Source: Rhodovibrionaceae bacterium
Lineage (GTDB): Bacteria > Pseudomonadota > Alphaproteobacteria > Kiloniellales > DSM-21159
DNA: 62,391 nucleotides
Reading direction: 5' to 3'
NCBI GenBank assembly: GCA_028282405.1
Contig: JANQIA010000244.1
Coordinates: 1-62,391, forward strand
Shown piece after piece: positions 1-62,391 of this stretch (position 1 is its first letter; the number at the start of each line of letters is the position of its first letter). The notes below the pieces were generated by a model. That model was not told the origin of the DNA, did no database searches, and saw nothing but the letters and a program-made list of their open reading frames with translations. The position numbers and the translations under genes were made by a program.

Positions 1-1290
1 ACGCCCTTCATCACCGTCGGGCGTTTCATCAACGTGCTGCACACCAATCTCTTCCTGCCCGCCATCGGCCGCTACGTGGTGAACTTCTTCGGGGTCATGC
101 TGCTGATCTCCATCGTCACCGGGCTGATCACCTACAAGAAGTTCTGGCGCGGCTTTCTCCGGCGCCCGCGCTTTCACCGCGACACCCGCACCTGGCTCGG
201 CGACCTTCACCGGCTGACAGCGCTCTGGTCGGTCTGGTTCCTGCTGATCATCGGCCTGACCGGAACCTGGTGGTTCTATCTGAACCCACTGGTCGAGCCC
301 GGCGGCGCGCCGGACATCGTCGCCGAGCGGCCGGCGCCGCCGACGCTCACCACGGCCCAACTGGACGCGCTGGGCCCGGAGACCCCGACGCCACGCTCGG
401 GGGCGGAGATCGTCGCCGCCGTGCAGGCCGCCTATCCCGACATGAGGGTGACGCTGCTGCTGCCGCCGGCCAACCCGAGCCAGCCCTTCACGGTGCGCGG
501 CGACCGCGGCGAGGTGCTGGTCCAGACCGGCATCAACATCGTCTACGTCAATCCCTATACGGCCGAGATCATGGGCGCCCGCCTGTCGGAGGACTGGACG
601 GCGACGCAGCGCATCGATGCCGCCATGCACCCGCTGCACTACGGCACCTGGGCCAAGAGCGGCGCGGCCGACCTGACGGTGAAGCTGGTGTGGTTCCTGG
701 GCGGGGCGGTGGCCAGCTTCCTCGCGATCTCAGGCCTGATCATCTACATGAAGCGCACGCGCCGCGCCGTCGCGGAGCTGCTCGTCGGGACCCGGTTCGC
801 GGCGGCTCTGCGCAAGGCCTGGCATTGGGTGAAGCCCTGGGGCGGCCCGATGGGCGCCCTGAAGTACGTCAACGTCCTGTTTGTCGCTGGCATCGTCTCC
901 GGTGGCATTCTTGTGCTGTCGCTCGGTTCCGAGGGCATCGGCGACAAGGGCACGCGCTTCGCGACGCAAGCGATCGGCCCCTTCGAAGTTACCCCGATCG
1001 CCCTAGCCGGTTTCCTCGAGGCCGACCTGCCGGCCATTCGTCCCGGCGCGGACACCAACGTCTTTCCCGAGATTGCCGATGGGCGTTTTCGTGACGCGCG
1101 CTTTATCCGCGTCGGGCTGTCGGACGCTGCCGGCGAGGAGATAGACAGCGAAGCGGTCGAAGGTCCGGAAGGCATCGCCCACGGCCACGTCCATCTGCCC
1201 GAGGCGCTGGAGGGCGTCCGTCTCTGGGTCGAGATCGAAGGCTGGGACGGCCAAACCCATCGCGGCCAATGGCCGCTTCTCGAAAACTAG
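1..1290 (+). CDS. PepSY-associated TM-helix (iron reductase-like) membrane protein, 5' truncated by window edge
   Basis: Frame 1 is open from base 1; TM segments (VVNFFGVMLLISIVTGLITYKKFWR, LHRLTALWSVWFLLIIGLTGTWWFYL) typical of PepSY-TM proteins; ends TAG at 1290. Confidence 0.8.
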   Translation, partial: TPFITVGRFINVLHTNLFLPAIGRYVVNFFGVMLLISIVTGLITYKKFWRGFLRRPRFHRDTRTWLGDLHRLTALWSVWFLLIIGLTGTWWFYLNPLVEPGGAPDIVAERPAPPTLTTAQLDALGPETPTPRSGAEIVAAVQAAYPDMRVTLLLPPANPSQPFTVRGDRGEVLVQTGINIVYVNPYTAEIMGARLSEDWTATQRIDAAMHPLHYGTWAKSGAADLTVKLVWFLGGAVASFLAISGLIIYMKRTRRAVAELLVGTRFAAALRKAWHWVKPWGGPMGALKYVNVLFVAGIVSGGILVLSLGSEGIGDKGTRFATQAIGPFEVTPIALAGFLEADLPAIRPGADTNVFPEIADGRFRDARFIRVGLSDAAGEEIDSEAVEGPEGIAHGHVHLPEALEGVRLWVEIEGWDGQTHRGQWPLLEN

Positions 1291-1372
1291 CGCCTCCCCG
1301 AAGATGGCTGCGCTCCAAAGCGCATCTGGCCTCAAGGCGTTGCGGGCCTGAAGCTCAGTCGCTAAGTGTTAC

Positions 1373-1387
1373 TGCGAACGGTTCTCA
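1373..1387. promoter_or_regulatory. Fur-like operator upstream of fecI1: TGCGAACGGTTCTCA
   Basis: Inverted repeat TGCGA-N5-TCTCA; the identical 15-mer recurs before fecI5 and fecI6. Confidence 0.6.
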
Positions 1388-1462
1388 ATAAGGGCCGTTT
1401 GCCTGTGCGACTCCTGGCGCTCTCCGCACCATGATCGTGCCGGCAAGGGTCGGAGGGGAGAC

Positions 1463-1981
1463 TTGACGCTGGGCCAGGACCGAACGGCTGTCAGCTTGTT
1501 CGTGGCGCACCGCCGCGCGCTGGTCGACTATGCGAGCAGCATCACGGGCAGCCGTGCGCAGGCGGAGGATCTCGTCCAGGAGGCCTGGTTGCGTTTCGAC
1601 GAAGCTTCTAAGGGGCGCTTCCTCGAAGACGCGAAAGGCTACCTCTATCGGATCGTGCGGAACCTCGCCGTCGACCAGCATCGGCGAACGGCCCGCGAGC
1701 ATCGGCTGATCTCACGAGACGACCTGGAGCAGGTGGCCGAAACCTGTCCCGATGAGACCCCGACGCCGGAGACGATCGCCCTTTTCAGAGACGAGATTCG
1801 ATGTGTGATAGAGGCCATGGAGGAGCTGCCCGAGCGCACCCGCATCGCCTTCGAGATGCACCGCTTCGGCGGTGCCACGCTCAAGGAAATCGCGGCTTTC
1901 TTGGGCATCTCGGTGTCTCTCGCCCAGATGCTCGTCGTCGACGGCGCGGAGCACTGCAAGCAGCGGCTGGCAAAACGATGA
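1463..1981 (+). CDS. FecI-type ECF sigma factor (cassette 1)
   Basis: Sigma-70 region 2 AEDLVQEAWLRF and region 4 LPERTRIAFEMHRFGGATLKEIAAFLGIS; TTG start preceded by GGAGGGGAG. Confidence 0.88.
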   Translation: MTLGQDRTAVSLFVAHRRALVDYASSITGSRAQAEDLVQEAWLRFDEASKGRFLEDAKGYLYRIVRNLAVDQHRRTAREHRLISRDDLEQVAETCPDETPTPETIALFRDEIRCVIEAMEELPERTRIAFEMHRFGGATLKEIAAFLGISVSLAQMLVVDGAEHCKQRLAKR

Positions 1982-2107
1982 TTGCGCGCCGATGCCAATT
2001 TTGGAACTCACCCTATCGACAAGCGTTTTGTGTATAGAGCGTCTTTCGACGCATGCCTGAAGACCGGGAGTGCAGATGTCTGCTCTCGTCAGGGCTGAGA
2101 GAAGGGC

Positions 2108-3193
2108 ATGGCAGACGATACGGACCATAGCGATTTGAGGGCGCGGCAGGCGTCCAGGGAAGCCAGCGGCTGGATGATCCGCCTGCAGGATGCCCCGGAC
2201 GACGTCGTGCTCCGGCAAGAGTTCGACGACTGGCGCAGCAAGCCGGTGAACGCGGTGGCCTGGGAAGAGACGCAGCGCATGATGCGTGCGGTCGCCGCGG
2301 CGTCGCCGCGCCATGCGTCGAGCTGGGGCCCCTTCTTGAAGCAAGCGCGGACGGGGGCGGACAACGGCGCGACGCCCGACGAAGGGCAGATGCGTCGCAC
2401 GCCGTCCAGCGCTGGCCGCGGCATTGGCGACGCCGCACGCAAGCCGGCGCCGCTCGGCCGCCCGAACCGACGTCGGGCCCTCGGGCTCGCCGCTCTTGCG
2501 GCGGCCGCCTCGATCCTGGCCGTCGTGGCGGCCCCCGAGCTCGCGTTGCACCTGCAGGCCGACTATGCAACCGCCACGTCCGAAACCCGAACCCTGCGCT
2601 TGGCGGACGACAGTGTCGTCACTGTCGCGCCTGCCAGCGCCATCGCCGTCTCCTATAGCGATGGCGCGCGGCAGGTCCGACTGCTCTCGGGCGAGGTCTA
2701 CGTCGAGGCGATGTCCGATGCCGCGCGGCCTTTCCTGGTCTCGGCCGACGACCTTCGGGTCACAGTCCTCGGGACCGCTTTCAATGTCTCGCAGAGCGAT
2801 GACGGAGCCGAGGTCGCTGTGGCGTATGGAGTGGTGCGGGTGGAACAGGACAGCGGCGCCGAGCCTGTCGCGGACGTGCTGACGGCGGGCGAGTTCGTGC
2901 GGGTCAGCCAATCGGGGGCCATCCAGCGCGGACAACAGCCAGCCTCTCAGATCGGGGCCTGGCGGCAGAACCAGCTTATCGCGCAGGACCAGCCGCTTGG
3001 GGAGGTGCTGGACCGGCTGCGGCGCTACCATGCCGGCGCGATCGTCCTAACGGACCGCTCCCTCGCGGACCAGCCGGTTACCGGCGTCTACGATCTCGGC
3101 AAGCCCGTTGCCGCGTTGCGCGCCATTGCCCGCTCCCAGAACGCCGTGGTTCGGGAGATCACACCCTGGCTGCTCATTGTGTCACGCTCCTGA
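2108..3193 (+). CDS. FecR-type anti-sigma/sensor (cassette 1)
   Basis: N-terminal DUF4880-like segment (SGWMIRLQDAPDDVVLRQEFDDWRSKPVNAVAW), one TM, FecR motifs (LLSGEVYVEA, VTVLGTAFNV), STN-like C-terminus. Confidence 0.88.
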   Translation: MADDTDHSDLRARQASREASGWMIRLQDAPDDVVLRQEFDDWRSKPVNAVAWEETQRMMRAVAAASPRHASSWGPFLKQARTGADNGATPDEGQMRRTPSSAGRGIGDAARKPAPLGRPNRRRALGLAALAAAASILAVVAAPELALHLQADYATATSETRTLRLADDSVVTVAPASAIAVSYSDGARQVRLLSGEVYVEAMSDAARPFLVSADDLRVTVLGTAFNVSQSDDGAEVAVAYGVVRVEQDSGAEPVADVLTAGEFVRVSQSGAIQRGQQPASQIGAWRQNQLIAQDQPLGEVLDRLRRYHAGAIVLTDRSLADQPVTGVYDLGKPVAALRAIARSQNAVVREITPWLLIVSRS

Positions 3194-3284
3194 AGTCGTG
3201 TCCGAAAACAAGGGCTTGCAGGGTCGCGGCAACTTTTTTTGGAACCCGGCAACCCCAGTAGCGTTTCTTGACTAGAGACGCGAG

Positions 3285-3299
3285 TGCGTCGCATTCGCA
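3285..3299. promoter_or_regulatory. Fur-like operator upstream of receptor 1: TGCGTCGCATTCGCA
   Basis: Inverted repeat matching the recurring TGCGA-N5-TCGCA pattern. Confidence 0.55.
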
Positions 3300-3355
3300 G
3301 GGCTGCGCGTGCGGCGTCATGCGCTTGGTCGGATAACGCAGAATGGGGATGGGCC

Positions 3356-5779
3356 GTGAGACTGGCGACAACGAAACGAACAAGAATGAACGGCCGTCTG
3401 ATGGCGCTCATAGGCGCTTGGATGGTCATGGCGGCCGCGACAACGTTGGCGATCGCCGCTCCCGCTCATGCACAGGACTCCGGTTCACCGATCCGTCTGG
3501 CACAGTTGTCTATCGAGCGGACATTCGACATCGCCGCCCAGCCCCTCACCACGGCGCTCACCCTGTTCGGCCAGCAGTCCGGCCTTCAGGTCACAGTCCA
3601 CGGCACGCTGCCTAGGGACATGTCTGCACCCGCCGTGCGCGGCACGATGACCAGTGCGGAAGCGCTTGGGCACCTGCTCGCCGGCAGCGGACTGACTTAC
3701 GTTGTCACGGACGAAACGACGGTGGCCATCGAGAGGCCGGGGCAGCAGGGCGACGACGGCGCGATGGCGCTCGGTCCGATCATGATCGAAGGCCAATCCG
3801 AATCCGCCTACGGACCGGTCGATGGATATTTGGCGACGCGCAGTGCCACCGCCACCAAAATGGATGTGCCGATCATCGATACGCCGGCGTCCATCCAGGT
3901 TGTCCCGCGTGCAGTTATCGAGGACCAGGGCGCCACGCGGCTAGCCGATGTGGTGCGCAACGTCAGTAGCGTGCAGGTCAGCGGAGCCAACGGCGGCCGC
4001 AGCGATCTCTTCCTGATACGTGGTTTTGCCGCAAGACGCATTGCCAGGGACGGTTTCCTCTCGCCCTCGTCATTCGGCGACGCCGCGCAACTGGGTCTGG
4101 CCAATGTGGAGCGGGTGGAGGTTCTGAAAGGGCCGCCCAGCATCTTGTACGGCCCCGCCGGCCCCGGAGGGCTCGTCAATATCATCACCAAGAAGCCACA
4201 ACCCGAACCGCGTTACAGCCTCACGGGACGGGCGGGAAGTTTCGATTTCTACAGAGGTGACGTCGATCTCAACCAGCCGCTGACGGAAGACGGCAAGCTA
4301 CTGGCGCGCTTGAACGCGTCTTATGAGAACGCCGACAGTTTCCGGGACCACTTCATCAATTCAGAACGCATTCAGGTCGCACCGTCGCTACGCTGGGTTC
4401 CGACGTCCCGCACGACGGTCGATCTCGATCTTGAGTATTACGACCGGCGTCATCAGTTTGACTACGGCGTGATTGCCGTCGACGGCAAAGCGCCGGCCCT
4501 GCCCCGCGAGCGGTTCCTGGGCGAAGAAAAGGACCGTGTCGACTCCGACGAAATCCGAATCCAGGCGAGCGTCGATCATGGGCTCAATGACGACTGGTCG
4601 CTTCGGGCCCTGGTACGATTCTCCGATACCAATGCCACGCCGACCCAGTCTTTTCCGCTCGGATTGGAAGCTGACGGGCGGACTCTCAACCGGCGTTTCT
4701 TCGTGTTCAACCAGGACTATCAGAACTACGCCCTGCAAGCGAACCTGACCGGCAAGTTCGAAACAGGCCCGCTTGAGCACCAACTTCTCTTCGGCGCGGA
4801 CAGCAACTTCACGCGGTTTGAATCGGAGGCCCGAGCCGCTGATCTCGACCCCATCGACATATTCGATCCGGTCTATGGCGCAACGCCGGGTCCACTCTCA
4901 GCGCCGGGCACGCAGGATCGGCGGATCGATTTCTACGGCGTCTATCTCCAAGACCTGATCTCGTTCGGAGACCATTGGAAACTGCTTCTCGGCGGTCGGT
5001 TCGACACGGCGAAAACGCGGTTCGATCGCAACGATGTCAACGTAACGGACAAATGGGACCAGGCTTTCTCGCCGCGCGCGGGGCTAGTCTATCAGCCGAT
5101 CGACGACATCAGTATCTATGCGAGCTATACGACGTCATTCCTGCCACCCTTGAGCGGCGCAAGCTTCGACGGCGAGGAATTCGAGCCGGAAGAAGGCGAA
5201 CAGTTCGAAATCGGCGTCAAGCGCGATTGGTTCGATGGCCGGCTTTCGACGACGTTGGCCGCCTATCAGTTGACACGCTCCAACGTCTCGACGGCCGATC
5301 CTCAGAACCCGACCTTTTCGATACAGGTCGGCGAGCAACGCAGCCGTGGCGTCGAATTCGATGTCGCCGGCGAACTGGCGCCGGGATGGAACGTAATAGG
5401 TTCGCTCGCCTACCTCGATGCGGAGGTCACCAAGGACAACACGCTCCCCGTCGGCAATCAGCTCGTAAACGCGCCGAATTGGAGCGGCAGTCTTTGGGCG
5501 ACATACGCCTTTCAAGGTAGTCCTCTGCGCGGGCTCGAGATCGGCGGCGGCGTCTTCGTGGTCGGCGACCGAAAAGCCGACTTCGCCAATCAGGTCGATG
5601 TCGATGGATACGCACGGGTCGATCTGTTTGCCCGTTATGAGATCAACGACAACATCAGCTTGGCGCTCAACATCGAAAATCTGTTCGACAAGAAATATGT
5701 CGAGGGCGTGGACGATCCGAATTTCGTCGACGTTGGCGCGCCCCGCTCCGTGTTCGGCACGGTCCAGGTCAAGTTCTAA
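3356..5779 (+). CDS. TonB-dependent siderophore-type receptor with N-terminal STN signalling domain (cassette 1)
   Basis: Signal peptide, STN domain (FDIAAQPLTTALTLFGQQSGLQV), plug (TPASIQVVPRAVIEDQGATRLADVVRNVSSVQVSG..., LKGPPSILYGPAGPGGLVNIITKKP), C-terminal ...GTVQVKF; start moved downstream of the operator. Confidence 0.9.
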   Translation: MRLATTKRTRMNGRLMALIGAWMVMAAATTLAIAAPAHAQDSGSPIRLAQLSIERTFDIAAQPLTTALTLFGQQSGLQVTVHGTLPRDMSAPAVRGTMTSAEALGHLLAGSGLTYVVTDETTVAIERPGQQGDDGAMALGPIMIEGQSESAYGPVDGYLATRSATATKMDVPIIDTPASIQVVPRAVIEDQGATRLADVVRNVSSVQVSGANGGRSDLFLIRGFAARRIARDGFLSPSSFGDAAQLGLANVERVEVLKGPPSILYGPAGPGGLVNIITKKPQPEPRYSLTGRAGSFDFYRGDVDLNQPLTEDGKLLARLNASYENADSFRDHFINSERIQVAPSLRWVPTSRTTVDLDLEYYDRRHQFDYGVIAVDGKAPALPRERFLGEEKDRVDSDEIRIQASVDHGLNDDWSLRALVRFSDTNATPTQSFPLGLEADGRTLNRRFFVFNQDYQNYALQANLTGKFETGPLEHQLLFGADSNFTRFESEARAADLDPIDIFDPVYGATPGPLSAPGTQDRRIDFYGVYLQDLISFGDHWKLLLGGRFDTAKTRFDRNDVNVTDKWDQAFSPRAGLVYQPIDDISIYASYTTSFLPPLSGASFDGEEFEPEEGEQFEIGVKRDWFDGRLSTTLAAYQLTRSNVSTADPQNPTFSIQVGEQRSRGVEFDVAGELAPGWNVIGSLAYLDAEVTKDNTLPVGNQLVNAPNWSGSLWATYAFQGSPLRGLEIGGGVFVVGDRKADFANQVDVDGYARVDLFARYEINDNISLALNIENLFDKKYVEGVDDPNFVDVGAPRSVFGTVQVKF

Positions 5780-5815
5780 CGAAGTTGGCGTCGCAGACGC
5801 CATGGAGTCACCAAC

Positions 5816-6175
5816 TTGGCCAAATCCCCGGGATTGTCAGCAATGCCATGCGTCGGATCAAACATGGCACACCGGTTTTCACCGGCGTCGTCCTGGCGAA
5901 TGGTGCAACGTCTGCTCCTCGCAATCGCCGGTGGCTATTTCTTGGCCGCCGGCTTTGCGGCGCTCATGTCTTTGGCGCTGTCCAGAGTCATGCCACCGAG
6001 CGAAGCCGCTACGCTCATGGCGATGCCCGCGTTCGTTATCTATTTTGCCTTGCTGTTGTGGAGCTTTGCCGAACGGTGTTTGACGCGGCTTTGGTGGGTG
6101 TTGGGCCTTGGCGGAGCGCTCGCCTTCGGGGGCGCGGAGATGTTGCCCGCGCTGACAGGGGCGCCTCGTGGGTGA
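5816..6175 (+). CDS. Small membrane protein, DUF3649-like, between TBDR and PepSY gene
   Basis: Hydrophobic; position TBDR-small protein-PepSY-small protein is a known arrangement; start uncertain. Confidence 0.55.
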   Translation: MAKSPGLSAMPCVGSNMAHRFSPASSWRMVQRLLLAIAGGYFLAAGFAALMSLALSRVMPPSEAATLMAMPAFVIYFALLLWSFAERCLTRLWWVLGLGGALAFGGAEMLPALTGAPRG

Positions 6176-7715
6176 CACCTTTCGGGAATCCATGGGCTGG
6201 CTGCACACCTGGGCAGGCGTCGTGCTTGGAGCGCTCCTCTTTGCGGTTTTCTGGACCGGGACCCTGTCCGTCTTCGACAAAGAGATCGACCGCTGGATGA
6301 TGCCGGAGACGCGGCTGGCGGCGACCGACCGGCCTTCCTGGCCCCCCTTGCTCGACACCGCGCGCGAACTGGCTCCCGACGCCCCGTTCTGGAGTTTCTT
6401 CCTGCCAAGCGAGCGCGTCCCGGTGGTCCGGATTTTCTACCGGAATTCGGCCGGTGATTTCACCTTCCGCGACATCGAACCACGGACCGGCGTTTTGCTG
6501 CCCGATGCCGGAACCTTGGCGGGCACGCGGTTCATCTTCCCGTTTCACTACAGTTTGCATCTGCGATGGAACGACCTCGGCTACTGGCTGGTCGGGCTTG
6601 CGGGCATGGCGACGCTGGTGCTGCTGCTTTCCGGCGTCGTCATCCATCGCAAAATCTTCATGGATTTTTTCACGTTCCGGCCGGACAGAAAGTTGCCGCG
6701 GTCCAGTCTGGATCTGCACAATCTCACAGGCGTCCTGGCTCTGCCGTTTCATTTCGTAATGGCGCTCTCCGGACTGATCATTTTCTTCACGATCTATTTC
6801 CCAACGGTTGTTTCGATCGCCTACGACGGCGACCGGGCCGCCTTCAATCGCGATGCCTTCGGCAGCTTCCAGCGGGACGCGGCGGGCGTGCCAGGATCGC
6901 TGGCCCCGCTCGATCGGATGGCGGCCGAGGCGACGCGTATTTGGGGCGGCGAGCCACCTTACTTCGTGCGCGTGTGGCATCCAGGCGACGTCAGCGCGAC
7001 GGTGGAGATGCGCCGCACTGTTGCCAGGTCGGTGGATTTGAACGTCGACGCCGTGCATTTCGACGCAGCGACGGGCGAGGTTCTGCGGACGCACGCCGCC
7101 GCGCCCGTCGTCCATGTGCAGCGCTTTATCGCCGGACTGCACTTCATCCAGTTCGAGCACTGGCCGCTGCGCTGGATCTACTTCCTGCTCGGCCTCTCCG
7201 GCTGCGTCATGATCGCGACCGGCTATATCTATTGGTTGGAGACGCGCCGTAAACGCCACGCTGCGCAAGGTCTGCCAGGCGTGCGCATCGTCGAAGGACT
7301 GACCGTAGGCTCCGTCTCCGGAATCGTCATTGCGACGCTTACCTTTTTCGTGACCAATCGGCTGCTGCCGTTCGATACGAGCTTCGTCGGCCAAGATCGT
7401 GCGGCCCTCGAAGTCTGGGCCTTCTATCTCGTCTGGCTCGTCACTTTCGCCCATGCCTGGGCTCGGCACGGCCGGGCGTGGCGGGAACAGTGCTGGGCGA
7501 TTGCGGGTCTGGCGGTGCTGGCCGTCGTGCTCAACGCCGCGACGACCGGCGATCATCTGGTCCGCTCGCTTGCTCATCGGCATCTCTGGCCGGTCGCCGG
7601 CATGGATCTCCTGTTGCTCTTCGGCGCGGCGGTCGCGCTCCTCACCGCGCTGCGCCTCGCCCGGAGAGGCAGCGCCCCAGGTCCGTCGCAAGACGCGCTG
7701 AAGGAGGCAGAGTAG
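6168..7715 (+). CDS. PepSY-domain TM protein (putative siderophore-iron reductase)
   Basis: MGWLHTWAGVVLGALLFAVFWTGTLSVFDKEIDRW, LHLRWNDLGYWLVGLAGMATLVLLLSGVVIHRKIFMDFF, HNLTGVLALPFHFVMALSGL. Confidence 0.85.
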   Translation: MGDTFRESMGWLHTWAGVVLGALLFAVFWTGTLSVFDKEIDRWMMPETRLAATDRPSWPPLLDTARELAPDAPFWSFFLPSERVPVVRIFYRNSAGDFTFRDIEPRTGVLLPDAGTLAGTRFIFPFHYSLHLRWNDLGYWLVGLAGMATLVLLLSGVVIHRKIFMDFFTFRPDRKLPRSSLDLHNLTGVLALPFHFVMALSGLIIFFTIYFPTVVSIAYDGDRAAFNRDAFGSFQRDAAGVPGSLAPLDRMAAEATRIWGGEPPYFVRVWHPGDVSATVEMRRTVARSVDLNVDAVHFDAATGEVLRTHAAAPVVHVQRFIAGLHFIQFEHWPLRWIYFLLGLSGCVMIATGYIYWLETRRKRHAAQGLPGVRIVEGLTVGSVSGIVIATLTFFVTNRLLPFDTSFVGQDRAALEVWAFYLVWLVTFAHAWARHGRAWREQCWAIAGLAVLAVVLNAATTGDHLVRSLAHRHLWPVAGMDLLLLFGAAVALLTALRLARRGSAPGPSQDALKEAE

Positions 7716-7720
7716 CGGCG

Positions 7721-8107
7721 GTGGCGGGGTGGCTCCTCCTGGCCGGCATAGTGACCGCCGCCTATCTCGGCTTTGTCCTGCTGGCCTTGGCCCAGGCACG
7801 GCCTTGGCAGCGGGTTAGTCAGGCAGCGCCGCCGACGGGCATCCGGCGGCTGGCGCTGCGCACACTGGGCGGCCTCGCGCTCCTTCTGTCGCTGGTCCTC
7901 TGCCTGGTCCGGGACGGGCCAAGCTTCGGTGCCCTATTGTGGGCGACCGCGATCAGCATTGCCGCTGCAGCGGTCGTCTTTACGCTGACCTGGCGTCCTG
8001 CTGTGCTACGCCCGCTGGCCAAGATGGTGGCTGCGAGCGGCGGCGGGTGGCGCGTGACCCAACGACACGACAAGCCGGATGATCCCTTGGGCGCAGGTCG
8101 GGCATAG
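7721..8107 (+). CDS. Small membrane protein, DUF3325-like
   Basis: GTG start, three TM segments, follows PepSY gene as at 32698-32991. Confidence 0.5.
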   Translation: MAGWLLLAGIVTAAYLGFVLLALAQARPWQRVSQAAPPTGIRRLALRTLGGLALLLSLVLCLVRDGPSFGALLWATAISIAAAAVVFTLTWRPAVLRPLAKMVAASGGGWRVTQRHDKPDDPLGAGRA

Positions 8108-8124
8108 GAGAACCAGGGGCGTCG

Positions 8125-8318
8125 CTCTGGCGGGGGTCCTCGAGGCCGACCTGCCGGCCATTCGTCCCGGCGCGGACACCAGTGTCTTTCCCAAGATCGC
8201 CGACGGGCGCTTCCGGGACGCGCGCTTCATCCGCGTCGGGCTGTCGGATGCCGCCGGCGAGGAGATCGACAGCGCGCCGGTCGAGGGCGCCGAAGGCATC
8301 GCCCACGGCAATGAATGA
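8125..8318 (+). pseudogene. Orphan 3' remnant of a PepSY-TM gene homologous to the C-terminal part of the 1-1290 product
   Basis: VLEADLPAIRPGADTSVFPKIADGRFRDARFIRVGLSDAAGEEIDSAPVEGAEGIAHG is almost identical to residues encoded at ~1013-1190. Confidence 0.75.
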
Positions 8319-8321
8319 GAT

Positions 8322-8336
8322 TGAGAAGCGTTCTCA
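8322..8336. promoter_or_regulatory. Fur-like operator upstream of fecI2: TGAGAAGCGTTCTCA
   Basis: Inverted repeat TGAGAA-GCG-TTCTCA. Confidence 0.65.
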
Positions 8337-8386
8337 TTTAAGTTAGGACTTTCAGTGCGAGACTTTTTGGGGATGCTGGGTTTTCG

Positions 8387-8884
8387 GTGCGGCACAGCGA
8401 GGTCAGACGCTTCTATGCAGAGCACGGTGAGGAGCTGCAACGCTATCTGACCCGGCGGCTGAACTGCGCCCAAACCGCGGCGGATCTGACGCAGGAGGTC
8501 TTCCTCCGATTGCTGCGCAGCGAGTCCGCCGGCAGCGTGAACAACCCGCGCGCCTATCTCTATCGCATCGCTTCGAACCTGCTGGCCGACCACTTCCGCG
8601 GCGTGACGCAGCAGCCGCGTCTCGTCGGCACGACCCTGTGGGAGACGGTTCCCGACGAAACGCCGAGCCCGGAACGAACGCTTCTGAGCCGCGACGAGGT
8701 GCGGCGCCTTGAACGAGCCATAGACAGGCTGCCGTCGCGCCAGCGCGAAATCCTGTTGCTTCACAAGTTCGAAGGCCTCAGCTACCGCGCGATCGCCGCG
8801 CGCCTCGGCATCTCCGAGAACACGGTCATGGTGCATATGATGCGGGCGCTGGCGCGATGCCGCGATGGCATATCTGAAGATTGA
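8387..8884 (+). CDS. FecI-type ECF sigma factor (cassette 2)
   Basis: AADLTQEVFLRLL; LPSRQREILLLHKFEGLSYRAIAARLGISENTVMVHM. Confidence 0.88.
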   Translation: MRHSEVRRFYAEHGEELQRYLTRRLNCAQTAADLTQEVFLRLLRSESAGSVNNPRAYLYRIASNLLADHFRGVTQQPRLVGTTLWETVPDETPSPERTLLSRDEVRRLERAIDRLPSRQREILLLHKFEGLSYRAIAARLGISENTVMVHMMRALARCRDGISED

Positions 8885-9011
8885 GAGTTGGAGATCTATT
8901 GTCGAGTAATGGCGTTCGCCGCGTTGTCGGTCATATGAGACGACAGACGGGATAGACATCGATGGATACGACGATGCGGCTGGCCGGCCATCTCGAAGCA
9001 GGCGAGATACG

Positions 9012-9995
9012 GTGATGCGTGAAGACGGCGAGCCTTCGGCGAAAGACGCGGCGGCCGAGTGGTTCGCGCGCCTGCGCCACCACGCCGTTTCCGATGAGGA
9101 CCGAGCCGCGTTCGAGGCCTGGCGTGAAGCCGACCCGGCCCATGCCGAGGCCTACCGGGAGATGGAGCGGCTCTGGGCCGGGCTCGACCAGATCGAGCGG
9201 CCTGCGCCCGGCCGAGATCGCGGCGACCCTGCGCGCACGGCAACGATCGGCCAGGCGCCCCTCCGCCGTCGGCTCGCCCTGCGGCGCTTCGCCATCGCCG
9301 CCTCTGTCGCGGCACTTGCTTGTGTCGGTGCATACGGCCTCGCGCCCCCGGGTCTGCTTGCCGATCACCGGACGGGTTTCGGCGAGCAGCGCGAGATCGT
9401 GTTGCAGGACGGCTCGACCGCTCATCTCAACACGGCAAGCGCCCTGACCGTCGAGTTCACCAGCGGCAGCCGGCGGGTCGTTCTGCAAGCGGGCGAAGCC
9501 TACTTCGAGGTTGCGAAAGACAGCGCGCGCCCCTTCATCGTCGAGGCCGGCAGCGGACGCATTGAGGCACTCGGCACCGCCTTTTCCGTCCGGCTTGCCG
9601 ACGACGCGGTCGAGGTGATCGTGACCGAGAGCCGGGTCGCGGTGTCCGCGCCGGGCCAGGACAGCAAGCGCCTCGCGGCCGGCCAGGGCCTCCGCTTCAG
9701 CGACAGCGGACTTGGCGAGGTCGCCGAGGTCGATGCGGCGACGGCGCTCGCCTGGCGCCGCGGCCGAATGGTCTTCGACAACCAGCCGCTTGGCGAGGTT
9801 CTGGCCGAGCTCGCGCGCTATCGGCAAGGCCGCATCCTGGTCCTGGACCCCGAGGTCGAGTCGCTTCCCGTCACAGGCTCCTTCTCCATCGCGGACACCA
9901 ATGCGGCGCTCAATACGATCGAGCGGATATTGCCGCTACGCCTGCGCCGCTTCGGCGACCTCTTGGTTCTGGTCGCCGCCGAGCCGGCGCGATAG
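9012..9995 (+). CDS. FecR-type anti-sigma/sensor (cassette 2)
   Basis: AAEWFARLRHHAVSDEDRAAFEAWREADPAHAEAY; VLQAGEAYFEVAKDSARPFIVEAGSGRIEALGTAFSV. Confidence 0.9.
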   Translation: MMREDGEPSAKDAAAEWFARLRHHAVSDEDRAAFEAWREADPAHAEAYREMERLWAGLDQIERPAPGRDRGDPARTATIGQAPLRRRLALRRFAIAASVAALACVGAYGLAPPGLLADHRTGFGEQREIVLQDGSTAHLNTASALTVEFTSGSRRVVLQAGEAYFEVAKDSARPFIVEAGSGRIEALGTAFSVRLADDAVEVIVTESRVAVSAPGQDSKRLAAGQGLRFSDSGLGEVAEVDAATALAWRRGRMVFDNQPLGEVLAELARYRQGRILVLDPEVESLPVTGSFSIADTNAALNTIERILPLRLRRFGDLLVLVAAEPAR

Positions 9996-10085
9996 TCCGG
10001 CGAAGCGAAAGGCAGCCGCAGCAAAAGATCCTCTCGCCGCCGTGTAATGGTCCGACCAACGAGCTCCGTCTTCTCTACTGACAAA

Positions 10086-10106
10086 TGCGACTAAGACGCA
10101 TTCGCG
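10086..10106. promoter_or_regulatory. Fur-like operator upstream of receptor 2: TGCGACTAAGACGCATTCGCG
   Basis: Overlapping half-sites of the recurring motif. Confidence 0.5.
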
Positions 10107-10158
10107 TATAGCTCTGCGCGACTGGCGGTCTTGGCGACAGGGGAACGAGGGGCCGGTA

Positions 10159-12873
10159 ATGCGTGAGTCTGGACAAGGTTGGGCTTGCATCCTGTTGTTG
10201 GCGCTTGGCGTGGTGTGGGTGCTCACGCCAAACCCGCTCGGCGCGCAGCAGGCAGAGGTGCGCACATTCGCGATCGCGCCGCAGCCTCTCGCTTCCGCCC
10301 TGTTGCAGTTCGCCGAGCAGTCGGGTTTGGAAGTGCTGTTCGATGCCCGCATCGCGCAGGGCGAGATGTCACCCGGGGTGCAGGGTCGCTACACGCCGGA
10401 CCAGGCGCTGCGGCAGCTCCTCGCCGGCAGCGGCTTGAGCTATCGCTATGTCAGCATCAATACCGTCACGCTGGAGCGGGCGGCTGTTGGGCCGGATAGC
10501 GGACCGCCACAGCTCGGCCCGATCACGGTGGAAGGAGAATTGGAAGTCGACCCGACCGATCTGCCCTTCGTGACGCCGGACTCCTCCGCCTACATCTCGC
10601 GCCAGCAGATCGACCTCGTGCCGCCTTCCGCGCCGGGCGATATCTTCCGCACGGTCCCGGGCGTCTTTTCCGCAGCGAGCAACGACGGTAACTCGATCAA
10701 CGTCAACATCCGTGGCGCGCAAGGCTTGAACCGCGTCCGCACGATGGTGGAGGGAACGCAGCAGGAAACCACCGGCAACAGAGGCTACGCCGGCTCCGAC
10801 CAGCGCAGCTACGTCGATACCGAGTTCATCGGCGGGGTCGAGATCTCCAAGGGGCCAGGGAGCGGCCCCTTCGGCGCTGGCACCACCTCAGGCATCGTCA
10901 ACGTGCGCCTGCTCGATGCCGACGACCTGGTCCCCGAAGACAGCAATTTCGGGCTGCGCATCCGCGGCGGCGTTGGCAGCAGCAGGGTCCGTCCGACCTG
11001 CAAGGAGGATAGCGAAAGTGCCGATTGCAGCGTTCGGCCTCGGGGCGCCGACCCCGAGCTTCGGTCGAGCGGCGGCAACTTTTTCACCGACGACAACTGG
11101 TTCGGCAGCATTGCCGGCGCCTACCGCTCCGATCGCTTCGAGCTGGTCCTGGGGTATGCGCGCCGCGAGGAGGGCAACTACTTCGCCGGCGAGAACGGCA
11201 GCGATAGCTTTAAAGTGCGCGGCAACAGAGGTGATTTAGTTGAGCAGAGATTCAGCGTTATCGGTCCCGGCGAGGAGGTATCAAACACCTCCGACCGGAC
11301 CAAATCGGCTTTGTTCAAAGGCACCTTGCGCTTCGATGGCGGTCATTCCCTCCATGCCGGTGCCACCTATTACAGCAGCCAGTTCGGCATGGCCTTTCCG
11401 ACCAACCTGGTGACGTTCCCGCCATCGCAGACACGGCTCAACGATGTCGAAAGCAAGCGCGGTTGGCTGCGCTACCAATGGGACTCGGACAGCGACCTGA
11501 TCAATTTCCAGGCCAACGTCTGGGGAACGAAGATCGACGAGCAGGGGGAGCTCCGACAGGCGCCGCAGGAGAACGAAAGCTGGGGCGGCGAGATCTGGAA
11601 CACCAGCATCGTCGACACGGGACTTGGCGAACTGTCGATGGTCTACGGCGCCGAGTATTCCCGTTCGAACGGCATTATCACTGAGGATGTTCTTCTCAAC
11701 CGTACCGATTTCACGCCTGGTCTGCCCCCGGTCGTCACCAACAACGGCTCGGCGCCCACCTTCGACGGTACACGCGAGGTCTTCGGCAGTTACTTCAACG
11801 CGGCGTACCGCCCAACGCACTGGCTCACTCTGAGTGGCGGTGTGCGCTACGATCGCTTTAAAGGCAGCAGCACCACGACGACCAGCCGAGGCGATGCTCA
11901 GGTTGATGACGATGCTCTTGCAGCCGAGAGAAATCGGTTGTGGGACGCACTATTCGCGGCAGAGGAAAGGTGCGACGACCTCTTTCCGGATGTCGGTGCC
12001 GTCATTGCCTGTTATGCGGCCGAGGTCGACCCGTTAGAGACAGAGATAAACGAATTACCAGGGAGAACGGACGAGTTTCGAACTGGCACCCAGGAAATCG
12101 TTACGCAACGAGACGAAAGCAGTGCAGATCGCTTTTCGCCGAATTTCGGTGTGATGGTGGAACCGCTTGACGGTTTTCAGGTGTTCGGGCGCTATGCGGA
12201 GGGTTTTCGCGCGTTGAGCCTGGTGGAACTGGGCCAGAGTTTCGGTTTCGGTCCGGGGTTCGACCCCGATCTCGAGCCCGAGGTGCTCAAGACCTGGGAA
12301 TTCGGCTTCAACTATCTCGACAATGGCCTGTTCTTCGCGAACGATGCCTTGCGATCCAAGGTCGTGTACTTCCACAACGACTATGACAACTTCATAGGGC
12401 GGCCGTTCGAGGGCGCGCCTTTCGAGAACTACGACGATATATCGATTTCAGGCATCGAAACCGCCCTGTCGTACGACATGGGGCGCGTCTTCGCGGACCT
12501 GAACCTCAGCTACTACACGGAATTGCCCGACGATGTTCGGACCATCGCAAGCTTGGAGCAGCCGGAGTACAGCGGCTCGCTGACGGCCGGCACGCGATGG
12601 CTGGATGAAAGCTTGGTGCTGGGCGGGCGTGCTACGTTTTTCGACGAACGGCGGCCGGAGGACGGCGATGAACTCGGCCCTGTCGACGTCACGACGTATT
12701 GGGCATCCAATACGATCTTCGATATTTTCGGGTCCTATCGCTTCAACGACCACCTCTCGGTCAACTTCAGCATCGAAAACCTGCTGGACGAATACTACGT
12801 GCCGCCCTTGTACGTGAATCGCATGCCGGCGCCGGGCCGCACCGCGCGGATCAGCGCCACCATACAGTTCTGA
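10159..12873 (+). CDS. STN-domain TonB-dependent receptor, hemoglobin/heme-type family likely (cassette 2)
   Basis: STN domain; SINVNIRGAQGLNRVRTMVEGTQQET...YVDTEFIGGVEISKGPGSG resembles the hemoglobin/transferrin/HasR receptor plug signature; ends ISATIQF. Confidence 0.8.
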   Translation: MRESGQGWACILLLALGVVWVLTPNPLGAQQAEVRTFAIAPQPLASALLQFAEQSGLEVLFDARIAQGEMSPGVQGRYTPDQALRQLLAGSGLSYRYVSINTVTLERAAVGPDSGPPQLGPITVEGELEVDPTDLPFVTPDSSAYISRQQIDLVPPSAPGDIFRTVPGVFSAASNDGNSINVNIRGAQGLNRVRTMVEGTQQETTGNRGYAGSDQRSYVDTEFIGGVEISKGPGSGPFGAGTTSGIVNVRLLDADDLVPEDSNFGLRIRGGVGSSRVRPTCKEDSESADCSVRPRGADPELRSSGGNFFTDDNWFGSIAGAYRSDRFELVLGYARREEGNYFAGENGSDSFKVRGNRGDLVEQRFSVIGPGEEVSNTSDRTKSALFKGTLRFDGGHSLHAGATYYSSQFGMAFPTNLVTFPPSQTRLNDVESKRGWLRYQWDSDSDLINFQANVWGTKIDEQGELRQAPQENESWGGEIWNTSIVDTGLGELSMVYGAEYSRSNGIITEDVLLNRTDFTPGLPPVVTNNGSAPTFDGTREVFGSYFNAAYRPTHWLTLSGGVRYDRFKGSSTTTTSRGDAQVDDDALAAERNRLWDALFAAEERCDDLFPDVGAVIACYAAEVDPLETEINELPGRTDEFRTGTQEIVTQRDESSADRFSPNFGVMVEPLDGFQVFGRYAEGFRALSLVELGQSFGFGPGFDPDLEPEVLKTWEFGFNYLDNGLFFANDALRSKVVYFHNDYDNFIGRPFEGAPFENYDDISISGIETALSYDMGRVFADLNLSYYTELPDDVRTIASLEQPEYSGSLTAGTRWLDESLVLGGRATFFDERRPEDGDELGPVDVTTYWASNTIFDIFGSYRFNDHLSVNFSIENLLDEYYVPPLYVNRMPAPGRTARISATIQF

Positions 12874-12972
12874 CATCTCTTGGCGGAGCCTGGGGGCGGC
12901 GCTGGCCGTTGCGATGATCGACGGCAGGATCGCGATGCGCTTCGCCACGGAGGAAAGAGTTGTACTCGGTAT

Positions 12973-12987
12973 TGAGAATGAGTCGCA
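12973..12987. promoter_or_regulatory. Fur-like operator upstream of fecI3: TGAGAATGAGTCGCA
   Basis: Matches the recurring inverted repeat. Confidence 0.55.
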
Positions 12988-13092
12988 ATTGCCATAGCTT
13001 GCGACCGGTCCTCTCGTCCTGCCGCTCGGTGGGCGCAGCGCAAGGGAGGCCACGTTCGGTCTTGGGCGTTCGCCCATCTTCAGGAAGAAGCA

Positions 13093-13617
13093 GTGACGTC
13101 TGGCGAACCGCCCGGCTTAATCGCCACGTTCGAAGCGTGTTATGACGAGCTCCTCCGGTTCCTTACCCGCCGGACCGGGAACCCGGAGCGCGCCGCGGAC
13201 ATCGCGCAGGACACCTACCTGCGACTGGCGGCCGCCAATGAACACGGCTCGGATATCGGCAACCCCAGATCCTACGTGTTTCGCGTCGCCGGCAATCTCG
13301 CCATCGACTCCTTGCGGCGGGACAAACGGGCCGCGGCGCGCACGGCTGCGGACGGTCTTGCGCCGACGCTTGCCGACCCCCTGCCGTCGCCGGAAACGGT
13401 CGCTCTGAAGCGCGAGCGTCTTCGGCTTCTCGATGAGACCCTCATGGCGCTGTCGCCGAACGCCCGGCGGGCGCTGCTGATGAGTCGTGTCGATGGGATG
13501 ACCTTTGCCGAGATCGCCGCCGTATTGGGTGTTTCCGAAAGCATGGTGGCCAAATACATCGCCCAGGCCCTGCGTGCCGGCCGCGACTGTCTGCGCAAGA
13601 TCGATGAAGAAATCTAG
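13093..13617 (+). CDS. FecI-type ECF sigma factor (cassette 3)
   Basis: AADIAQDTYLRLA; LSPNARRALLMSRVDGMTFAEIAAVLGVSESMVAKYIAQAL. Confidence 0.88.
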   Translation: MTSGEPPGLIATFEACYDELLRFLTRRTGNPERAADIAQDTYLRLAAANEHGSDIGNPRSYVFRVAGNLAIDSLRRDKRAAARTAADGLAPTLADPLPSPETVALKRERLRLLDETLMALSPNARRALLMSRVDGMTFAEIAAVLGVSESMVAKYIAQALRAGRDCLRKIDEEI

Positions 13618-13686
13618 TCGATTGACGCTGTTGGATGGGGCAGCTTGGATCGTCTTGTTTTGTGAAGGCCGAGAGAAGCATGCGTC

Positions 13687-14730
13687 GTGTCAGGTGATGG
13701 AGAGACGTCAATGCCGGGTGGCGCGGTCGAAAGCCGGAGGAGTACCGCGCTGAACGACGAGGCTATCGACTGGCTGGTCCATTTGCGATCCGGGCGCGCG
13801 ACGGCAGCCGAGCAGGCTGCCTTTGCTGCCTGGCGTCGGCGCAGTGTCGCGCACGAGGCGGCGGCGTGCGATGCCGAGGCCTTGTGGCGCGACTTCGGCG
13901 AAACCCGGACGGCCAAGGCCTACGAGGGGGGAGGCGCGACCGACGGAGCGAACCAGGCAGGGAACGCAGGAGGCGGGATCGCAGCCCTAAAGCACGACCG
14001 GCGCCGCCGGATCCGACGCCGGATCTTCGCCGGCGGTATTGCCGCATCGCTTGTCATTGCCGTCGCCATTTCCGGCATTTTCGGTCCGACCGCGGGGCTC
14101 TATGCGGACCACGCGACCCAACCCGGCGAGCTTCAGGAGGTGCGGCTTCCCGACGGCTCGACCGCAATTCTCAATACGGCGACCGCGCTCAGCGTCATCT
14201 CTTCGGCGGATAGCGAGCGGCGCCTCGTGCTGTATGAGGGCGAGGCCCTGTTCGATGTCGGCACCGACGAGACGCGCCCCTTCATCGTCGCCGCCGGTGA
14301 CGGCGAGGTGATGGTGTTGGGCACCGTCTTCGCCGTCCGGCGCGATTCTCACAAAGTGAGGGTTGTCGTCTTGGAAGGCAGGGTGCAGCTCCGTGCGTCG
14401 GCAAGCCCCGACCGGTCGATCACCCTCGAGGCGGGTCAGCAATCGGGCTTCGATGGGCAAGGTATCGACGACCCGGTGCCCGTCGATGCGGTCAAGGCGA
14501 CCGCTTGGGCGCGCGGGAAGTTGATTTTCAACCAGCGCCCTCTAGCGGACGTCGTTGCAGAGCTCGAACGCTACCGGTCCGGCCGCATCTTCGTTGCGGA
14601 CAGCAGGCTGGAAGAACTGCGCGTCACCGGTGTGTTCGACCTGAACGACACGGATGCCGCGCTGCGTGGTCTGGAAAGAACGCTCGGGCTTACAGTTTTG
14701 CGCCTGCCGTTCTTCACCGTGATTCACTGA
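13687..14730 (+). CDS. FecR-type anti-sigma/sensor (cassette 3)
   Basis: AIDWLVHLRSGRATAAEQAAFAAWRRRS; LYEGEALFDVGTDETRPFIVAAGDGEVMVLGTVFAV. Confidence 0.88.
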   Translation: MSGDGETSMPGGAVESRRSTALNDEAIDWLVHLRSGRATAAEQAAFAAWRRRSVAHEAAACDAEALWRDFGETRTAKAYEGGGATDGANQAGNAGGGIAALKHDRRRRIRRRIFAGGIAASLVIAVAISGIFGPTAGLYADHATQPGELQEVRLPDGSTAILNTATALSVISSADSERRLVLYEGEALFDVGTDETRPFIVAAGDGEVMVLGTVFAVRRDSHKVRVVVLEGRVQLRASASPDRSITLEAGQQSGFDGQGIDDPVPVDAVKATAWARGKLIFNQRPLADVVAELERYRSGRIFVADSRLEELRVTGVFDLNDTDAALRGLERTLGLTVLRLPFFTVIH

Positions 14731-14813
14731 GGCACCCCCTCCGAGCGCGGCCCCGAAAAAAAAGCGCTGAAGCGCTGCAAGATCGCATCCCCTCCATCGT
14801 CGTAGGCAAAGAA

Positions 14814-14836
14814 TGTGAATGACTCGCATTCGCATT
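14814..14836. promoter_or_regulatory. Fur-like operator upstream of receptor 3: TGTGAATGACTCGCATTCGCATT
   Basis: Overlapping inverted repeats of the recurring motif. Confidence 0.6.
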
Positions 14837-14876
14837 TCCGACGCGATGACGCAGAGAGAATCTCAGGGAGGGGACT

Positions 14877-17615
14877 GTGGGCGTGCAGGAAGGATTGGAC
14901 GGCAGGAAAGGGCGAGGCCGTCGGTGGCGAATGGCTGCGGTTCGATGCGGCAAACTGGCTGGCCCGCTGGCGGTGACAGCCGTGCTGCATGCCGAAGCGG
15001 CCTACGCAGGCACGCCGAACCTCGATCCGACGTCATCGCGGAGCCATCTGGCCCAGGCCGCACTCTCTGAGACGCTCCCCTTCGACATCCCGGCGCAGCC
15101 GCTCGATACGGCGTTGACCGTACTTGCCGATCAGTCCGGCCTGACGCTTCTTTTTGCATCGGGCCAAGTGACGGGCCGACGCACGCAAGGCGTCGTAGGG
15201 CGCTACACGGCTGAGACGGCGCTTCGCCGCCTCCTTCAAGGCACCGGGCTGAGCTATAGCATCGACGGTTCGCTGGTAACGGTGGAGCCGGCGGTGACGG
15301 AGCAGGAAAGTGGGCTGCCGCAGCTCGGCCCGATCACTGTGGAAGGGCAATGGGAAGCCGACCCGGCGGACGTGCCCTTCATGACGCCGGGCTCTTCGGC
15401 TTACATCTCCCGCGAGCAGATCGAGCGCATCCGGCCCAGCGCGCCGGGCGACATCTTCAACGAGGTGCCGGGTGTCATCGCGGGCGCCAAGCAGGACGGC
15501 AATTCGATCAATGTGAACATCAGAAGCGCCCAGGGGCTCAACCGGGTGCGCACCATGGTCGAGGGTACGCAGCAGGAAACCTCCTTCACCCGGGGCTATG
15601 CCGGTGCCGATCAGCGCACCTACATCGACCCGGACCTGATCGGCGGGGTGGAAATCTCCAAAGGCCCCGGCAGCGGGCCCTATGCCACCGGCACCACCTC
15701 CGGCGTCGTCAACGTGCGCCTGCTGGACGCGGACGACCTGGTTCCGGAGGGGGAGACCTTCGGCTTCCGCCTGCGCGGCGGCCTCGGCGGCAACAGCATC
15801 TCACCCAGGGACTTCTCGGTAGGGCCGACCCGCAACCCGATCGGCGAGTTGGAAGCTGACGGCAACAAGATTGTCTCGGACAGCAACTGGTTCGGCAGCC
15901 TGGCCGGGGCAGTGCAGACCGAGCGCGTCGACCTGGTCGCCGCCTATTCCCGGCGCAAAGAGGGCAACTACTTCGCTGGTGATAGCGGGAATCATGAAAT
16001 TGTTGCCAGACCGGTCGAACTGGGGGCGGAGGTGCCGAACACCTCGGAGGACAGCCGCTCCTTCCTGGTCAAGGGAGCGCTGCGGCTGGACGGCGGCCAT
16101 TCCTTCGAGGCCGGCTACAACCGCTTCGAGAGCGAGTTCGGCCAAGCCTTCCCTTCAGAGCTCACGCGATTCCCTATTCAGCAGTATGGGCTCAGCGAGG
16201 TTGAGACCAACCGCTACTGGCTGCGCTACAAGTGGGACTCCGAGCACGACCTGATCAACCTGCAGGTCAATGTCTGGGGCACCGATTCCGAGGAAGATGA
16301 TCAGTACTTCACAAGGTTCGGAGATGCTTTTGGAGATTTTGTGGAAGAAGACGAGGCCTGGGGCACGGAGGCTTGGAACACGGGTTTCTTCGACACGCCC
16401 CTCGGTGGCCTCACCGTGACCGCCGGCGCGGAATACACGCGGGCCGAAAGCCCGCGCGACCCGATTTCCCTGCAGTCGATAACTTTCACCCCCATCCAGC
16501 CGCCCTTCGCCGCTATTCCTCAGCCGCGAGTCACGCGCAGTGAGGACGAGCCCTTTTTCCATCGCGAGGTCTACGGGGCTTATGTCAATGCGGCTTTCGA
16601 GCCGACCGACTGGCTCACCCTCCACGGTGGCCTGCGCTATGACGGCTTCAAGAGCGACAGCGCGCGCGTAGAACGTTTCGTGAGAAACATCGAATTCGAT
16701 AACGACGCTCGCGACGCCGTCAGTGCGGCGGAGCAGGCTGCCAGAGATGCTGGGGACGAGGCTGAACGCATAAGGCTGCGTGATATCCGCAGGAACTCAA
16801 GTTCGTTTTGGGACGGCACGGAACAGGACATCATGCGGGAGTCCGAGACCAGTGGCGATCGCTTTTCACCCAACGTCGGCGTGACCGTGGAACCTGCCGA
16901 CGGTCTCCAGTTCTTCGCCCGCTATTCCGAGGGTCTCCGGGCCGCGAGCTTGGCCGAGCTGGGGCGGAGCAGCACCGGTTTCCCCAATCCCAACCTCAAG
17001 CCGGAGACCTTGAAGAGCTGGGAGGTCGGGGGGAACTACATGCGCGACGGGCTGCTTTTCGAGGACGATCTCTTCCGCGGCAAGCTGGTGTACTTCGACA
17101 ACGACTACGACAACTTCGTCGCACGGCAGGTTTTCCTTGATGCGCCGGAAGGGCTTGTCTTCATAAATCTGCCGGATGTCTCGACCGCGGGCTTTGAGAT
17201 GAGCCTGTCCTACGACATGGGCCGGGTCTTCGCGGACTTCAATTACACGCACTTCACCGAACTGCTCGATGCCCCCACCCAGATCAGCGCCGAGCAACCT
17301 GAAATCAGCGGCACCCTGACCCTGGGCACGCGCTGGCTGGACGAGAAGCTGGAGCTGGGCGGCCGCCTGACCTTCTTCAACGAACTGCAGTTGCCCGATG
17401 AACGGGACCCGGCAAACTTCTGGCCGAAGAGAAACAATTACTGGCATGGGCAGCAGATCGTCGATCTCTTCGGGTCCTACCAGGTCAACGACCATCTTAC
17501 CTTCGGCTTCAGCGTCGAGAACGCTACGGACGTATACTACGTGCCGCCGCTTTTCGTCAGCCGCATTCCCGCCCCGGGCCGCACGTTCCGGGTCTATTTC
17601 ACCGCAAGGTTCTAG
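14877..17615 (+). CDS. STN-domain TonB-dependent receptor, paralog of receptor 2 (heme-type family likely; cassette 3)
   Basis: STN domain LPFDIPAQPLDTALTVLADQSGLTLLF; SINVNIRSAQGLNRVRTMVEGTQQET..., GPGSGPYATGTTSGVVNVRLLDADDLVPEG; ends VYFTARF. Confidence 0.82.
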   Translation: MGVQEGLDGRKGRGRRWRMAAVRCGKLAGPLAVTAVLHAEAAYAGTPNLDPTSSRSHLAQAALSETLPFDIPAQPLDTALTVLADQSGLTLLFASGQVTGRRTQGVVGRYTAETALRRLLQGTGLSYSIDGSLVTVEPAVTEQESGLPQLGPITVEGQWEADPADVPFMTPGSSAYISREQIERIRPSAPGDIFNEVPGVIAGAKQDGNSINVNIRSAQGLNRVRTMVEGTQQETSFTRGYAGADQRTYIDPDLIGGVEISKGPGSGPYATGTTSGVVNVRLLDADDLVPEGETFGFRLRGGLGGNSISPRDFSVGPTRNPIGELEADGNKIVSDSNWFGSLAGAVQTERVDLVAAYSRRKEGNYFAGDSGNHEIVARPVELGAEVPNTSEDSRSFLVKGALRLDGGHSFEAGYNRFESEFGQAFPSELTRFPIQQYGLSEVETNRYWLRYKWDSEHDLINLQVNVWGTDSEEDDQYFTRFGDAFGDFVEEDEAWGTEAWNTGFFDTPLGGLTVTAGAEYTRAESPRDPISLQSITFTPIQPPFAAIPQPRVTRSEDEPFFHREVYGAYVNAAFEPTDWLTLHGGLRYDGFKSDSARVERFVRNIEFDNDARDAVSAAEQAARDAGDEAERIRLRDIRRNSSSFWDGTEQDIMRESETSGDRFSPNVGVTVEPADGLQFFARYSEGLRAASLAELGRSSTGFPNPNLKPETLKSWEVGGNYMRDGLLFEDDLFRGKLVYFDNDYDNFVARQVFLDAPEGLVFINLPDVSTAGFEMSLSYDMGRVFADFNYTHFTELLDAPTQISAEQPEISGTLTLGTRWLDEKLELGGRLTFFNELQLPDERDPANFWPKRNNYWHGQQIVDLFGSYQVNDHLTFGFSVENATDVYYVPPLFVSRIPAPGRTFRVYFTARF

Positions 17616-17630
17616 AGATTTGGGCACTGG

Positions 17631-17655
17631 GAGCCCGGCACTCCCCGCCGGGCTC
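17631..17655 (+). terminator. Hairpin GAGCCCGGC-actcccc-GCCGGGCTC after receptor 3 (no T-tract)
   Basis: Perfect 9-bp stem 16 nt after the stop codon. Confidence 0.4.
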
Positions 17656-17874
17656 TGTCGCTGTGAGGCTCGGCCCCCGAGTGAGGTTTTGAGATGCGAC
17701 TGCGCAGCAACCGACTGCGTCGCAATCCAACATTCGGCCCTTCGGTTACCTCTGTCGTATCGCTGTCAATCAAGCCTTTGGCGGACGGCGGCGCACGACT
17801 GAAAGAGACGATGAATGCACGATCCACTGGATGCGGATGATCTGTGGGGGAGCAGCCACGCCCCGACTCCTAAT

Positions 17875-17895
17875 TGCGAATGACAACTATTTGCA
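17875..17895. promoter_or_regulatory. Fur-like operator upstream of fecI4: TGCGAATGACAACTATTTGCA
   Basis: Imperfect inverted repeat AATTGCGAAT...ATTTGCAAATT. Confidence 0.5.
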
Positions 17896-17967
17896 AATTG
17901 TTCCGAAACTCGGCATCGTCCCGCGCGCGTACATCCATCGTCGTCACCTTGGGAAGGGCGTCGGTCT

Positions 17968-18522
17968 GTGGCGGAAAGTGGAGACTGGTCAAGAATGCAG
18001 GGGCAGGCCGAGCCGCCATGGCTCGACGTTTTCCTCGCCAACCGGGATGAGTTGATCGCTTTCCTGAGACGCAAGGCCGGGCCACGGCATCAGCCGCACG
18101 ACCTGCTGCACGAGCTTTTCATCAGGATGTCCTGCCTCCGCGAGGCGCGCGGCATCGACAACCCCAAGGCCTATCTCTTTCGCGCCGCCGCCAATCTGGT
18201 GATCGATACCGCCCGGGCCGACCGTCATCGCGATGAGAAGATGGCGGCGGTGGCGACGGACTACCTCACCGCCCATGACCCTGCGCCGGACGCGCTGCAA
18301 GCCGCGATCGACCGCGATCGGTTGCGCCGTCTGGATCGGGCTTTGGCGAAGCTGCCGGAGGAAACGCGGGCCATGATCCATCTGCTGCGCATCGATGGCC
18401 TGAGCTACGATGCCGTTGCCCGCTTGTTCGGCGTCTCCAAGAGCACGGTCGAGAAGAGGGTGGCCAAGGCGCTGCGCCATTGCAGAGAGCTGCTCGAGCA
18501 TGGCGATACCGCCAAGCCGTGA
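17968..18522 (+). CDS. FecI-type ECF sigma factor, divergent (cassette 4)
   Basis: HDLLHELFIRM in place of the usual AEDLVQEAFLR; region 4 LPEETRAMIHLLRIDGLSYDAVARLFGVSKSTVEKRVAKAL. Confidence 0.82.
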   Translation: MAESGDWSRMQGQAEPPWLDVFLANRDELIAFLRRKAGPRHQPHDLLHELFIRMSCLREARGIDNPKAYLFRAAANLVIDTARADRHRDEKMAAVATDYLTAHDPAPDALQAAIDRDRLRRLDRALAKLPEETRAMIHLLRIDGLSYDAVARLFGVSKSTVEKRVAKALRHCRELLEHGDTAKP

Positions 18523-18599
18523 GCCGGACGGTACGGTTCGCGCGCGCGCCGACGTCTTTATATTTTGACAACCCGGAGAAGCTGGACCAACGGTTGAAC

Positions 18600-19457
18600 A
18601 TGGTCGATCAGCGTCCTTCGACAGAGCGAGGCCAAGGGGCGGGCCGCTCATCCGACCGGCTTGACGATGCACTTGGCCAGATCCGTGGCGGCGAAGCCTT
18701 CCCGCCCGGCTTCGATGCGCGCGCGATCGCCCGGCGGGCGCGGCGCCGGCGCCGCGTGCGGCTCGGGGGCGGCGCTCTTGCCGTCGTTGGGCTCGTGGCA
18801 CTTTGGGGCCTTTACGCCCCCGGCTTGACGGCTGACTATGCCGCCGGGGTCGGCCACGTTGAGAGCGTCACCCTTCCCGACGGAAGCAGGGCGCAGCTCG
18901 ACAGCGGTGCTTCGATGTCTTGGTCGGAAACCGCGTCTGAACGACGGGTCCGCGTCCATGCCGGCGTTGTCGTCTTCGAGACGGCCGCGGACCCGGCCCG
19001 AGACTTCATCGTCGAATCCGCCACCGTCCAGGCACGCCCGGTCGGAACGGTTTTCGCCGTGTCGGCGGACGATGCCGGATGGTCCGCCCTGGTGCAGTCG
19101 GGGCAGGTTCGGGTCACGCTCAATGAGGGCGACGCCAGCGTCCTGATCGGCGCTGGAGAAGCGGCCGTGCGCGGTGCCGAAGGGCGGGCGCTGTCGACCG
19201 CATCCATCGACACCGGGCGGGCGCTGGCTTGGCGCGCGGGCATCCTCGACTTCAAGGACGAACCGCTTTCGGACGTCATTGCCGCGCTCGACCGCTACAG
19301 ACCCGGCCGGATCCTGCTGTTGAACGATCAAGCGGCGGCGCAGCGCTTCGATGGCGTGCTGTCGCTCGACAATATCGATCAGGCACTGGAGGTCGTGGCG
19401 GCCTCGAGCGGTCTCGAGCTCGTCGCGAACTGGCCGCTGATCGCTATTCTGCGTTAA
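18600..19457 (+). CDS. FecR-like sensor lacking a recognisable N-terminal DUF4880 anti-sigma segment (cassette 4)
   Basis: TM and FecR core retained (LTADYAAGVGHVESVTLPDGSRAQLDSGASMSW...); STN-like tail; N-terminus MVDQRPSTERGQGAGRSSDRLDDALGQIRGG lacks the W..L....D..AF..W pattern. Confidence 0.78.
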   Translation: MVDQRPSTERGQGAGRSSDRLDDALGQIRGGEAFPPGFDARAIARRARRRRRVRLGGGALAVVGLVALWGLYAPGLTADYAAGVGHVESVTLPDGSRAQLDSGASMSWSETASERRVRVHAGVVVFETAADPARDFIVESATVQARPVGTVFAVSADDAGWSALVQSGQVRVTLNEGDASVLIGAGEAAVRGAEGRALSTASIDTGRALAWRAGILDFKDEPLSDVIAALDRYRPGRILLLNDQAAAQRFDGVLSLDNIDQALEVVAASSGLELVANWPLIAILR

Positions 19458-19513
19458 TTCCAATCAAGCGTTACGGTTCTTCGTTTCCCATCCGTCGAAC
19501 TCAAGGAAGCGAT

Positions 19514-19528
19514 TGCGATTGGTTCGCA
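19514..19528. promoter_or_regulatory. Fur-like operator upstream of receptor 4: TGCGATTGGTTCGCA
   Basis: TGCGA-N5-TCGCA. Confidence 0.6.
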
Positions 19529-19562
19529 GTCGGCAATGAGTTTCTGAGGTGGGGGCAAGGGC

Positions 19563-21995
19563 GTGTTTCTGACAAGATCCCGAAAGGGGCGCTGGCATAG
19601 AATTCTGTTTGTCGTTCCTCTGTTTCTGTCCGGGGGCGCAGGCGCCGCCAATCTGGAGGTTTCCGCGGAGCGCCGCGACGTTGCGGCCCAAGTGGCGCAG
19701 GGCGATACACGACCCATCGAGATTTCTCCACAGCCTTTAAGCGATGCCTTGCGTGCGCTCAGCCGGCAGACGGGCCTTCAGTTCTTCGCGGACAGCGACC
19801 TGACGCGCGGCATCGCGGCGCCGGCCGTGTCTGGCCGGATGACCGCAGATCAAGCACTGCAGCGACTTCTCGCCGGCAGCGGTCTGACCTATCGCCTGAA
19901 CGGTTCGCTGGTGACGCTGGAACGCGCGACCGCCGAGCCCGAGAGTGGTCCGCTGCGGATCGGCGACATCACCGTCACGGCCCGGCGTACCGAGGAGCTG
20001 GTGAAGGACGTGCCGGGCAGCGTTTTCGTGCTGCCCTCCGAAGAGCTCGAGAAGTCCAACATCACGGATCTCGAAGATTTCGCGTTGCGTACGCCCAACC
20101 TGAACATTGCGGAGAGCGGCAGCCGGACAGCCACCGTGATCTCGATCCGTGGTATCTCGGACGTTACAGGCGCAAGAGCGAGCGGCCCCACCGTCGGCGT
20201 CTACATAGACGAGGTGATGCTGAACCCGACGGGACGGAACACCGCGATCGACCCAAACCTCTTCGACCTGGAACGGGCCGAGGTCGCTTACGGCCCTCAG
20301 GGCACGGCCTTTGGCCGCGGCACCATCGGCGGCGCGATTAATTACGTCACCAAGAAACCGACCGAGAACTTCGAGGCGGAGTTGGAGGGTGAGGTCGGCA
20401 GCCATCCGGACGGTCTGGTGCGCGGATTGGTCAATGGTTCGCTGACCGGCGACCGCACACTGATGGCGCGGCTGGTCGCTTTCGGGCGCTACGACGACGG
20501 CTTCATCGAGACGCCGAATCTCAGCGGCGATTCCGTTGACAATCAGGACTATGGGGCACGGCTCAGCCTCCGCTCCCAGCCGACCGATCGGCTCACCCTC
20601 GACCTTGCCGGCTCCTTCGATCGCACGGACTTCTCCGGGCCGAACTATGCGACGGTCGATAGCGTCGACGGCAACGGCGATTTCGAATTCCTCATCAATA
20701 GCGACAGCGACAACCGCGTTGACCGGGGCCTCGTTTCCTTTCGCGGCACGTACGACTTCGATGTCGGCAGCTTGATCTCCAATACTTCATACTTGGACGT
20801 AAGGGCCGACCTCGATCAGGATTTTGACTTTACCGAGCTCGACCTCCTGTTCGGCACATTGAAGAATGAAGAGCAGTCGATATCCCAGGAGTTCCGTTTC
20901 GAAGCCGAGCCTTTTCCGCTCCCGCTGCTGGGAGAGAGCAGCTTTCTCCTGGGCGTCAATGGCACCTGGGCCGAGGAGGAGACGGAGTCTGTGCTCACGG
21001 TTGGCGAGGATGGCTCGCTGTTAGGGGCGACGCCAGGCGACCAGAACTTCATAGGTCCGAGCACCGAGGAGGTGTTCGACGCAGGGGTCTTCGGCGAGTT
21101 TCGCTTTCGGCCGATCGAAGACCTGGAAGTAGCCTTGGGCGGGCGCTTCAGCTACATTGAGGTCGACGTATCAGAGGAGGGCTTCGACTCGGTCAACGAG
21201 ACCTTCACCGCCTTCACGCCGAAAGCCAGTATTCTCTACGACTGGACCGACGATTTCAGCACCTATGCTCTGGTTTCCACCGGTTTCAAGTCGGGTGGCT
21301 TCAATCAGCTCGGTACCGGGCCGCTGGACGGACGCGAGTTCGACAACGAAACGGCGATCAACTACGAGGGCGGCTTCAAGTCGAGCTGGTTCGACGACCG
21401 CCTCTTCGTCAACGCCTCCGGCTTCGCCCTCTTCTATGACGATATCCAAGTCGCATCGATCCCTCCCGGATTTCCCACTGGGCGGATCGTTCAGAACGCC
21501 GGCAGCGCCCGCAGCCTGGGCAGCGAGCTGGAGGTCGCGGCCCTGCCGCTCGAAGGCTTGCAGCTCAACCTGGCCTACGGCTTCACCGATGCACAGTTCA
21601 CGGATTTCGAGGATGCGTCTGGCGGCGATGCCACGGGCGAGCAATTGCCCAACGCGCCGCGCCATACCTTGAGCGCCGTCGGCGAGTACGCCCATCCTGT
21701 CTTCGACAGTTTCGCCGATGCCTATGTTCGAGCCGAGTACAGCTACACGAGTTCATTCACCAGCACTCCGGACGTCGACGCGCGAGAATTCGACTCATAC
21801 GACGTTTTCAACTTCAGGGTGGGGTTGCGTGCCGATCGGTTCGACATCGAGGCTTTCGTCGAAAATGCCTTCAACGAGAAATATGCAACCGGTGCTACCG
21901 GCGGTGCCTTCTTCGCAGGCTTCTTCAACGTTGCCGAACCGGTCGAAGTCGGCACCGGCCGCCGCTTCGGCGTCCGGGCGCGTGTGCGGTTTTAA
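19563..21995 (+). CDS. STN-domain TonB-dependent receptor (cassette 4)
   Basis: STN (IEISPQPLSDALRALSRQTGLQFF), TonB box-like ITVTARRTEE, plug YGPQGTAFGRGTIGGAINYVTKKPT; ends VRARVRF. Confidence 0.88.
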   Translation: MFLTRSRKGRWHRILFVVPLFLSGGAGAANLEVSAERRDVAAQVAQGDTRPIEISPQPLSDALRALSRQTGLQFFADSDLTRGIAAPAVSGRMTADQALQRLLAGSGLTYRLNGSLVTLERATAEPESGPLRIGDITVTARRTEELVKDVPGSVFVLPSEELEKSNITDLEDFALRTPNLNIAESGSRTATVISIRGISDVTGARASGPTVGVYIDEVMLNPTGRNTAIDPNLFDLERAEVAYGPQGTAFGRGTIGGAINYVTKKPTENFEAELEGEVGSHPDGLVRGLVNGSLTGDRTLMARLVAFGRYDDGFIETPNLSGDSVDNQDYGARLSLRSQPTDRLTLDLAGSFDRTDFSGPNYATVDSVDGNGDFEFLINSDSDNRVDRGLVSFRGTYDFDVGSLISNTSYLDVRADLDQDFDFTELDLLFGTLKNEEQSISQEFRFEAEPFPLPLLGESSFLLGVNGTWAEEETESVLTVGEDGSLLGATPGDQNFIGPSTEEVFDAGVFGEFRFRPIEDLEVALGGRFSYIEVDVSEEGFDSVNETFTAFTPKASILYDWTDDFSTYALVSTGFKSGGFNQLGTGPLDGREFDNETAINYEGGFKSSWFDDRLFVNASGFALFYDDIQVASIPPGFPTGRIVQNAGSARSLGSELEVAALPLEGLQLNLAYGFTDAQFTDFEDASGGDATGEQLPNAPRHTLSAVGEYAHPVFDSFADAYVRAEYSYTSSFTSTPDVDAREFDSYDVFNFRVGLRADRFDIEAFVENAFNEKYATGATGGAFFAGFFNVAEPVEVGTGRRFGVRARVRF

Positions 21996-22075
21996 AGGGC
22001 GCCGCCTCGCATAACCTGTTCAGTCGCTGCCGCGGAGCGAGGTTGCGCCGCTGCGCTTCGGTCTCTAAGACCAAA

Positions 22076-22090
22076 TGCGAACGGTTCTCA
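22076..22090. promoter_or_regulatory. Fur-like operator upstream of fecI5: TGCGAACGGTTCTCA
   Basis: Identical to sites before fecI1 and fecI6. Confidence 0.62.
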
Positions 22091-22164
22091 AGTGGCCGTG
22101 GCATTCGGAAGACTGGCGCTCCGCTGGACAAGAGACCGGAGAGCGCGGGGATGAGGTCGGCAGC

Positions 22165-22680
22165 GTGCCGCAGGACAGGATACTGGCCCTTTACCTGGCC
22201 CACCGCGGCGCCTTGGTGAACTACGCGAACGGCATCGTCGGCGATCGGGCGCGGGCCGAGGATGTGGTGCAGGAGGCATTTCTGCGTTTCGCCGCAACCC
22301 GGGAAAAGCCCGACGAGGCGATCGAACGTCCGCCCGCCTATCTCTATCGGATCGTCCGCAACCTTGCGATTGACAGAACGCGGCAGCGCACCCGAGAGGA
22401 GCGCCAGCAGGGTGAGGAACCGGCGTGGTGGATGCTGCCCGACACGCCGAGAACGCCGGAGCAGGAGGCGCTTCATCGCCAAGAGCTCGCCCGCATTTCC
22501 TCGGCGCTCGAGGCGCTCTCGCCCGAGGCCCGGCTGGCCGTTGAGATGCACCGCTTCGGCGGCTACACCTTGAGCGAGATTGCAGACCGCTTGAACATCT
22601 CTGTCGCCACAGCCCACCGTCTGGTTCGGGGCGCCATGGTCAAGATCGCCTTGCGGCTCGGGGCGCAAAGCGATGAGTGA
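22165..22680 (+). CDS. FecI-type ECF sigma factor (cassette 5)
   Basis: AEDVVQEAFLRFA; LSPEARLAVEMHRFGGYTLSEIADRLNIS; GTG 22165 preferred over ATG 22075, which would overlap the operator. Confidence 0.85.
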   Translation: MPQDRILALYLAHRGALVNYANGIVGDRARAEDVVQEAFLRFAATREKPDEAIERPPAYLYRIVRNLAIDRTRQRTREERQQGEEPAWWMLPDTPRTPEQEALHRQELARISSALEALSPEARLAVEMHRFGGYTLSEIADRLNISVATAHRLVRGAMVKIALRLGAQSDE

Positions 22681-22791
22681 AAGAAAGTCCGGCGCAATTC
22701 GTCTTAAACGAGAGGTGGACGTGCCGAACGGCGGCGGCCGTGCCGGCGCATCGTCCGCCGGCTGCAACGCCCCAACGCGGAGAGGCAGGAG

Positions 22792-23814
22792 ATGAGGGAG
22801 CAACAGCCGTCCGATCGCCGCCTGGAAGAGGCGATGGATTGGCTGCTGCGGCTGCAGGACGCCCCCGACGACGCGGCCCTGCGCAGCGCGGTGGAGGCCT
22901 GGGTCGGCGCCGGTCCGGATCATCGTCGCGCGTGGAACCAGGCCCGCAGAGCGTGGCAGGCGATGGGCCATCTACCTCCGGCGACCGCAGGCGACTGGGA
23001 CAAATCAGGCGCGTCGGGCGAGGTCGTTCAGCTGCCTCTTTCCCGCTCTGCGATGGCTGCTGGCGCGAAACGCGGCACCGCCAAAGCGCGGCGTGGCCGA
23101 CGCGGTCTGTTCGCCGCGGCGCTGGCCGCTGCGGCTTGCCTCGCCCTGGTCTTCGGGCCGCCGCTGTCCCTGCATCTCAAGGCCGATCATGTCACGTCCG
23201 TGGCTGAGACCCGCACGGTGACCCTGCCGGATGGAAGCCTTGCGCATCTGGCGCCAGAGAGCGCCATAGAGCTGCGCTTCACCGATGGGCGGCGCAGTCT
23301 CGTCCTCCTTGAGGGGACCGCCTTTTTCAACGTAAAAGCCGACCCGCAGCGCCCCTTTGTCGTCGGGGCCGATGCTCTGCAGATCGAGGTGATCGGGACG
23401 GCCTTCGGAGTCGCCCTCTCGTCCGGCGCGGTCGAGGTCGAAGTCGAAAGCGGCACGGTGGATACGCGGTCGGCCGCGGACCAGCCCTCGATCGATCAGC
23501 GTTTAAGCCGCGGCCAGACCCTGCGCTTCGATCGTGAGACGGCGGCTGTTCTGCTGGGCCGGCGGTCGCCGGATGACATGGCGTCATGGCGTGATGGCAA
23601 GCTGCTCGTCATCGACGCCTCCATCGCCGAGGTGGTCGAGCGGCTGCGTCCTTATCACGCCGGATGGATTCTGCTGGTCGATGAAGACCTCGCCGCCAAG
23701 CGGGTCAACGGCCTCTACGATCTCCGCGATCCGGATAGTGCGTTGCGCGCCCTGGTCCTGCCGGCCGGCGGCCAGGTCGAGGAAATCACCCCCTTGCTCC
23801 GCGTCTTACGATAG
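22792..23814 (+). CDS. FecR-type anti-sigma/sensor (cassette 5)
   Basis: EAMDWLLRLQDAPDDAALRSAVEAW; LLEGTAFFNVKADPQRPFVVGADALQIEVIGTAFGV. Confidence 0.88.
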   Translation: MREQQPSDRRLEEAMDWLLRLQDAPDDAALRSAVEAWVGAGPDHRRAWNQARRAWQAMGHLPPATAGDWDKSGASGEVVQLPLSRSAMAAGAKRGTAKARRGRRGLFAAALAAAACLALVFGPPLSLHLKADHVTSVAETRTVTLPDGSLAHLAPESAIELRFTDGRRSLVLLEGTAFFNVKADPQRPFVVGADALQIEVIGTAFGVALSSGAVEVEVESGTVDTRSAADQPSIDQRLSRGQTLRFDRETAAVLLGRRSPDDMASWRDGKLLVIDASIAEVVERLRPYHAGWILLVDEDLAAKRVNGLYDLRDPDSALRALVLPAGGQVEEITPLLRVLR

Positions 23815-23879
23815 CCGGCAGAACAGCGAAGTTTGCCGCCGTGAAAAAAAAGTCCGCGCGCCTCGTCATGCAACAGGAG

Positions 23880-23900
23880 TGCGAATGATAGGCATTCGTA
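23880..23900. promoter_or_regulatory. Fur-like operator upstream of receptor 5: TGCGAATGATAGGCATTCGTA
   Basis: Inverted repeat TGCGAATG...CATTCGTA. Confidence 0.6.
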
Positions 23901-23925
23901 ACTCTGCGTGCAGATGGGAGGGCAC

Positions 23926-26403
23926 ATGGGACAGAGGGAAAGAGCGGGTTCGGCGCCAGTGGGGCGCAGAGCGGCAGAATACAGAGCGGTCGGGCTGCGG
24001 TCGGCAGCGGTGGGGCTTGCGATGACGATCGTCGGTGTTCCGGTACTGGCGCAAGAGGGGCGCCCGGCGGAAACATGGAATGCCGGCAAAGCTCCTTATG
24101 CGACCATCGCGCAGTCGGCCGGCGCGACGGCCCAGCCGACCATCCGCTTCGACATTGCCAGCCAACCGTTGCCCACCGCACTGCTTGTATTCGGCCGGCA
24201 ATCCGAGCTGCAGGTCACGGTCGACGCCGCGGCCACGGCGGGCAGGCAAGCCCCGGCAGTCGTCGGAGACTTCACGGCGGAGGAGGCTCTCTCACGCCTG
24301 CTTGCCGGCTCTGACCTCACCTGGCGCTTTGTTGATGCCTCGACCGTCACGCTAGAGCGGGCGGTGGCCGAGCCAGAGAGCGGGCCGCTGCGGCTGGGCG
24401 ACATCACCGTCACCGCCAGGCGCACTGAGGAACTGGTGCAGGACGTGCCCGGCAGTGTGCTCGTGTTGCCGTCCCAGGAGATCGAAGAATCGAACATCGA
24501 GGATCTCGAGGACTTAGCCCTGTTCACGCCGAATTTGAATCTCGGCGATACGGGCGAGCGGCGCTTCATCGACATATCCATCCGCGGCATCTCCAACTTG
24601 ACGGGGACCCAGACAAGCGGGCCGACTGTCGGCGTCTACTTGGACGAGGTGCTATTAAACCCGACCGGTTCCACGATCGGCGTCGATCCGAACCTCTTCG
24701 ACCTGGAACGGGCGGAGGTGCTCTACGGTCCGCAGGGCACAGCCTTCGGTCGCGGCACCATCGGCGGCGCGATCAACTACGTGACCAGGAAACCGACGGA
24801 GGACTTCGAGGCGGAGATCGACGGCGAGGTCGGCAGTCATCCGGACGGTCTGGTGCGCGGATTGGTCAATGGTTCGCTGACCGGCGACCGCACGCTCATG
24901 GCGCGGCTGGTCGCCTTCGGGCGCTACGACGACGGCTTCATCGACACGCCGAACATCGGCGGCTCGAACGATGAGCAGGATTACGGCGGCCGGCTCAGCC
25001 TGCGTTCGCAGCCAACGGATCGCCTGACGCTCGACCTCGCCGGCTCCTTCGACCGCACGATATACCGTGTCCCCAATCTCGCGACGCGGGACAGCATCGA
25101 GGGTGACGACAATCTCGAGTTCCTCGTCACGAGAGACGGTGAACACCGCATCGACCGCGGGCTTGTGACCTTTCGCGGCGCCTATGACTTCGATGCCGGT
25201 ACACTGATCTCCAACACGTCCTACCTCGACACGGAAGTAAAGGCCGATAGCGACGCGGACCTGACCGAGTTCGACTCAGGCTTCAGCGAGCGGCCCAGCA
25301 CGGAGTCTGCAATCGGGCAGGAAATACGCTTCGAATCCGAAGCCTTCTCGGTACCGCTGTTGGGGCAGACCAGCTTTTTTCTCGGCGCCAATGGCACCTG
25401 GGCTGACGAGACCACTAGATTTAAAGGGTTCGCCCCTAACGGCGTGCTTGGCTTTGAGATCGATACGGGCAGGGAGGTGTTTGACATCGGCAGCTTCGGT
25501 GAAGTGCGTTTCCGCCCGATCGAAAAGCTTGAAGTCGCAGTCGGCGGGCGCTTCACCTACAACGAGGTCACGGTATCCCAAGCGGGCTTCGAGGATGCCA
25601 GCCAGTCCTTCACCAACTTTTCCCCGAAAGCCAGCCTCCTCTACGATTGGACCGACGACCTCAGCACCTATGCCTTGGTTTCTACCGGCTTCAAGTCGGG
25701 CGGCTTCAACGCGCTGGGAACGGGCGCCTTGTCCGGGCGTGAATTCGACAGCGAAACGGCGATCAACTATGAGGCCGGCGTCAAGTCGCGCTGGTTCGAT
25801 GATCGACTCTTCGTCAACGCCTCCGCCTTTGCGCTCTTCTATGACAATATTCAGGTTCCCGAGACCATCGCTGTGGGCCTGAGCAACGTGACAGCCCTCG
25901 ACAATGCCGCCTCCGCGCGCAGTCTTGGCGGTGAACTGGGTGTCGCGGCTTTGCCGCTGGAGGGTTTGCAGCTCAACTTGAACTATGGCTATGCGGACGC
26001 ACGCTTTACCGACTACGAAGACTCGCCCCGAGGTGATTTGAGCGACGAGCCGCTGCCGAATGCGCCGCGCCACACCCTGAGCTTCATCGCGGACTACGCC
26101 CATCCCGTCTTCGACGATTTCGCCGATGCCTTCATCCGCAGCGAGTACAGCTTCACCAGCAGCTTCAAGAACGTCCTCGCACCCACCCGGCCGAATTTCG
26201 ACGCCTACGACGTGCTCAATCTGCGGATTGGATTGCGCGCCGACCGTTTCGATATCGAAGCCTTCGTCGAAAACGTCTTCGACGAGATCTACGTCACCGG
26301 TATCACGGGTGCCAGCGGCTTTACCGACGCACTCGGCGTTTCCGAGCCCTTGGAAGTCGGCACCACCCGCCGCTTCGGCGTCAGGGCGCGGGTGCGGTTC
26401 TGA
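23926..26403 (+). CDS. STN-domain TonB-dependent receptor, close paralog of receptor 4 (cassette 5)
   Basis: STN (FDIASQPLPTALLVFGRQSELQV), ITVTARRTEELVQDVPGSVLVLPS, YGPQGTAFGRGTIGGAINYVTRKPT; ATG 23926 preceded by GGGAGGG. Confidence 0.88.
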   Translation: MGQRERAGSAPVGRRAAEYRAVGLRSAAVGLAMTIVGVPVLAQEGRPAETWNAGKAPYATIAQSAGATAQPTIRFDIASQPLPTALLVFGRQSELQVTVDAAATAGRQAPAVVGDFTAEEALSRLLAGSDLTWRFVDASTVTLERAVAEPESGPLRLGDITVTARRTEELVQDVPGSVLVLPSQEIEESNIEDLEDLALFTPNLNLGDTGERRFIDISIRGISNLTGTQTSGPTVGVYLDEVLLNPTGSTIGVDPNLFDLERAEVLYGPQGTAFGRGTIGGAINYVTRKPTEDFEAEIDGEVGSHPDGLVRGLVNGSLTGDRTLMARLVAFGRYDDGFIDTPNIGGSNDEQDYGGRLSLRSQPTDRLTLDLAGSFDRTIYRVPNLATRDSIEGDDNLEFLVTRDGEHRIDRGLVTFRGAYDFDAGTLISNTSYLDTEVKADSDADLTEFDSGFSERPSTESAIGQEIRFESEAFSVPLLGQTSFFLGANGTWADETTRFKGFAPNGVLGFEIDTGREVFDIGSFGEVRFRPIEKLEVAVGGRFTYNEVTVSQAGFEDASQSFTNFSPKASLLYDWTDDLSTYALVSTGFKSGGFNALGTGALSGREFDSETAINYEAGVKSRWFDDRLFVNASAFALFYDNIQVPETIAVGLSNVTALDNAASARSLGGELGVAALPLEGLQLNLNYGYADARFTDYEDSPRGDLSDEPLPNAPRHTLSFIADYAHPVFDDFADAFIRSEYSFTSSFKNVLAPTRPNFDAYDVLNLRIGLRADRFDIEAFVENVFDEIYVTGITGASGFTDALGVSEPLEVGTTRRFGVRARVRF

Positions 26404-26484
26404 AGGGCGCCGCCTTGCTTGGCCTGTCCTGCGGTCGCCCCACAGCGAGGTTGCGCCGCTGTGCCCCGGTCTCTAAGACCAAAT

Positions 26485-26499
26485 GCGAACGGTTCTCAA
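26485..26499. promoter_or_regulatory. Fur-like operator upstream of fecI6: TGCGAACGGTTCTCA
   Basis: Identical to sites before fecI1 and fecI5. Confidence 0.62.
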
Positions 26500-26569
26500 G
26501 TGGCCGCGACATTCGGAAGATGGGTGCTCGGCCCAACAAGAGAACGGGAGCAAGGACGGCGTCGGCAGC

Positions 26570-27079
26570 GTGGCGCAGGACAGGATACTGGCCCTTTACC
26601 TGGCCCACCGCGGCGCCTTGGTGAACTACGCCCACGGCATCGTCGGTGACGCCACCCATGCCGAGGATGTGGTTCAGGAGGCTTGGTTGCGTTTTGGGGC
26701 GGCGGCGAAGGGCCGGCCGCTCGAGGAGCCTGTCGGCTATCTCTACCGCATCGTCCGGAACCTTGCGATCGACAGCTATCGGAGACGCCAGCGGGAAGAG
26801 CGGGTGGTCGAGCCGGAGGCAGACGAGACTCTCCGCGCGACCTTGGATGAGGCGCCCTCGCCGGAAGCGGCCGTTGCCGCAAAGGACGAGCTGCGGCTTC
26901 TCAGCGAGGCCATGGCGGAATTGCCGGAGCGCACTCGCATCGCCGTGGAAATGCGGCGCTTCGGTGGCTGCAAGCTGAAGGACATCGCCGCGCATCTCGG
27001 CATCTCCGTCACCCTCGCCCACGAGCTGGTTGCCGAGGGTATCGCCCACTGCCGCCGCCGCGTGCGTCCTGGCTCATGA
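26570..27079 (+). CDS. FecI-type ECF sigma factor (cassette 6)
   Basis: AEDVVQEAWLRFG; LPERTRIAVEMRRFGGCKLKDIAAHLGIS; GTG 26570 preferred over the ATG overlapping the operator. Confidence 0.85.
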   Translation: MAQDRILALYLAHRGALVNYAHGIVGDATHAEDVVQEAWLRFGAAAKGRPLEEPVGYLYRIVRNLAIDSYRRRQREERVVEPEADETLRATLDEAPSPEAAVAAKDELRLLSEAMAELPERTRIAVEMRRFGGCKLKDIAAHLGISVTLAHELVAEGIAHCRRRVRPGS

Positions 27080-27206
27080 TCGACTTCTCGCGATTTACCC
27101 GAAAAATGGCCCGCTCCAAACGTTTAGTGATTGGGAGACCGCTTCGGCGGTGCCTAGACGGGCACCAAACAGTCGACTGCAAAGCGATGGCGGTCAGGGG
27201 TCGAGC

Positions 27207-28259
27207 ATGACGACGTCGGAGGAAAACAGGGACCGCGCGACGCTGGAGGCCGCGCGCTGGGTGGTGACGCTGGAAGAGCATCCCGGCGATGCGGCGCTGC
27301 GCGCCCGCTTCGAGGACTGGTTGTCGGCCAGTCCGGAGAATGCCGTCGCCTGGGCCGACAGCGCCGACCTCTACGACATGATGGCGCAGACGCCGCCGGC
27401 CCATGCCGAGCACTGGGCGCCTTACCTTGCCGAAGGCGGTGAGGCGAAAGCGGCAAACCTCGACGCCAAGAAACAGGACGTGCCAGGGCGACGACGGCCC
27501 GCGACCGCACGCCCTCGGCCGCGACGGTCAGTCGGGCGCCGCATCGCACTGGGGGGTGCCGCCATTGCGCTCGCGGCCTGTATCGCTGTTTTCGTCCTGC
27601 CGCTGCTGCTGCTGCGGCTGGAGGCGGACTACATGACTGCAACCGCCGAACTGCGGTCGTTCGATCTGGCCGACGGCAGCAGGGTGCAACTCGCGCCGGC
27701 CAGCGCCCTGACCGTCGACCTCGACGGGGTGGGGCGCGTCGTCCGCTTGCTGGAGGGACAGGCTTACTTCGAGGTCACGCCCGATCCAGCCCGGTCGTTT
27801 CGTGTCACTGCCGGCGATGTGACGGCAGAGGTGATCGGCACCGCGTTCGACGTGCGCCTGGGGGAGCGGGGCGCCGCCGTCGCCGTCGGCGAAGGCCAGG
27901 TGGCCGTGGACTTTGCGGCGGCAGCACCGTCGGACGCGCAGGACCTGCGGGCCGGGGACTGGGTCCAGGTTGGCTGGGACGGGAGCCTGCGGCGCGGCAG
28001 CGCACCGCCCGACGAAGCCGGCTCTTGGCGCCAAGGCCAGATCGTCATCCGCGACCGGCCGCTGGCGGACGCGGTGGACGACCTGCGGCGCTACTACGCC
28101 GGTCTTATCGTCGTGACCGATGACGCCCTGGGGGCGCGGCGGTTGTCGGGCGTCTACAACCTGGCCGACCCGGTAGCCGCCCTCACCGCCATGGCCGGCG
28201 TGCACGACGCCGTGGTGCGGCAGATTTCGCCTTGGGTTCTGGTGATCTCCCCACGCTGA
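27207..28259 (+). CDS. FecR-type anti-sigma/sensor (cassette 6)
   Basis: EAARWVVTLEEHPGDAALRARFEDWLSASPENAVAW; LLEGQAYFEVTPDPARSFRVTAGDVTAEVIGTAFDV. Confidence 0.88.
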   Translation: MTTSEENRDRATLEAARWVVTLEEHPGDAALRARFEDWLSASPENAVAWADSADLYDMMAQTPPAHAEHWAPYLAEGGEAKAANLDAKKQDVPGRRRPATARPRPRRSVGRRIALGGAAIALAACIAVFVLPLLLLRLEADYMTATAELRSFDLADGSRVQLAPASALTVDLDGVGRVVRLLEGQAYFEVTPDPARSFRVTAGDVTAEVIGTAFDVRLGERGAAVAVGEGQVAVDFAAAAPSDAQDLRAGDWVQVGWDGSLRRGSAPPDEAGSWRQGQIVIRDRPLADAVDDLRRYYAGLIVVTDDALGARRLSGVYNLADPVAALTAMAGVHDAVVRQISPWVLVISPR

Positions 28260-28327
28260 AGCGCGCATCCGAAATTTTCTCCCGAAAAATCCGAGAGCCC
28301 TGTCGTTGCCTAATCGAAGGGTGCAGT

Positions 28328-28342
28328 TGCGACGCATTCGCA
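28328..28342. promoter_or_regulatory. Fur-like operator upstream of receptor 6: TGCGACGCATTCGCA
   Basis: Perfect TGCGA-N5-TCGCA. Confidence 0.65.
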
Positions 28343-28388
28343 GCGACTCCCCGTAGCGGTCGGCAAGAACAACGAATGGGACACAACG

Positions 28389-30734
28389 ATGGGGGCATTG
28401 GTGCAGGCTCGGAGGGCAGGGGACTGGAACGTCTGTCGCAGTCTCTTGGTGATCACGGCGATGCTGGCGAGTTCGGCTCTGACGCCCCCGACCCAGGCGC
28501 AAGGCGCGCCGCAGACGATCGCGCAGGCGCAGCAGACGGACTTCGACATTCCACCGCAAGCGCTCACCGATGCGCTGGCGCTGTTCGGCCGCCAGTCGGG
28601 ATTGCAGGTCTCCGCCGACGCCGCGCTTATCCAGAACATTCAGTCACCCGGTGTGACCGGGACCCTGTCGCCGGAACAGGCGCTCGGTCGACTGCTCGCT
28701 GGAACCGGCATCGCCTACCGCATGATCGGCGGCAACACGGCCCTGCTCGACCGCGCGTTGGTTGAGGAGGAAAGCGGGCCGGCGCGGCTCAACCCCCTGA
28801 TCGTCACGGGAGAGCGGATCGAGCGCACGGTCTTCGAGACGCCGTCTTCGGTGGTCGTGGTGACAGGCGAAGAACTCGAGGACACGCCAGCCTTCAATGA
28901 CGTCGACAATGTGCTCGATTTCATTCCCAACATTGTTGGCGGTGGCACCTCCGGCGACGGGCCGACGATCCGGGGGATAGACACGACGGGCGAGCTTATC
29001 GGAGCAAACGGCTTTCTTGGCGGCGCGCGGCCGCGCGCGACCATCACCGTGGACGGGCGCCCGCTCAGCTACAATGAGTTCATCTACGGAGAGACCTCCG
29101 TTTGGGATTTGGAGCGCCTAGAGGTCTTTCGCGGACCTCAGACCAGCGCCCAGGGTGTGAACTCGATTGCCGGTGCCATCTATGTCGTTACCGCCGATCC
29201 GACCTTCGAGCCGGAGGTGAAGGTGCAGGGCGAGGTCGGCAATGAAAATCGGCGTCGGCTATCGGCGGCCTTCTCTGGCCCTATTGTGGCGGACGAACTC
29301 GCCGGTCGCGTCGCGGTCGATTTTCAGCGTCGCGATTCTTTCGTCGATTTCGACGTAGCCCTGGAAGATGGCCCGCCCATAGACGAGTTCGAGAGTATCG
29401 TCGCGCGTGGGAAACTGCTCTGGCAGCCGAACGCATTGCCGGACTTGTCCACAAAAGTCACCTTCAGCTTCAATCAGACGGACACCCCCCAAGCGGAGTT
29501 CGTGACAGTCCCTTTTCGAGACCTCAATGCGGGTCCCGCCGCGACGTTTCCTACCAAGTCCTACAGTGGCATTCATGATCTGAGCTATGCCTTTTCCGAC
29601 AACTTGGAGGTCAGCAACCGCTTCTCCGCTACCGGCACCAAGATCGAACGCTTTGCCGTGACTGACAGCTTCGGCCGCGGCGATATTGATGGGTTGCAGT
29701 TCACCAACGAAACAACACTGAACTGGCGATTGCCGGACCACAATTTGAGCGGGCTGCTCGGTGCTTACTATCAAAACGACAACACCGATGAGTTCATCGA
29801 TTTCTCGGCCTTTCTCGGTATCGGTGAGTTCGAAGATACGCAGACCAGCGTGGGGCTATTCGGTGAAGTGAACTATCAGGTTACGGAGCGCCTCGATGTC
29901 ACGGCAGGCCTGCGCTATCAGCGCGACAGTCAAGACCGCGATGGCACCATCGGCGCCTTCACCGTCGACTTCGACAAGACCTTCGATGCCCTTCTGCCGA
30001 AGTTCGTTGTCGGCTATGACGTCTCCGACGAGCTGCGTGTCGGCGCCCTGGCCGTGCGCGGCTTCAATCCCGGCGGCACGACAATCTTCTTCGCGGACGG
30101 GGCGCAGGACACCTTCGACGCAGAGACGGTTTGGAACTTCGAGTTGTTTGGCCGCGCACGCCTGTTGGACAACCGTCTCGCCCTTGATGCCAATGCCTTC
30201 TATGCCCTCTATGACGACTTTCAGACCATTGCGATCAGAGGCTTCGACCCCATCGGGAATCCGGAATTCGAAGTCGGCAACGCCGACCGAGCTACTAGCT
30301 ACGGCCTGGAGTTAAGTGCCGACTTGCAGGCAACGGATGACCTGCGCATTTTCGGTGGGCTCGGCCTACTGGATACCGAGATCGTCAACTTCCCGGACTC
30401 GGCTGACCCGAACATCGAGGGGAATCAATTCGCGCGCGCGCCGCACGTTACAGCGTCCGGCGGCGCGAGTTACGAGGTGATCGACAACCTGACGCTTGGG
30501 GGTCGCGTGCGTTACGTCAGCAGCTACTTCAGCGATGACAACAACACGCAAGGGCAAAAGGCAGGCGACTACATCGTCGCCGACTTCCAGCTTAGCTACG
30601 TTTACGAAGCCGTCGAGGCCTATGCCTTCGTCAACAATGCCTTCGACGAGTTCTACCTGATCAACGATGTCGGCACACTCGCCATCGTTGGAACGCCGCG
30701 CGAGTACGGCGTGGGGCTGCGTGTCTCGTTCTGA
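28389..30734 (+). CDS. STN-domain TonB-dependent receptor (cassette 6)
   Basis: STN (FDIPPQALTDALALFGRQSGLQV), LIVTGERIERTVFETPSSVVVVTGEELED, plug and barrel; ends VGLRVSF. Confidence 0.86.
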   Translation: MGALVQARRAGDWNVCRSLLVITAMLASSALTPPTQAQGAPQTIAQAQQTDFDIPPQALTDALALFGRQSGLQVSADAALIQNIQSPGVTGTLSPEQALGRLLAGTGIAYRMIGGNTALLDRALVEEESGPARLNPLIVTGERIERTVFETPSSVVVVTGEELEDTPAFNDVDNVLDFIPNIVGGGTSGDGPTIRGIDTTGELIGANGFLGGARPRATITVDGRPLSYNEFIYGETSVWDLERLEVFRGPQTSAQGVNSIAGAIYVVTADPTFEPEVKVQGEVGNENRRRLSAAFSGPIVADELAGRVAVDFQRRDSFVDFDVALEDGPPIDEFESIVARGKLLWQPNALPDLSTKVTFSFNQTDTPQAEFVTVPFRDLNAGPAATFPTKSYSGIHDLSYAFSDNLEVSNRFSATGTKIERFAVTDSFGRGDIDGLQFTNETTLNWRLPDHNLSGLLGAYYQNDNTDEFIDFSAFLGIGEFEDTQTSVGLFGEVNYQVTERLDVTAGLRYQRDSQDRDGTIGAFTVDFDKTFDALLPKFVVGYDVSDELRVGALAVRGFNPGGTTIFFADGAQDTFDAETVWNFELFGRARLLDNRLALDANAFYALYDDFQTIAIRGFDPIGNPEFEVGNADRATSYGLELSADLQATDDLRIFGGLGLLDTEIVNFPDSADPNIEGNQFARAPHVTASGGASYEVIDNLTLGGRVRYVSSYFSDDNNTQGQKAGDYIVADFQLSYVYEAVEAYAFVNNAFDEFYLINDVGTLAIVGTPREYGVGLRVSF

Positions 30735-30753
30735 TGTGGGAAGGCGGTCGGCG

Positions 30754-31062
30754 ATGGAGAACGCAATGACGCAATGGAATTGGTTCGACCGCAGAGCCAC
30801 CGTCGTTCGCTGGCTTCTGGCGGGCCCGGTCGCGCTCTTGGTCGCCTTCGTCGTCATGGCGGCCATGCCGCTGTGGTTTCCGGAAGGCGCCGCCGGCATC
30901 GATCACCTGGTCCTGCCGCTGGTTCTCTTCCCGGTAATCTGGGCGGCCGCGTTTTTTTATGCCTGCTTGGCTGAAAATCTGCGCCGCGCAAGCGTCATAT
31001 TGGTAGGAGTGCTGCTCGCGAACGCCGCTGCCGCAGGCTGGGCCGTTTGGAGCGGCGCGTAA
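30754..31062 (+). CDS. Small membrane protein, DUF3649-like
   Basis: Three TM segments; same position as 5816-6175. Confidence 0.55.
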   Translation: MENAMTQWNWFDRRATVVRWLLAGPVALLVAFVVMAAMPLWFPEGAAGIDHLVLPLVLFPVIWAAAFFYACLAENLRRASVILVGVLLANAAAAGWAVWSGA

Positions 31063-31111
31063 TCTGCTGTTCGGCTGTCGGGCGGGGATGTAACGGGATG
31101 ACGGGTCTGGG

Positions 31112-32701
31112 ATGATTGCCCTTTCGCAAAGGCGGACCAAGCGGCTTGTGGCAATTCATGGCTGGTCCGGCACCGTGCTGGGCCTGTTGCTTTACGTCGT
31201 GCTGCTGACCGGGGCGGTGGCGGTCTTCGCCCTGCAGATCGGGAGCTGGTCGGCCAGCGGTGTGAAGTCGCAGCAGCCCTTCGCGCAGCCGCTCGACGGC
31301 ACCTTGCGGGCCCTGGCCGCGCAGGTGCCCGCCGAGTACCGCGACGACATTGGTGTCTTCTCCAACTCCGCGGGTCACATCGTCGCCTTCCTGCATGCCC
31401 ATACCAAGGATGCAGACGGCGAAATCGGCGACAAGGGCGTCCTCTTCGAGCTGCATCCGGAGACCCACGAAATCTTGGCGCAGCGCGAGGGATTCGCCGC
31501 CGACGTCTTAGGCGCGGACCCCTGGGGGGCGCTCGACGACTTTCTGGTGGACCTGCATATCAACCTGCACCTGCCGGACCCCTGGGGCCTCTATGCCACT
31601 GGCGTGCTCGGGCTCCTGATGCTGGCCTCGGCGATCTCCGGCATCCTCATCCATCGGCACCTGATCAAGGACCTCTTCGTCGCGCCGCGTTTCTCCAGCC
31701 TGCTGCTCAACGCCCGCGACCGGCACAACCTGGCGGGTAGCTGGGGCCTGCCCTTCGCCATCGTCCTTGCCTTCACCGGCGCCTTTCTCAGCTTCGCCCT
31801 CTCGCTCGGGCTGCCGACTGTCAGCACGGTGGCCTTCGGCGGCGACCATGCCGCCATGATCGAACGTCTGGTCGGCGCGCCCGAGGCCGCCGATCCGACC
31901 CCGGCGCCGCTCGCCGACATCGATGTCATGCTCGCTGCTTCCGCCAAGGCGGCAGGTTCCGCTCCAACCGGCTTTTCGGTGCATCACTGGGGGCGGGCCG
32001 ATGCCACCGTCACAGTGTTCCATGAACCGCCCGAGGGCGACCTCACCGTCGCCCAGCAGGTTTTCGACGGAGTGAGTGGGGTCCATCTAGGTTCGAAGCC
32101 GCCCCTCGGCACCGAACCTTCGGTCGGGAGCGCGGTCTTCCAGCTAATGATCCCGCTGCATTTCGGCACCTTCGCCGGGATGCTGTCGCGGACCGTGTGG
32201 TTCGCGCTTGGCTTGGCGATGTGCTATGTCACGCTGACCGGGCTGCAGCTCTGGCTGCAGCGGCGGTCGGACGAACCGCTCTGGCGCCACCTAGCCCGCG
32301 CGGTCCCGATCTTCGGCTACGGCCTGCCCATCGCCATCGCCGGCAGCGGCATTGGCTTCTTCCTCAGCCTGCCGGCAGACAGCACCCTGTTCTGGACCCC
32401 CGTCGGTTTCCTGATCGCAGCCGCTCTGGCTATCGCCGCGGGGCTGGCCGTGCGCCAGGACAGGACGCTGTCGCAGCTCTATCGGCTTATGCTGGGCGTT
32501 TCGCTGATCGCGCTGCCGCTGCTGCGCATGGCCATGGGCGGGGCCGGCTGGGAAGCGTTGGCTGCCAGCGACAACACCGCCATCGCGATCTTCGATCTCG
32601 TGCTGCTCTTGGCCGGTGCGAGCTTTGTGCTCGCGGCAATCGGCCGGCGCTTGCCGGGCGTCAAGACAGCGCGCGTGACCGAGCGGGTCCCCGCGGAGTG
32701 A
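31112..32701 (+). CDS. PepSY-domain TM protein (putative siderophore-iron reductase)
   Basis: TKRLVAIHGWSGTVLGLLLYVVLLTGAVAVF, LHINLHLPDPWGLYATGVLGLLMLASAISGILIHRHLIKDLFV, DRHNLAGSWGLPFAIVLAFTGAF. Confidence 0.86.
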   Translation: MIALSQRRTKRLVAIHGWSGTVLGLLLYVVLLTGAVAVFALQIGSWSASGVKSQQPFAQPLDGTLRALAAQVPAEYRDDIGVFSNSAGHIVAFLHAHTKDADGEIGDKGVLFELHPETHEILAQREGFAADVLGADPWGALDDFLVDLHINLHLPDPWGLYATGVLGLLMLASAISGILIHRHLIKDLFVAPRFSSLLLNARDRHNLAGSWGLPFAIVLAFTGAFLSFALSLGLPTVSTVAFGGDHAAMIERLVGAPEAADPTPAPLADIDVMLAASAKAAGSAPTGFSVHHWGRADATVTVFHEPPEGDLTVAQQVFDGVSGVHLGSKPPLGTEPSVGSAVFQLMIPLHFGTFAGMLSRTVWFALGLAMCYVTLTGLQLWLQRRSDEPLWRHLARAVPIFGYGLPIAIAGSGIGFFLSLPADSTLFWTPVGFLIAAALAIAAGLAVRQDRTLSQLYRLMLGVSLIALPLLRMAMGGAGWEALAASDNTAIAIFDLVLLLAGASFVLAAIGRRLPGVKTARVTERVPAE

Positions 32702-32991
32702 CGGCGCTTATCACCCTGACGGCCGTTGTCATGACGCTGTCGGGTCTCATCTACCTCACGATAACCGATCCCAAGCGGCGCCGGGCTTTCCAGCTTGGAC
32801 CGCGAGATCGCTGTTTCGCAATCCCCGCCTATTTTCTGGTTTTCGGGCCGGGGCCAGCGCTTCTGATCGCCGGTGAGGGCGCGGCCTTCGTTATCTGGCT
32901 CGGTTTTGCCACCATTGCTGGATGGCTGATCGCCGCTCGGACGCCCACTGCGACCAAACTGGCCGTTAAAGGCAGGCGAGATCGTGATTGA
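32698..32991 (+). CDS. Small membrane protein, DUF3325-like
   Basis: GTG overlaps the PepSY stop (GTGA); TM-rich; same position as 7721-8107. Confidence 0.5.
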   Translation: MTALITLTAVVMTLSGLIYLTITDPKRRRAFQLGPRDRCFAIPAYFLVFGPGPALLIAGEGAAFVIWLGFATIAGWLIAARTPTATKLAVKGRRDRD

Positions 32992-33105
32992 TGGTAGGGG
33001 TTCGGCGCCCGAGGAACGTCATGAGTTAACGATGACTCTCAAGGGTGCCTTGCTCTGCGCACCGGTCGGCCCAGACACTGCGTCACAGCAATTGCCGTTG
33101 AAAAC

Positions 33106-33141
33106 TGCGGTCATTCGTGATGAAACTGCGCATCATTCGCA
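33106..33141. promoter_or_regulatory. Two tandem Fur-like operators (TGCGGTCATTCGTGA, TGCGCATCATTCGCA) upstream of exbB
   Basis: Two copies of the recurring motif, starts 21 bp apart. Confidence 0.6.
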
Positions 33142-33210
33142 GTCGCGATAAACCTTTGACGACTTGGGGCCGAGCGCCTCGGGAAGAGCTAGAGTTGGGG
33201 ACGGCTATAG

Positions 33211-34002
33211 ATGAGTGAGGAGACGGAGGCCGCAGCGCAGGTGGACGGCGAACTGGTGAACGGCGAGCTCGTTGACCCTTTCGCAGCCCCTCTCGCCGAG
33301 CCGGGTGTTGCCGAACGGGCGCTGGAGCTGCTGCAGGCCGGCGGGCCCGTCGTGGGCATTCTGCTGGCCATGTCGGTTGTGGCGCTGGCGATCGTCTTCG
33401 CCAAGCTGATCCAGTTCCGCAGCGTTCGTTTCGGCGACCTGAACAGCGCTCAGGGGGCCCTGGCGCTGTGGCAGGCCGGGCGCAGTGGCGAAGCTCTGGC
33501 GATGGCTGACCGCTCGCGGAACCCGGTCGCCCAGGTGCTCAGCCGGGCGATCCGCGGCCAGCGGCTCGGCGTGCCCGAGGCGAAGGTGCGCGAGGAGGTG
33601 ATGCGCTACGGCGGCGATGTGCTGGAGGACCTGCGGAGCTGGTTCCGGCCGCTGGAGGTGATTGCCTCTCTGGCGCCGCTGCTCGGCCTGTTCGGCACCG
33701 TGCTCGGCATGATCGAGGCCTTCCGTCAGCTCGAGTTGGCCGGCAATCAGGTCAACCCGGCAATCCTCTCGGGCGGCATTTGGGAAGCGCTCCTGACCAC
33801 GGCCGTTGGCCTGGCCGTTGCCATCCCGGCCGTGGTGGCGCTGAACTGGCTGGAGCGCAAGGTCGACCGCCTGGCGCACGAGATGGACAGCATCGTCACC
33901 CGCGTGTTCACCGAAGACCTGTCGGCCGACGCCGCCGCCGACCTGGAGGCAGAGGAGCGCTATGCCGCGGCCCATTTCAGCCCGGCCCCGGCTGGCCAAT
34001 AG
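33211..34002 (+). CDS. exbB: ExbB/TolQ/MotA-family proton channel
   Basis: LIQFRSVRF, LRSWFRPLEVIASLAPLLGLFGTVLGMIEAFRQLE, GGIWEALLTTAVGLAVAIPAVVALNWLERKVDRL. Confidence 0.93.
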   Translation: MSEETEAAAQVDGELVNGELVDPFAAPLAEPGVAERALELLQAGGPVVGILLAMSVVALAIVFAKLIQFRSVRFGDLNSAQGALALWQAGRSGEALAMADRSRNPVAQVLSRAIRGQRLGVPEAKVREEVMRYGGDVLEDLRSWFRPLEVIASLAPLLGLFGTVLGMIEAFRQLELAGNQVNPAILSGGIWEALLTTAVGLAVAIPAVVALNWLERKVDRLAHEMDSIVTRVFTEDLSADAAADLEAEERYAAAHFSPAPAGQ

Positions 34003-34399
34003 GCTGGGGCAGCCGCAGGGCAGACGACGCCCGTTGATCAGCCTGACGCCGCTGATCGACGTGGTGTTCATCCTGCTCGTGTTCTTCATGCTGGCCTCCT
34101 CCTTCCTCGACTGGCGCTCGATCGATCTGAACGCCCCGGCGCAGGCGGCGGCCGCGCCGGCGCTGGAGGGTGCGCTGTTGGTCGAAATTCACCCCGATCG
34201 CCTGCTGCTCTCCGGCGAGCCGGTCTCGCTCGATGTCCTGACCACCCGGGTGGCGGAGCGGGTGACCGCCAAGCCCGATCAGCGGGTGGTGGTGAAATCG
34301 GCGCCCGGCGTGCCGTTGCAAGACGCGGTCAATGTGCTCGACCGACTGACGCAGGCTGGCGCTGCCCAGCTCTCACTGGCCCGCGACCGAGGGCGCTGA
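33962..34399 (+). CDS. exbD: ExbD with canonical transmembrane Asp
   Basis: LISLTPLIDVVFILLVFFMLASSF. Confidence 0.92.
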   Translation: MPRPISARPRLANRLGQPQGRRRPLISLTPLIDVVFILLVFFMLASSFLDWRSIDLNAPAQAAAAPALEGALLVEIHPDRLLLSGEPVSLDVLTTRVAERVTAKPDQRVVVKSAPGVPLQDAVNVLDRLTQAGAAQLSLARDRGR

Positions 34400-34403
34400 G
34401 CCG

Positions 34404-34808
34404 ATGCGTTTTGCGCGAACCCGACCGAAGAACGACGACGAGCGCATCCTGCCGCTGATCAACGTGGTCTTCCTGCTGTTGATCTTTTTCATGCTGGCCG
34501 GCCGCTTCTCGGCGTCCGATCCCTTCGAGATCGAGCCGCCGCAATCGGCCAGCGAGGGTGCTGCGACGGAGCGGGACATCCTCGTTCTTGTCGGCGCGGA
34601 CGGTCAGCTCGCCCTCGACGGCGAAGTCATGGAGGCTGCCGCGCTTGGGGCCGCGGTTGCGGAGCGTCTGTCGCCCGACGGGGCAGGGCGGCTGTGGCTG
34701 AAGGCAGACGGGGATGCCGATGTGAATCGGGTGGTCGAGGTCATGGAGCTGCTGCGCGACGCCGGCGCCGAGCGACTTCGCCTGCTGACGGTGCCGGGAG
34801 GCGGCTAA
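34404..34808 (+). CDS. Second ExbD-like protein, Asn in place of the transmembrane Asp
   Basis: ERILPLINVVFLLLIFFMLAGRF; AAC (N20) at 34461-34463 aligned with GAC of the first ExbD. Confidence 0.85.
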   Translation: MRFARTRPKNDDERILPLINVVFLLLIFFMLAGRFSASDPFEIEPPQSASEGAATERDILVLVGADGQLALDGEVMEAAALGAAVAERLSPDGAGRLWLKADGDADVNRVVEVMELLRDAGAERLRLLTVPGGG

Positions 34809-35989
34809 TGCGCATCGCCCGGCGGCAATGGCTCTGCGCCCTCTGTGCGGCGCTCATGGTGCATGTCGGCGTTGCCGTTTGGCTGCTCTGGCAACCGCGA
34901 GAGTCCGGCGCCGTGGGGGCGGGCATCGGCGGCGTCGAGGTCTCTTTGGGGCCGGCCGGTGGAGCGCCCGGCGGCGAAGCGCAGCTCTCAGAAGAGGTTA
35001 CCGAAGCGGATGAGGTCGAGCCGGACTCGACGGCGACGCCGGCGGAAGAAACCACGGAGATGGCCGAGGTCAGCGAGCCGGAGCAGGTCGAAACCGCCGA
35101 GACCGAGGTGACGTCGGCGGTGACGGAGGAGCCTCAGGAAACCCCGGTAGAGCCCTCCGAAACGGTCCCGATCGAACGGGCCGAGCCGGTCGAGACCGAG
35201 ACCGCGGCGCGATGGGCGCTCGCAGAGACGACCGACGTGGAGCCGATGGAGAGCGTGCAGCCCGACGAGATCACGCCGATCGAGACGGACAACGCTCCGC
35301 CGCCGGACCTTGTGCAGAGCGCCGCCTTGCCGCCGCCGGACAGCCCTCTGCCGGAACCGGTTCAGCCGACGGTCGAGGCGATTGAAGAGCAACCGGTCGA
35401 GGCCGTCGAGGAGCAACCCGTCGAAACGGCCGAGCCGGTGCCGCAGGAGCCTGAGACTGTGGAGACCGCGTCCAGGCCTGCACCGCCGGTCCCGCGTCGC
35501 CGCCCGGCCGAGGCGCCGAGGAAGGTCGTCGAAGCCGCACCTGCCCAGCAGGTCGCTAAGTCGAGCGTCGTGACGGCCGGCGAGACCGACCAGATCGCCA
35601 AGATCAACCCCTCCGTCGCCGGCGCGGGCGGGAAGGCCGGCACGGAAGCGAGCCCCGAGGCCGGCAGCGGCGATGCCACCAGCGCCGGCGGCATTCCCGG
35701 TGCGTCCGCCGACTATATGGCTTTGCTCCAGGCCTGGCTGGAGAAGCACAAAGAGTATCCCCGCCGTGCCCAGCTACGCCGTCAGGAAGGCACGGCTCTG
35801 CTCTATTTCGTCATGGACCGGGAAGGCCGGGTGATCACGCACCGCTTGGAAGAGAGCTCCGGCCACAGGCTGCTCGACCGGGAGGTCGAGGAGATGATCG
35901 AGAGGGCGCAGCCCCTGCCGAAGATGCCCGATCATATGAGCCAGGCACAGTTGGAGCTGATTGTGCCGGTGCAGTTCTTTCTCAGGTGA
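34808..35989 (+). CDS. tonB: TonB energy transducer with long Glu/Pro/Thr/Val-rich periplasmic linker
   Basis: N-terminal TM, acidic linker, C-terminal YMALLQAWLEKHKEYPRRAQLRRQEGTALLYFVMDREGRV...LLDREVEEMIERAQPLPKMP. Confidence 0.92.
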   Translation: MRIARRQWLCALCAALMVHVGVAVWLLWQPRESGAVGAGIGGVEVSLGPAGGAPGGEAQLSEEVTEADEVEPDSTATPAEETTEMAEVSEPEQVETAETEVTSAVTEEPQETPVEPSETVPIERAEPVETETAARWALAETTDVEPMESVQPDEITPIETDNAPPPDLVQSAALPPPDSPLPEPVQPTVEAIEEQPVEAVEEQPVETAEPVPQEPETVETASRPAPPVPRRRPAEAPRKVVEAAPAQQVAKSSVVTAGETDQIAKINPSVAGAGGKAGTEASPEAGSGDATSAGGIPGASADYMALLQAWLEKHKEYPRRAQLRRQEGTALLYFVMDREGRVITHRLEESSGHRLLDREVEEMIERAQPLPKMPDHMSQAQLELIVPVQFFLR

Positions 35990-36005
35990 CGTATCGCCGG
36001 TTGGG

Positions 36006-37181
36006 TCACGCGACCTGGTGGACGCTCCCCGTACCCGCGGCGAACTCCTTGCGCAGGGCGGTGCCGTGCTGGTTCAGGCTCGGCACGGGGCCATAACGCT
36101 CCTCCCGTCCGACGACTTCCTGCGCCGGGGCCAGCAACTCCACATCGCCGTTCTCGGTCTCGACGGTGATGAAGCGGTTCTGCGGATGGGCCGAGAGGTC
36201 GTCGAGGTCGGACAGGCGGCCATAGGCGATACTGGCTTTCGCCAGCAGATCGATGTTCTCTTCCCGGCCGCCCTTGGCGAAGAAGGCTCCGCAGATGCGG
36301 TCGACCTCCTCTCGATTGGCCACCCGGTCCGAGTTGTTGGCGAAACCTTCCCGCGTGGCGAGATCGGTATCGCCGAAGACATCGGCGCAAAGGCGCTGCC
36401 ATTCGCGCTCGTTCTGAATCGAGATCAGCACCACCTTTCCGTCGGCGCATTCGAAGGCGCCGTAGGGTGCGATGGTCGGGTGCTTCAGCCCGTGGCGCTT
36501 CGGCGTGGCGCCGCCGTAGCGGTGCTGCAGGTAGGGCACGTTCATCCAGTCGGCCATGGCGCCGAACAGGGAGACCTCGATGGCGCGCCCTTCGCCCGTC
36601 CTGCCGCGCGCGATCAAGGCCTGAAGGATGGCTTGATAGGCGTTCATGCCGGCCGCGATATCGCAGACCGAGACGCCGACCCGGGCCGGTCCGTCGGGCG
36701 TGCCGTTGATGGCGCAGAGGCCGCTCTCCGCCTGGATCAGCAGGTCGTAGGCCCGCTGGTCGCGCCAAGGCCCGCTCGCGCCATAGCCGGAGATGGAGCA
36801 GACGATGAGGCGCGGATGGCGCTTGCGCAGCGCGCTCGGCCCGAAGCCGAGGCGCTCCATTGCGCCCGGCGCCAGGTTCTGAATGAAGACGTCCGCCTCG
36901 GCCAGCATCGCGGCCAGGATCGCTTTGTCGTCCTCGGCCTTGAGGTCGAGGCAGATCGACTCCTTGCCGCGGTTGAGCCACACGAAGTAGGCGCTGCCGC
37001 CATTCACGTGGCGGTCGTACTGGCGGGCGAAATCGCCTTCCGGCCGCTCGACCTTGATGACCCGCGCACCGGCATCGGCCAGCCGGCCGGAGGCGTAGGG
37101 CGCCGCGACGGCATGTTCGAGGGTGACGACAAGCAGTCCTTCTAGATCGCGCATCCGAGTCTCGATTGGGTTGTTTCCCAT
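36006..37181 (-). CDS. CaiB/BaiF (family III) CoA-transferase
   Basis: LEGLLVVTLEHAVAAPYASGRLADAGARVIKVERPEGDFARQYD, NRGKESICLDLK, GYGASGPWRDQRAYDLLIQAESGL. Confidence 0.9.
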   Translation of the reverse strand: MGNNPIETRMRDLEGLLVVTLEHAVAAPYASGRLADAGARVIKVERPEGDFARQYDRHVNGGSAYFVWLNRGKESICLDLKAEDDKAILAAMLAEADVFIQNLAPGAMERLGFGPSALRKRHPRLIVCSISGYGASGPWRDQRAYDLLIQAESGLCAINGTPDGPARVGVSVCDIAAGMNAYQAILQALIARGRTGEGRAIEVSLFGAMADWMNVPYLQHRYGGATPKRHGLKHPTIAPYGAFECADGKVVLISIQNEREWQRLCADVFGDTDLATREGFANNSDRVANREEVDRICGAFFAKGGREENIDLLAKASIAYGRLSDLDDLSAHPQNRFITVETENGDVELLAPAQEVVGREERYGPVPSLNQHGTALRKEFAAGTGSVHQVA

Positions 37182-37241
37182 CTATCACTGCTGTTTTGAC
37201 CTTGTGCGTGCAAATAACGAGTTCCTTGAATTGCGATAGTT

Positions 37242-38225
37242 TTGGCCTATACCTCGTACCGGAAGGGGCAAACCATCGACATCAAGCAGCTCAGGTATTT
37301 TGTCGCGATCGTCGAAGAAGGGTCGCTCTCTGCAGCCGCAGCGCGTATCGGCATTGCCCAGCCATCCCTGTCGCAACACGTAAAGGGCCTCGAAGAGCGC
37401 CTGGGGGTCGAGCTTCTGATACGCTCGCCCAAGGGCGTGACCTTGACCGATGCGGGACAGACGCTGCTGGCGCACGCCCACGACATCCTCGCGGCGGTAG
37501 AGCGGGCGAAGGAAGACGTGCGCCTCTCAGGGGCCGAGCCCTATGGGCGGGTCGCCTTTGGACTGCCGAGCTCGGTCTCCATGGTGCTGTCGGTGCCGCT
37601 GGCCGAGACCACCCGCCTGGAGCTGCCGCACGTCAATCTCCGCGCGGTCGAAGCCATGAGCGGCTTCATAAGAGACTGGCTCCAGGATGGCTCGATCGAT
37701 CTCGGAGTTCTCTACGATATCAGCATGGTACGGCATTTCCACGCGCGCCATCTGATGACCGAAGATCTCTACTTCTTTTCCGCGCCGGACGCTTGGCCAT
37801 TCAAGACGCGGCCGGAGGAGCCGGTGGCCTTGGCCGACATCGCGCCGCATGAGCTGGTGCTGCCCTCGGGCAACCACGGACTGCGCGCGTTGATCGATCG
37901 CTTCGCCAAGGCCAGCGGCATTCGCCTGAATGTCGTGGTGGAGATGGATTCTCTGGCCCAGATCAGAACCTTGGTCGCGCGGGGCAGCGCTTACACGCTT
38001 CTGGCGCCGGCCTCGGCGCACGACTCGGTCGAGAAGGGCGAACTGGTCGGGGCGCCGGTGGTCGACCCGGTGATTCGCCGCTCGGTCTATCTCGTCCGCA
38101 ACCCCGAGAAGGTCGTGACCCGCGCGAGCCGCGAGGTCGAGCGCATCACCGTGACGGTGATCGAAGATCTGGTTTCGCGAGGGGTCTGGAAGGCGGACCT
38201 CATCGATCAAGAGCCGGTGTCATAG
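37242..38225 (+). CDS. LysR-family transcriptional regulator
   Basis: IDIKQLRYFVAIVEEGSLSAAAARIGIAQPSLSQHVKGLEERLGVELLIRSPKGVTLTDAG; divergent from the CoA-transferase gene. Confidence 0.9.
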   Translation: MAYTSYRKGQTIDIKQLRYFVAIVEEGSLSAAAARIGIAQPSLSQHVKGLEERLGVELLIRSPKGVTLTDAGQTLLAHAHDILAAVERAKEDVRLSGAEPYGRVAFGLPSSVSMVLSVPLAETTRLELPHVNLRAVEAMSGFIRDWLQDGSIDLGVLYDISMVRHFHARHLMTEDLYFFSAPDAWPFKTRPEEPVALADIAPHELVLPSGNHGLRALIDRFAKASGIRLNVVVEMDSLAQIRTLVARGSAYTLLAPASAHDSVEKGELVGAPVVDPVIRRSVYLVRNPEKVVTRASREVERITVTVIEDLVSRGVWKADLIDQEPVS

Positions 38226-38342
38226 GCGTGGCCTATAGCGCTAATCGCAAATTCGTATTTTCCTTTCTCCCCCGTCCCTGGCAATTGCTGAGATAAGGCG
38301 GCTTCATGACAAGCGCGCCATAGCCAAATTTGGGAGGAAGAG

Positions 38343-39644
38343 ATGAGACATTGGCTGAAACTCGCTGCTTCGGCGGCGGTTCTGCTGTCTGCCACGACGG
38401 CTTCGGCTGCCGAGAAACCCGACGAGCTGAAGATCGGTATCACGGCCTTCCTGTCCGGCCCGGCATCCGTGTTCGGTGAGCCCGCCAAGGCTGCCGCCGA
38501 GATGATGATCGAAGAGATGAATGCCGCGGGCGGTGTCGGCGGCGTGCCCATCGAGGCCTTCTTCGTCGACGAGGGCGCCGGCGGCGAGGCGGTGCTGTCG
38601 GAGTATCGCCGGCTGGTGCAGGACGTCGAGGTCGACGCCATGTTCGCTTCGATCTCTTCCGGAAACTGCAACAAGGTCGCGCCGCTGGCCGAGGACCTGA
38701 AGGTTCTCAACTTCATGTGGGACTGCGGCACCCAGCGGATCTTCGAAGAGAACGACTACCGCTATGTCTTCCGCACGCAGGGGAATGCGACGCCGGAGAT
38801 GCTCTCGACGGTGCTCTATCTCCTGAAGACCAAGCCCGACTTCAAATCCATCGCCGTGGTCAACCAGGACTACGCCTGGGGCCGCGATAGCTGGGCGATT
38901 TTCTCCACCGCGCTGAAGGCCCTCAAGCCCGACGTCGAGGTGGTCGCCGAGTTCTTCCCGAAGTTCGGCACCCCCGATTTCTCCACCGAGATTTCGCGCC
39001 TTCAGGCCATGCGTCCTGACGTTATCCTCTCGACGTCCTGGGGCGGCGATCTCGACACCTTCGTTCGCCAAGCCTCGCAGCGCGGCCTGACCAACACCTC
39101 GACCTTGGTCCTGCCGTTGGCGGAAAGCTCTTTGGAGCGTCTGGGCAATGCCCTGCCGCCAGGCCATATCGTCGGCGGGCGCGGCGATCATTACTTCCTG
39201 CATCCGGAGAAAAAGGCGGATCCCGAGTTCGCTGAGTTCGTCGAGGCGTTCCGCGAGAAGACCGGCGCCTATCCGATCTATCCGGTGTTCCATATGAGCC
39301 AGGCGCTCAACGCGCTGAAGGCCGCCTATGAAAAGGCCATCGAGGCGAACGGCGGCGAGTGGCCAAGTCACGAGCAGGTCGTCGACGCCATGGAAGGGCT
39401 GAAGTTCCAAGGGCTGGGCCGTGAGGTGCAGATTCGCTCCGACGGTCAGGGCATCGAAGCCATGCTGCTCGGCACCACGACCAAGGCCGACGGCTACGAC
39501 TTCGCGGTCTTGGACGACATGATGCTGTTCGACGGCAACCAGATCACCACGCCGGTCGGCGAGGTCTCGCTGGAGTGGCTCGGCACCCTCGACCAGGACT
39601 TCCTGGACAGCGTGAAGGTCGAGAGCTTCTCGCACAGCCAGTAA
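38343..39644 (+). CDS. Branched-chain amino acid-type ABC transporter substrate-binding protein
   Basis: Signal peptide; LKIGITAFLSGPASVFGEPAKAAAEMMIEEMNAAGGVGG; precedes livHMGF-like genes. Confidence 0.9.
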   Translation: MRHWLKLAASAAVLLSATTASAAEKPDELKIGITAFLSGPASVFGEPAKAAAEMMIEEMNAAGGVGGVPIEAFFVDEGAGGEAVLSEYRRLVQDVEVDAMFASISSGNCNKVAPLAEDLKVLNFMWDCGTQRIFEENDYRYVFRTQGNATPEMLSTVLYLLKTKPDFKSIAVVNQDYAWGRDSWAIFSTALKALKPDVEVVAEFFPKFGTPDFSTEISRLQAMRPDVILSTSWGGDLDTFVRQASQRGLTNTSTLVLPLAESSLERLGNALPPGHIVGGRGDHYFLHPEKKADPEFAEFVEAFREKTGAYPIYPVFHMSQALNALKAAYEKAIEANGGEWPSHEQVVDAMEGLKFQGLGREVQIRSDGQGIEAMLLGTTTKADGYDFAVLDDMMLFDGNQITTPVGEVSLEWLGTLDQDFLDSVKVESFSHSQ

Positions 39645-39655
39645 TCGGTGTTGCT

Positions 39656-39684
39656 GGGCGGTCGTGCCACAGGTGCGGCCGCCC
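39656..39684 (+). terminator. Hairpin GGGCGGTCG...CGGCCGCCC between SBP and permease genes
   Basis: 9-bp stem with one G:U wobble in RNA, followed by CTTT. Confidence 0.4.
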
Positions 39685-39755
39685 CTTTACCTTCGACGGC
39701 CGCATGCCGGCCGTCTATGCTCGTTGACGTCCGGACCAAGACGACAGACTGAGAG

Positions 39756-40661
39756 ATGAACGCTCAGCTTTTTGCCCTGGCCGTGTTCGATGGTGTGGCC
39801 TATGCGGCGCTCGTCTTCATGGTCGCCGTCGGACTGACCTTGATCTTCGGGGTGCTGCGCATCCTGAACGTCGCCCACGGCTCCTTCTACGCCATCGGCG
39901 CCTACCTGACCGCCTCCATCGGCGGCGCCATCTTCGCCGCCGGCTATGCGCCTTGGCTGGCCTTGCCGCTGATGTTCCTGGCGGCCGCTATCGTCGGCAT
40001 CGTCTTGGGCGGGCCGATCGAGCGCCTGCTGCTGCGGCGCATCTATGCCAAGGAAGACGCGCTGCAGCTACTCGTCACCTTCGCCGTCTTCATGATCCTG
40101 GAAGACGTGCAGCGGCTGATCTGGGGCACGCAGCCCTACTTTGAAGCCACGGCGCTGCAGCAGCTCGGCAACATCGAAGTCTTCGGCGTCTTCTACACCA
40201 CCTATCAGCTCGTGGTGCTGCCGCTGGTTGCCATCACAGTGCTGATCGGCCTGCGCCTCTTTTTGCGCAAGACGCTCTCCGGGAAGCTCATTCTCGCGGT
40301 CACCGAAGACCGGGAGACGGCAACGGCCATCGGCATCGACGCGGACAAGGTCTATCTCCTGACCTTCGTGGTCGGCGCAGCCCTCGCGGGCTTCGGCGGC
40401 GCCTTGGCCTCGGCGACGACCTCGGTGGTGCCCGGCATGGGCGCCGACATGATCGTCCTCTCGTTCGCCGTCGTGGCGACGGCCGGCCTGGGCCAGATCG
40501 AAGGCGCTGCGATCGCCGCCCTCTTGATCGGCTTGGGGCGGAGCTTCGCGGTCTATCTGATGCCCGAGCTGCAGGTGCTGATTCCGTACCTGATCATGCT
40601 CCTCGTCCTGCTCGTGCGGCCCGAAGGTCTCTTCGGCGTCGTGCGAACCCGAAAGATCTGA
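39756..40661 (+). CDS. ABC transporter permease, LivH family
   Basis: VGLTLIFGVLRILNVAHGSFYAIGAYL, ALAGFGGALASA, VATAGLGQIEGAAIAALLIG. Confidence 0.92.
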   Translation: MNAQLFALAVFDGVAYAALVFMVAVGLTLIFGVLRILNVAHGSFYAIGAYLTASIGGAIFAAGYAPWLALPLMFLAAAIVGIVLGGPIERLLLRRIYAKEDALQLLVTFAVFMILEDVQRLIWGTQPYFEATALQQLGNIEVFGVFYTTYQLVVLPLVAITVLIGLRLFLRKTLSGKLILAVTEDRETATAIGIDADKVYLLTFVVGAALAGFGGALASATTSVVPGMGADMIVLSFAVVATAGLGQIEGAAIAALLIGLGRSFAVYLMPELQVLIPYLIMLLVLLVRPEGLFGVVRTRKI

Positions 40662-40668
40662 GCCGGCC

Positions 40669-41661
40669 ATGTCGCTCCGCATCGCAGTCCCCATCCTTCT
40701 GCTGGCGATCGTCGCGCTGCTGCCGCTGGTGGCCCCCTGGTCGCAGGTGGTGCTGACCCTGGCGCTGGCCAAAGGGCTCGCCGTCCTGGGGATCGTCCTA
40801 TTGCTCCACGCCGGGCAGGTCTCCTTCGGCCATGCGCTGTTCTTTGCTGTCGCGGCCTATTCGGCCGCTTTCCTCGGCGAGGCCTTCGCCGGCGGCGAGC
40901 TGGTCATGATGATCGTCCTGGGGCTCGGCGCGTCGCTCTTCTTCGGCCTGATGGTCGGGCTCTTCGTGGTGCGCTACCGCCACATCTTCTTCGGCATGCT
41001 CAACCTGGCCTTCTCGATGATCTTCTATTCGATCCTCGAGAAGTTCTATCACGTGACCGGCGGCGCCGACGGCATGCAGGTCGCCCGGCCGACCGTCGTC
41101 GGCATCGAGATGGAACGGGCCGGCTTCGAGACCCTGCTGTTCTACGGCTCGCTCGTGCTCTGCGTCGCGGTGGCCTGGTGCATCCACCGCTTCCTGTCGT
41201 CGCCGATCGGCAACATGTTCAAGACCATCAAGACCAACGAGACGCGCCTCGAGTACCTCGGCATCTCGGCACGGCAGACGCTCCTGGTGGGCTATGTGGT
41301 GTCCGCCGGCCTCTGCGGCCTCGGCGGGGTTCTGATGGCGGTCGCCCAGGGCATCGTGACACCGGAGTACGCCTGGTGGATCCGCTCGGGCGAGCTGGTC
41401 TTCATCGCCATCCTCGGCGGTGCGGGTTCCGTCGCCGGTGCCTTCGTCGGCGCCATCATCTACGAAGCGGTGCGAGTCAACGCCGCCGCCTTCGCCGCGG
41501 ACGTCTGGCAGATGGTGCTGGGCTTCTTCCTGCTGGCCATCATTCTCTTCGCCTCGCGCGGTCTCGTCGGCCTCTATGAGCGCCTGATGGACCGGCTGGA
41601 AAACAAGAAGCCGACCTCGAAAGAGACGCAAGACGGTCGTGTGCCGGGAGCGGCGGAATGA
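40669..41661 (+). CDS. ABC transporter permease, LivM family
   Basis: VLHAGQVSFGHALFFAVAAYSAAF-like region, SAGLCGLGGVLMAVAQGIVTPEYAWWIRSGELVFIAILGGAGSVAGAFVGA. Confidence 0.92.
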   Translation: MSLRIAVPILLLAIVALLPLVAPWSQVVLTLALAKGLAVLGIVLLLHAGQVSFGHALFFAVAAYSAAFLGEAFAGGELVMMIVLGLGASLFFGLMVGLFVVRYRHIFFGMLNLAFSMIFYSILEKFYHVTGGADGMQVARPTVVGIEMERAGFETLLFYGSLVLCVAVAWCIHRFLSSPIGNMFKTIKTNETRLEYLGISARQTLLVGYVVSAGLCGLGGVLMAVAQGIVTPEYAWWIRSGELVFIAILGGAGSVAGAFVGAIIYEAVRVNAAAFAADVWQMVLGFFLLAIILFASRGLVGLYERLMDRLENKKPTSKETQDGRVPGAAE

Positions 41662-42410
41662 CCCCAGACGTCCTCCTGGAAACAAAAGGTCTCGAGATCA
41701 ACTTCGGCGGCGTGATCGCGGCGGACAACGTGAGCGTCGAGATCCACGCGGGCAAGAACCTCGCGATCATCGGTCCGAACGGCGCCGGCAAGACCACCTT
41801 CCTCAACATCTGCACCGGCTATACCAAGCCCAACAAAGGCAGCGTCTATTTCTGCGGGCGCGAGGTGACGCAGAAGTCCCCGCGGCAGATCACGCGCATG
41901 GGTGTGGCGCGGGCCTTTCAGATCCCGCAGCTCTTTTCCGAGCACACGGCCTTGGAGAATCTCCTGATCGCCGCGGCGGCAAGGGAGCAGCGCTGGGCGC
42001 CCTTCATGAAGCTCGGCCATATCCCCGAGCGCGACGAGATGATGCATCTCTTGGAGCTGGTGAACTGCGCCCATGTCTCCGACCGCCTGGTCAACGAGCT
42101 GCCGGAAGGACAGCGCAAGCTGATCGATATTGCCGTGGCCCTGGCGCTGCGGCCCAAGCTGCTGCTCTTGGACGAGCCGACCTCCGGCGTCGCCTCCTCG
42201 GAGAAGTTCGGCGTCATGGACATTCTGACTCGCGCGCTGGCCGAGGCGAAGGTCACCAGCGTCTTTGTCGAGCACGACATGGGCATCGTCGAGAAGTACG
42301 CCGACGAGGTGGCCGTCTGGGCCGCGGGCGCGGTGCAGCTTCGCGGTACGCCGCAAGAGGTCCTGGAGCATCCGGACGTCATTCGCGACGTGATCGGAGA
42401 AGAGCTATGA
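41658..42410 (+). CDS. ABC transporter ATP-binding protein, LivG family
   Basis: Walker A GPNGAGKTTFLN; Walker B LLLLDEPTSGV. Confidence 0.92.
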   Translation: MTPDVLLETKGLEINFGGVIAADNVSVEIHAGKNLAIIGPNGAGKTTFLNICTGYTKPNKGSVYFCGREVTQKSPRQITRMGVARAFQIPQLFSEHTALENLLIAAAAREQRWAPFMKLGHIPERDEMMHLLELVNCAHVSDRLVNELPEGQRKLIDIAVALALRPKLLLLDEPTSGVASSEKFGVMDILTRALAEAKVTSVFVEHDMGIVEKYADEVAVWAAGAVQLRGTPQEVLEHPDVIRDVIGEEL

Positions 42411-43090
42411 TGCTGAGCTTCGGTCAGGTCGACGTCTCGATCGCCGGCGTCCAAATTCTGCGGCAGATCTCCTTCTCCATCGAGCCGGCCGAGACCGTCG
42501 CTCTGATTGGCCGCAACGGCGCCGGCAAGACGACGACACTCAAGTCGGTCATGGGTTTGACCCAGGTGAAGGGCGTCATCCGCTTCGACGGCAAGGATTT
42601 GACCGCGGTTGCGCCGGCAAAGCGTCCGCGCCTCGGCATCGGCTATGCGCCGGAAGACCGGCGTCTCTTCTCGGCCTTCAGCGTCGAGGAGAACATTCTG
42701 ATGCCCGGCCAGGTGGCCGGCTACAGCGAGGCGCAGCTCCAGGCCGGTCTCGAGCGGGCCTACGACATTCTTCCCGAGCTGAAGGCGCTGGCCAGGCGGC
42801 CGGCCGGCATGGTCTCGGGCGGTCAGGGCAAGATGGTCGCTCTCGGCCGCGCTTTGATGATCGGCTCACGGCTGATCATGCTGGACGAGCCCTTCCAGGG
42901 TTTGGCGCCGGCGCTTGCGAGCCGCTACGCCGAAGCCCTGCGCGCGCTGCGCGACCGCGACCGGGAGGTCACCCTGGTCATCACGGAATCCAATCCCGGG
43001 CTGCTCCGACGGTTCGCCGACCGCGCTTTGGTGATCGAGCGCGGCGAGGTGCGCGAAGGAGAGCTCGATGCCGAAAAGGTGGATGCATGA
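42407..43090 (+). CDS. ABC transporter ATP-binding protein, LivF family
   Basis: Walker A GRNGAGKTTTLKSVMGL; VSGGQGKMVALGRALMIGSRLIMLDEPFQGLAP. Confidence 0.92.
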   Translation: MMLSFGQVDVSIAGVQILRQISFSIEPAETVALIGRNGAGKTTTLKSVMGLTQVKGVIRFDGKDLTAVAPAKRPRLGIGYAPEDRRLFSAFSVEENILMPGQVAGYSEAQLQAGLERAYDILPELKALARRPAGMVSGGQGKMVALGRALMIGSRLIMLDEPFQGLAPALASRYAEALRALRDRDREVTLVITESNPGLLRRFADRALVIERGEVREGELDAEKVDA

Positions 43091-44550
43091 ACGAGCAAAG
43101 CCCGCTGCCGCAACGCAACGAATGCCTGATCGCCGGCCAGTGGCGGCCGGCCGCCAGCGGCGAGACCATGGCCGTGCTCTGTCCCAGCGACGGCAAGCCC
43201 TTCGCTGAAATCGCGGCCGGTGGCGTCGAGGACATCGCCGATGCGGTCGCCGCCGCGCGCGCCGCCTACGACGGTGGCGCCTGGTCGAAGCTGTCAGCCG
43301 TGGAGCGCGGGCGTCTCTTGACCAAACTGGGCGAGAAGATTGCCGAGAACGCCGAGGCCTTGGCGGAGCTCGAGGCGCGGGACACGGGCAAGCCCATGAA
43401 GCAGGCCCGCGCCGACATGGTGGCGGCCGCGCGCTACTTCGAGTTCTACGGCGCCGCCGCGGACAAGGTGCACGGCGAGACCATTCCCTTCCTCAGCGGC
43501 TTCCACGTGCAGGCCGTGCGTGAGCCCTATGGCGTGACCGGCCACATCATCCCGTGGAACTACCCGGCGCAGATGTTCGGCCGGACCCTGGCGCCGGCCT
43601 TGGCCATGGGGAACGCGACGGTGCTGAAGCCGGCCGAGGAGGCCTGCCTGACACCCATCCGTCTCGCCGCCTTGGCCATGGAGGTCGGCTTTCCCGAGGG
43701 GGTCATCAATCTCGTCACCGGCGCGGGCGAGGTCGCAGGCGCTGCGCTCAGCGCGCACGCCGGCATCGACTTCCTCTCCTTCACCGGCTCGCCCGAGGTC
43801 GGCACCCTGGTGCAGATCGCCGCCGCCAAGAACCACATCGGCTGCACCTTGGAGCTTGGCGGCAAGTCGCCTCAGATTCTCTTCGAGGACGCTGACCTGG
43901 AGCAGTCCATTCCCGTGCTGGCCAACGCGATCGTTCAGAATGGCGGGCAGACCTGCTCGGCCGGCTCCCGCGCCCTGGTGCAGAAGTCGATCTACGACAA
44001 GGTGATGGCCACCTTGAGCGCGCGCTTCTCGGCGCTCACCGCCGCGCCGCACGAAGAAGACGCCGATCTCGGCGCCCTCATCTCCGCCAAGCAGAAGGCG
44101 CGGGTCGACTCCTTCATCGCGGCCGCCGAGGCGCCCTCCGCAACGCTGATCGCGCGCGGCAAGGTCTCTGCCAGCGCGCCCGAGGGCGGCTACTACGTGG
44201 CGCCGGCTCTGTTCGGCCAAGTGGCCGAGAGCGATCCCCTGGCGCGCGACGAGGTCTTCGGCCCGGTGCTCTCCTGCATTCCCTTCGAGGACGAGGCCGA
44301 CGCGGTCCGCATCGCCAACGACACCGAGTACGGGCTGGTGGCCGGCGTGTGGACCCGGGACGGCAGCCGGCAGATGCGCATGGCCAAGGCGCTGCGCTGC
44401 GGCCAGGTCTTCATCAACAGCTACGGGGCCGGAGGCGGCATCGAACTGCCCTTCGGCGGTGTGCGCAAGTCGGGACATGGGCGCGAGAAGGGCTTTGCCG
44501 CGCTGCATGAGTTCTCGCTGCTGAAGACCATCGTGCAGAACCACGGCTAA
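43087..44550 (+). CDS. NAD(P)-dependent aldehyde dehydrogenase family protein
   Basis: GVTGHIIPWNYPAQM, SFTGSPEVG, LELGGKSPQI, NGGQTCSAGSR, EVFGPVLS. Confidence 0.93.
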   Translation: MNEQSPLPQRNECLIAGQWRPAASGETMAVLCPSDGKPFAEIAAGGVEDIADAVAAARAAYDGGAWSKLSAVERGRLLTKLGEKIAENAEALAELEARDTGKPMKQARADMVAAARYFEFYGAAADKVHGETIPFLSGFHVQAVREPYGVTGHIIPWNYPAQMFGRTLAPALAMGNATVLKPAEEACLTPIRLAALAMEVGFPEGVINLVTGAGEVAGAALSAHAGIDFLSFTGSPEVGTLVQIAAAKNHIGCTLELGGKSPQILFEDADLEQSIPVLANAIVQNGGQTCSAGSRALVQKSIYDKVMATLSARFSALTAAPHEEDADLGALISAKQKARVDSFIAAAEAPSATLIARGKVSASAPEGGYYVAPALFGQVAESDPLARDEVFGPVLSCIPFEDEADAVRIANDTEYGLVAGVWTRDGSRQMRMAKALRCGQVFINSYGAGGGIELPFGGVRKSGHGREKGFAALHEFSLLKTIVQNHG

Positions 44551-44576
44551 CAACAAGAAACTCTGGAGCAAAGATC

Positions 44577-45326
44577 GTGCGTCTCAAGGACAAGACTGCC
44601 CTGATCACCGGCGCGGCGTCGGGTTTCGGCAAGGCTATGGCGGAGCGTTTTGCCGAGGAAGGGGCCGAGGTCGCCGTCGTCGACCTGAACGGCGAAGGCG
44701 CCCGCGCGGTCGCCGATGCCATCGGCCAGGCCGCCACCGCCATCACCTGCGACGTCTCGAAGGCCGAGGACGTAAACGCAGCCATCGAGGGCACCATCTC
44801 GGCGTTCGGCAAGATCGACATCCTGATCAACAACGCCGGCTGGAGCTATCCGAACCAGCCCCTGCTTGATGTCGATGAGGAGACCTTTCGCAAGGTCTAC
44901 GACGTCAACGTCCTCTCGATCTTTCACGCCACCCGGGCCATCGTTCCGCACTTCCGGGAGCGCCAAAGCGGCGTGATGATCAATGTCGGCTCCACGGCCG
45001 GGATTCGGCCCCGGCCGGGCCTGACCTGGTACAATTCCTCCAAGGGTGCCGTGAACTTGATGACGAAGTCCCTTGCCGTCGAGCTGGCACCGGACAAAAT
45101 TAGGGTCTGCGGCCTTGCGCCGGTCATGGGGGCGACAGCGTTGCTGGAAACCTTCATGGGCTTGCCGGACACGCCGGAGAACCGCGCGAAGTTCATCGCC
45201 ACCATCCCGCTCGGGCGCCTTTGCGAGCCCGAGGACATGGCCAACGCCGCGCTCTATCTGGCATCCGATGAAGCCGAGTTCATCACGGGTGTTGTATTGG
45301 AGGTAGACGGTGGGCGGACCATCTGA
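44577..45326 (+). CDS. Short-chain dehydrogenase/reductase
   Basis: [43 protein letters not shown]. Confidence 0.92.
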
Positions 45327-46944
45327 GGGGCTGACGCAAGAGAAGACGTTCAGCGACAATTATTACGGGCCGAGCGATACGGTCTATCGCCTGCTGGAGC
45401 GCGACGGGGTCGCGCTTCAGTCCTTTGGGGACAGGCAGTTCCTCACGGTCGAGGCCGACGCGCTGGCCAGGCTAGCCGAGCGCGCCTTCGCCGATGTGTC
45501 GCATCTCTTCCGTCCCGCCCATCTCCAGCAATTGGCGTCGATCCTCGACGACCCGGACGCCTCCCAGAACGATCGCTTCGTGGCGCTGGAGCTGCTGAAG
45601 AACGCGGTCATCTCCTCAGCGTTGGAATTTCCGAGCTGCCAGGACACCGGGACCGCCATCGTGGTCGGCCGCAAGGGCCAGGAGGTGCTGGTCGAGGGCG
45701 ACCTTCGCGCCGCTCTCTCGACCGGCATCGAACGGACCTGGGAAACGCGGAACCTGCGCTTTAGCCAGATGGCGCCGCTCGCCATGTTCGAGGAGAAGAA
45801 CACGGGCACCAACCTGCCGGCGCAGATCGATATCGAAGCCGGGCCGGGTGGGAGCTTCGAGCTGGTGTTCATCGCCAAGGGCGGCGGCTCGGCCAACAAG
45901 ACCTTCCTCTTTCAGCAGACCCGGCGCCTGCTGGAGCGGGACCGGCTCATGGCCTTTTTGGACGAGAAGATCCGCACGCTCGGGACGGCCGCCTGTCCGC
46001 CCTACCATCTTGCCCTTGTGATCGGCGGGCTGTCGGCGGAGCAGACGCTCAAGACCCTGAAGCTCGCGACCACCAAAGCCCTGGACAACCTTCCGACCAG
46101 CGGTGACGAGTCGGGGCGGGCCTTCCGCGACCTGGAGATGGAGCGGGAGGTCCATGCTCTCACGCAGGTCATGGGGATCGGCGCGCAGTTCGGCGGCAAG
46201 TACTTCTGCCACGACGTGCGGGTCATCCGCCTGCCGCGCCACGGGGCGAGCCTGCCGGTCGGGCTCGGGGTGAGCTGCTCGGCCGATCGTCAGGTGAAAG
46301 CGCGGATCGACCGCGACGGCATCTGGCTCGAGGCGCTGGAAAGCGACCCCGCCAAGTACCTGCCGGAGATCAACCTGAGCGTCGCGGAACCGACCAAGAT
46401 CGACCTCGATCAGCCGATGGAGAGCATTCGGGAGATTCTCACCGGCTTGCCGGTGTCCGCCCCTGTCCTGCTCTCCGGAACCATGATCGTCGCCCGCGAC
46501 ATGGTCCACGCCGAGCTCTCCAAGCGCCTCGCCGCCGGAGAAAGCCTGCCGTCCTACATGATGGATCATCCGATCTATTACGCCGGCCCGGCCAAGACGC
46601 CGGAGGGCTATGCTTCGGGCTCGTTCGGGCCGACGACGGCAGCGCGCATGGACCCCTACGTGCCCGAGTTCCAAGCGGTCGGCGGCAGCATGGTCACCCT
46701 CGCCAAAGGCAACCGCTCGCGCCAGGTCGCGGAGTCCTGCAAGACGCACGGCGGGTTCTATCTCGGCTCGATCGGTGGAGCCGCAGCCGTCCTGGGCCGC
46801 CACGTCATCGAAGAGATCGAGACCATCGACTATCCGGAGTTCGGCATGGAGGCCGTCAAGCGCATCCGCGTCCGCGACTTCCCGGCCTTCGTGGTGATCG
46901 ACGACAAGGGCGGCGACTTCTTCGCCCAGCACACGCCGAGCTGA
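45310..46944 (+). CDS. Class I (Fe-S) fumarate hydratase-family enzyme
   Basis: [87 protein letters not shown]. Confidence 0.92.
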
Positions 46945-47335
46945 CGACCGGCTCCCGCAAGGATGCAGGCCGCTGGTGAAAGCCGCCGGCGGAACTGTGA
47001 CGAACTGCGCAGACCGGGGCGGCATTTGCGAAGAGGATCCGAACCGGATGCGCGGGCGCGCAGGCTTCGCAGACTCAGATCGCTGCATGGCCGCTCGCCC
47101 GCGCAATGCCCTGCATTGACTCGGGAACCAGCACCATGTTCGGATTTGGAGCCTCGGCGCTCAAAACGCTCGCTCAAGCCATCGGTCGGAACCGCGGCCC
47201 GGATGGCGACGATTTTCCATCGGTCTCGCGCGAGCGTCGCGTGCGCCGGCATCGCATCCGCGTCTACGCCTCATCACCGCCCCAGCGACGCCGCTGAGTG
47301 AAGAAAGAGGCGCAGCGCTCCGCCCCGCCGCGCGA

Positions 47336-47948
47336 TCAGCAGGCCGCGCAGCTATCGTTGAGTTTTTGCATCGCCGACGCCATGGCGCCGCCCTTCAATC
47401 CCAGTTTCTGGATGCGGGACTTGATGGCGCAGCAGGTGCTCTTTCCATCGGGGAAGGACGCGTCGGTCCAGAAGCGATGCGCCTCGTTCCAGTAGCCGAC
47501 GGCGTCCAGGAACGACACGCCGTAGTAATAGCGGGCGCCGAGAGAATCGTAGAACGTTCCGTCCGGCTTGAACGAGCCATCGGGCATCAGCGAGTGGTCC
47601 AGGGGCACCATGTCAGCATCTCGCCGACAATCTTTCGAATCTCGCGCCTCTCAACCTCTGACCCATGGGGCCACCCGACTCGCAGGGTCCGCACGACGTC
47701 GTAGTTGTTGTGGTTGTTGAAATGGCCATAGGTCAGCCAGCCGTAGGGGTAGGCCCGGTCGCGGACGGCCATGGTCGTATCGATGATTTGCGGCCATTGA
47801 TCGACCCCGTCCGGATGATAGGCGATCTGGTGATAGGTCAGGCTGAGGTCGGCCGCGGGCGCTCGAAGGCCGGCGCTGCGGACGCCATGGCACAGGCGGT
47901 CGCGAGAAACGCCAGAGGAAGAACACGGTTGAGGCCGGCTTTCCACAT
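47336..47948 (-). pseudogene. Secreted protein gene of unknown family split over three frames
   Basis: Signal peptide MWKAGLNRVLPLAFLATACAMASAA in one frame, SLTYHQIAYHPDGVDQWPQIIDTTMAV... in a second, MVPLDHSLMPDGSFKPDGTFYDSLGARYYYGVSFLDAVGYWNEAHRFW... in a third. Confidence 0.6.
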
Positions 47949-48109
47949 CGCGACGCGATCCGAGCGGTCGCTGTAGCGTGCAGCGCTCAGTCTACCGCAG
48001 CCCGAAAGGGCGTCCACTCTCATCGTCGTTGCCGGCCCTGCGGCGCGGGCGCCTATCCGAGACTTCTCTGTGACCCGGCCTCTCTTGGGCTGTCAGTGGG
48101 CGGGGCGTT

Positions 48110-48787
48110 TCAGCCCTTATACAATCCAACCAGCCGCGAAATCAGGATTGCGAGGAACAGCGTGCCGAAGATCGCTTCGAAAACCGTCCAGATCCGGGCA
48201 ACGGGCGTCAGGGGGGCAATGTCGCCATAGCCGAGCGTCGTCAGCGTGGTGAAGCTGAAATAGAGAAGCTGCTCCCAGATCGTTCCCTGGCCGGATTGCC
48301 CAAGGGCAAAGGAGCCCGGGCTTGCGCCTTCGATGGCAATGTAGATCGCCGCCCAGGCGACCCCCATAAGAAGGTACACGGCAACCGCGCCGCTGATGAT
48401 ATCGTGGGTTACCTTTCCGGCAGCGACGACACCGAGCAGCAAAGCCGCCGCCATGTAGAGCGTGCAGGCGGCAAGAACGACGCTGGAAAGCTCGTTGAGC
48501 AGGCTGCCGGACCAGAGGGGGTGCAGCCATGTCAGGTAAAGCCAGGACACCGACAGGATGAGGATCACGATCAGGTCGCGGCGAACCCGGCTCACGACAA
48601 GCGTGCCGACCACCACAACCAGGCTGAACAAGCCGGAGAGTAGGACCCCACCTGCGCCTTCGTCGTCGATCATCGGCGAGACCAGCAAGAGCACGACAAG
48701 CGTGCCGAGGAGCAGGCTGTGCTTGTGCCGCCCCAAGGCGGTGAAGGGTCCGTGCCGTTCCGGCGCGCTCAGGTCTGCGCGAGCCAT
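48110..48787 (-). CDS. Ion channel-domain membrane protein (K+ channel-like pore)
   Basis: Pore signature TTLTTLGYGDIAPLTPVARIWTVFEAIFGTLFLAILISRLVG; multiple TM helices. Confidence 0.85.
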   Translation of the reverse strand: MARADLSAPERHGPFTALGRHKHSLLLGTLVVLLLVSPMIDDEGAGGVLLSGLFSLVVVVGTLVVSRVRRDLIVILILSVSWLYLTWLHPLWSGSLLNELSSVVLAACTLYMAAALLLGVVAAGKVTHDIISGAVAVYLLMGVAWAAIYIAIEGASPGSFALGQSGQGTIWEQLLYFSFTTLTTLGYGDIAPLTPVARIWTVFEAIFGTLFLAILISRLVGLYKG

Positions 48788-48840
48788 GACAGTTCCTCCC
48801 AGTCGATCATGCCGTCGGTTCTCACCCGCGCGGCGGCCGG

Positions 48841-49170
48841 TCACTCCGCGTCCTTCTTTCCGTCCTGATCCGGGCCGCCCAGCATCAGGTCCTGGATCTT
48901 CTTGAGCTCCAGAATGATCACGCCCAGCGCAATCACGACCGGCGCGAGCAGCAGGCCCTCGTTCAAGCCGTTGTTGATGAGGATCTCTTCGACCGGGAGA
49001 CCTTCCTCTTCGTAGACGAAGGTCGCCAGCGTCGCGATGAGGCTCCAGAGGCCCCAGGCGATGACGCCGATGCCGGTGGTCAAACCCAGGATGCCGGTCA
49101 GCTTGTAGGTGATCCGATTGAGGCGTCCGACGGATTCTAGCTCGTCGTATGAGGTCTTTTGTTGCGCCAT
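48841..49170 (-). CDS. Small membrane protein of unknown function
   Basis: MAQQKTSYDELESVGRLNRITYKLTGILGLTTGIGVIAWGLWSL...; two TM segments; same strand and spacing as neighbours. Confidence 0.6.
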   Translation of the reverse strand: MAQQKTSYDELESVGRLNRITYKLTGILGLTTGIGVIAWGLWSLIATLATFVYEEEGLPVEEILINNGLNEGLLLAPVVIALGVIILELKKIQDLMLGGPDQDGKKDAE

Positions 49171-49204
49171 GGTGCGCTCCCCTTTCTTGGGCAATGTCGA
49201 TAGG

Positions 49205-50197
49205 TCAGATGAACTGGCCCAGTGCGTCGTAGTCGGCCTTAGTCGGTTCGCGATCCGCCGCACCGTTGAGGCCGTGGCGCAGGCGCTGGCTTGCCTCGTA
49301 GACCCGCTTGCGGCAGCGCTGAATGCCGCCGAGCGGCTGATGCTCGGGCAGGCAGTGCCACGGCGTGTAAGAGAGGTTCTCGCAGACTGCGAACTGCTCC
49401 GGCGCCGTGAAGTCCTGGGCCGGCAAGGTCAGCGTGGCGATGATCTCGAAGGGGGTCGGCCAGACGGCGGTCGCATCCTCGATCGGCGTGGTGGCTTCGT
49501 CGACGTAGGCCTGTGCCGCGAAGAAGAACCTCGCCGGCCTGCGGTTCCGCACGAAGTGCTCTTCGAGCGCGTCGCGGAGACCGTCGGGCGAGGTCGCCGG
49601 GTCGCGGCCGGAGACGTTCGCGACGTCCGGGATGAGCGTCAGACGTGCCGCGCCGCCGCCCATGGCGATCGGCACCTCGGACCAGTACTGGCGCTCCAGG
49701 TGGCTTGCGATCACCACGTTGAAGGTCAGGTTCAGCCCGAACTCGCGGGGGCGGGTCTTGAAGTAGGACTCGGCCGCCGGATCCGCCATGGTCGCATCGA
49801 AGAACTTCACGTACTCGGCGATGTCGCGGATGAAGAAGGTCGGCTGGTCCAGCATGATGAAGTCCTGGGTGCCGCTCTGCGATCCCGGCACGTCGACCAG
49901 CTTGATCGCCATGGCATGCGGATTGGGATCCGAGTCCTTCGGCATCGGACCGGTCGAGACCCGCACCAGGGCATCGAACGCACCGGGTTCGGCAAACACG
50001 CCGGCGCGCAAGGTCTTGGGGACCGAGTCCGCGATCTCGAAGACGCCGCGCAGCAGGGCCTGCTGCTTGGGATGTTGGCCGCGTTTCCTGGGGTCTCGGG
50101 TCTTCTGGATTTCCGTTTGGAGCGCGGTGACGCGCTCGATCATCTCGGCCTCGCCGTCGGGCACGATTTCCAGCGGATGGGGCGTCATGAGGTCCAT
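49205..50197 (-). CDS. Catalase-like fold (catalase-related/cAOS-type) protein
   Basis: VPKTLRAGVFAEPGAFDALVRVSTG...HAMAIKLVDVPG, CENLSYTPWHCLPEHQPLGGIQRCRKRVYEASQRLRHGLNG. Confidence 0.75.
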   Translation of the reverse strand: MDLMTPHPLEIVPDGEAEMIERVTALQTEIQKTRDPRKRGQHPKQQALLRGVFEIADSVPKTLRAGVFAEPGAFDALVRVSTGPMPKDSDPNPHAMAIKLVDVPGSQSGTQDFIMLDQPTFFIRDIAEYVKFFDATMADPAAESYFKTRPREFGLNLTFNVVIASHLERQYWSEVPIAMGGGAARLTLIPDVANVSGRDPATSPDGLRDALEEHFVRNRRPARFFFAAQAYVDEATTPIEDATAVWPTPFEIIATLTLPAQDFTAPEQFAVCENLSYTPWHCLPEHQPLGGIQRCRKRVYEASQRLRHGLNGAADREPTKADYDALGQFI

Positions 50198-50226
50198 GCT
50201 TGATCTCCTTCTTAAAAGGTGCCGGC

Positions 50227-51642
50227 TCAAAAGCTGCCGTCGGCGATGCCCCTGAGGGCGCGGAGTCCGGGGACGAAGAAGTACTCGCCGCCCTTGGTGG
50301 TCACGAACTGCCGCAGGTCGAACAGGAAAGGCATGTCGGCGCCGGGAACGGTGAATTGCCCCTCCCCGCGGTTGGGGCCGATCAGCGGGTCCTTCTCGTC
50401 GGTCGGCAAGCCGATGAAGTCGCCTTTGCAGATCCACTGCGCCTGGATGAACTCGAACTGAAGCTCGATGTCCGCGACGACGAACAGGCCCGCCTGGCCG
50501 CGGTCGACGCCGTCGTCCGGCGCGCCCACCGGCAGGGGCGGGCCGTACTCCAAGCCGCGCCGCAGCATCCGCTTGCGGTTGATGTCGGTTGTCGTCGTCA
50601 GCTTCGTGGCGCGCGGATTGGCCCTGCGGAGATGCGCGCCGAGCGGGCACTTCGTACCCTCGGGATCGTCGGCATAGTCGAAGTCGTTGACCCGCTCCGG
50701 GTCCGCGGCGATGGCGGGGTCGTCCCGCTCCGGCGAGAGGGCGAGCGGGCAGCCGGAGCGCCAGCGCCCGACGATCTTCGCCGCCATCAGCTCCTGATGA
50801 TCGTGGTCGTCCTGGCCCCAAAGCGCCATCGCCCCCTGCTTCAGGTAGTCATGGAAGCCGGCGACATCCTGGTGGGCCTTGCGGAACACGATGAAGGTGC
50901 CGTTGTCGCACAGCCCCGGCGGGCCGGGCGTCTCGGTGCGCTCGCCGAGCTCGTTCTCGTAGCCCAGCAGGAACTCGCCGGGCTTGATCGGCCGCCAGCG
51001 ACCGTCCGGGCCGATGGCGCCGTCGCCGGGCCGGGCCTGCTCCTCGAAGCCTTCGATGGCCGGTTGCGAGATCGGGTCGGCATAGCCGAAGTGTGCCGAG
51101 GGGCAGCCGGCGCGCTGATCGAAGATGACCTCGGCGGGGATCATGTGCACTTCCGCCACGCCGCCGATCTGCTCCGTGACCGAGCTGAGCCAGGTATGCT
51201 GCTCGCCGCAGGCCTTGGGTGATGCGTGCGACAGGGCGACGAGAACGTGGATCTCCTCGCTGCCGAGCTTGCCTTCCCAATTCTCCGGCGCGCTCGGACC
51301 GACATCGCCCAGTGCGGCGGCCCGTGCGCGCATGCCCTGGCAGAAGGCATGCGGGAAGGACCCAACGACGCAGTCCGACAGGCCGAGGGCTTTGAGCCCC
51401 CAGACGCTGATGGCGATGTTCAGCGTGCCGTTCGGGGCGGCCCCCTCGGCGTAGCCCTTGCAGCTGGTTACATCGTCGACCAGTTCGCGCAGCCAGGCGC
51501 GCCCCTTGGCCGGGTCGTCGATGCGGTAGAAGACATAGCGGCAAGCGAGGGTGTCGTACTCCGTCAGGAGACCGCCCTGGATATCATCGAGGTTGGCCTT
51601 CAAGTCGGCCGCGGTCAGCCGCTTTGCGATTTGGTCCAGCAT
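50227..51642 (-). CDS. DyP-type peroxidase-family protein
   Basis: FGYADPISQPAIEGF, GEFLLGYENELGE, CPLGAHLRRANPRAT, GGEYFFVPGLRALRGIADGSF. Confidence 0.85.
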   Translation of the reverse strand: MLDQIAKRLTAADLKANLDDIQGGLLTEYDTLACRYVFYRIDDPAKGRAWLRELVDDVTSCKGYAEGAAPNGTLNIAISVWGLKALGLSDCVVGSFPHAFCQGMRARAAALGDVGPSAPENWEGKLGSEEIHVLVALSHASPKACGEQHTWLSSVTEQIGGVAEVHMIPAEVIFDQRAGCPSAHFGYADPISQPAIEGFEEQARPGDGAIGPDGRWRPIKPGEFLLGYENELGERTETPGPPGLCDNGTFIVFRKAHQDVAGFHDYLKQGAMALWGQDDHDHQELMAAKIVGRWRSGCPLALSPERDDPAIAADPERVNDFDYADDPEGTKCPLGAHLRRANPRATKLTTTTDINRKRMLRRGLEYGPPLPVGAPDDGVDRGQAGLFVVADIELQFEFIQAQWICKGDFIGLPTDEKDPLIGPNRGEGQFTVPGADMPFLFDLRQFVTTKGGEYFFVPGLRALRGIADGSF

Positions 51643-51654
51643 CGTGAGCAGGCC

Positions 51655-52188
51655 TTAGAGCGCGGAGGCGGTCTGGCCCCACGCGGTCTTGTCGGCCGGG
51701 CGCGCGAGCGACTTCTGCAGCTCGATCATCTTTTGGCGCCAATCGGCGTCGCGGCGGATCTGCGTGACGGTCAGCTCCGGATAGGCGCAGAAGTAGGCGA
51801 TGACATCGACCTGCTGCGCGGCGATGAACTCGAGCAGCTTGGTGAACTCCGCATCGGGGCCCGGCTCGCCTTCGAAGTGCGACAGGATCTCCCGCAGGGC
51901 CGTGTCCAGGTCCTTGAAGGCCTCGAAGTAGGCGACGACGTCAGCGTCGAAGTTGGTCTGGAAGAAGATATGATCGCGCCCGACCCGCGATAGGCTGAAG
52001 ACGTGGATCAGCGCCATCTCCGAGACGGCGTCGGCGAACTCGGCCGTGCCGACCAGGTCCGCGATGGCCTTGGCGTGGCCGTCGGGGTCGTCCTGCTTCA
52101 AGGTGAAGAGCGCGGCGAAGGGCGCGATGTTGTCGGCAAGGCGCACGGTGGGGCGCAGCCCATACTTCAGGGTTCCGTTCGAGGTCAT
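51655..52188 (-). CDS. Uncharacterised 177-aa protein at the head of the peroxidase operon
   Basis: ORF from ATG 52188; MALIHVFSLSRVGRDHIFFQTNFDADVVAYFEAF. Confidence 0.75.
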   Translation of the reverse strand: MTSNGTLKYGLRPTVRLADNIAPFAALFTLKQDDPDGHAKAIADLVGTAEFADAVSEMALIHVFSLSRVGRDHIFFQTNFDADVVAYFEAFKDLDTALREILSHFEGEPGPDAEFTKLLEFIAAQQVDVIAYFCAYPELTVTQIRRDADWRQKMIELQKSLARPADKTAWGQTASAL

Positions 52189-52376
52189 ATCGGGTCTCCC
52201 GCTTGCTGTGGTGCGACGGGCCCTTGCGGCGCGGCCCTGAAGCCGTCGTCTGCCTGGGCGTTGGCCAGGAGATGCGCCGATCAAAGGCGCTGTATAAGTG
52301 ACTCGGCGTGACGTAACGTGTGAGGTCATGGCGGCGGCCACGCGGTGGCGGCCGCCCGCGAAAGTCGCGAGGCGTG

Positions 52377-53996
52377 ATGGATATCGAGCCGACGTCGGCA
52401 CAGTGCGAACTCGGCAAGAGCGGGCTGAGCGAGGACGAGGTGCGCCAGGCACTGGATCGGATTACCGGCCGGCCGCCCTTGTCCCGCTCCCAGCGCCTGT
52501 CCGCTTTCCTGCGCTATATCGTCGAGGAGACCCTGGCCGGCCGCGCGCAGCGGATCAGCGGCTACGCGATCGCCATCGACGTCTTCAAACGACCGGAGAG
52601 CTTCGATCCCTCGAGCGACTCGCTCGTCCGGGTCGAAGCCGGCCGTTTGCGGCGGCGGCTTGCCGAGTACTACTACGAGGAGGGGGCCGAGGATCCGATC
52701 GAGATCTCGCTCCCGAAGGGCAGCTACATACCAACGTTCAAGACCCGGTCGGCGCGCCGCGTCCGCGACGCCGCCCCGACGGGAACGACGCATCGCGGGC
52801 CCTCCATCGCCGTGCTGCCCTTTCACGACTACAGCGGCAATCCGGACGATCGCTTCTTTGCCGACGGCCTGACCGAAGAGACCACGGCCAATCTCGCCCG
52901 CTTCAAGGATCTCTTCGTCTTCGCGCGCTCCACCACCGCCAGGCTGGCGCGCGAGGGGGCGGACGTTCGCCAGCTTCACCTGGAGCTTGGCGTCGATCTG
53001 GTGCTCGAAAGCAGTCTGCGGAAATCGGACGACAGGGTGCGCGTCACGGTGCAGTTGATCGATGCGGCGACCGAGGGACAGATCTTCTCCAAGCGCTTCG
53101 AGCGCCCCTCCACGCAAAGAGGCGTCTTCGAGATTCAGGATGAGATTGCGCGTCTGATCGCCGGGCACATCGCCGACCGCTATGGGCCCATCGGCCGCTA
53201 TGCGGCGCGCGCGCCGAGGACGGGACGCTCAAGCCGCTGGGAAACCTATCTCTGGGTCATCCGCTTCTACGAGAACTATGCGAAGCATCTTCCGGACCTG
53301 CATCTCGAGGTGCGCGACGGGCTGGAAGCGGCCCTGGCCTCGGACCCGGAGTCCTCGGACGGCTGGGCCGCCTTGGCGGCGGTGTATCTCGACGAATACC
53401 GATTGCATCTCAACGAGCGCTCCGACTTTCCGGCCTTGGACCGGGCTCTGGAAGCGGCGCTGAGAAGCGTCGCCTGCGACCCGGACAACGCCATGGCCTA
53501 TCAGTTCCTGGCCACCACCTACTTTCACCGGCACGAGCGTGCCGACTTCGAGCTTGCCGCGCAGAAGGCCCTGGAGCTCAACCCGGGCCATGCCGATGCC
53601 TTGGCCGACATCGGGTTTTGCTACGCCGCGTCAGGGCATTGGGAGCGGGGGCTTGAGCTGATCGAGCGCGCGCTGGAGCTGAGCCCGGTGCACCCCGGCT
53701 GGTACCATGTGCCGCCGGCGCTGCGTAAGCTGCTGAACGACGACCCCGAAGCGGCGCTCTTGGAAATGAAGCAGAGCCCCATGCCGGGCTTCTATTGGTA
53801 CCACGCCCTCATGGCGTGCTTCTTCGCCTGGGCCGGGCGGGACCGCGAAGCCGCCGACGAGGTCGGGGAGCTGCTGGAAGTGTTTCCCGACTTCGCCGCC
53901 GAGGCGAGACGCGAGCCGCGGATCTGGATGGACGACGAGGCGCTGATCGAGAAGCTCTTGGAAGGCTGGCGAAAGGCCGGGCTTCCCGTCGCTTGA
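52377..53996 (+). CDS. TolB-like/TPR-repeat protein with N-terminal regulator-like domain
   Basis: LSRSQRLSAFLRYIVEETLAGRAQRISGYAIAIDVF..., SIAVLPFHDYSGNPDDRFFADGLTEETTANLARFKDLFVFARS, TPR-like C-terminus. Confidence 0.82.
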   Translation: MDIEPTSAQCELGKSGLSEDEVRQALDRITGRPPLSRSQRLSAFLRYIVEETLAGRAQRISGYAIAIDVFKRPESFDPSSDSLVRVEAGRLRRRLAEYYYEEGAEDPIEISLPKGSYIPTFKTRSARRVRDAAPTGTTHRGPSIAVLPFHDYSGNPDDRFFADGLTEETTANLARFKDLFVFARSTTARLAREGADVRQLHLELGVDLVLESSLRKSDDRVRVTVQLIDAATEGQIFSKRFERPSTQRGVFEIQDEIARLIAGHIADRYGPIGRYAARAPRTGRSSRWETYLWVIRFYENYAKHLPDLHLEVRDGLEAALASDPESSDGWAALAAVYLDEYRLHLNERSDFPALDRALEAALRSVACDPDNAMAYQFLATTYFHRHERADFELAAQKALELNPGHADALADIGFCYAASGHWERGLELIERALELSPVHPGWYHVPPALRKLLNDDPEAALLEMKQSPMPGFYWYHALMACFFAWAGRDREAADEVGELLEVFPDFAAEARREPRIWMDDEALIEKLLEGWRKAGLPVA

Positions 53997-54084
53997 TCCG
54001 AGGCGCCGCCGACGGCCGCCCGAAGCACCGCACCGAGGGTGCAGCCGTGCTCGGGGACCGTCGGGGAGTCCGGATGATCGCCTG

Positions 54085-54780
54085 TCAGCCTTTGCGGCGG
54101 TGGGCAAGGAAGCCGATCATGCAGAGACCGGCCGCCACAAGCGGCAAGGTGGCGGGGGCGGACAGCGGCGCCGGCGTGACCGTGACACCGGAGCTGAAGT
54201 TGTCGAAGCCAAGACCGAAGAAGCCGGGCCCGGACCGCGCCCCGGCGAACTCGATGCGCAGAATGTCCGCGCTGGCCCGGTTGAACGCCCAGTTTGTCGC
54301 GACCCCGTTCCCCGTATCCGCATCGCCTGCATTGATGGTGATCGTATCCAGCAACGCACCGCCGACCAGGGAATCGAATGCGGAAATCACGAAGCTCTCG
54401 CCGCGATCGATATCGAGGATCTCGCCGCTGACGTTCTGAGTGGCCGTGCTGTAGCTGACAATCAACGGCGAAACCGTAACGCCCGAGGTCAGGCCGTCAT
54501 CGGTCAGGAAGAACTGCCCGATGTTCTCCCCTGCCGCCGGACCGTCGGGGCCGACGCCGTCAAACGCCGTGCGAGGACCACCGACTTCCGCGAGGACCGG
54601 CGTATTGCCGTTGGCGAGAGAAAAAGTGACGCCGGCCGTAGCGGCGAACTGATTGGAGATGGCGAGACCTTCCGACGGCACGGCGCCCGGAACGGTTTCG
54701 AAGTCGATCACCACCGCCTCCGCCTGGCTTGCGAGGCTCAGGACGGAAACAGCGGCGACGACGCTCAGCTTGTTGAACAT
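54085..54780 (-). CDS. VPLPA/PEP-CTERM-like exported protein
   Basis: Signal peptide; C-terminal TPAPLSAPATLPLVAAGLCMIGFLAHRRKG. Confidence 0.75.
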   Translation of the reverse strand: MFNKLSVVAAVSVLSLASQAEAVVIDFETVPGAVPSEGLAISNQFAATAGVTFSLANGNTPVLAEVGGPRTAFDGVGPDGPAAGENIGQFFLTDDGLTSGVTVSPLIVSYSTATQNVSGEILDIDRGESFVISAFDSLVGGALLDTITINAGDADTGNGVATNWAFNRASADILRIEFAGARSGPGFFGLGFDNFSSGVTVTPAPLSAPATLPLVAAGLCMIGFLAHRRKG

Positions 54781-54844
54781 CTTGAATTCCTTCTTGTCAT
54801 GCCTGTTCGCGGCCTCGGGAAGACGCGGGCCGGATAATGGAGTG

Positions 54845-55579
54845 TCAGCCTTTGCGGCGGCGGGCGATGAAGCCCAATAGACCGAGGCCCGCAGCCATCA
54901 GCGGCAGGGTGGCGGGCGCCGACAGCGGCACAGCCGGGTCCGTCGTGCTGACGGTCACCCCTGTCAGATTGAACCGCGCCACTATGCGATCGTCTGGATT
55001 GACGCGAAAATCGGCAAAGGTAAGGAAGTTGGTATTGAAGTCGGACTCGTTGTCGATAATGAGCTGTTGGAAGTCGCCTAGGCTTGGGCTGACGCCAGCT
55101 TGAAAAATACTGAGGTTCGACGTTGTCCGTAACGAAAACTGCGCAATAAATGGCGGCAGCCCGCCCTGATTGGGACCGTTGAGTGGGCCCGATTGGGCAA
55201 TGAAAAGGTCAACCACCGGTGAAGATGAACCTAGCATCCAATCGTCGTACAGTAACGCCCGAGACGTCCCTGTGGCGGTGTACGAAAACCCATCGACCGT
55301 GATGCTGAAATTGCTGATTCCATCATCGGCGAAGACAAATCCATCGGGAACGATCGAGCCATCGTAGGTGAAGCTGCCGCTGACGCTGTCGCCGACATTG
55401 AGATCCCCTGCCCCGCTCGCGCTACCCCACAAGCTGAATCTGTCGATCGCTCCGGTGAACGTGAAGTTCAATGGAACGGCGTTCGCGGCAAGTGGTGTGA
55501 AGGCGACCACAGCCGCCGCCAACAAATAACAGACTCTCGTCTGTCCCTTCCCCAAAAGTTTCATCTGTCCCTTCCCCAA
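54845..55579 (-). CDS. VPLPA/PEP-CTERM-like exported protein
   Basis: Signal peptide; C-terminal VPLSAPATLPLMAAGLGLLGFIARRRKG; true start may be MKLLGKGQTR. Confidence 0.75.
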   Translation of the reverse strand: MGKGQMKLLGKGQTRVCYLLAAAVVAFTPLAANAVPLNFTFTGAIDRFSLWGSASGAGDLNVGDSVSGSFTYDGSIVPDGFVFADDGISNFSITVDGFSYTATGTSRALLYDDWMLGSSSPVVDLFIAQSGPLNGPNQGGLPPFIAQFSLRTTSNLSIFQAGVSPSLGDFQQLIIDNESDFNTNFLTFADFRVNPDDRIVARFNLTGVTVSTTDPAVPLSAPATLPLMAAGLGLLGFIARRRKG

Positions 55580-55771
55580 AGTATCCCGTTTGTATTTGTC
55601 GAAACCGAACCGAAAGGTTCGTTCGACTTCGATCGAAGCGCGGCCGCCCCAAGATGGCGCGCTTTCTAGTGAGCAATCAGAGCTTTAATTTGAGATTGAA
55701 ATCAATGAGCAATGCTGCAACTGTACTGTGCGCAAATGCACATCAGTTGGTTTTCATGGTGACGAACGCCC

Positions 55772-56683
55772 ATGGAATGGGACGATCTGAAATACGTTTT
55801 GGCCACGGCCCGCGCCGGCTCGTTCCTCGGGGCCGCGCATCTCTTGAAGGTGACCCATACGACCGTGGGGCGGCGCATCAAGGCGCTGGAACGCGATCTC
55901 GGGCAACCGCTGTTCAAGCGCACCCGGGACGGGGTCGAGGTAACCGATCTTGGCCGCCGCATTCTGCCGACGGCGGAGGATATCGAAAATCAGATCAGGC
56001 AGATCGTGCTGGCCAGTGAGGCCGAGACCGCCGAGCCGGAGGGCCATGTGCGCGTTCACACCGCCGCCTGGATCATCGAGCATCTGCTCATCCCGGAACT
56101 GCCGAAGTTCCATGAGCAGTTCCCGAAAGTTCAGGTGTTCTTCTTCATCGATGTCGTCGATGCGGTTGCGGATTCGGCTGCTGCGGCCCTCTCCTTGCGC
56201 TTCGATGTCATGGCGAAGCGAAGCGAAGTCGAGACACGGGTCGCCGACATTCCTTTCTCGCTCTACAAAGTGCGCGGCGCAGACGATGCGCATCTCAAAT
56301 GGGCAACGACCCATGGCGCCAATGTCGCGTTGCAAACCGCCGGATGGCTGGAAGGGCAGGGCGTACCGCCGGAGGACGTCAGCCTGTTCGCGAGCGATGC
56401 GAGCTCCCTGCGAAAGGCAATCGAAACGGGACACTACAAGGGCCTTCTTCCCGACTTTCTAGCCGGGCAAAGCGGCAACCTCGTGCGGGTCACCGAAGGG
56501 CCCCCGGATCTGATCCGGCGACTGCGCTCCATAACGCCGCGCCGCTCGCTTGCCCTGCCGGAGGTGCAGGCCGTCTTGAGCTGGTTGACGGACACACTGA
56601 AGCGCTCACCCGCCACGCAGCGGGACCCGGAGCCTCGGACGGCCACGCGCCCGCCGACCTCTTCAGGCCCAACGAGGCCCTAG
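55772..56683 (+). CDS. LysR-family transcriptional regulator
   Basis: MEWDDLKYVLATARAGSFLGAAHLLKVTHTTVGRRIKALERDLGQPLFKRTRDGVEVTDLG. Confidence 0.9.
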   Translation: MEWDDLKYVLATARAGSFLGAAHLLKVTHTTVGRRIKALERDLGQPLFKRTRDGVEVTDLGRRILPTAEDIENQIRQIVLASEAETAEPEGHVRVHTAAWIIEHLLIPELPKFHEQFPKVQVFFFIDVVDAVADSAAAALSLRFDVMAKRSEVETRVADIPFSLYKVRGADDAHLKWATTHGANVALQTAGWLEGQGVPPEDVSLFASDASSLRKAIETGHYKGLLPDFLAGQSGNLVRVTEGPPDLIRRLRSITPRRSLALPEVQAVLSWLTDTLKRSPATQRDPEPRTATRPPTSSGPTRP

Positions 56684-56713
56684 GTCGCGCCAAGCGCGCC
56701 GGCTGGCAGCGGT

Positions 56714-57409
56714 CTAGGCGCTCTCGCCTTTGAACAGGCGGGTCTTGGAGCGGGTGACATGGTCGCGCATGGCACGGCGGGCCTTCGCCGGCTCGCCGTC
56801 GACGATGGCCCGCAGCACCGCCTCGTGCTCGGCGATCAGCCGTTCCCGCCGCACGGCGACCGGCGTGGCGTTCATGCGGCGGGAGATCTCGATCGCCATA
56901 TGCACGCGGCTGGCGACGGACTGGAACGCGTTGACGAAGAAGGTGTTGTGGGTCGCCTGGGCGATGGCCAGGTGGAAGCGGAAGTCGTCGAGGATGCCGC
57001 CGCGCTCCGGGTCCATCAGGCCGGTGCAGAAGGCATCGAAGGCCGCGTTCATGGCCTCGATGTCGTCGGCCGTGCGCCTGGTCGCGGCGAAGTAGGCGCA
57101 TTCGCCTTCATGGGCGATGCGGAAGTCGTAGCACTCCTCGATCTCGGCCATGCTGGCGACGCCTTCGGGGAGCTGCGGCGAGGCCGCCGTTTGCCGCAGC
57201 ACGTAGCTGCCCGAGCCTCTGCGCGACTCGATCAGGCCCTCGGCCCGCAGCCGGGCCAGCACCTCCCGCACCACCGGCCGTGAGGCGCCGTAGTTGCGGC
57301 AGAGCTCGACCTCGGGCGGCAGGCGCGTGCCGATGGGAAAGCTGCCGTCGATCACCAGCCCCAGAATTCCGTCGTAAACCTGCTCGGTCAGGGTCGCTCT
57401 CTTGGTCAC
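56714..57409 (-). CDS. GntR/FadR-family transcriptional regulator
   Basis: GTRLPPEVELCRNYGASRPVVREVLARLRAEGLIESRRGSGSYV; FCD-type C-terminus. Confidence 0.92.
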   Translation of the reverse strand: MTKRATLTEQVYDGILGLVIDGSFPIGTRLPPEVELCRNYGASRPVVREVLARLRAEGLIESRRGSGSYVLRQTAASPQLPEGVASMAEIEECYDFRIAHEGECAYFAATRRTADDIEAMNAAFDAFCTGLMDPERGGILDDFRFHLAIAQATHNTFFVNAFQSVASRVHMAIEISRRMNATPVAVRRERLIAEHEAVLRAIVDGEPAKARRAMRDHVTRSKTRLFKGESA

Positions 57410-57465
57410 AGACGTCTCTTTCAGAACCTGCCGCTCAATCGCGTAGTCTCAGCGTGATATAAGAT

Positions 57466-57482
57466 AATTTGTCTGACAAATT
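57466..57482. promoter_or_regulatory. Candidate GntR/FadR operator AATTTGTCTGACAAATT
   Basis: 8-bp perfect inverted arms around one central base between gntR and the TRAP operon; fits TNGTNNNACNA. Confidence 0.7.
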
Positions 57483-57756
57483 GTCAAGGCGATCTGAGCT
57501 GACCAGGAAGTAAGGCAAAGAAAAACAATATAAAGCAATAAATTAGCTGCAAGCCGTCAAGTCGTTCTGTGATCATCGGTGCTTGAGAGTGAGCTTTTCA
57601 AGATTCTATTTGATTGACAAATTTGCCCCTAACTCTAGGGTCGTGCGCCACAAGACGCAGGGTCCGCGAAAAGGGGCCTTCGCCCTAAGAATGGCACTGC
57701 GAGACAGAAAGAAGCGTGGCGCGAACAAACGCACCACGAGCAAGGAGGAAACCGAG

Positions 57757-58710
57757 ATGTCGAAGCTGACCAAGTTGGTGAAAGGTACAACGCTTGCCGT
57801 TGCCTTGGCGGCCGCCGGGGCCGTGGCGGCGCAGGCGGAAGAGTTCGTGCTCTCGACCGGCTCGCAAGGCGGCTCCTGGTATCCGCTCGGCGGTGCCATC
57901 AAGGGCATCATGGAGCAGAACGACCCCAACGTTTCGGTCACGGTGAAGCCGGGCGCTGGCGTCGCCAATGTGGTCGGCGTCTCCGCCGGCAAGTTCCCCA
58001 TCGCCTTCGCCAACACCATTTCGACGGTCGATGCCCTGGCCGGCCGGCCGCCCTTCCGCGAGCCTGCCCAGAACGTCTGCAACCTCGGCACGCTCTATCC
58101 CCAGTGGTTCCAGATCGTCGCCCGCGACGACGCCAACGTGAACTCCATCGCCGACTTCAAGGGCAAGCGTCTGACCACGCAGCAGAACGGCAACACCGGC
58201 GAGTTCCTCACCCGCGGTCTGCTCGATGCGGTCGGCCTGAGCTACGACGACTTGGAAGATGTCTCGCACGTCTCCTATTCGGACTCGGTCAATCAGATGA
58301 AGGACGGCCACGCCGACATCTTCACCCTTGGCACGGCGCTGCCGGCGGGCGCGGTGATGGACGTTGCCTCCAGCCGCGATATCGAGATCGTTCCCGTGAC
58401 CGAAGAGATCTTCGAGTACTTCAAGGACAGGAACGCGGCCTTCATCAAGCGCACCATCAAGGCGGACAGCTACCCCGGCCTGAGCAAGGATGCCGAGGCC
58501 ATCACCTATGGCACGCACCTGATCGCCGCCTGCGACTACGACGGCGAGATCGTCACCCAGATGCTGACGGCCGTGGTCGACAATCTCGACTCGCTCTCCT
58601 CCGTCAACAAGAGCATGGCGACCCTGACCCTGGACGACATGTCGGCTGAGATTGGCGTGCCGTTGCATCCGGCCGCCGCCGCCTTCTACCAGGCACGCGG
58701 CGTCAACTGA
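57757..58710 (+). CDS. TAXI-family TRAP transporter solute-binding protein
   Basis: EEFVLSTGSQGGSWYPLGGAIKGIMEQNDPNVSVTVKPGAGVANVVGVSAGKFPIAFANT. Confidence 0.92.
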   Translation: MSKLTKLVKGTTLAVALAAAGAVAAQAEEFVLSTGSQGGSWYPLGGAIKGIMEQNDPNVSVTVKPGAGVANVVGVSAGKFPIAFANTISTVDALAGRPPFREPAQNVCNLGTLYPQWFQIVARDDANVNSIADFKGKRLTTQQNGNTGEFLTRGLLDAVGLSYDDLEDVSHVSYSDSVNQMKDGHADIFTLGTALPAGAVMDVASSRDIEIVPVTEEIFEYFKDRNAAFIKRTIKADSYPGLSKDAEAITYGTHLIAACDYDGEIVTQMLTAVVDNLDSLSSVNKSMATLTLDDMSAEIGVPLHPAAAAFYQARGVN

Positions 58711-58723
58711 TCTGTCCCGAGGT

Positions 58724-58789
58724 ACCGGCTCCGCCCCTCCCATTCTCCGCCTTGCGGCGGGAGTTTGCCTGGCTTGGGGTGGAGCCGGT
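58724..58789 (+). terminator. Long nested hairpin between TAXI SBP and permease genes
   Basis: ACCGGCTCCGCCCC pairs with GGGGTGGAGCCGGT (14 bp with one G:U); inner CTCCGCC-ttgc-GGCGGGAG hairpin. Confidence 0.55.
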
Positions 58790-58859
58790 CGTCTTGCGCC
58801 CAATGGCGTGAAGGACCGAGGGGGCCGCAGCGGTCCCCGGGGATGAGGCGACGGCCAAG

Positions 58860-60716
58860 ATGCTGCGAGACCACCGCGACATCGTCGGGCTCCTGATCAG
58901 GGGGCTCCTGCTGACCCTGGCGATCAGCCATCTGTACTTCGCGCTGGCGGGCTATCCCGGCCCCTATCTGCTGCGCGGATATCATGTGGCGATCGGGCTC
59001 GGCCTGGTGTTCCTGACGGTCACCTGGAACGGCGACAAGGTGGCCCGTCCCAGCCTGATCAACGTGGTGCTCGGCCTCGCCGTCGCCTTTGCCGCCCTCT
59101 ATCCGGCGCTCAATCTCGAGTACGTCGAGCTGCGCTTCATGTATGTCGATCCGCTGTCCCACTGGGACCTGATCGTCGGCACGGCGCTGGTGGTCCTGGT
59201 GCTGGAGGGCACGCGGCGCATGCTCGGGCCCGCGCTGCCGGTCGCCGCCTTGGGTTTCATGGTTTTCGCCCTGGTCGCGACGCAAACCTCCTACGAGGTA
59301 CTGGTCGAGCAGCTCTTCCTGACCACCGACGGCATCTTCGGCATTCCGGTCGCCGTCTCCGCCACCTACATGGTGCTCTTCATCGTCTTCGGCGCCTTGG
59401 TCGAGCGCATGGGCGTCGGCCAGCTCTTCATGGACTTCGCCATCGCCCTGACCGGTCGGCAGGTCGGCGGCCCCGCCAAGGTCTCCTGCATCACCAGCGG
59501 CCTCTTCGGCTCGGTCTCCGGCTCGGCTGTGGCCAACGTGATGACCACCGGCGCCTTTTCCATCCCGCTGATGAAGCGCATCGGCTTCAAGCCCTCCTTC
59601 GCCGCCTCGGTGGAGGCGGTGAGCTCCACCGGCGGGCAGATCATGCCGCCGGTCATGGGGGCGGCCGCCTTCGTCATGGCCGAGTATCTCGGTGTCAGCT
59701 ACCTGACCGTCGCCGCCTTGGCCCTGGCGCCGGCGGTGCTCTACTACATCGCCGTCTTCGCCGCGATCCACTTCGAGGCCAAGCGCCTCGACATCGGCAC
59801 CGTGCCCAAGGACCAGCAGATCCCGATCGGCAAGGTGCTGAAGGACCGCGGCCATATGTTCCTGCCGCTCGTCATCATCATCGGCGTTTTGCTGCTGGGC
59901 TATTCCGCGGCCTTCGCGGCCCTCTGCGGGATTGCCGCAATCCTGCCCTCGGCCTTCCTGCGCAAGACCACCCGCCATCATGTCACTTTGAGCAACACTC
60001 TGGCCGCGTTGGAGCAAGGTGCGCGCAACGCCCTCGCCATCGTCGCGGCGACCGCCTGCGCCGGCATCGTCGTCGGGGCCATCAACATCTCCGGCATCGG
60101 CCTCGGCTTCTCCAACTTCGTGATCTCGGCGGCGGGCGACACACTGGTCGTCGCCCTGCTGCTCAGCATGCTGGCCGGCGTCATCCTCGGCATGGGCATG
60201 CCGACCACCCCGGCCTACATCGTGCAGGTGGCGCTCTTGGTGCCGGCGCTGGTCAAGCTCGGCGTGCAGCCGGAGGCGGCGCATCTCTTCGTCTTCTACT
60301 TCGCCATCCTCTCCGCGATCACCCCGCCGGTCGCCATGGCCGTCTATGCCGCCAACGCGCTGGCCGGCGCCAAGGTCTGGGAGTCCAGCATTAAGGCAGT
60401 GAAGCTCGGCCTGCCCGGCTTCATCATTCCCTTCCTCTTCGTCTACGAGCCGGCGATCCTGCTGCAGGGTGACGCGCTCCACGTGACACTGGCGCTGGCC
60501 CAGGCGGTCCTCGGCGTTGTCGTGCTGGCGGCGGCGCTGCACGGCTATCTCTTCGCGCCGCTCAGGACCTGGCACAAGGCGCTGCTGCTGATCGCGACGG
60601 TCGGCCTGATCTATCCGGACTGGCGCGCCTCCCTGCCGGCCCTGGCCTTCATCGCGGTGGTCTATCTGACCTCGCGCATGACCGCCGCGGTGCCGGCCGA
60701 CAGCAAGCAGGGGTGA
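58860..60716 (+). CDS. TRAP transporter fused permease (4TM/12TM)
   Basis: Multi-TM; GLFGSVSGSAVANVMTTGAFSIPLMKRIGFKPSFAASVEAVSSTGGQIMPPVMGAAAFVMAEYLGV. Confidence 0.93.
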   Translation: MLRDHRDIVGLLIRGLLLTLAISHLYFALAGYPGPYLLRGYHVAIGLGLVFLTVTWNGDKVARPSLINVVLGLAVAFAALYPALNLEYVELRFMYVDPLSHWDLIVGTALVVLVLEGTRRMLGPALPVAALGFMVFALVATQTSYEVLVEQLFLTTDGIFGIPVAVSATYMVLFIVFGALVERMGVGQLFMDFAIALTGRQVGGPAKVSCITSGLFGSVSGSAVANVMTTGAFSIPLMKRIGFKPSFAASVEAVSSTGGQIMPPVMGAAAFVMAEYLGVSYLTVAALALAPAVLYYIAVFAAIHFEAKRLDIGTVPKDQQIPIGKVLKDRGHMFLPLVIIIGVLLLGYSAAFAALCGIAAILPSAFLRKTTRHHVTLSNTLAALEQGARNALAIVAATACAGIVVGAINISGIGLGFSNFVISAAGDTLVVALLLSMLAGVILGMGMPTTPAYIVQVALLVPALVKLGVQPEAAHLFVFYFAILSAITPPVAMAVYAANALAGAKVWESSIKAVKLGLPGFIIPFLFVYEPAILLQGDALHVTLALAQAVLGVVVLAAALHGYLFAPLRTWHKALLLIATVGLIYPDWRASLPALAFIAVVYLTSRMTAAVPADSKQG

Positions 60717-60768
60717 TGCGAAAGATCGCAATGGAAAACAGAGCTTCAGGAACGATGGGGATGGTGCG

Positions 60769-61806
60769 GTGAGACTGACGGCACAGCAATTGGAAGGAGC
60801 CGCCGCGCGCATTCTTGCCGCGGCCGGCGCGAGTGAGAGCGACGCGCAACAGGTCGCCACGCGACTGGTCAACGGCAACCTGGTGGGCCACGACTCCCAC
60901 GGCGTCATCCGCCTTTGCCAGTACGCCGAGCAACTGCGTGACGGCTCCATTCGGTCCGGCGGCGAGCTGACCCCGGTGGCTGACTTCGGTGCGGTCTCGG
61001 TCTTCGATGCCAATCTCGGTTTCGGCCAGGTGATGGCCGAGGCGGCGACCTTGAAGGGCATCGAAAAAGCCAAGACCTACGGCAGCGCCACCATCGGCTT
61101 GAGGAACGTCGCCCATGTCGGGCGGCTCGGTGACTGGGCCGAGCTGGCGGCGGAGGCGGGCATGGTCTCCTTCCACTTCGTCAACTCGCCGGCCAAGCCC
61201 GCCGTCTCGCCTTTCGGCGGGGTCGAGCGGCGCATGTCGACCAACCCGATCTGCGTCGGCATTCCGGTCGAGGGCCGTGACCCGGTGATCGTCGACATGA
61301 CCACCTCCTCCGTCGCCGAGGGCAAGCTGCGGGTCGCCAACATGGCCGGGCGCAGCATCCCGGAAGGCTGGATCCTCGACAAGCAGGGCAATCCCTCCCA
61401 GAACCCCGGCGACTACTACGACGGCGGCGCCATGCTGACCATGGGCGCGCATAAGGGATATGGCTTGAGCTTGGTGGTCGATCTCATGGCCGGCGCGCTG
61501 ACCGGCGGCGGCACCACCAGCCCGACCGACAGCGTCAACCGCAACAACATGCTCTCTTTCTTCATCGACCCCGCCGCCTGCCATGCCGGCGCGGAGGCGA
61601 ACGGCATCGCCGCCGGCTACATCGATTGGGTCAAGGCGAGTGCTGCGCGCGACCCTTCCGCACCCGTCCTCATCCCCGGCGAGCCGGAGAATCTGGAGCG
61701 GGCGAAGCGCAGCGAAAACGGCATCGAAGTGCCGGACGGCATCTGGCGACAGATCCTGGACACCGCAGAGGGCCTCGGCCTGTCGGAGGCCAAGCTCATC
61801 GCCTGA
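60769..61806 (+). CDS. Ldh-family (malate/L-lactate/ureidoglycolate-type) dehydrogenase
   Basis: NGNLVGHDSHGVIRLCQYAEQLRDG, PFGGVERRMSTNPICVGIP, MGAHKGYGLSLVVDLMAGALTGGG. Confidence 0.92.
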   Translation: MRLTAQQLEGAAARILAAAGASESDAQQVATRLVNGNLVGHDSHGVIRLCQYAEQLRDGSIRSGGELTPVADFGAVSVFDANLGFGQVMAEAATLKGIEKAKTYGSATIGLRNVAHVGRLGDWAELAAEAGMVSFHFVNSPAKPAVSPFGGVERRMSTNPICVGIPVEGRDPVIVDMTTSSVAEGKLRVANMAGRSIPEGWILDKQGNPSQNPGDYYDGGAMLTMGAHKGYGLSLVVDLMAGALTGGGTTSPTDSVNRNNMLSFFIDPAACHAGAEANGIAAGYIDWVKASAARDPSAPVLIPGEPENLERAKRSENGIEVPDGIWRQILDTAEGLGLSEAKLIA

Positions 61807-61858
61807 TCGTTCCTTCTTTCATTCGTTCAACAACACATCCAAACGAGGCTGACCCAAC

Positions 61859-62391
61859 ATGGCGCAGAACCAGCAAGATCTTGCCCTCCGTAACCCTCTA
61901 AAGACCGCGCTGAAAGAGAACCGGCTGCAGCTCGGCCTGTGGAACTCGCTCTGTAGCAACATGTCCGTCGAGATACTGTCCTACGCCGGCTTCGACTGGA
62001 TGCTGTTCGATACGGAGCATGCGCCGAGCGACTACGGCGATCTTTTGGGGCAGCTCCAGGCCATCAAGGGCAGCCCGACGGTGCCCATGGTACGGCCCCC
62101 CTGGAACGACATGGTGACCCTGAAGCGTCTGCTCGATATGGGCTTCTACAACTTCGTCATCCCCTTCGTGCAGACCGCCGAAGAGGCGAAGGCGGCGGTC
62201 AGCGCCGTGCGCTATCCGCCCCAGGGCGTGCGGGGCGTAGCGGCGGCCATGCGGGCGAGCTGCTATGGCTACAACCGCGACTACTGGCAGAGCATCAACG
62301 AGCAGATCGGCCTGCTCGTGCAGGTGGAGACCATCGAGGCGGCGGGCCGGCTGGACGCGATCTGCGCCGTCGAGGGGGTCGATGCGGTCTT
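61859..62391 (+). CDS. HpcH/HpaI-family aldolase, 3' truncated by window edge
   Basis: LKENRLQLGLWNSLCSNMSVEILSYAGFDWMLFDTEHAPSDYGDLLGQLQAI...YPPQGVRGVAAAMRASCYG. Confidence 0.92.
   Translation, partial: MAQNQQDLALRNPLKTALKENRLQLGLWNSLCSNMSVEILSYAGFDWMLFDTEHAPSDYGDLLGQLQAIKGSPTVPMVRPPWNDMVTLKRLLDMGFYNFVIPFVQTAEEAKAAVSAVRYPPQGVRGVAAAMRASCYGYNRDYWQSINEQIGLLVQVETIEAAGRLDAICAVEGVDAV

Follow-up and report, generated by a model that had tools for sequence, protein, structure and literature searches.

A 15-bp inverted repeat recurs before the sigma factor gene and the receptor gene of each of six tandem gene sets, and again before a TonB operon, in the window, by which we mean the whole 62,391-nucleotide stretch of DNA that was analysed (contig C63 of a 5.08-Mb assembly of 536 contigs, 88% complete). 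It is very probable that these repeats include Fur operators at the fecI and receptor promoters of six iron-uptake gene sets, and we put at roughly 80% the probability that the repeats are Fur operators controlling three layers of one uptake system. Iron-loaded Fur would repress the sigma-70-like promoters of fecI-fecR, the predicted ECF-type promoters from which the matching TonB-dependent receptors would be expressed, and the energising operon exbB-exbD-tonB. The sites, their genome-wide family, their position relative to promoter-like elements, and their conservation are read directly from the DNA.

Gene content of the locus

The six cassettes lie head to tail at 1.4-30.7 kb, and each comprises genes for a fecI-like ECF sigma factor, a fecR-like protein, and a TonB-dependent receptor carrying an STN signalling domain, which is the gene order of FecIRA cell-surface signalling (ECF sigma, FecR, TonB receptor with N-terminal STN). 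They are followed by exbB-exbD-exbD-tonB at 33.2-36.0 kb. Cassette genes were called with Pfam Sigma70_r2/r4_2, FecR, and plug/barrel/STN together with the window HMM. The STN domain is above the Pfam cut-off in five of the six receptors and below it in cassette 1 (23.5 vs 28.4 bits). The genome's Fur most resembles those of Rhodospirillales-type bacteria, with best matches labelled Rhodospirillaceae, Rhodovibrionaceae, Tistlia, and Pelagibius. The start codons of the fecI-like and fecR-like paralogues of cassettes 2 to 6 are uncertain, and the true start of the cassette 1 receptor is later than the listed GTG, because that GTG falls inside a predicted operator.

1463-1981, + strand: fecI-like ECF sigma gene, cassette 1 (Pfam Sigma70_r2/r4_2, window HMM)
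2108-3193, + strand: fecR-like gene, cassette 1 (Pfam FecR, window HMM)
3284-5779, + strand: TonB-dependent receptor with STN, cassette 1 (Pfam plug/barrel/STN, as for all receptors below)
8387-8884, + strand: fecI-like paralogue, cassette 2
9012-9995, + strand: fecR-like paralogue, cassette 2
10159-12873, + strand: TonB-dependent receptor, cassette 2
13093-13617, + strand: fecI-like paralogue, cassette 3
13687-14730, + strand: fecR-like paralogue, cassette 3
14877-17615, + strand: TonB-dependent receptor, cassette 3
17968-18522, + strand: fecI-like paralogue, cassette 4
18480-19457, + strand: fecR-like paralogue, cassette 4
19563-21995, + strand: TonB-dependent receptor, cassette 4
22075-22680, + strand: fecI-like paralogue, cassette 5
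22792-23814, + strand: fecR-like paralogue, cassette 5
23908-26403, + strand: TonB-dependent receptor, cassette 5
26483-27079, + strand: fecI-like paralogue, cassette 6
27030-28259, + strand: fecR-like paralogue, cassette 6
28389-30734, + strand: TonB-dependent receptor, cassette 6
33211-34002, + strand: exbB (NCBIfam, as for the next three genes)
33962-34399, + strand: exbD, first copy
34404-34808, + strand: exbD, second copy
34694-35989, + strand: tonB

A genome-wide motif

The predicted boxes are palindromes of the GAAT-N-ATTC type with half-sites in a 6-bp register. Across the genome, the motif TGmGAATnATTCkCA has 122 matches vs 27 for a reversed control (TGCGAATGATTCGCA with at most three mismatches: 69+53 vs 12+15). 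Sixteen positions in the window reach at least 12 bits, compared with a mean of 1.6 over 20 dinucleotide shuffles, when scored with a symmetrised matrix that was trained on the claimed sites themselves. A held-out matrix made from 12 motif sites, all outside the window and outside cassettes, ranks claimed sites first to tenth in the window; it is not fully independent, because its 12 sites were found with the consensus from the window. The published operator of Magnetospirillum gryphiswaldense Fur (MgFur) is independent of the window, and its single best window match is 12971-12989 (3/19 mismatches); ten window positions lie within six mismatches of it, seven of them on claimed sites.

Outside the cassettes, motif sites adjoin genes for a HemS/ChuX-type haem protein, an ExbD, ABC transporters, periplasmic binding proteins, and a stand-alone TonB receptor, and a few adjoin genes without an obvious iron link. 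We surveyed 47 fecI-fecR cassettes in nine genomes (the source genome and eight relatives). At a threshold of at least 10 bits with the held-out matrix, sites are found at 43/47 fecI-side promoters, 31/46 receptor-side promoters, and 0/94 control stretches of equal length; these counts, and the P values below, refer to non-independent events, because duplication and common descent link the cassettes.

Identity of the regulator

Four Fur-family proteins are encoded in the genome: one Fur, one Irr, and two Zur-like proteins. Over its full length, the Fur (L037, 248-724) aligns with MgFur (4RAY/4RAZ, E 4.5e-61), whose DNA-reading residues are named in PMC4506495, and the DNA-contact residues inspected in the alignment (K15, T17, Q19, R20, T54, Y56, and R57) are all present. 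The MgFur footprint at feoAB1, TTAATCGCAACTCATTCGCAATTGC (PMC4506495), matches the window motif. The earlier reading of the repeats as Fur-family operators is supported by both this match and the encoded close relative of MgFur, and sequence resemblance indicates that the regulator is almost certainly Fur. Binding by Irr or another member of the family, such as the two Zur-like proteins, is very unlikely: the genome does encode Irr (NCBIfam IrrA at 203 bits against a cut-off of 150) and the GAA-N3-TTC core is common to Irr and Fur boxes, but the Irr box TTTAGAA-N3-TTCTAAA differs from the repeats and has no match in the window contig, although it occurs elsewhere in the genome (best on contigs C15 and C350), and it is the MgFur footprint that the motif matches.

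Predicted operators at the fecI and exbB promoters

Thirteen of the 14 sites listed in the initial annotation are confirmed by the symmetrised matrix, 12 in the cassettes and one before exbB, with the site given at 26485 corrected to 26484. The second claimed exbB site, 33106, was rejected: it scores -16.4 bits vs 19.6 for 33127 with the held-out matrix, and could amount to no more than a single half-site, not in register with 33127.

At 32 of the 43 fecI-side sites of the survey, the operator and a sigma-70-like promoter are arranged in either of two fixed ways. In class A (22/43), the left arm of the operator is the -35 element (TTGmGA) and is followed by TA at exactly 17 bp, a spacing seen in 22 sites, with 6 for the next-best spacing. 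In class B (10/43), the promoter is TTGCGN-17-TAnnnn and ends 4 bp before the operator. As a general rule for the motif, the class A geometry fails, being present in just a few non-cassette Fur-box sites. Within the window, 8322 and 12973 belong to class A and 1373, 22076, and 26484 to class B; no promoter of either class was recognised at 17875. Bit scores in the lists are from the held-out matrix.

1371-1389, + strand: predicted Fur operator, fecI of cassette 1 (14.9 bits; 15-mer 1373-1387; 15/15 identical in a same-genus genome)
1340-1345 and 1363-1368: class B promoter just upstream of this operator (-35 TTGCGG, -10 TAAGTG)
8320-8338, + strand: predicted Fur operator, fecI of cassette 2 (18.0 bits; class A)
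8321-8326 and 8344-8349: fecI promoter of cassette 2 (-35 TTGAGA inside the operator, 17-bp spacer, -10 TAGGAC)
12971-12989, + strand: predicted Fur operator, fecI of cassette 3 (24.4 bits; class A)
12972-12977 and 12995-13000: fecI promoter of cassette 3 (-35 TTGAGA inside the operator, 17-bp spacer, -10 TAGCTT)
17873-17897, + strand: predicted Fur operator, fecI of cassette 4 (registers 17875/17881, 12.5/14.2 bits)
22074-22092, + strand: predicted Fur operator, fecI of cassette 5 (15.2 bits; box 15/15 kept in genome G001)
22043-22048 and 22066-22071: class B promoter, fecI of cassette 5 (-35 TTGCGC, -10 TAAGAC)
26482-26500, + strand: predicted Fur operator, fecI of cassette 6 (15.2 bits; 15-mer at 26484)
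26451-26456 and 26474-26479: class B promoter, fecI of cassette 6 (-35 TTGCGC, -10 TAAGAC)
33125-33146, + strand: predicted Fur operator before exbB-exbD-exbD-tonB (19.6 bits), overlapped by CTGCGC - 17 bp - TAAACC (33149-33154), a class A geometry with CTGCGC as -35

Predicted operators at the receptor promoters

As had been proposed, all six window cassettes have an operator before the receptor gene as well as before fecI.

3277-3302, + strand: predicted Fur operator array, receptor of cassette 1 (overlapping registers 3285/3279, 9.4/10.2 bits; site 3285 is the weakest of the set; CGTT at 3262-3265; box 15/15 kept in G001)
10084-10108, + strand: predicted Fur operator with third half-site ATTCGC (6/6), receptor of cassette 2 (14.7 bits; CGTC at 10067-10070; box 14/15 kept in G001)
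14812-14836, + strand: predicted Fur operator with third half-site, receptor of cassette 3 (24.3 bits; CGTC at 14798-14801)
19512-19530, + strand: predicted Fur operator, receptor of cassette 4 (18.9 bits; CGTC at 19493-19496)
23878-23902, + strand: predicted Fur operator with third half-site, receptor of cassette 5 (21.8 bits; CGTC at 23864-23867; box kept 15/15)
28326-28344, + strand: predicted Fur operator, receptor of cassette 6 (13.3 bits; CGTT at 28304-28307)

The class A and B geometries, sought at the 34 receptor-side operators of the survey, were found at none of them. CGTC is a usual ECF -10 element, and CGTC or CGTT is present 12-27 bp upstream of the operator in 31/34 cases, compared with 6/34 in the adjacent interval further upstream and 5/43 at fecI-side sites; the -35 element is poorly defined. 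A start 6-9 bases downstream of CGTC would place the operator at roughly +3 to +25. The initial annotation had taken the receptor-side operators to imply a second, sigma-independent input. They give no evidence of a sigma-independent promoter, because sigma-70-like geometry is absent (0/34, vs 32/43 on the fecI side) and the ECF-type element is nearly always there. Most simply, the operator would block the sigma-dependent promoter itself, and Fur would be a second iron input on that promoter instead of an independent way to bypass it.

Were each receptor to have its own Fur-repressed sigma-70 promoter besides the sigma-driven one, basal receptor synthesis would be iron-regulated. An operator before the receptor is typical of plain Fur-regulated sigma-70 receptor genes, and a Fur-type box does accompany at least one TonB receptor that stands alone in the genome (L024, at 9294). 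This arrangement is nonetheless unlikely at the cassettes, given the two counts above, and would call for sigma-70 promoters that are weak or depart from the spacing of classes A and B.

On the preferred reading, in which Fur acts on the sigma-dependent promoter, we infer Fur binding, repression, the start sites, and a two-input logic. When iron drops, Fur would leave its operators and the FecI-type sigma and FecR would be made; a ligand signal through the receptor STN and FecR would then allow the sigma factor to turn on the receptor promoter. Bound at an operator that closely follows the predicted ECF -10, near the expected start or slightly past it, Fur could block this promoter as well as transcription reading through from fecI. 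Low iron and ligand would therefore both be required for receptor synthesis, and a return of iron would shut it off directly, even with active sigma left.

Differences between the two operator classes

The bias in the right arm that had been noted in the window extends to the survey: fecI-side sites (n = 43) have TCTCA in 20 and TCGCA in 15, vs 0 and 18 in receptor-side sites (n = 34; Fisher P = 1.7e-5 over 77 sites, uncorrected for relatedness and indicative only, because the contrasts between classes were noticed post hoc, among related sequences). A third half-site in the 6-bp register (at least 5/6 matches) is present in 24/34 receptor-side vs 13/43 fecI-side operators. In the downstream flank of receptor operators, extra half-sites occur at offset 0 in 16/34 and at none of offsets 1-15, and this exact 6-bp register resembles classical Fur boxes. 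The median fit to the 15-bp palindrome is 16.2 bits on the receptor side vs 19.5 bits on the fecI side.

Receptor-side sites also have more variable centres than fecI-side sites and sit about the expected start, as might be the case if they were the initially transcribed region of the ECF promoter, or an activator site, instead of repressor sites. Mutations past the fecA start lower transcription in E. coli, where a downstream region is reported to be required (PMC9249621). We regard this explanation as improbable, since the receptor repeats are recognised by a matrix built from sites outside cassettes, have Fur-like third half-sites in register, and lie at a distance from CGTC that varies over 12-27 bp, unlike a promoter element.

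MgFur binds feoAB1 as one dimer and the P. aeruginosa box as two (PMC4506495), and by analogy more half-sites could mean more Fur bound, but the 15-bp palindrome fits better on the fecI side. The graded affinity suggested in the initial annotation may therefore run in either direction. It is possible, though we advance it only tentatively, that in this order the classes work differently: fecI-side operators, mostly single palindromes on the -35 or start, and receptor-side operators, placed past the ECF -10 and in many cases extended by a third half-site, where Fur would impose a start-site or early-elongation block, so that sigma genes and receptors might be released at different iron levels.

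Conservation among relatives

Between two congeneric genomes, fecI boxes are identical at 107/120 positions vs 453/656 in their flanks, and receptor boxes at 84/90 vs 368/487. The receptor-side site is missing in several cassettes (in the source genome, C135 cassette 1 and C159), and receptors without a site agree between likely counterparts in the two genomes (the first cassettes of L022/L082, and L034/L087). The receptor-side operator is thus common, not universal. An echo of recent cassette duplication, in place of selection, might be suspected from the nearly identical fecI promoters of cassettes 5 and 6. It is extremely unlikely to explain the pattern, as the receptor box of cassette 6 (28328) is kept at 14/15 positions in its likely counterpart in G001 although the flanks match at just 26/81, and sites are also present in other families of the order.

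Relation to known systems

In E. coli, Fur regulates both the fecI and the fecA promoter and has binding sites at each (Enz 1995, Angerer and Braun 1998, reviewed in PMC9249621). The cassettes, as predicted here, resemble E. coli fecIR-fecABCDE in a sigma-70-driven fecIR, a FecI-driven receptor operon, and Fur repression from sites at both promoters. They differ in being six tandem copies, whereas the E. coli system is single and has an ABC transporter in the receptor operon; the E. coli fecA Fur site is upstream, at -36 to -17, while the operator here is downstream of the ECF -10; and the E. coli Fur box differs in sequence from the window motif. The Fur and feoAB1 of M. gryphiswaldense are alike in the close relationship of the regulators, the same inspected contact residues, and a similar footprint (PMC4506495), but the target there is not a FecI cassette, and one dimer at feoAB1 contrasts with the third half-site of many receptor-side sites here. 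In Aeromonas salmonicida, the AsbI/fstB promoter depends on an ECF sigma and is Fur-site-positive by titration assay, an instance of the dual control by Fur and an ECF sigma that PMC10253897 describes for further siderophore receptors as well. The predicted control of the receptor promoters is of this kind, although the A. salmonicida operon layout is different and its Fur site was placed by titration assay alone. The arrangement is therefore of a known type and our finding, well supported, is largely ordinary, because E. coli fec is already wired so; it differs from what is known in where the receptor operator lies, in how the half-sites are patterned, and in how many cassettes stand in tandem.

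The analysis maps the Fur control predicted for repeated cassettes of FecI type in Rhodospirillales-like bacteria. Their fixed geometry, with Fur on the sigma-70 promoter for fecI and past the ECF -10 for the receptor, gives a simple, testable prediction of how iron and ligand signals may be integrated, and the paired sites lend themselves to asking if the order of release depends on operator sequence.

Gene content around the cassettes and the TonB operon

Outside the cassettes and the TonB operon, the window carries ordinary metabolism genes, and no prominent Fur-type site was found in this metabolic remainder, which comprises:

38343-44550, branched-chain-type ABC transporter genes
45310-46944, fumarase
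58860-60716, TRAP transporter

Within the cassette cluster, two genes following receptor genes encode products that are possibly reductase-type uptake partners:

6168-7715, PepSY-associated transmembrane protein
31112-32701, PepSY-associated transmembrane protein

Predicted operators on other contigs

On contig C487, a strong putative Fur-type box (L030:7208; G000:C487:22207) is followed, about 220 bp downstream, by an open frame of 2198 codons, the N-terminal part of which has SpvB and FG-GAP domain matches. Contig C350 carries a neighbouring pair of Irr-box-like palindromes (L113/L116; G000:C350:14079-14122), which have 1 and 2 mismatches and a spacing of 27 bp.

Cassette number and duplication

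The same genome has a second cluster of three more fecI-fecR-receptor cassettes (L022; G000:C135:1-16124), and the genome holds at least 11 such cassettes when this cluster, C159, and C262 are included. In the window, cassettes 5 and 6 have fecI promoters (22043-22095 and 26451-26503) that are nearly identical across about 50 bp, and this sequence similarity points to a recent cassette duplication.
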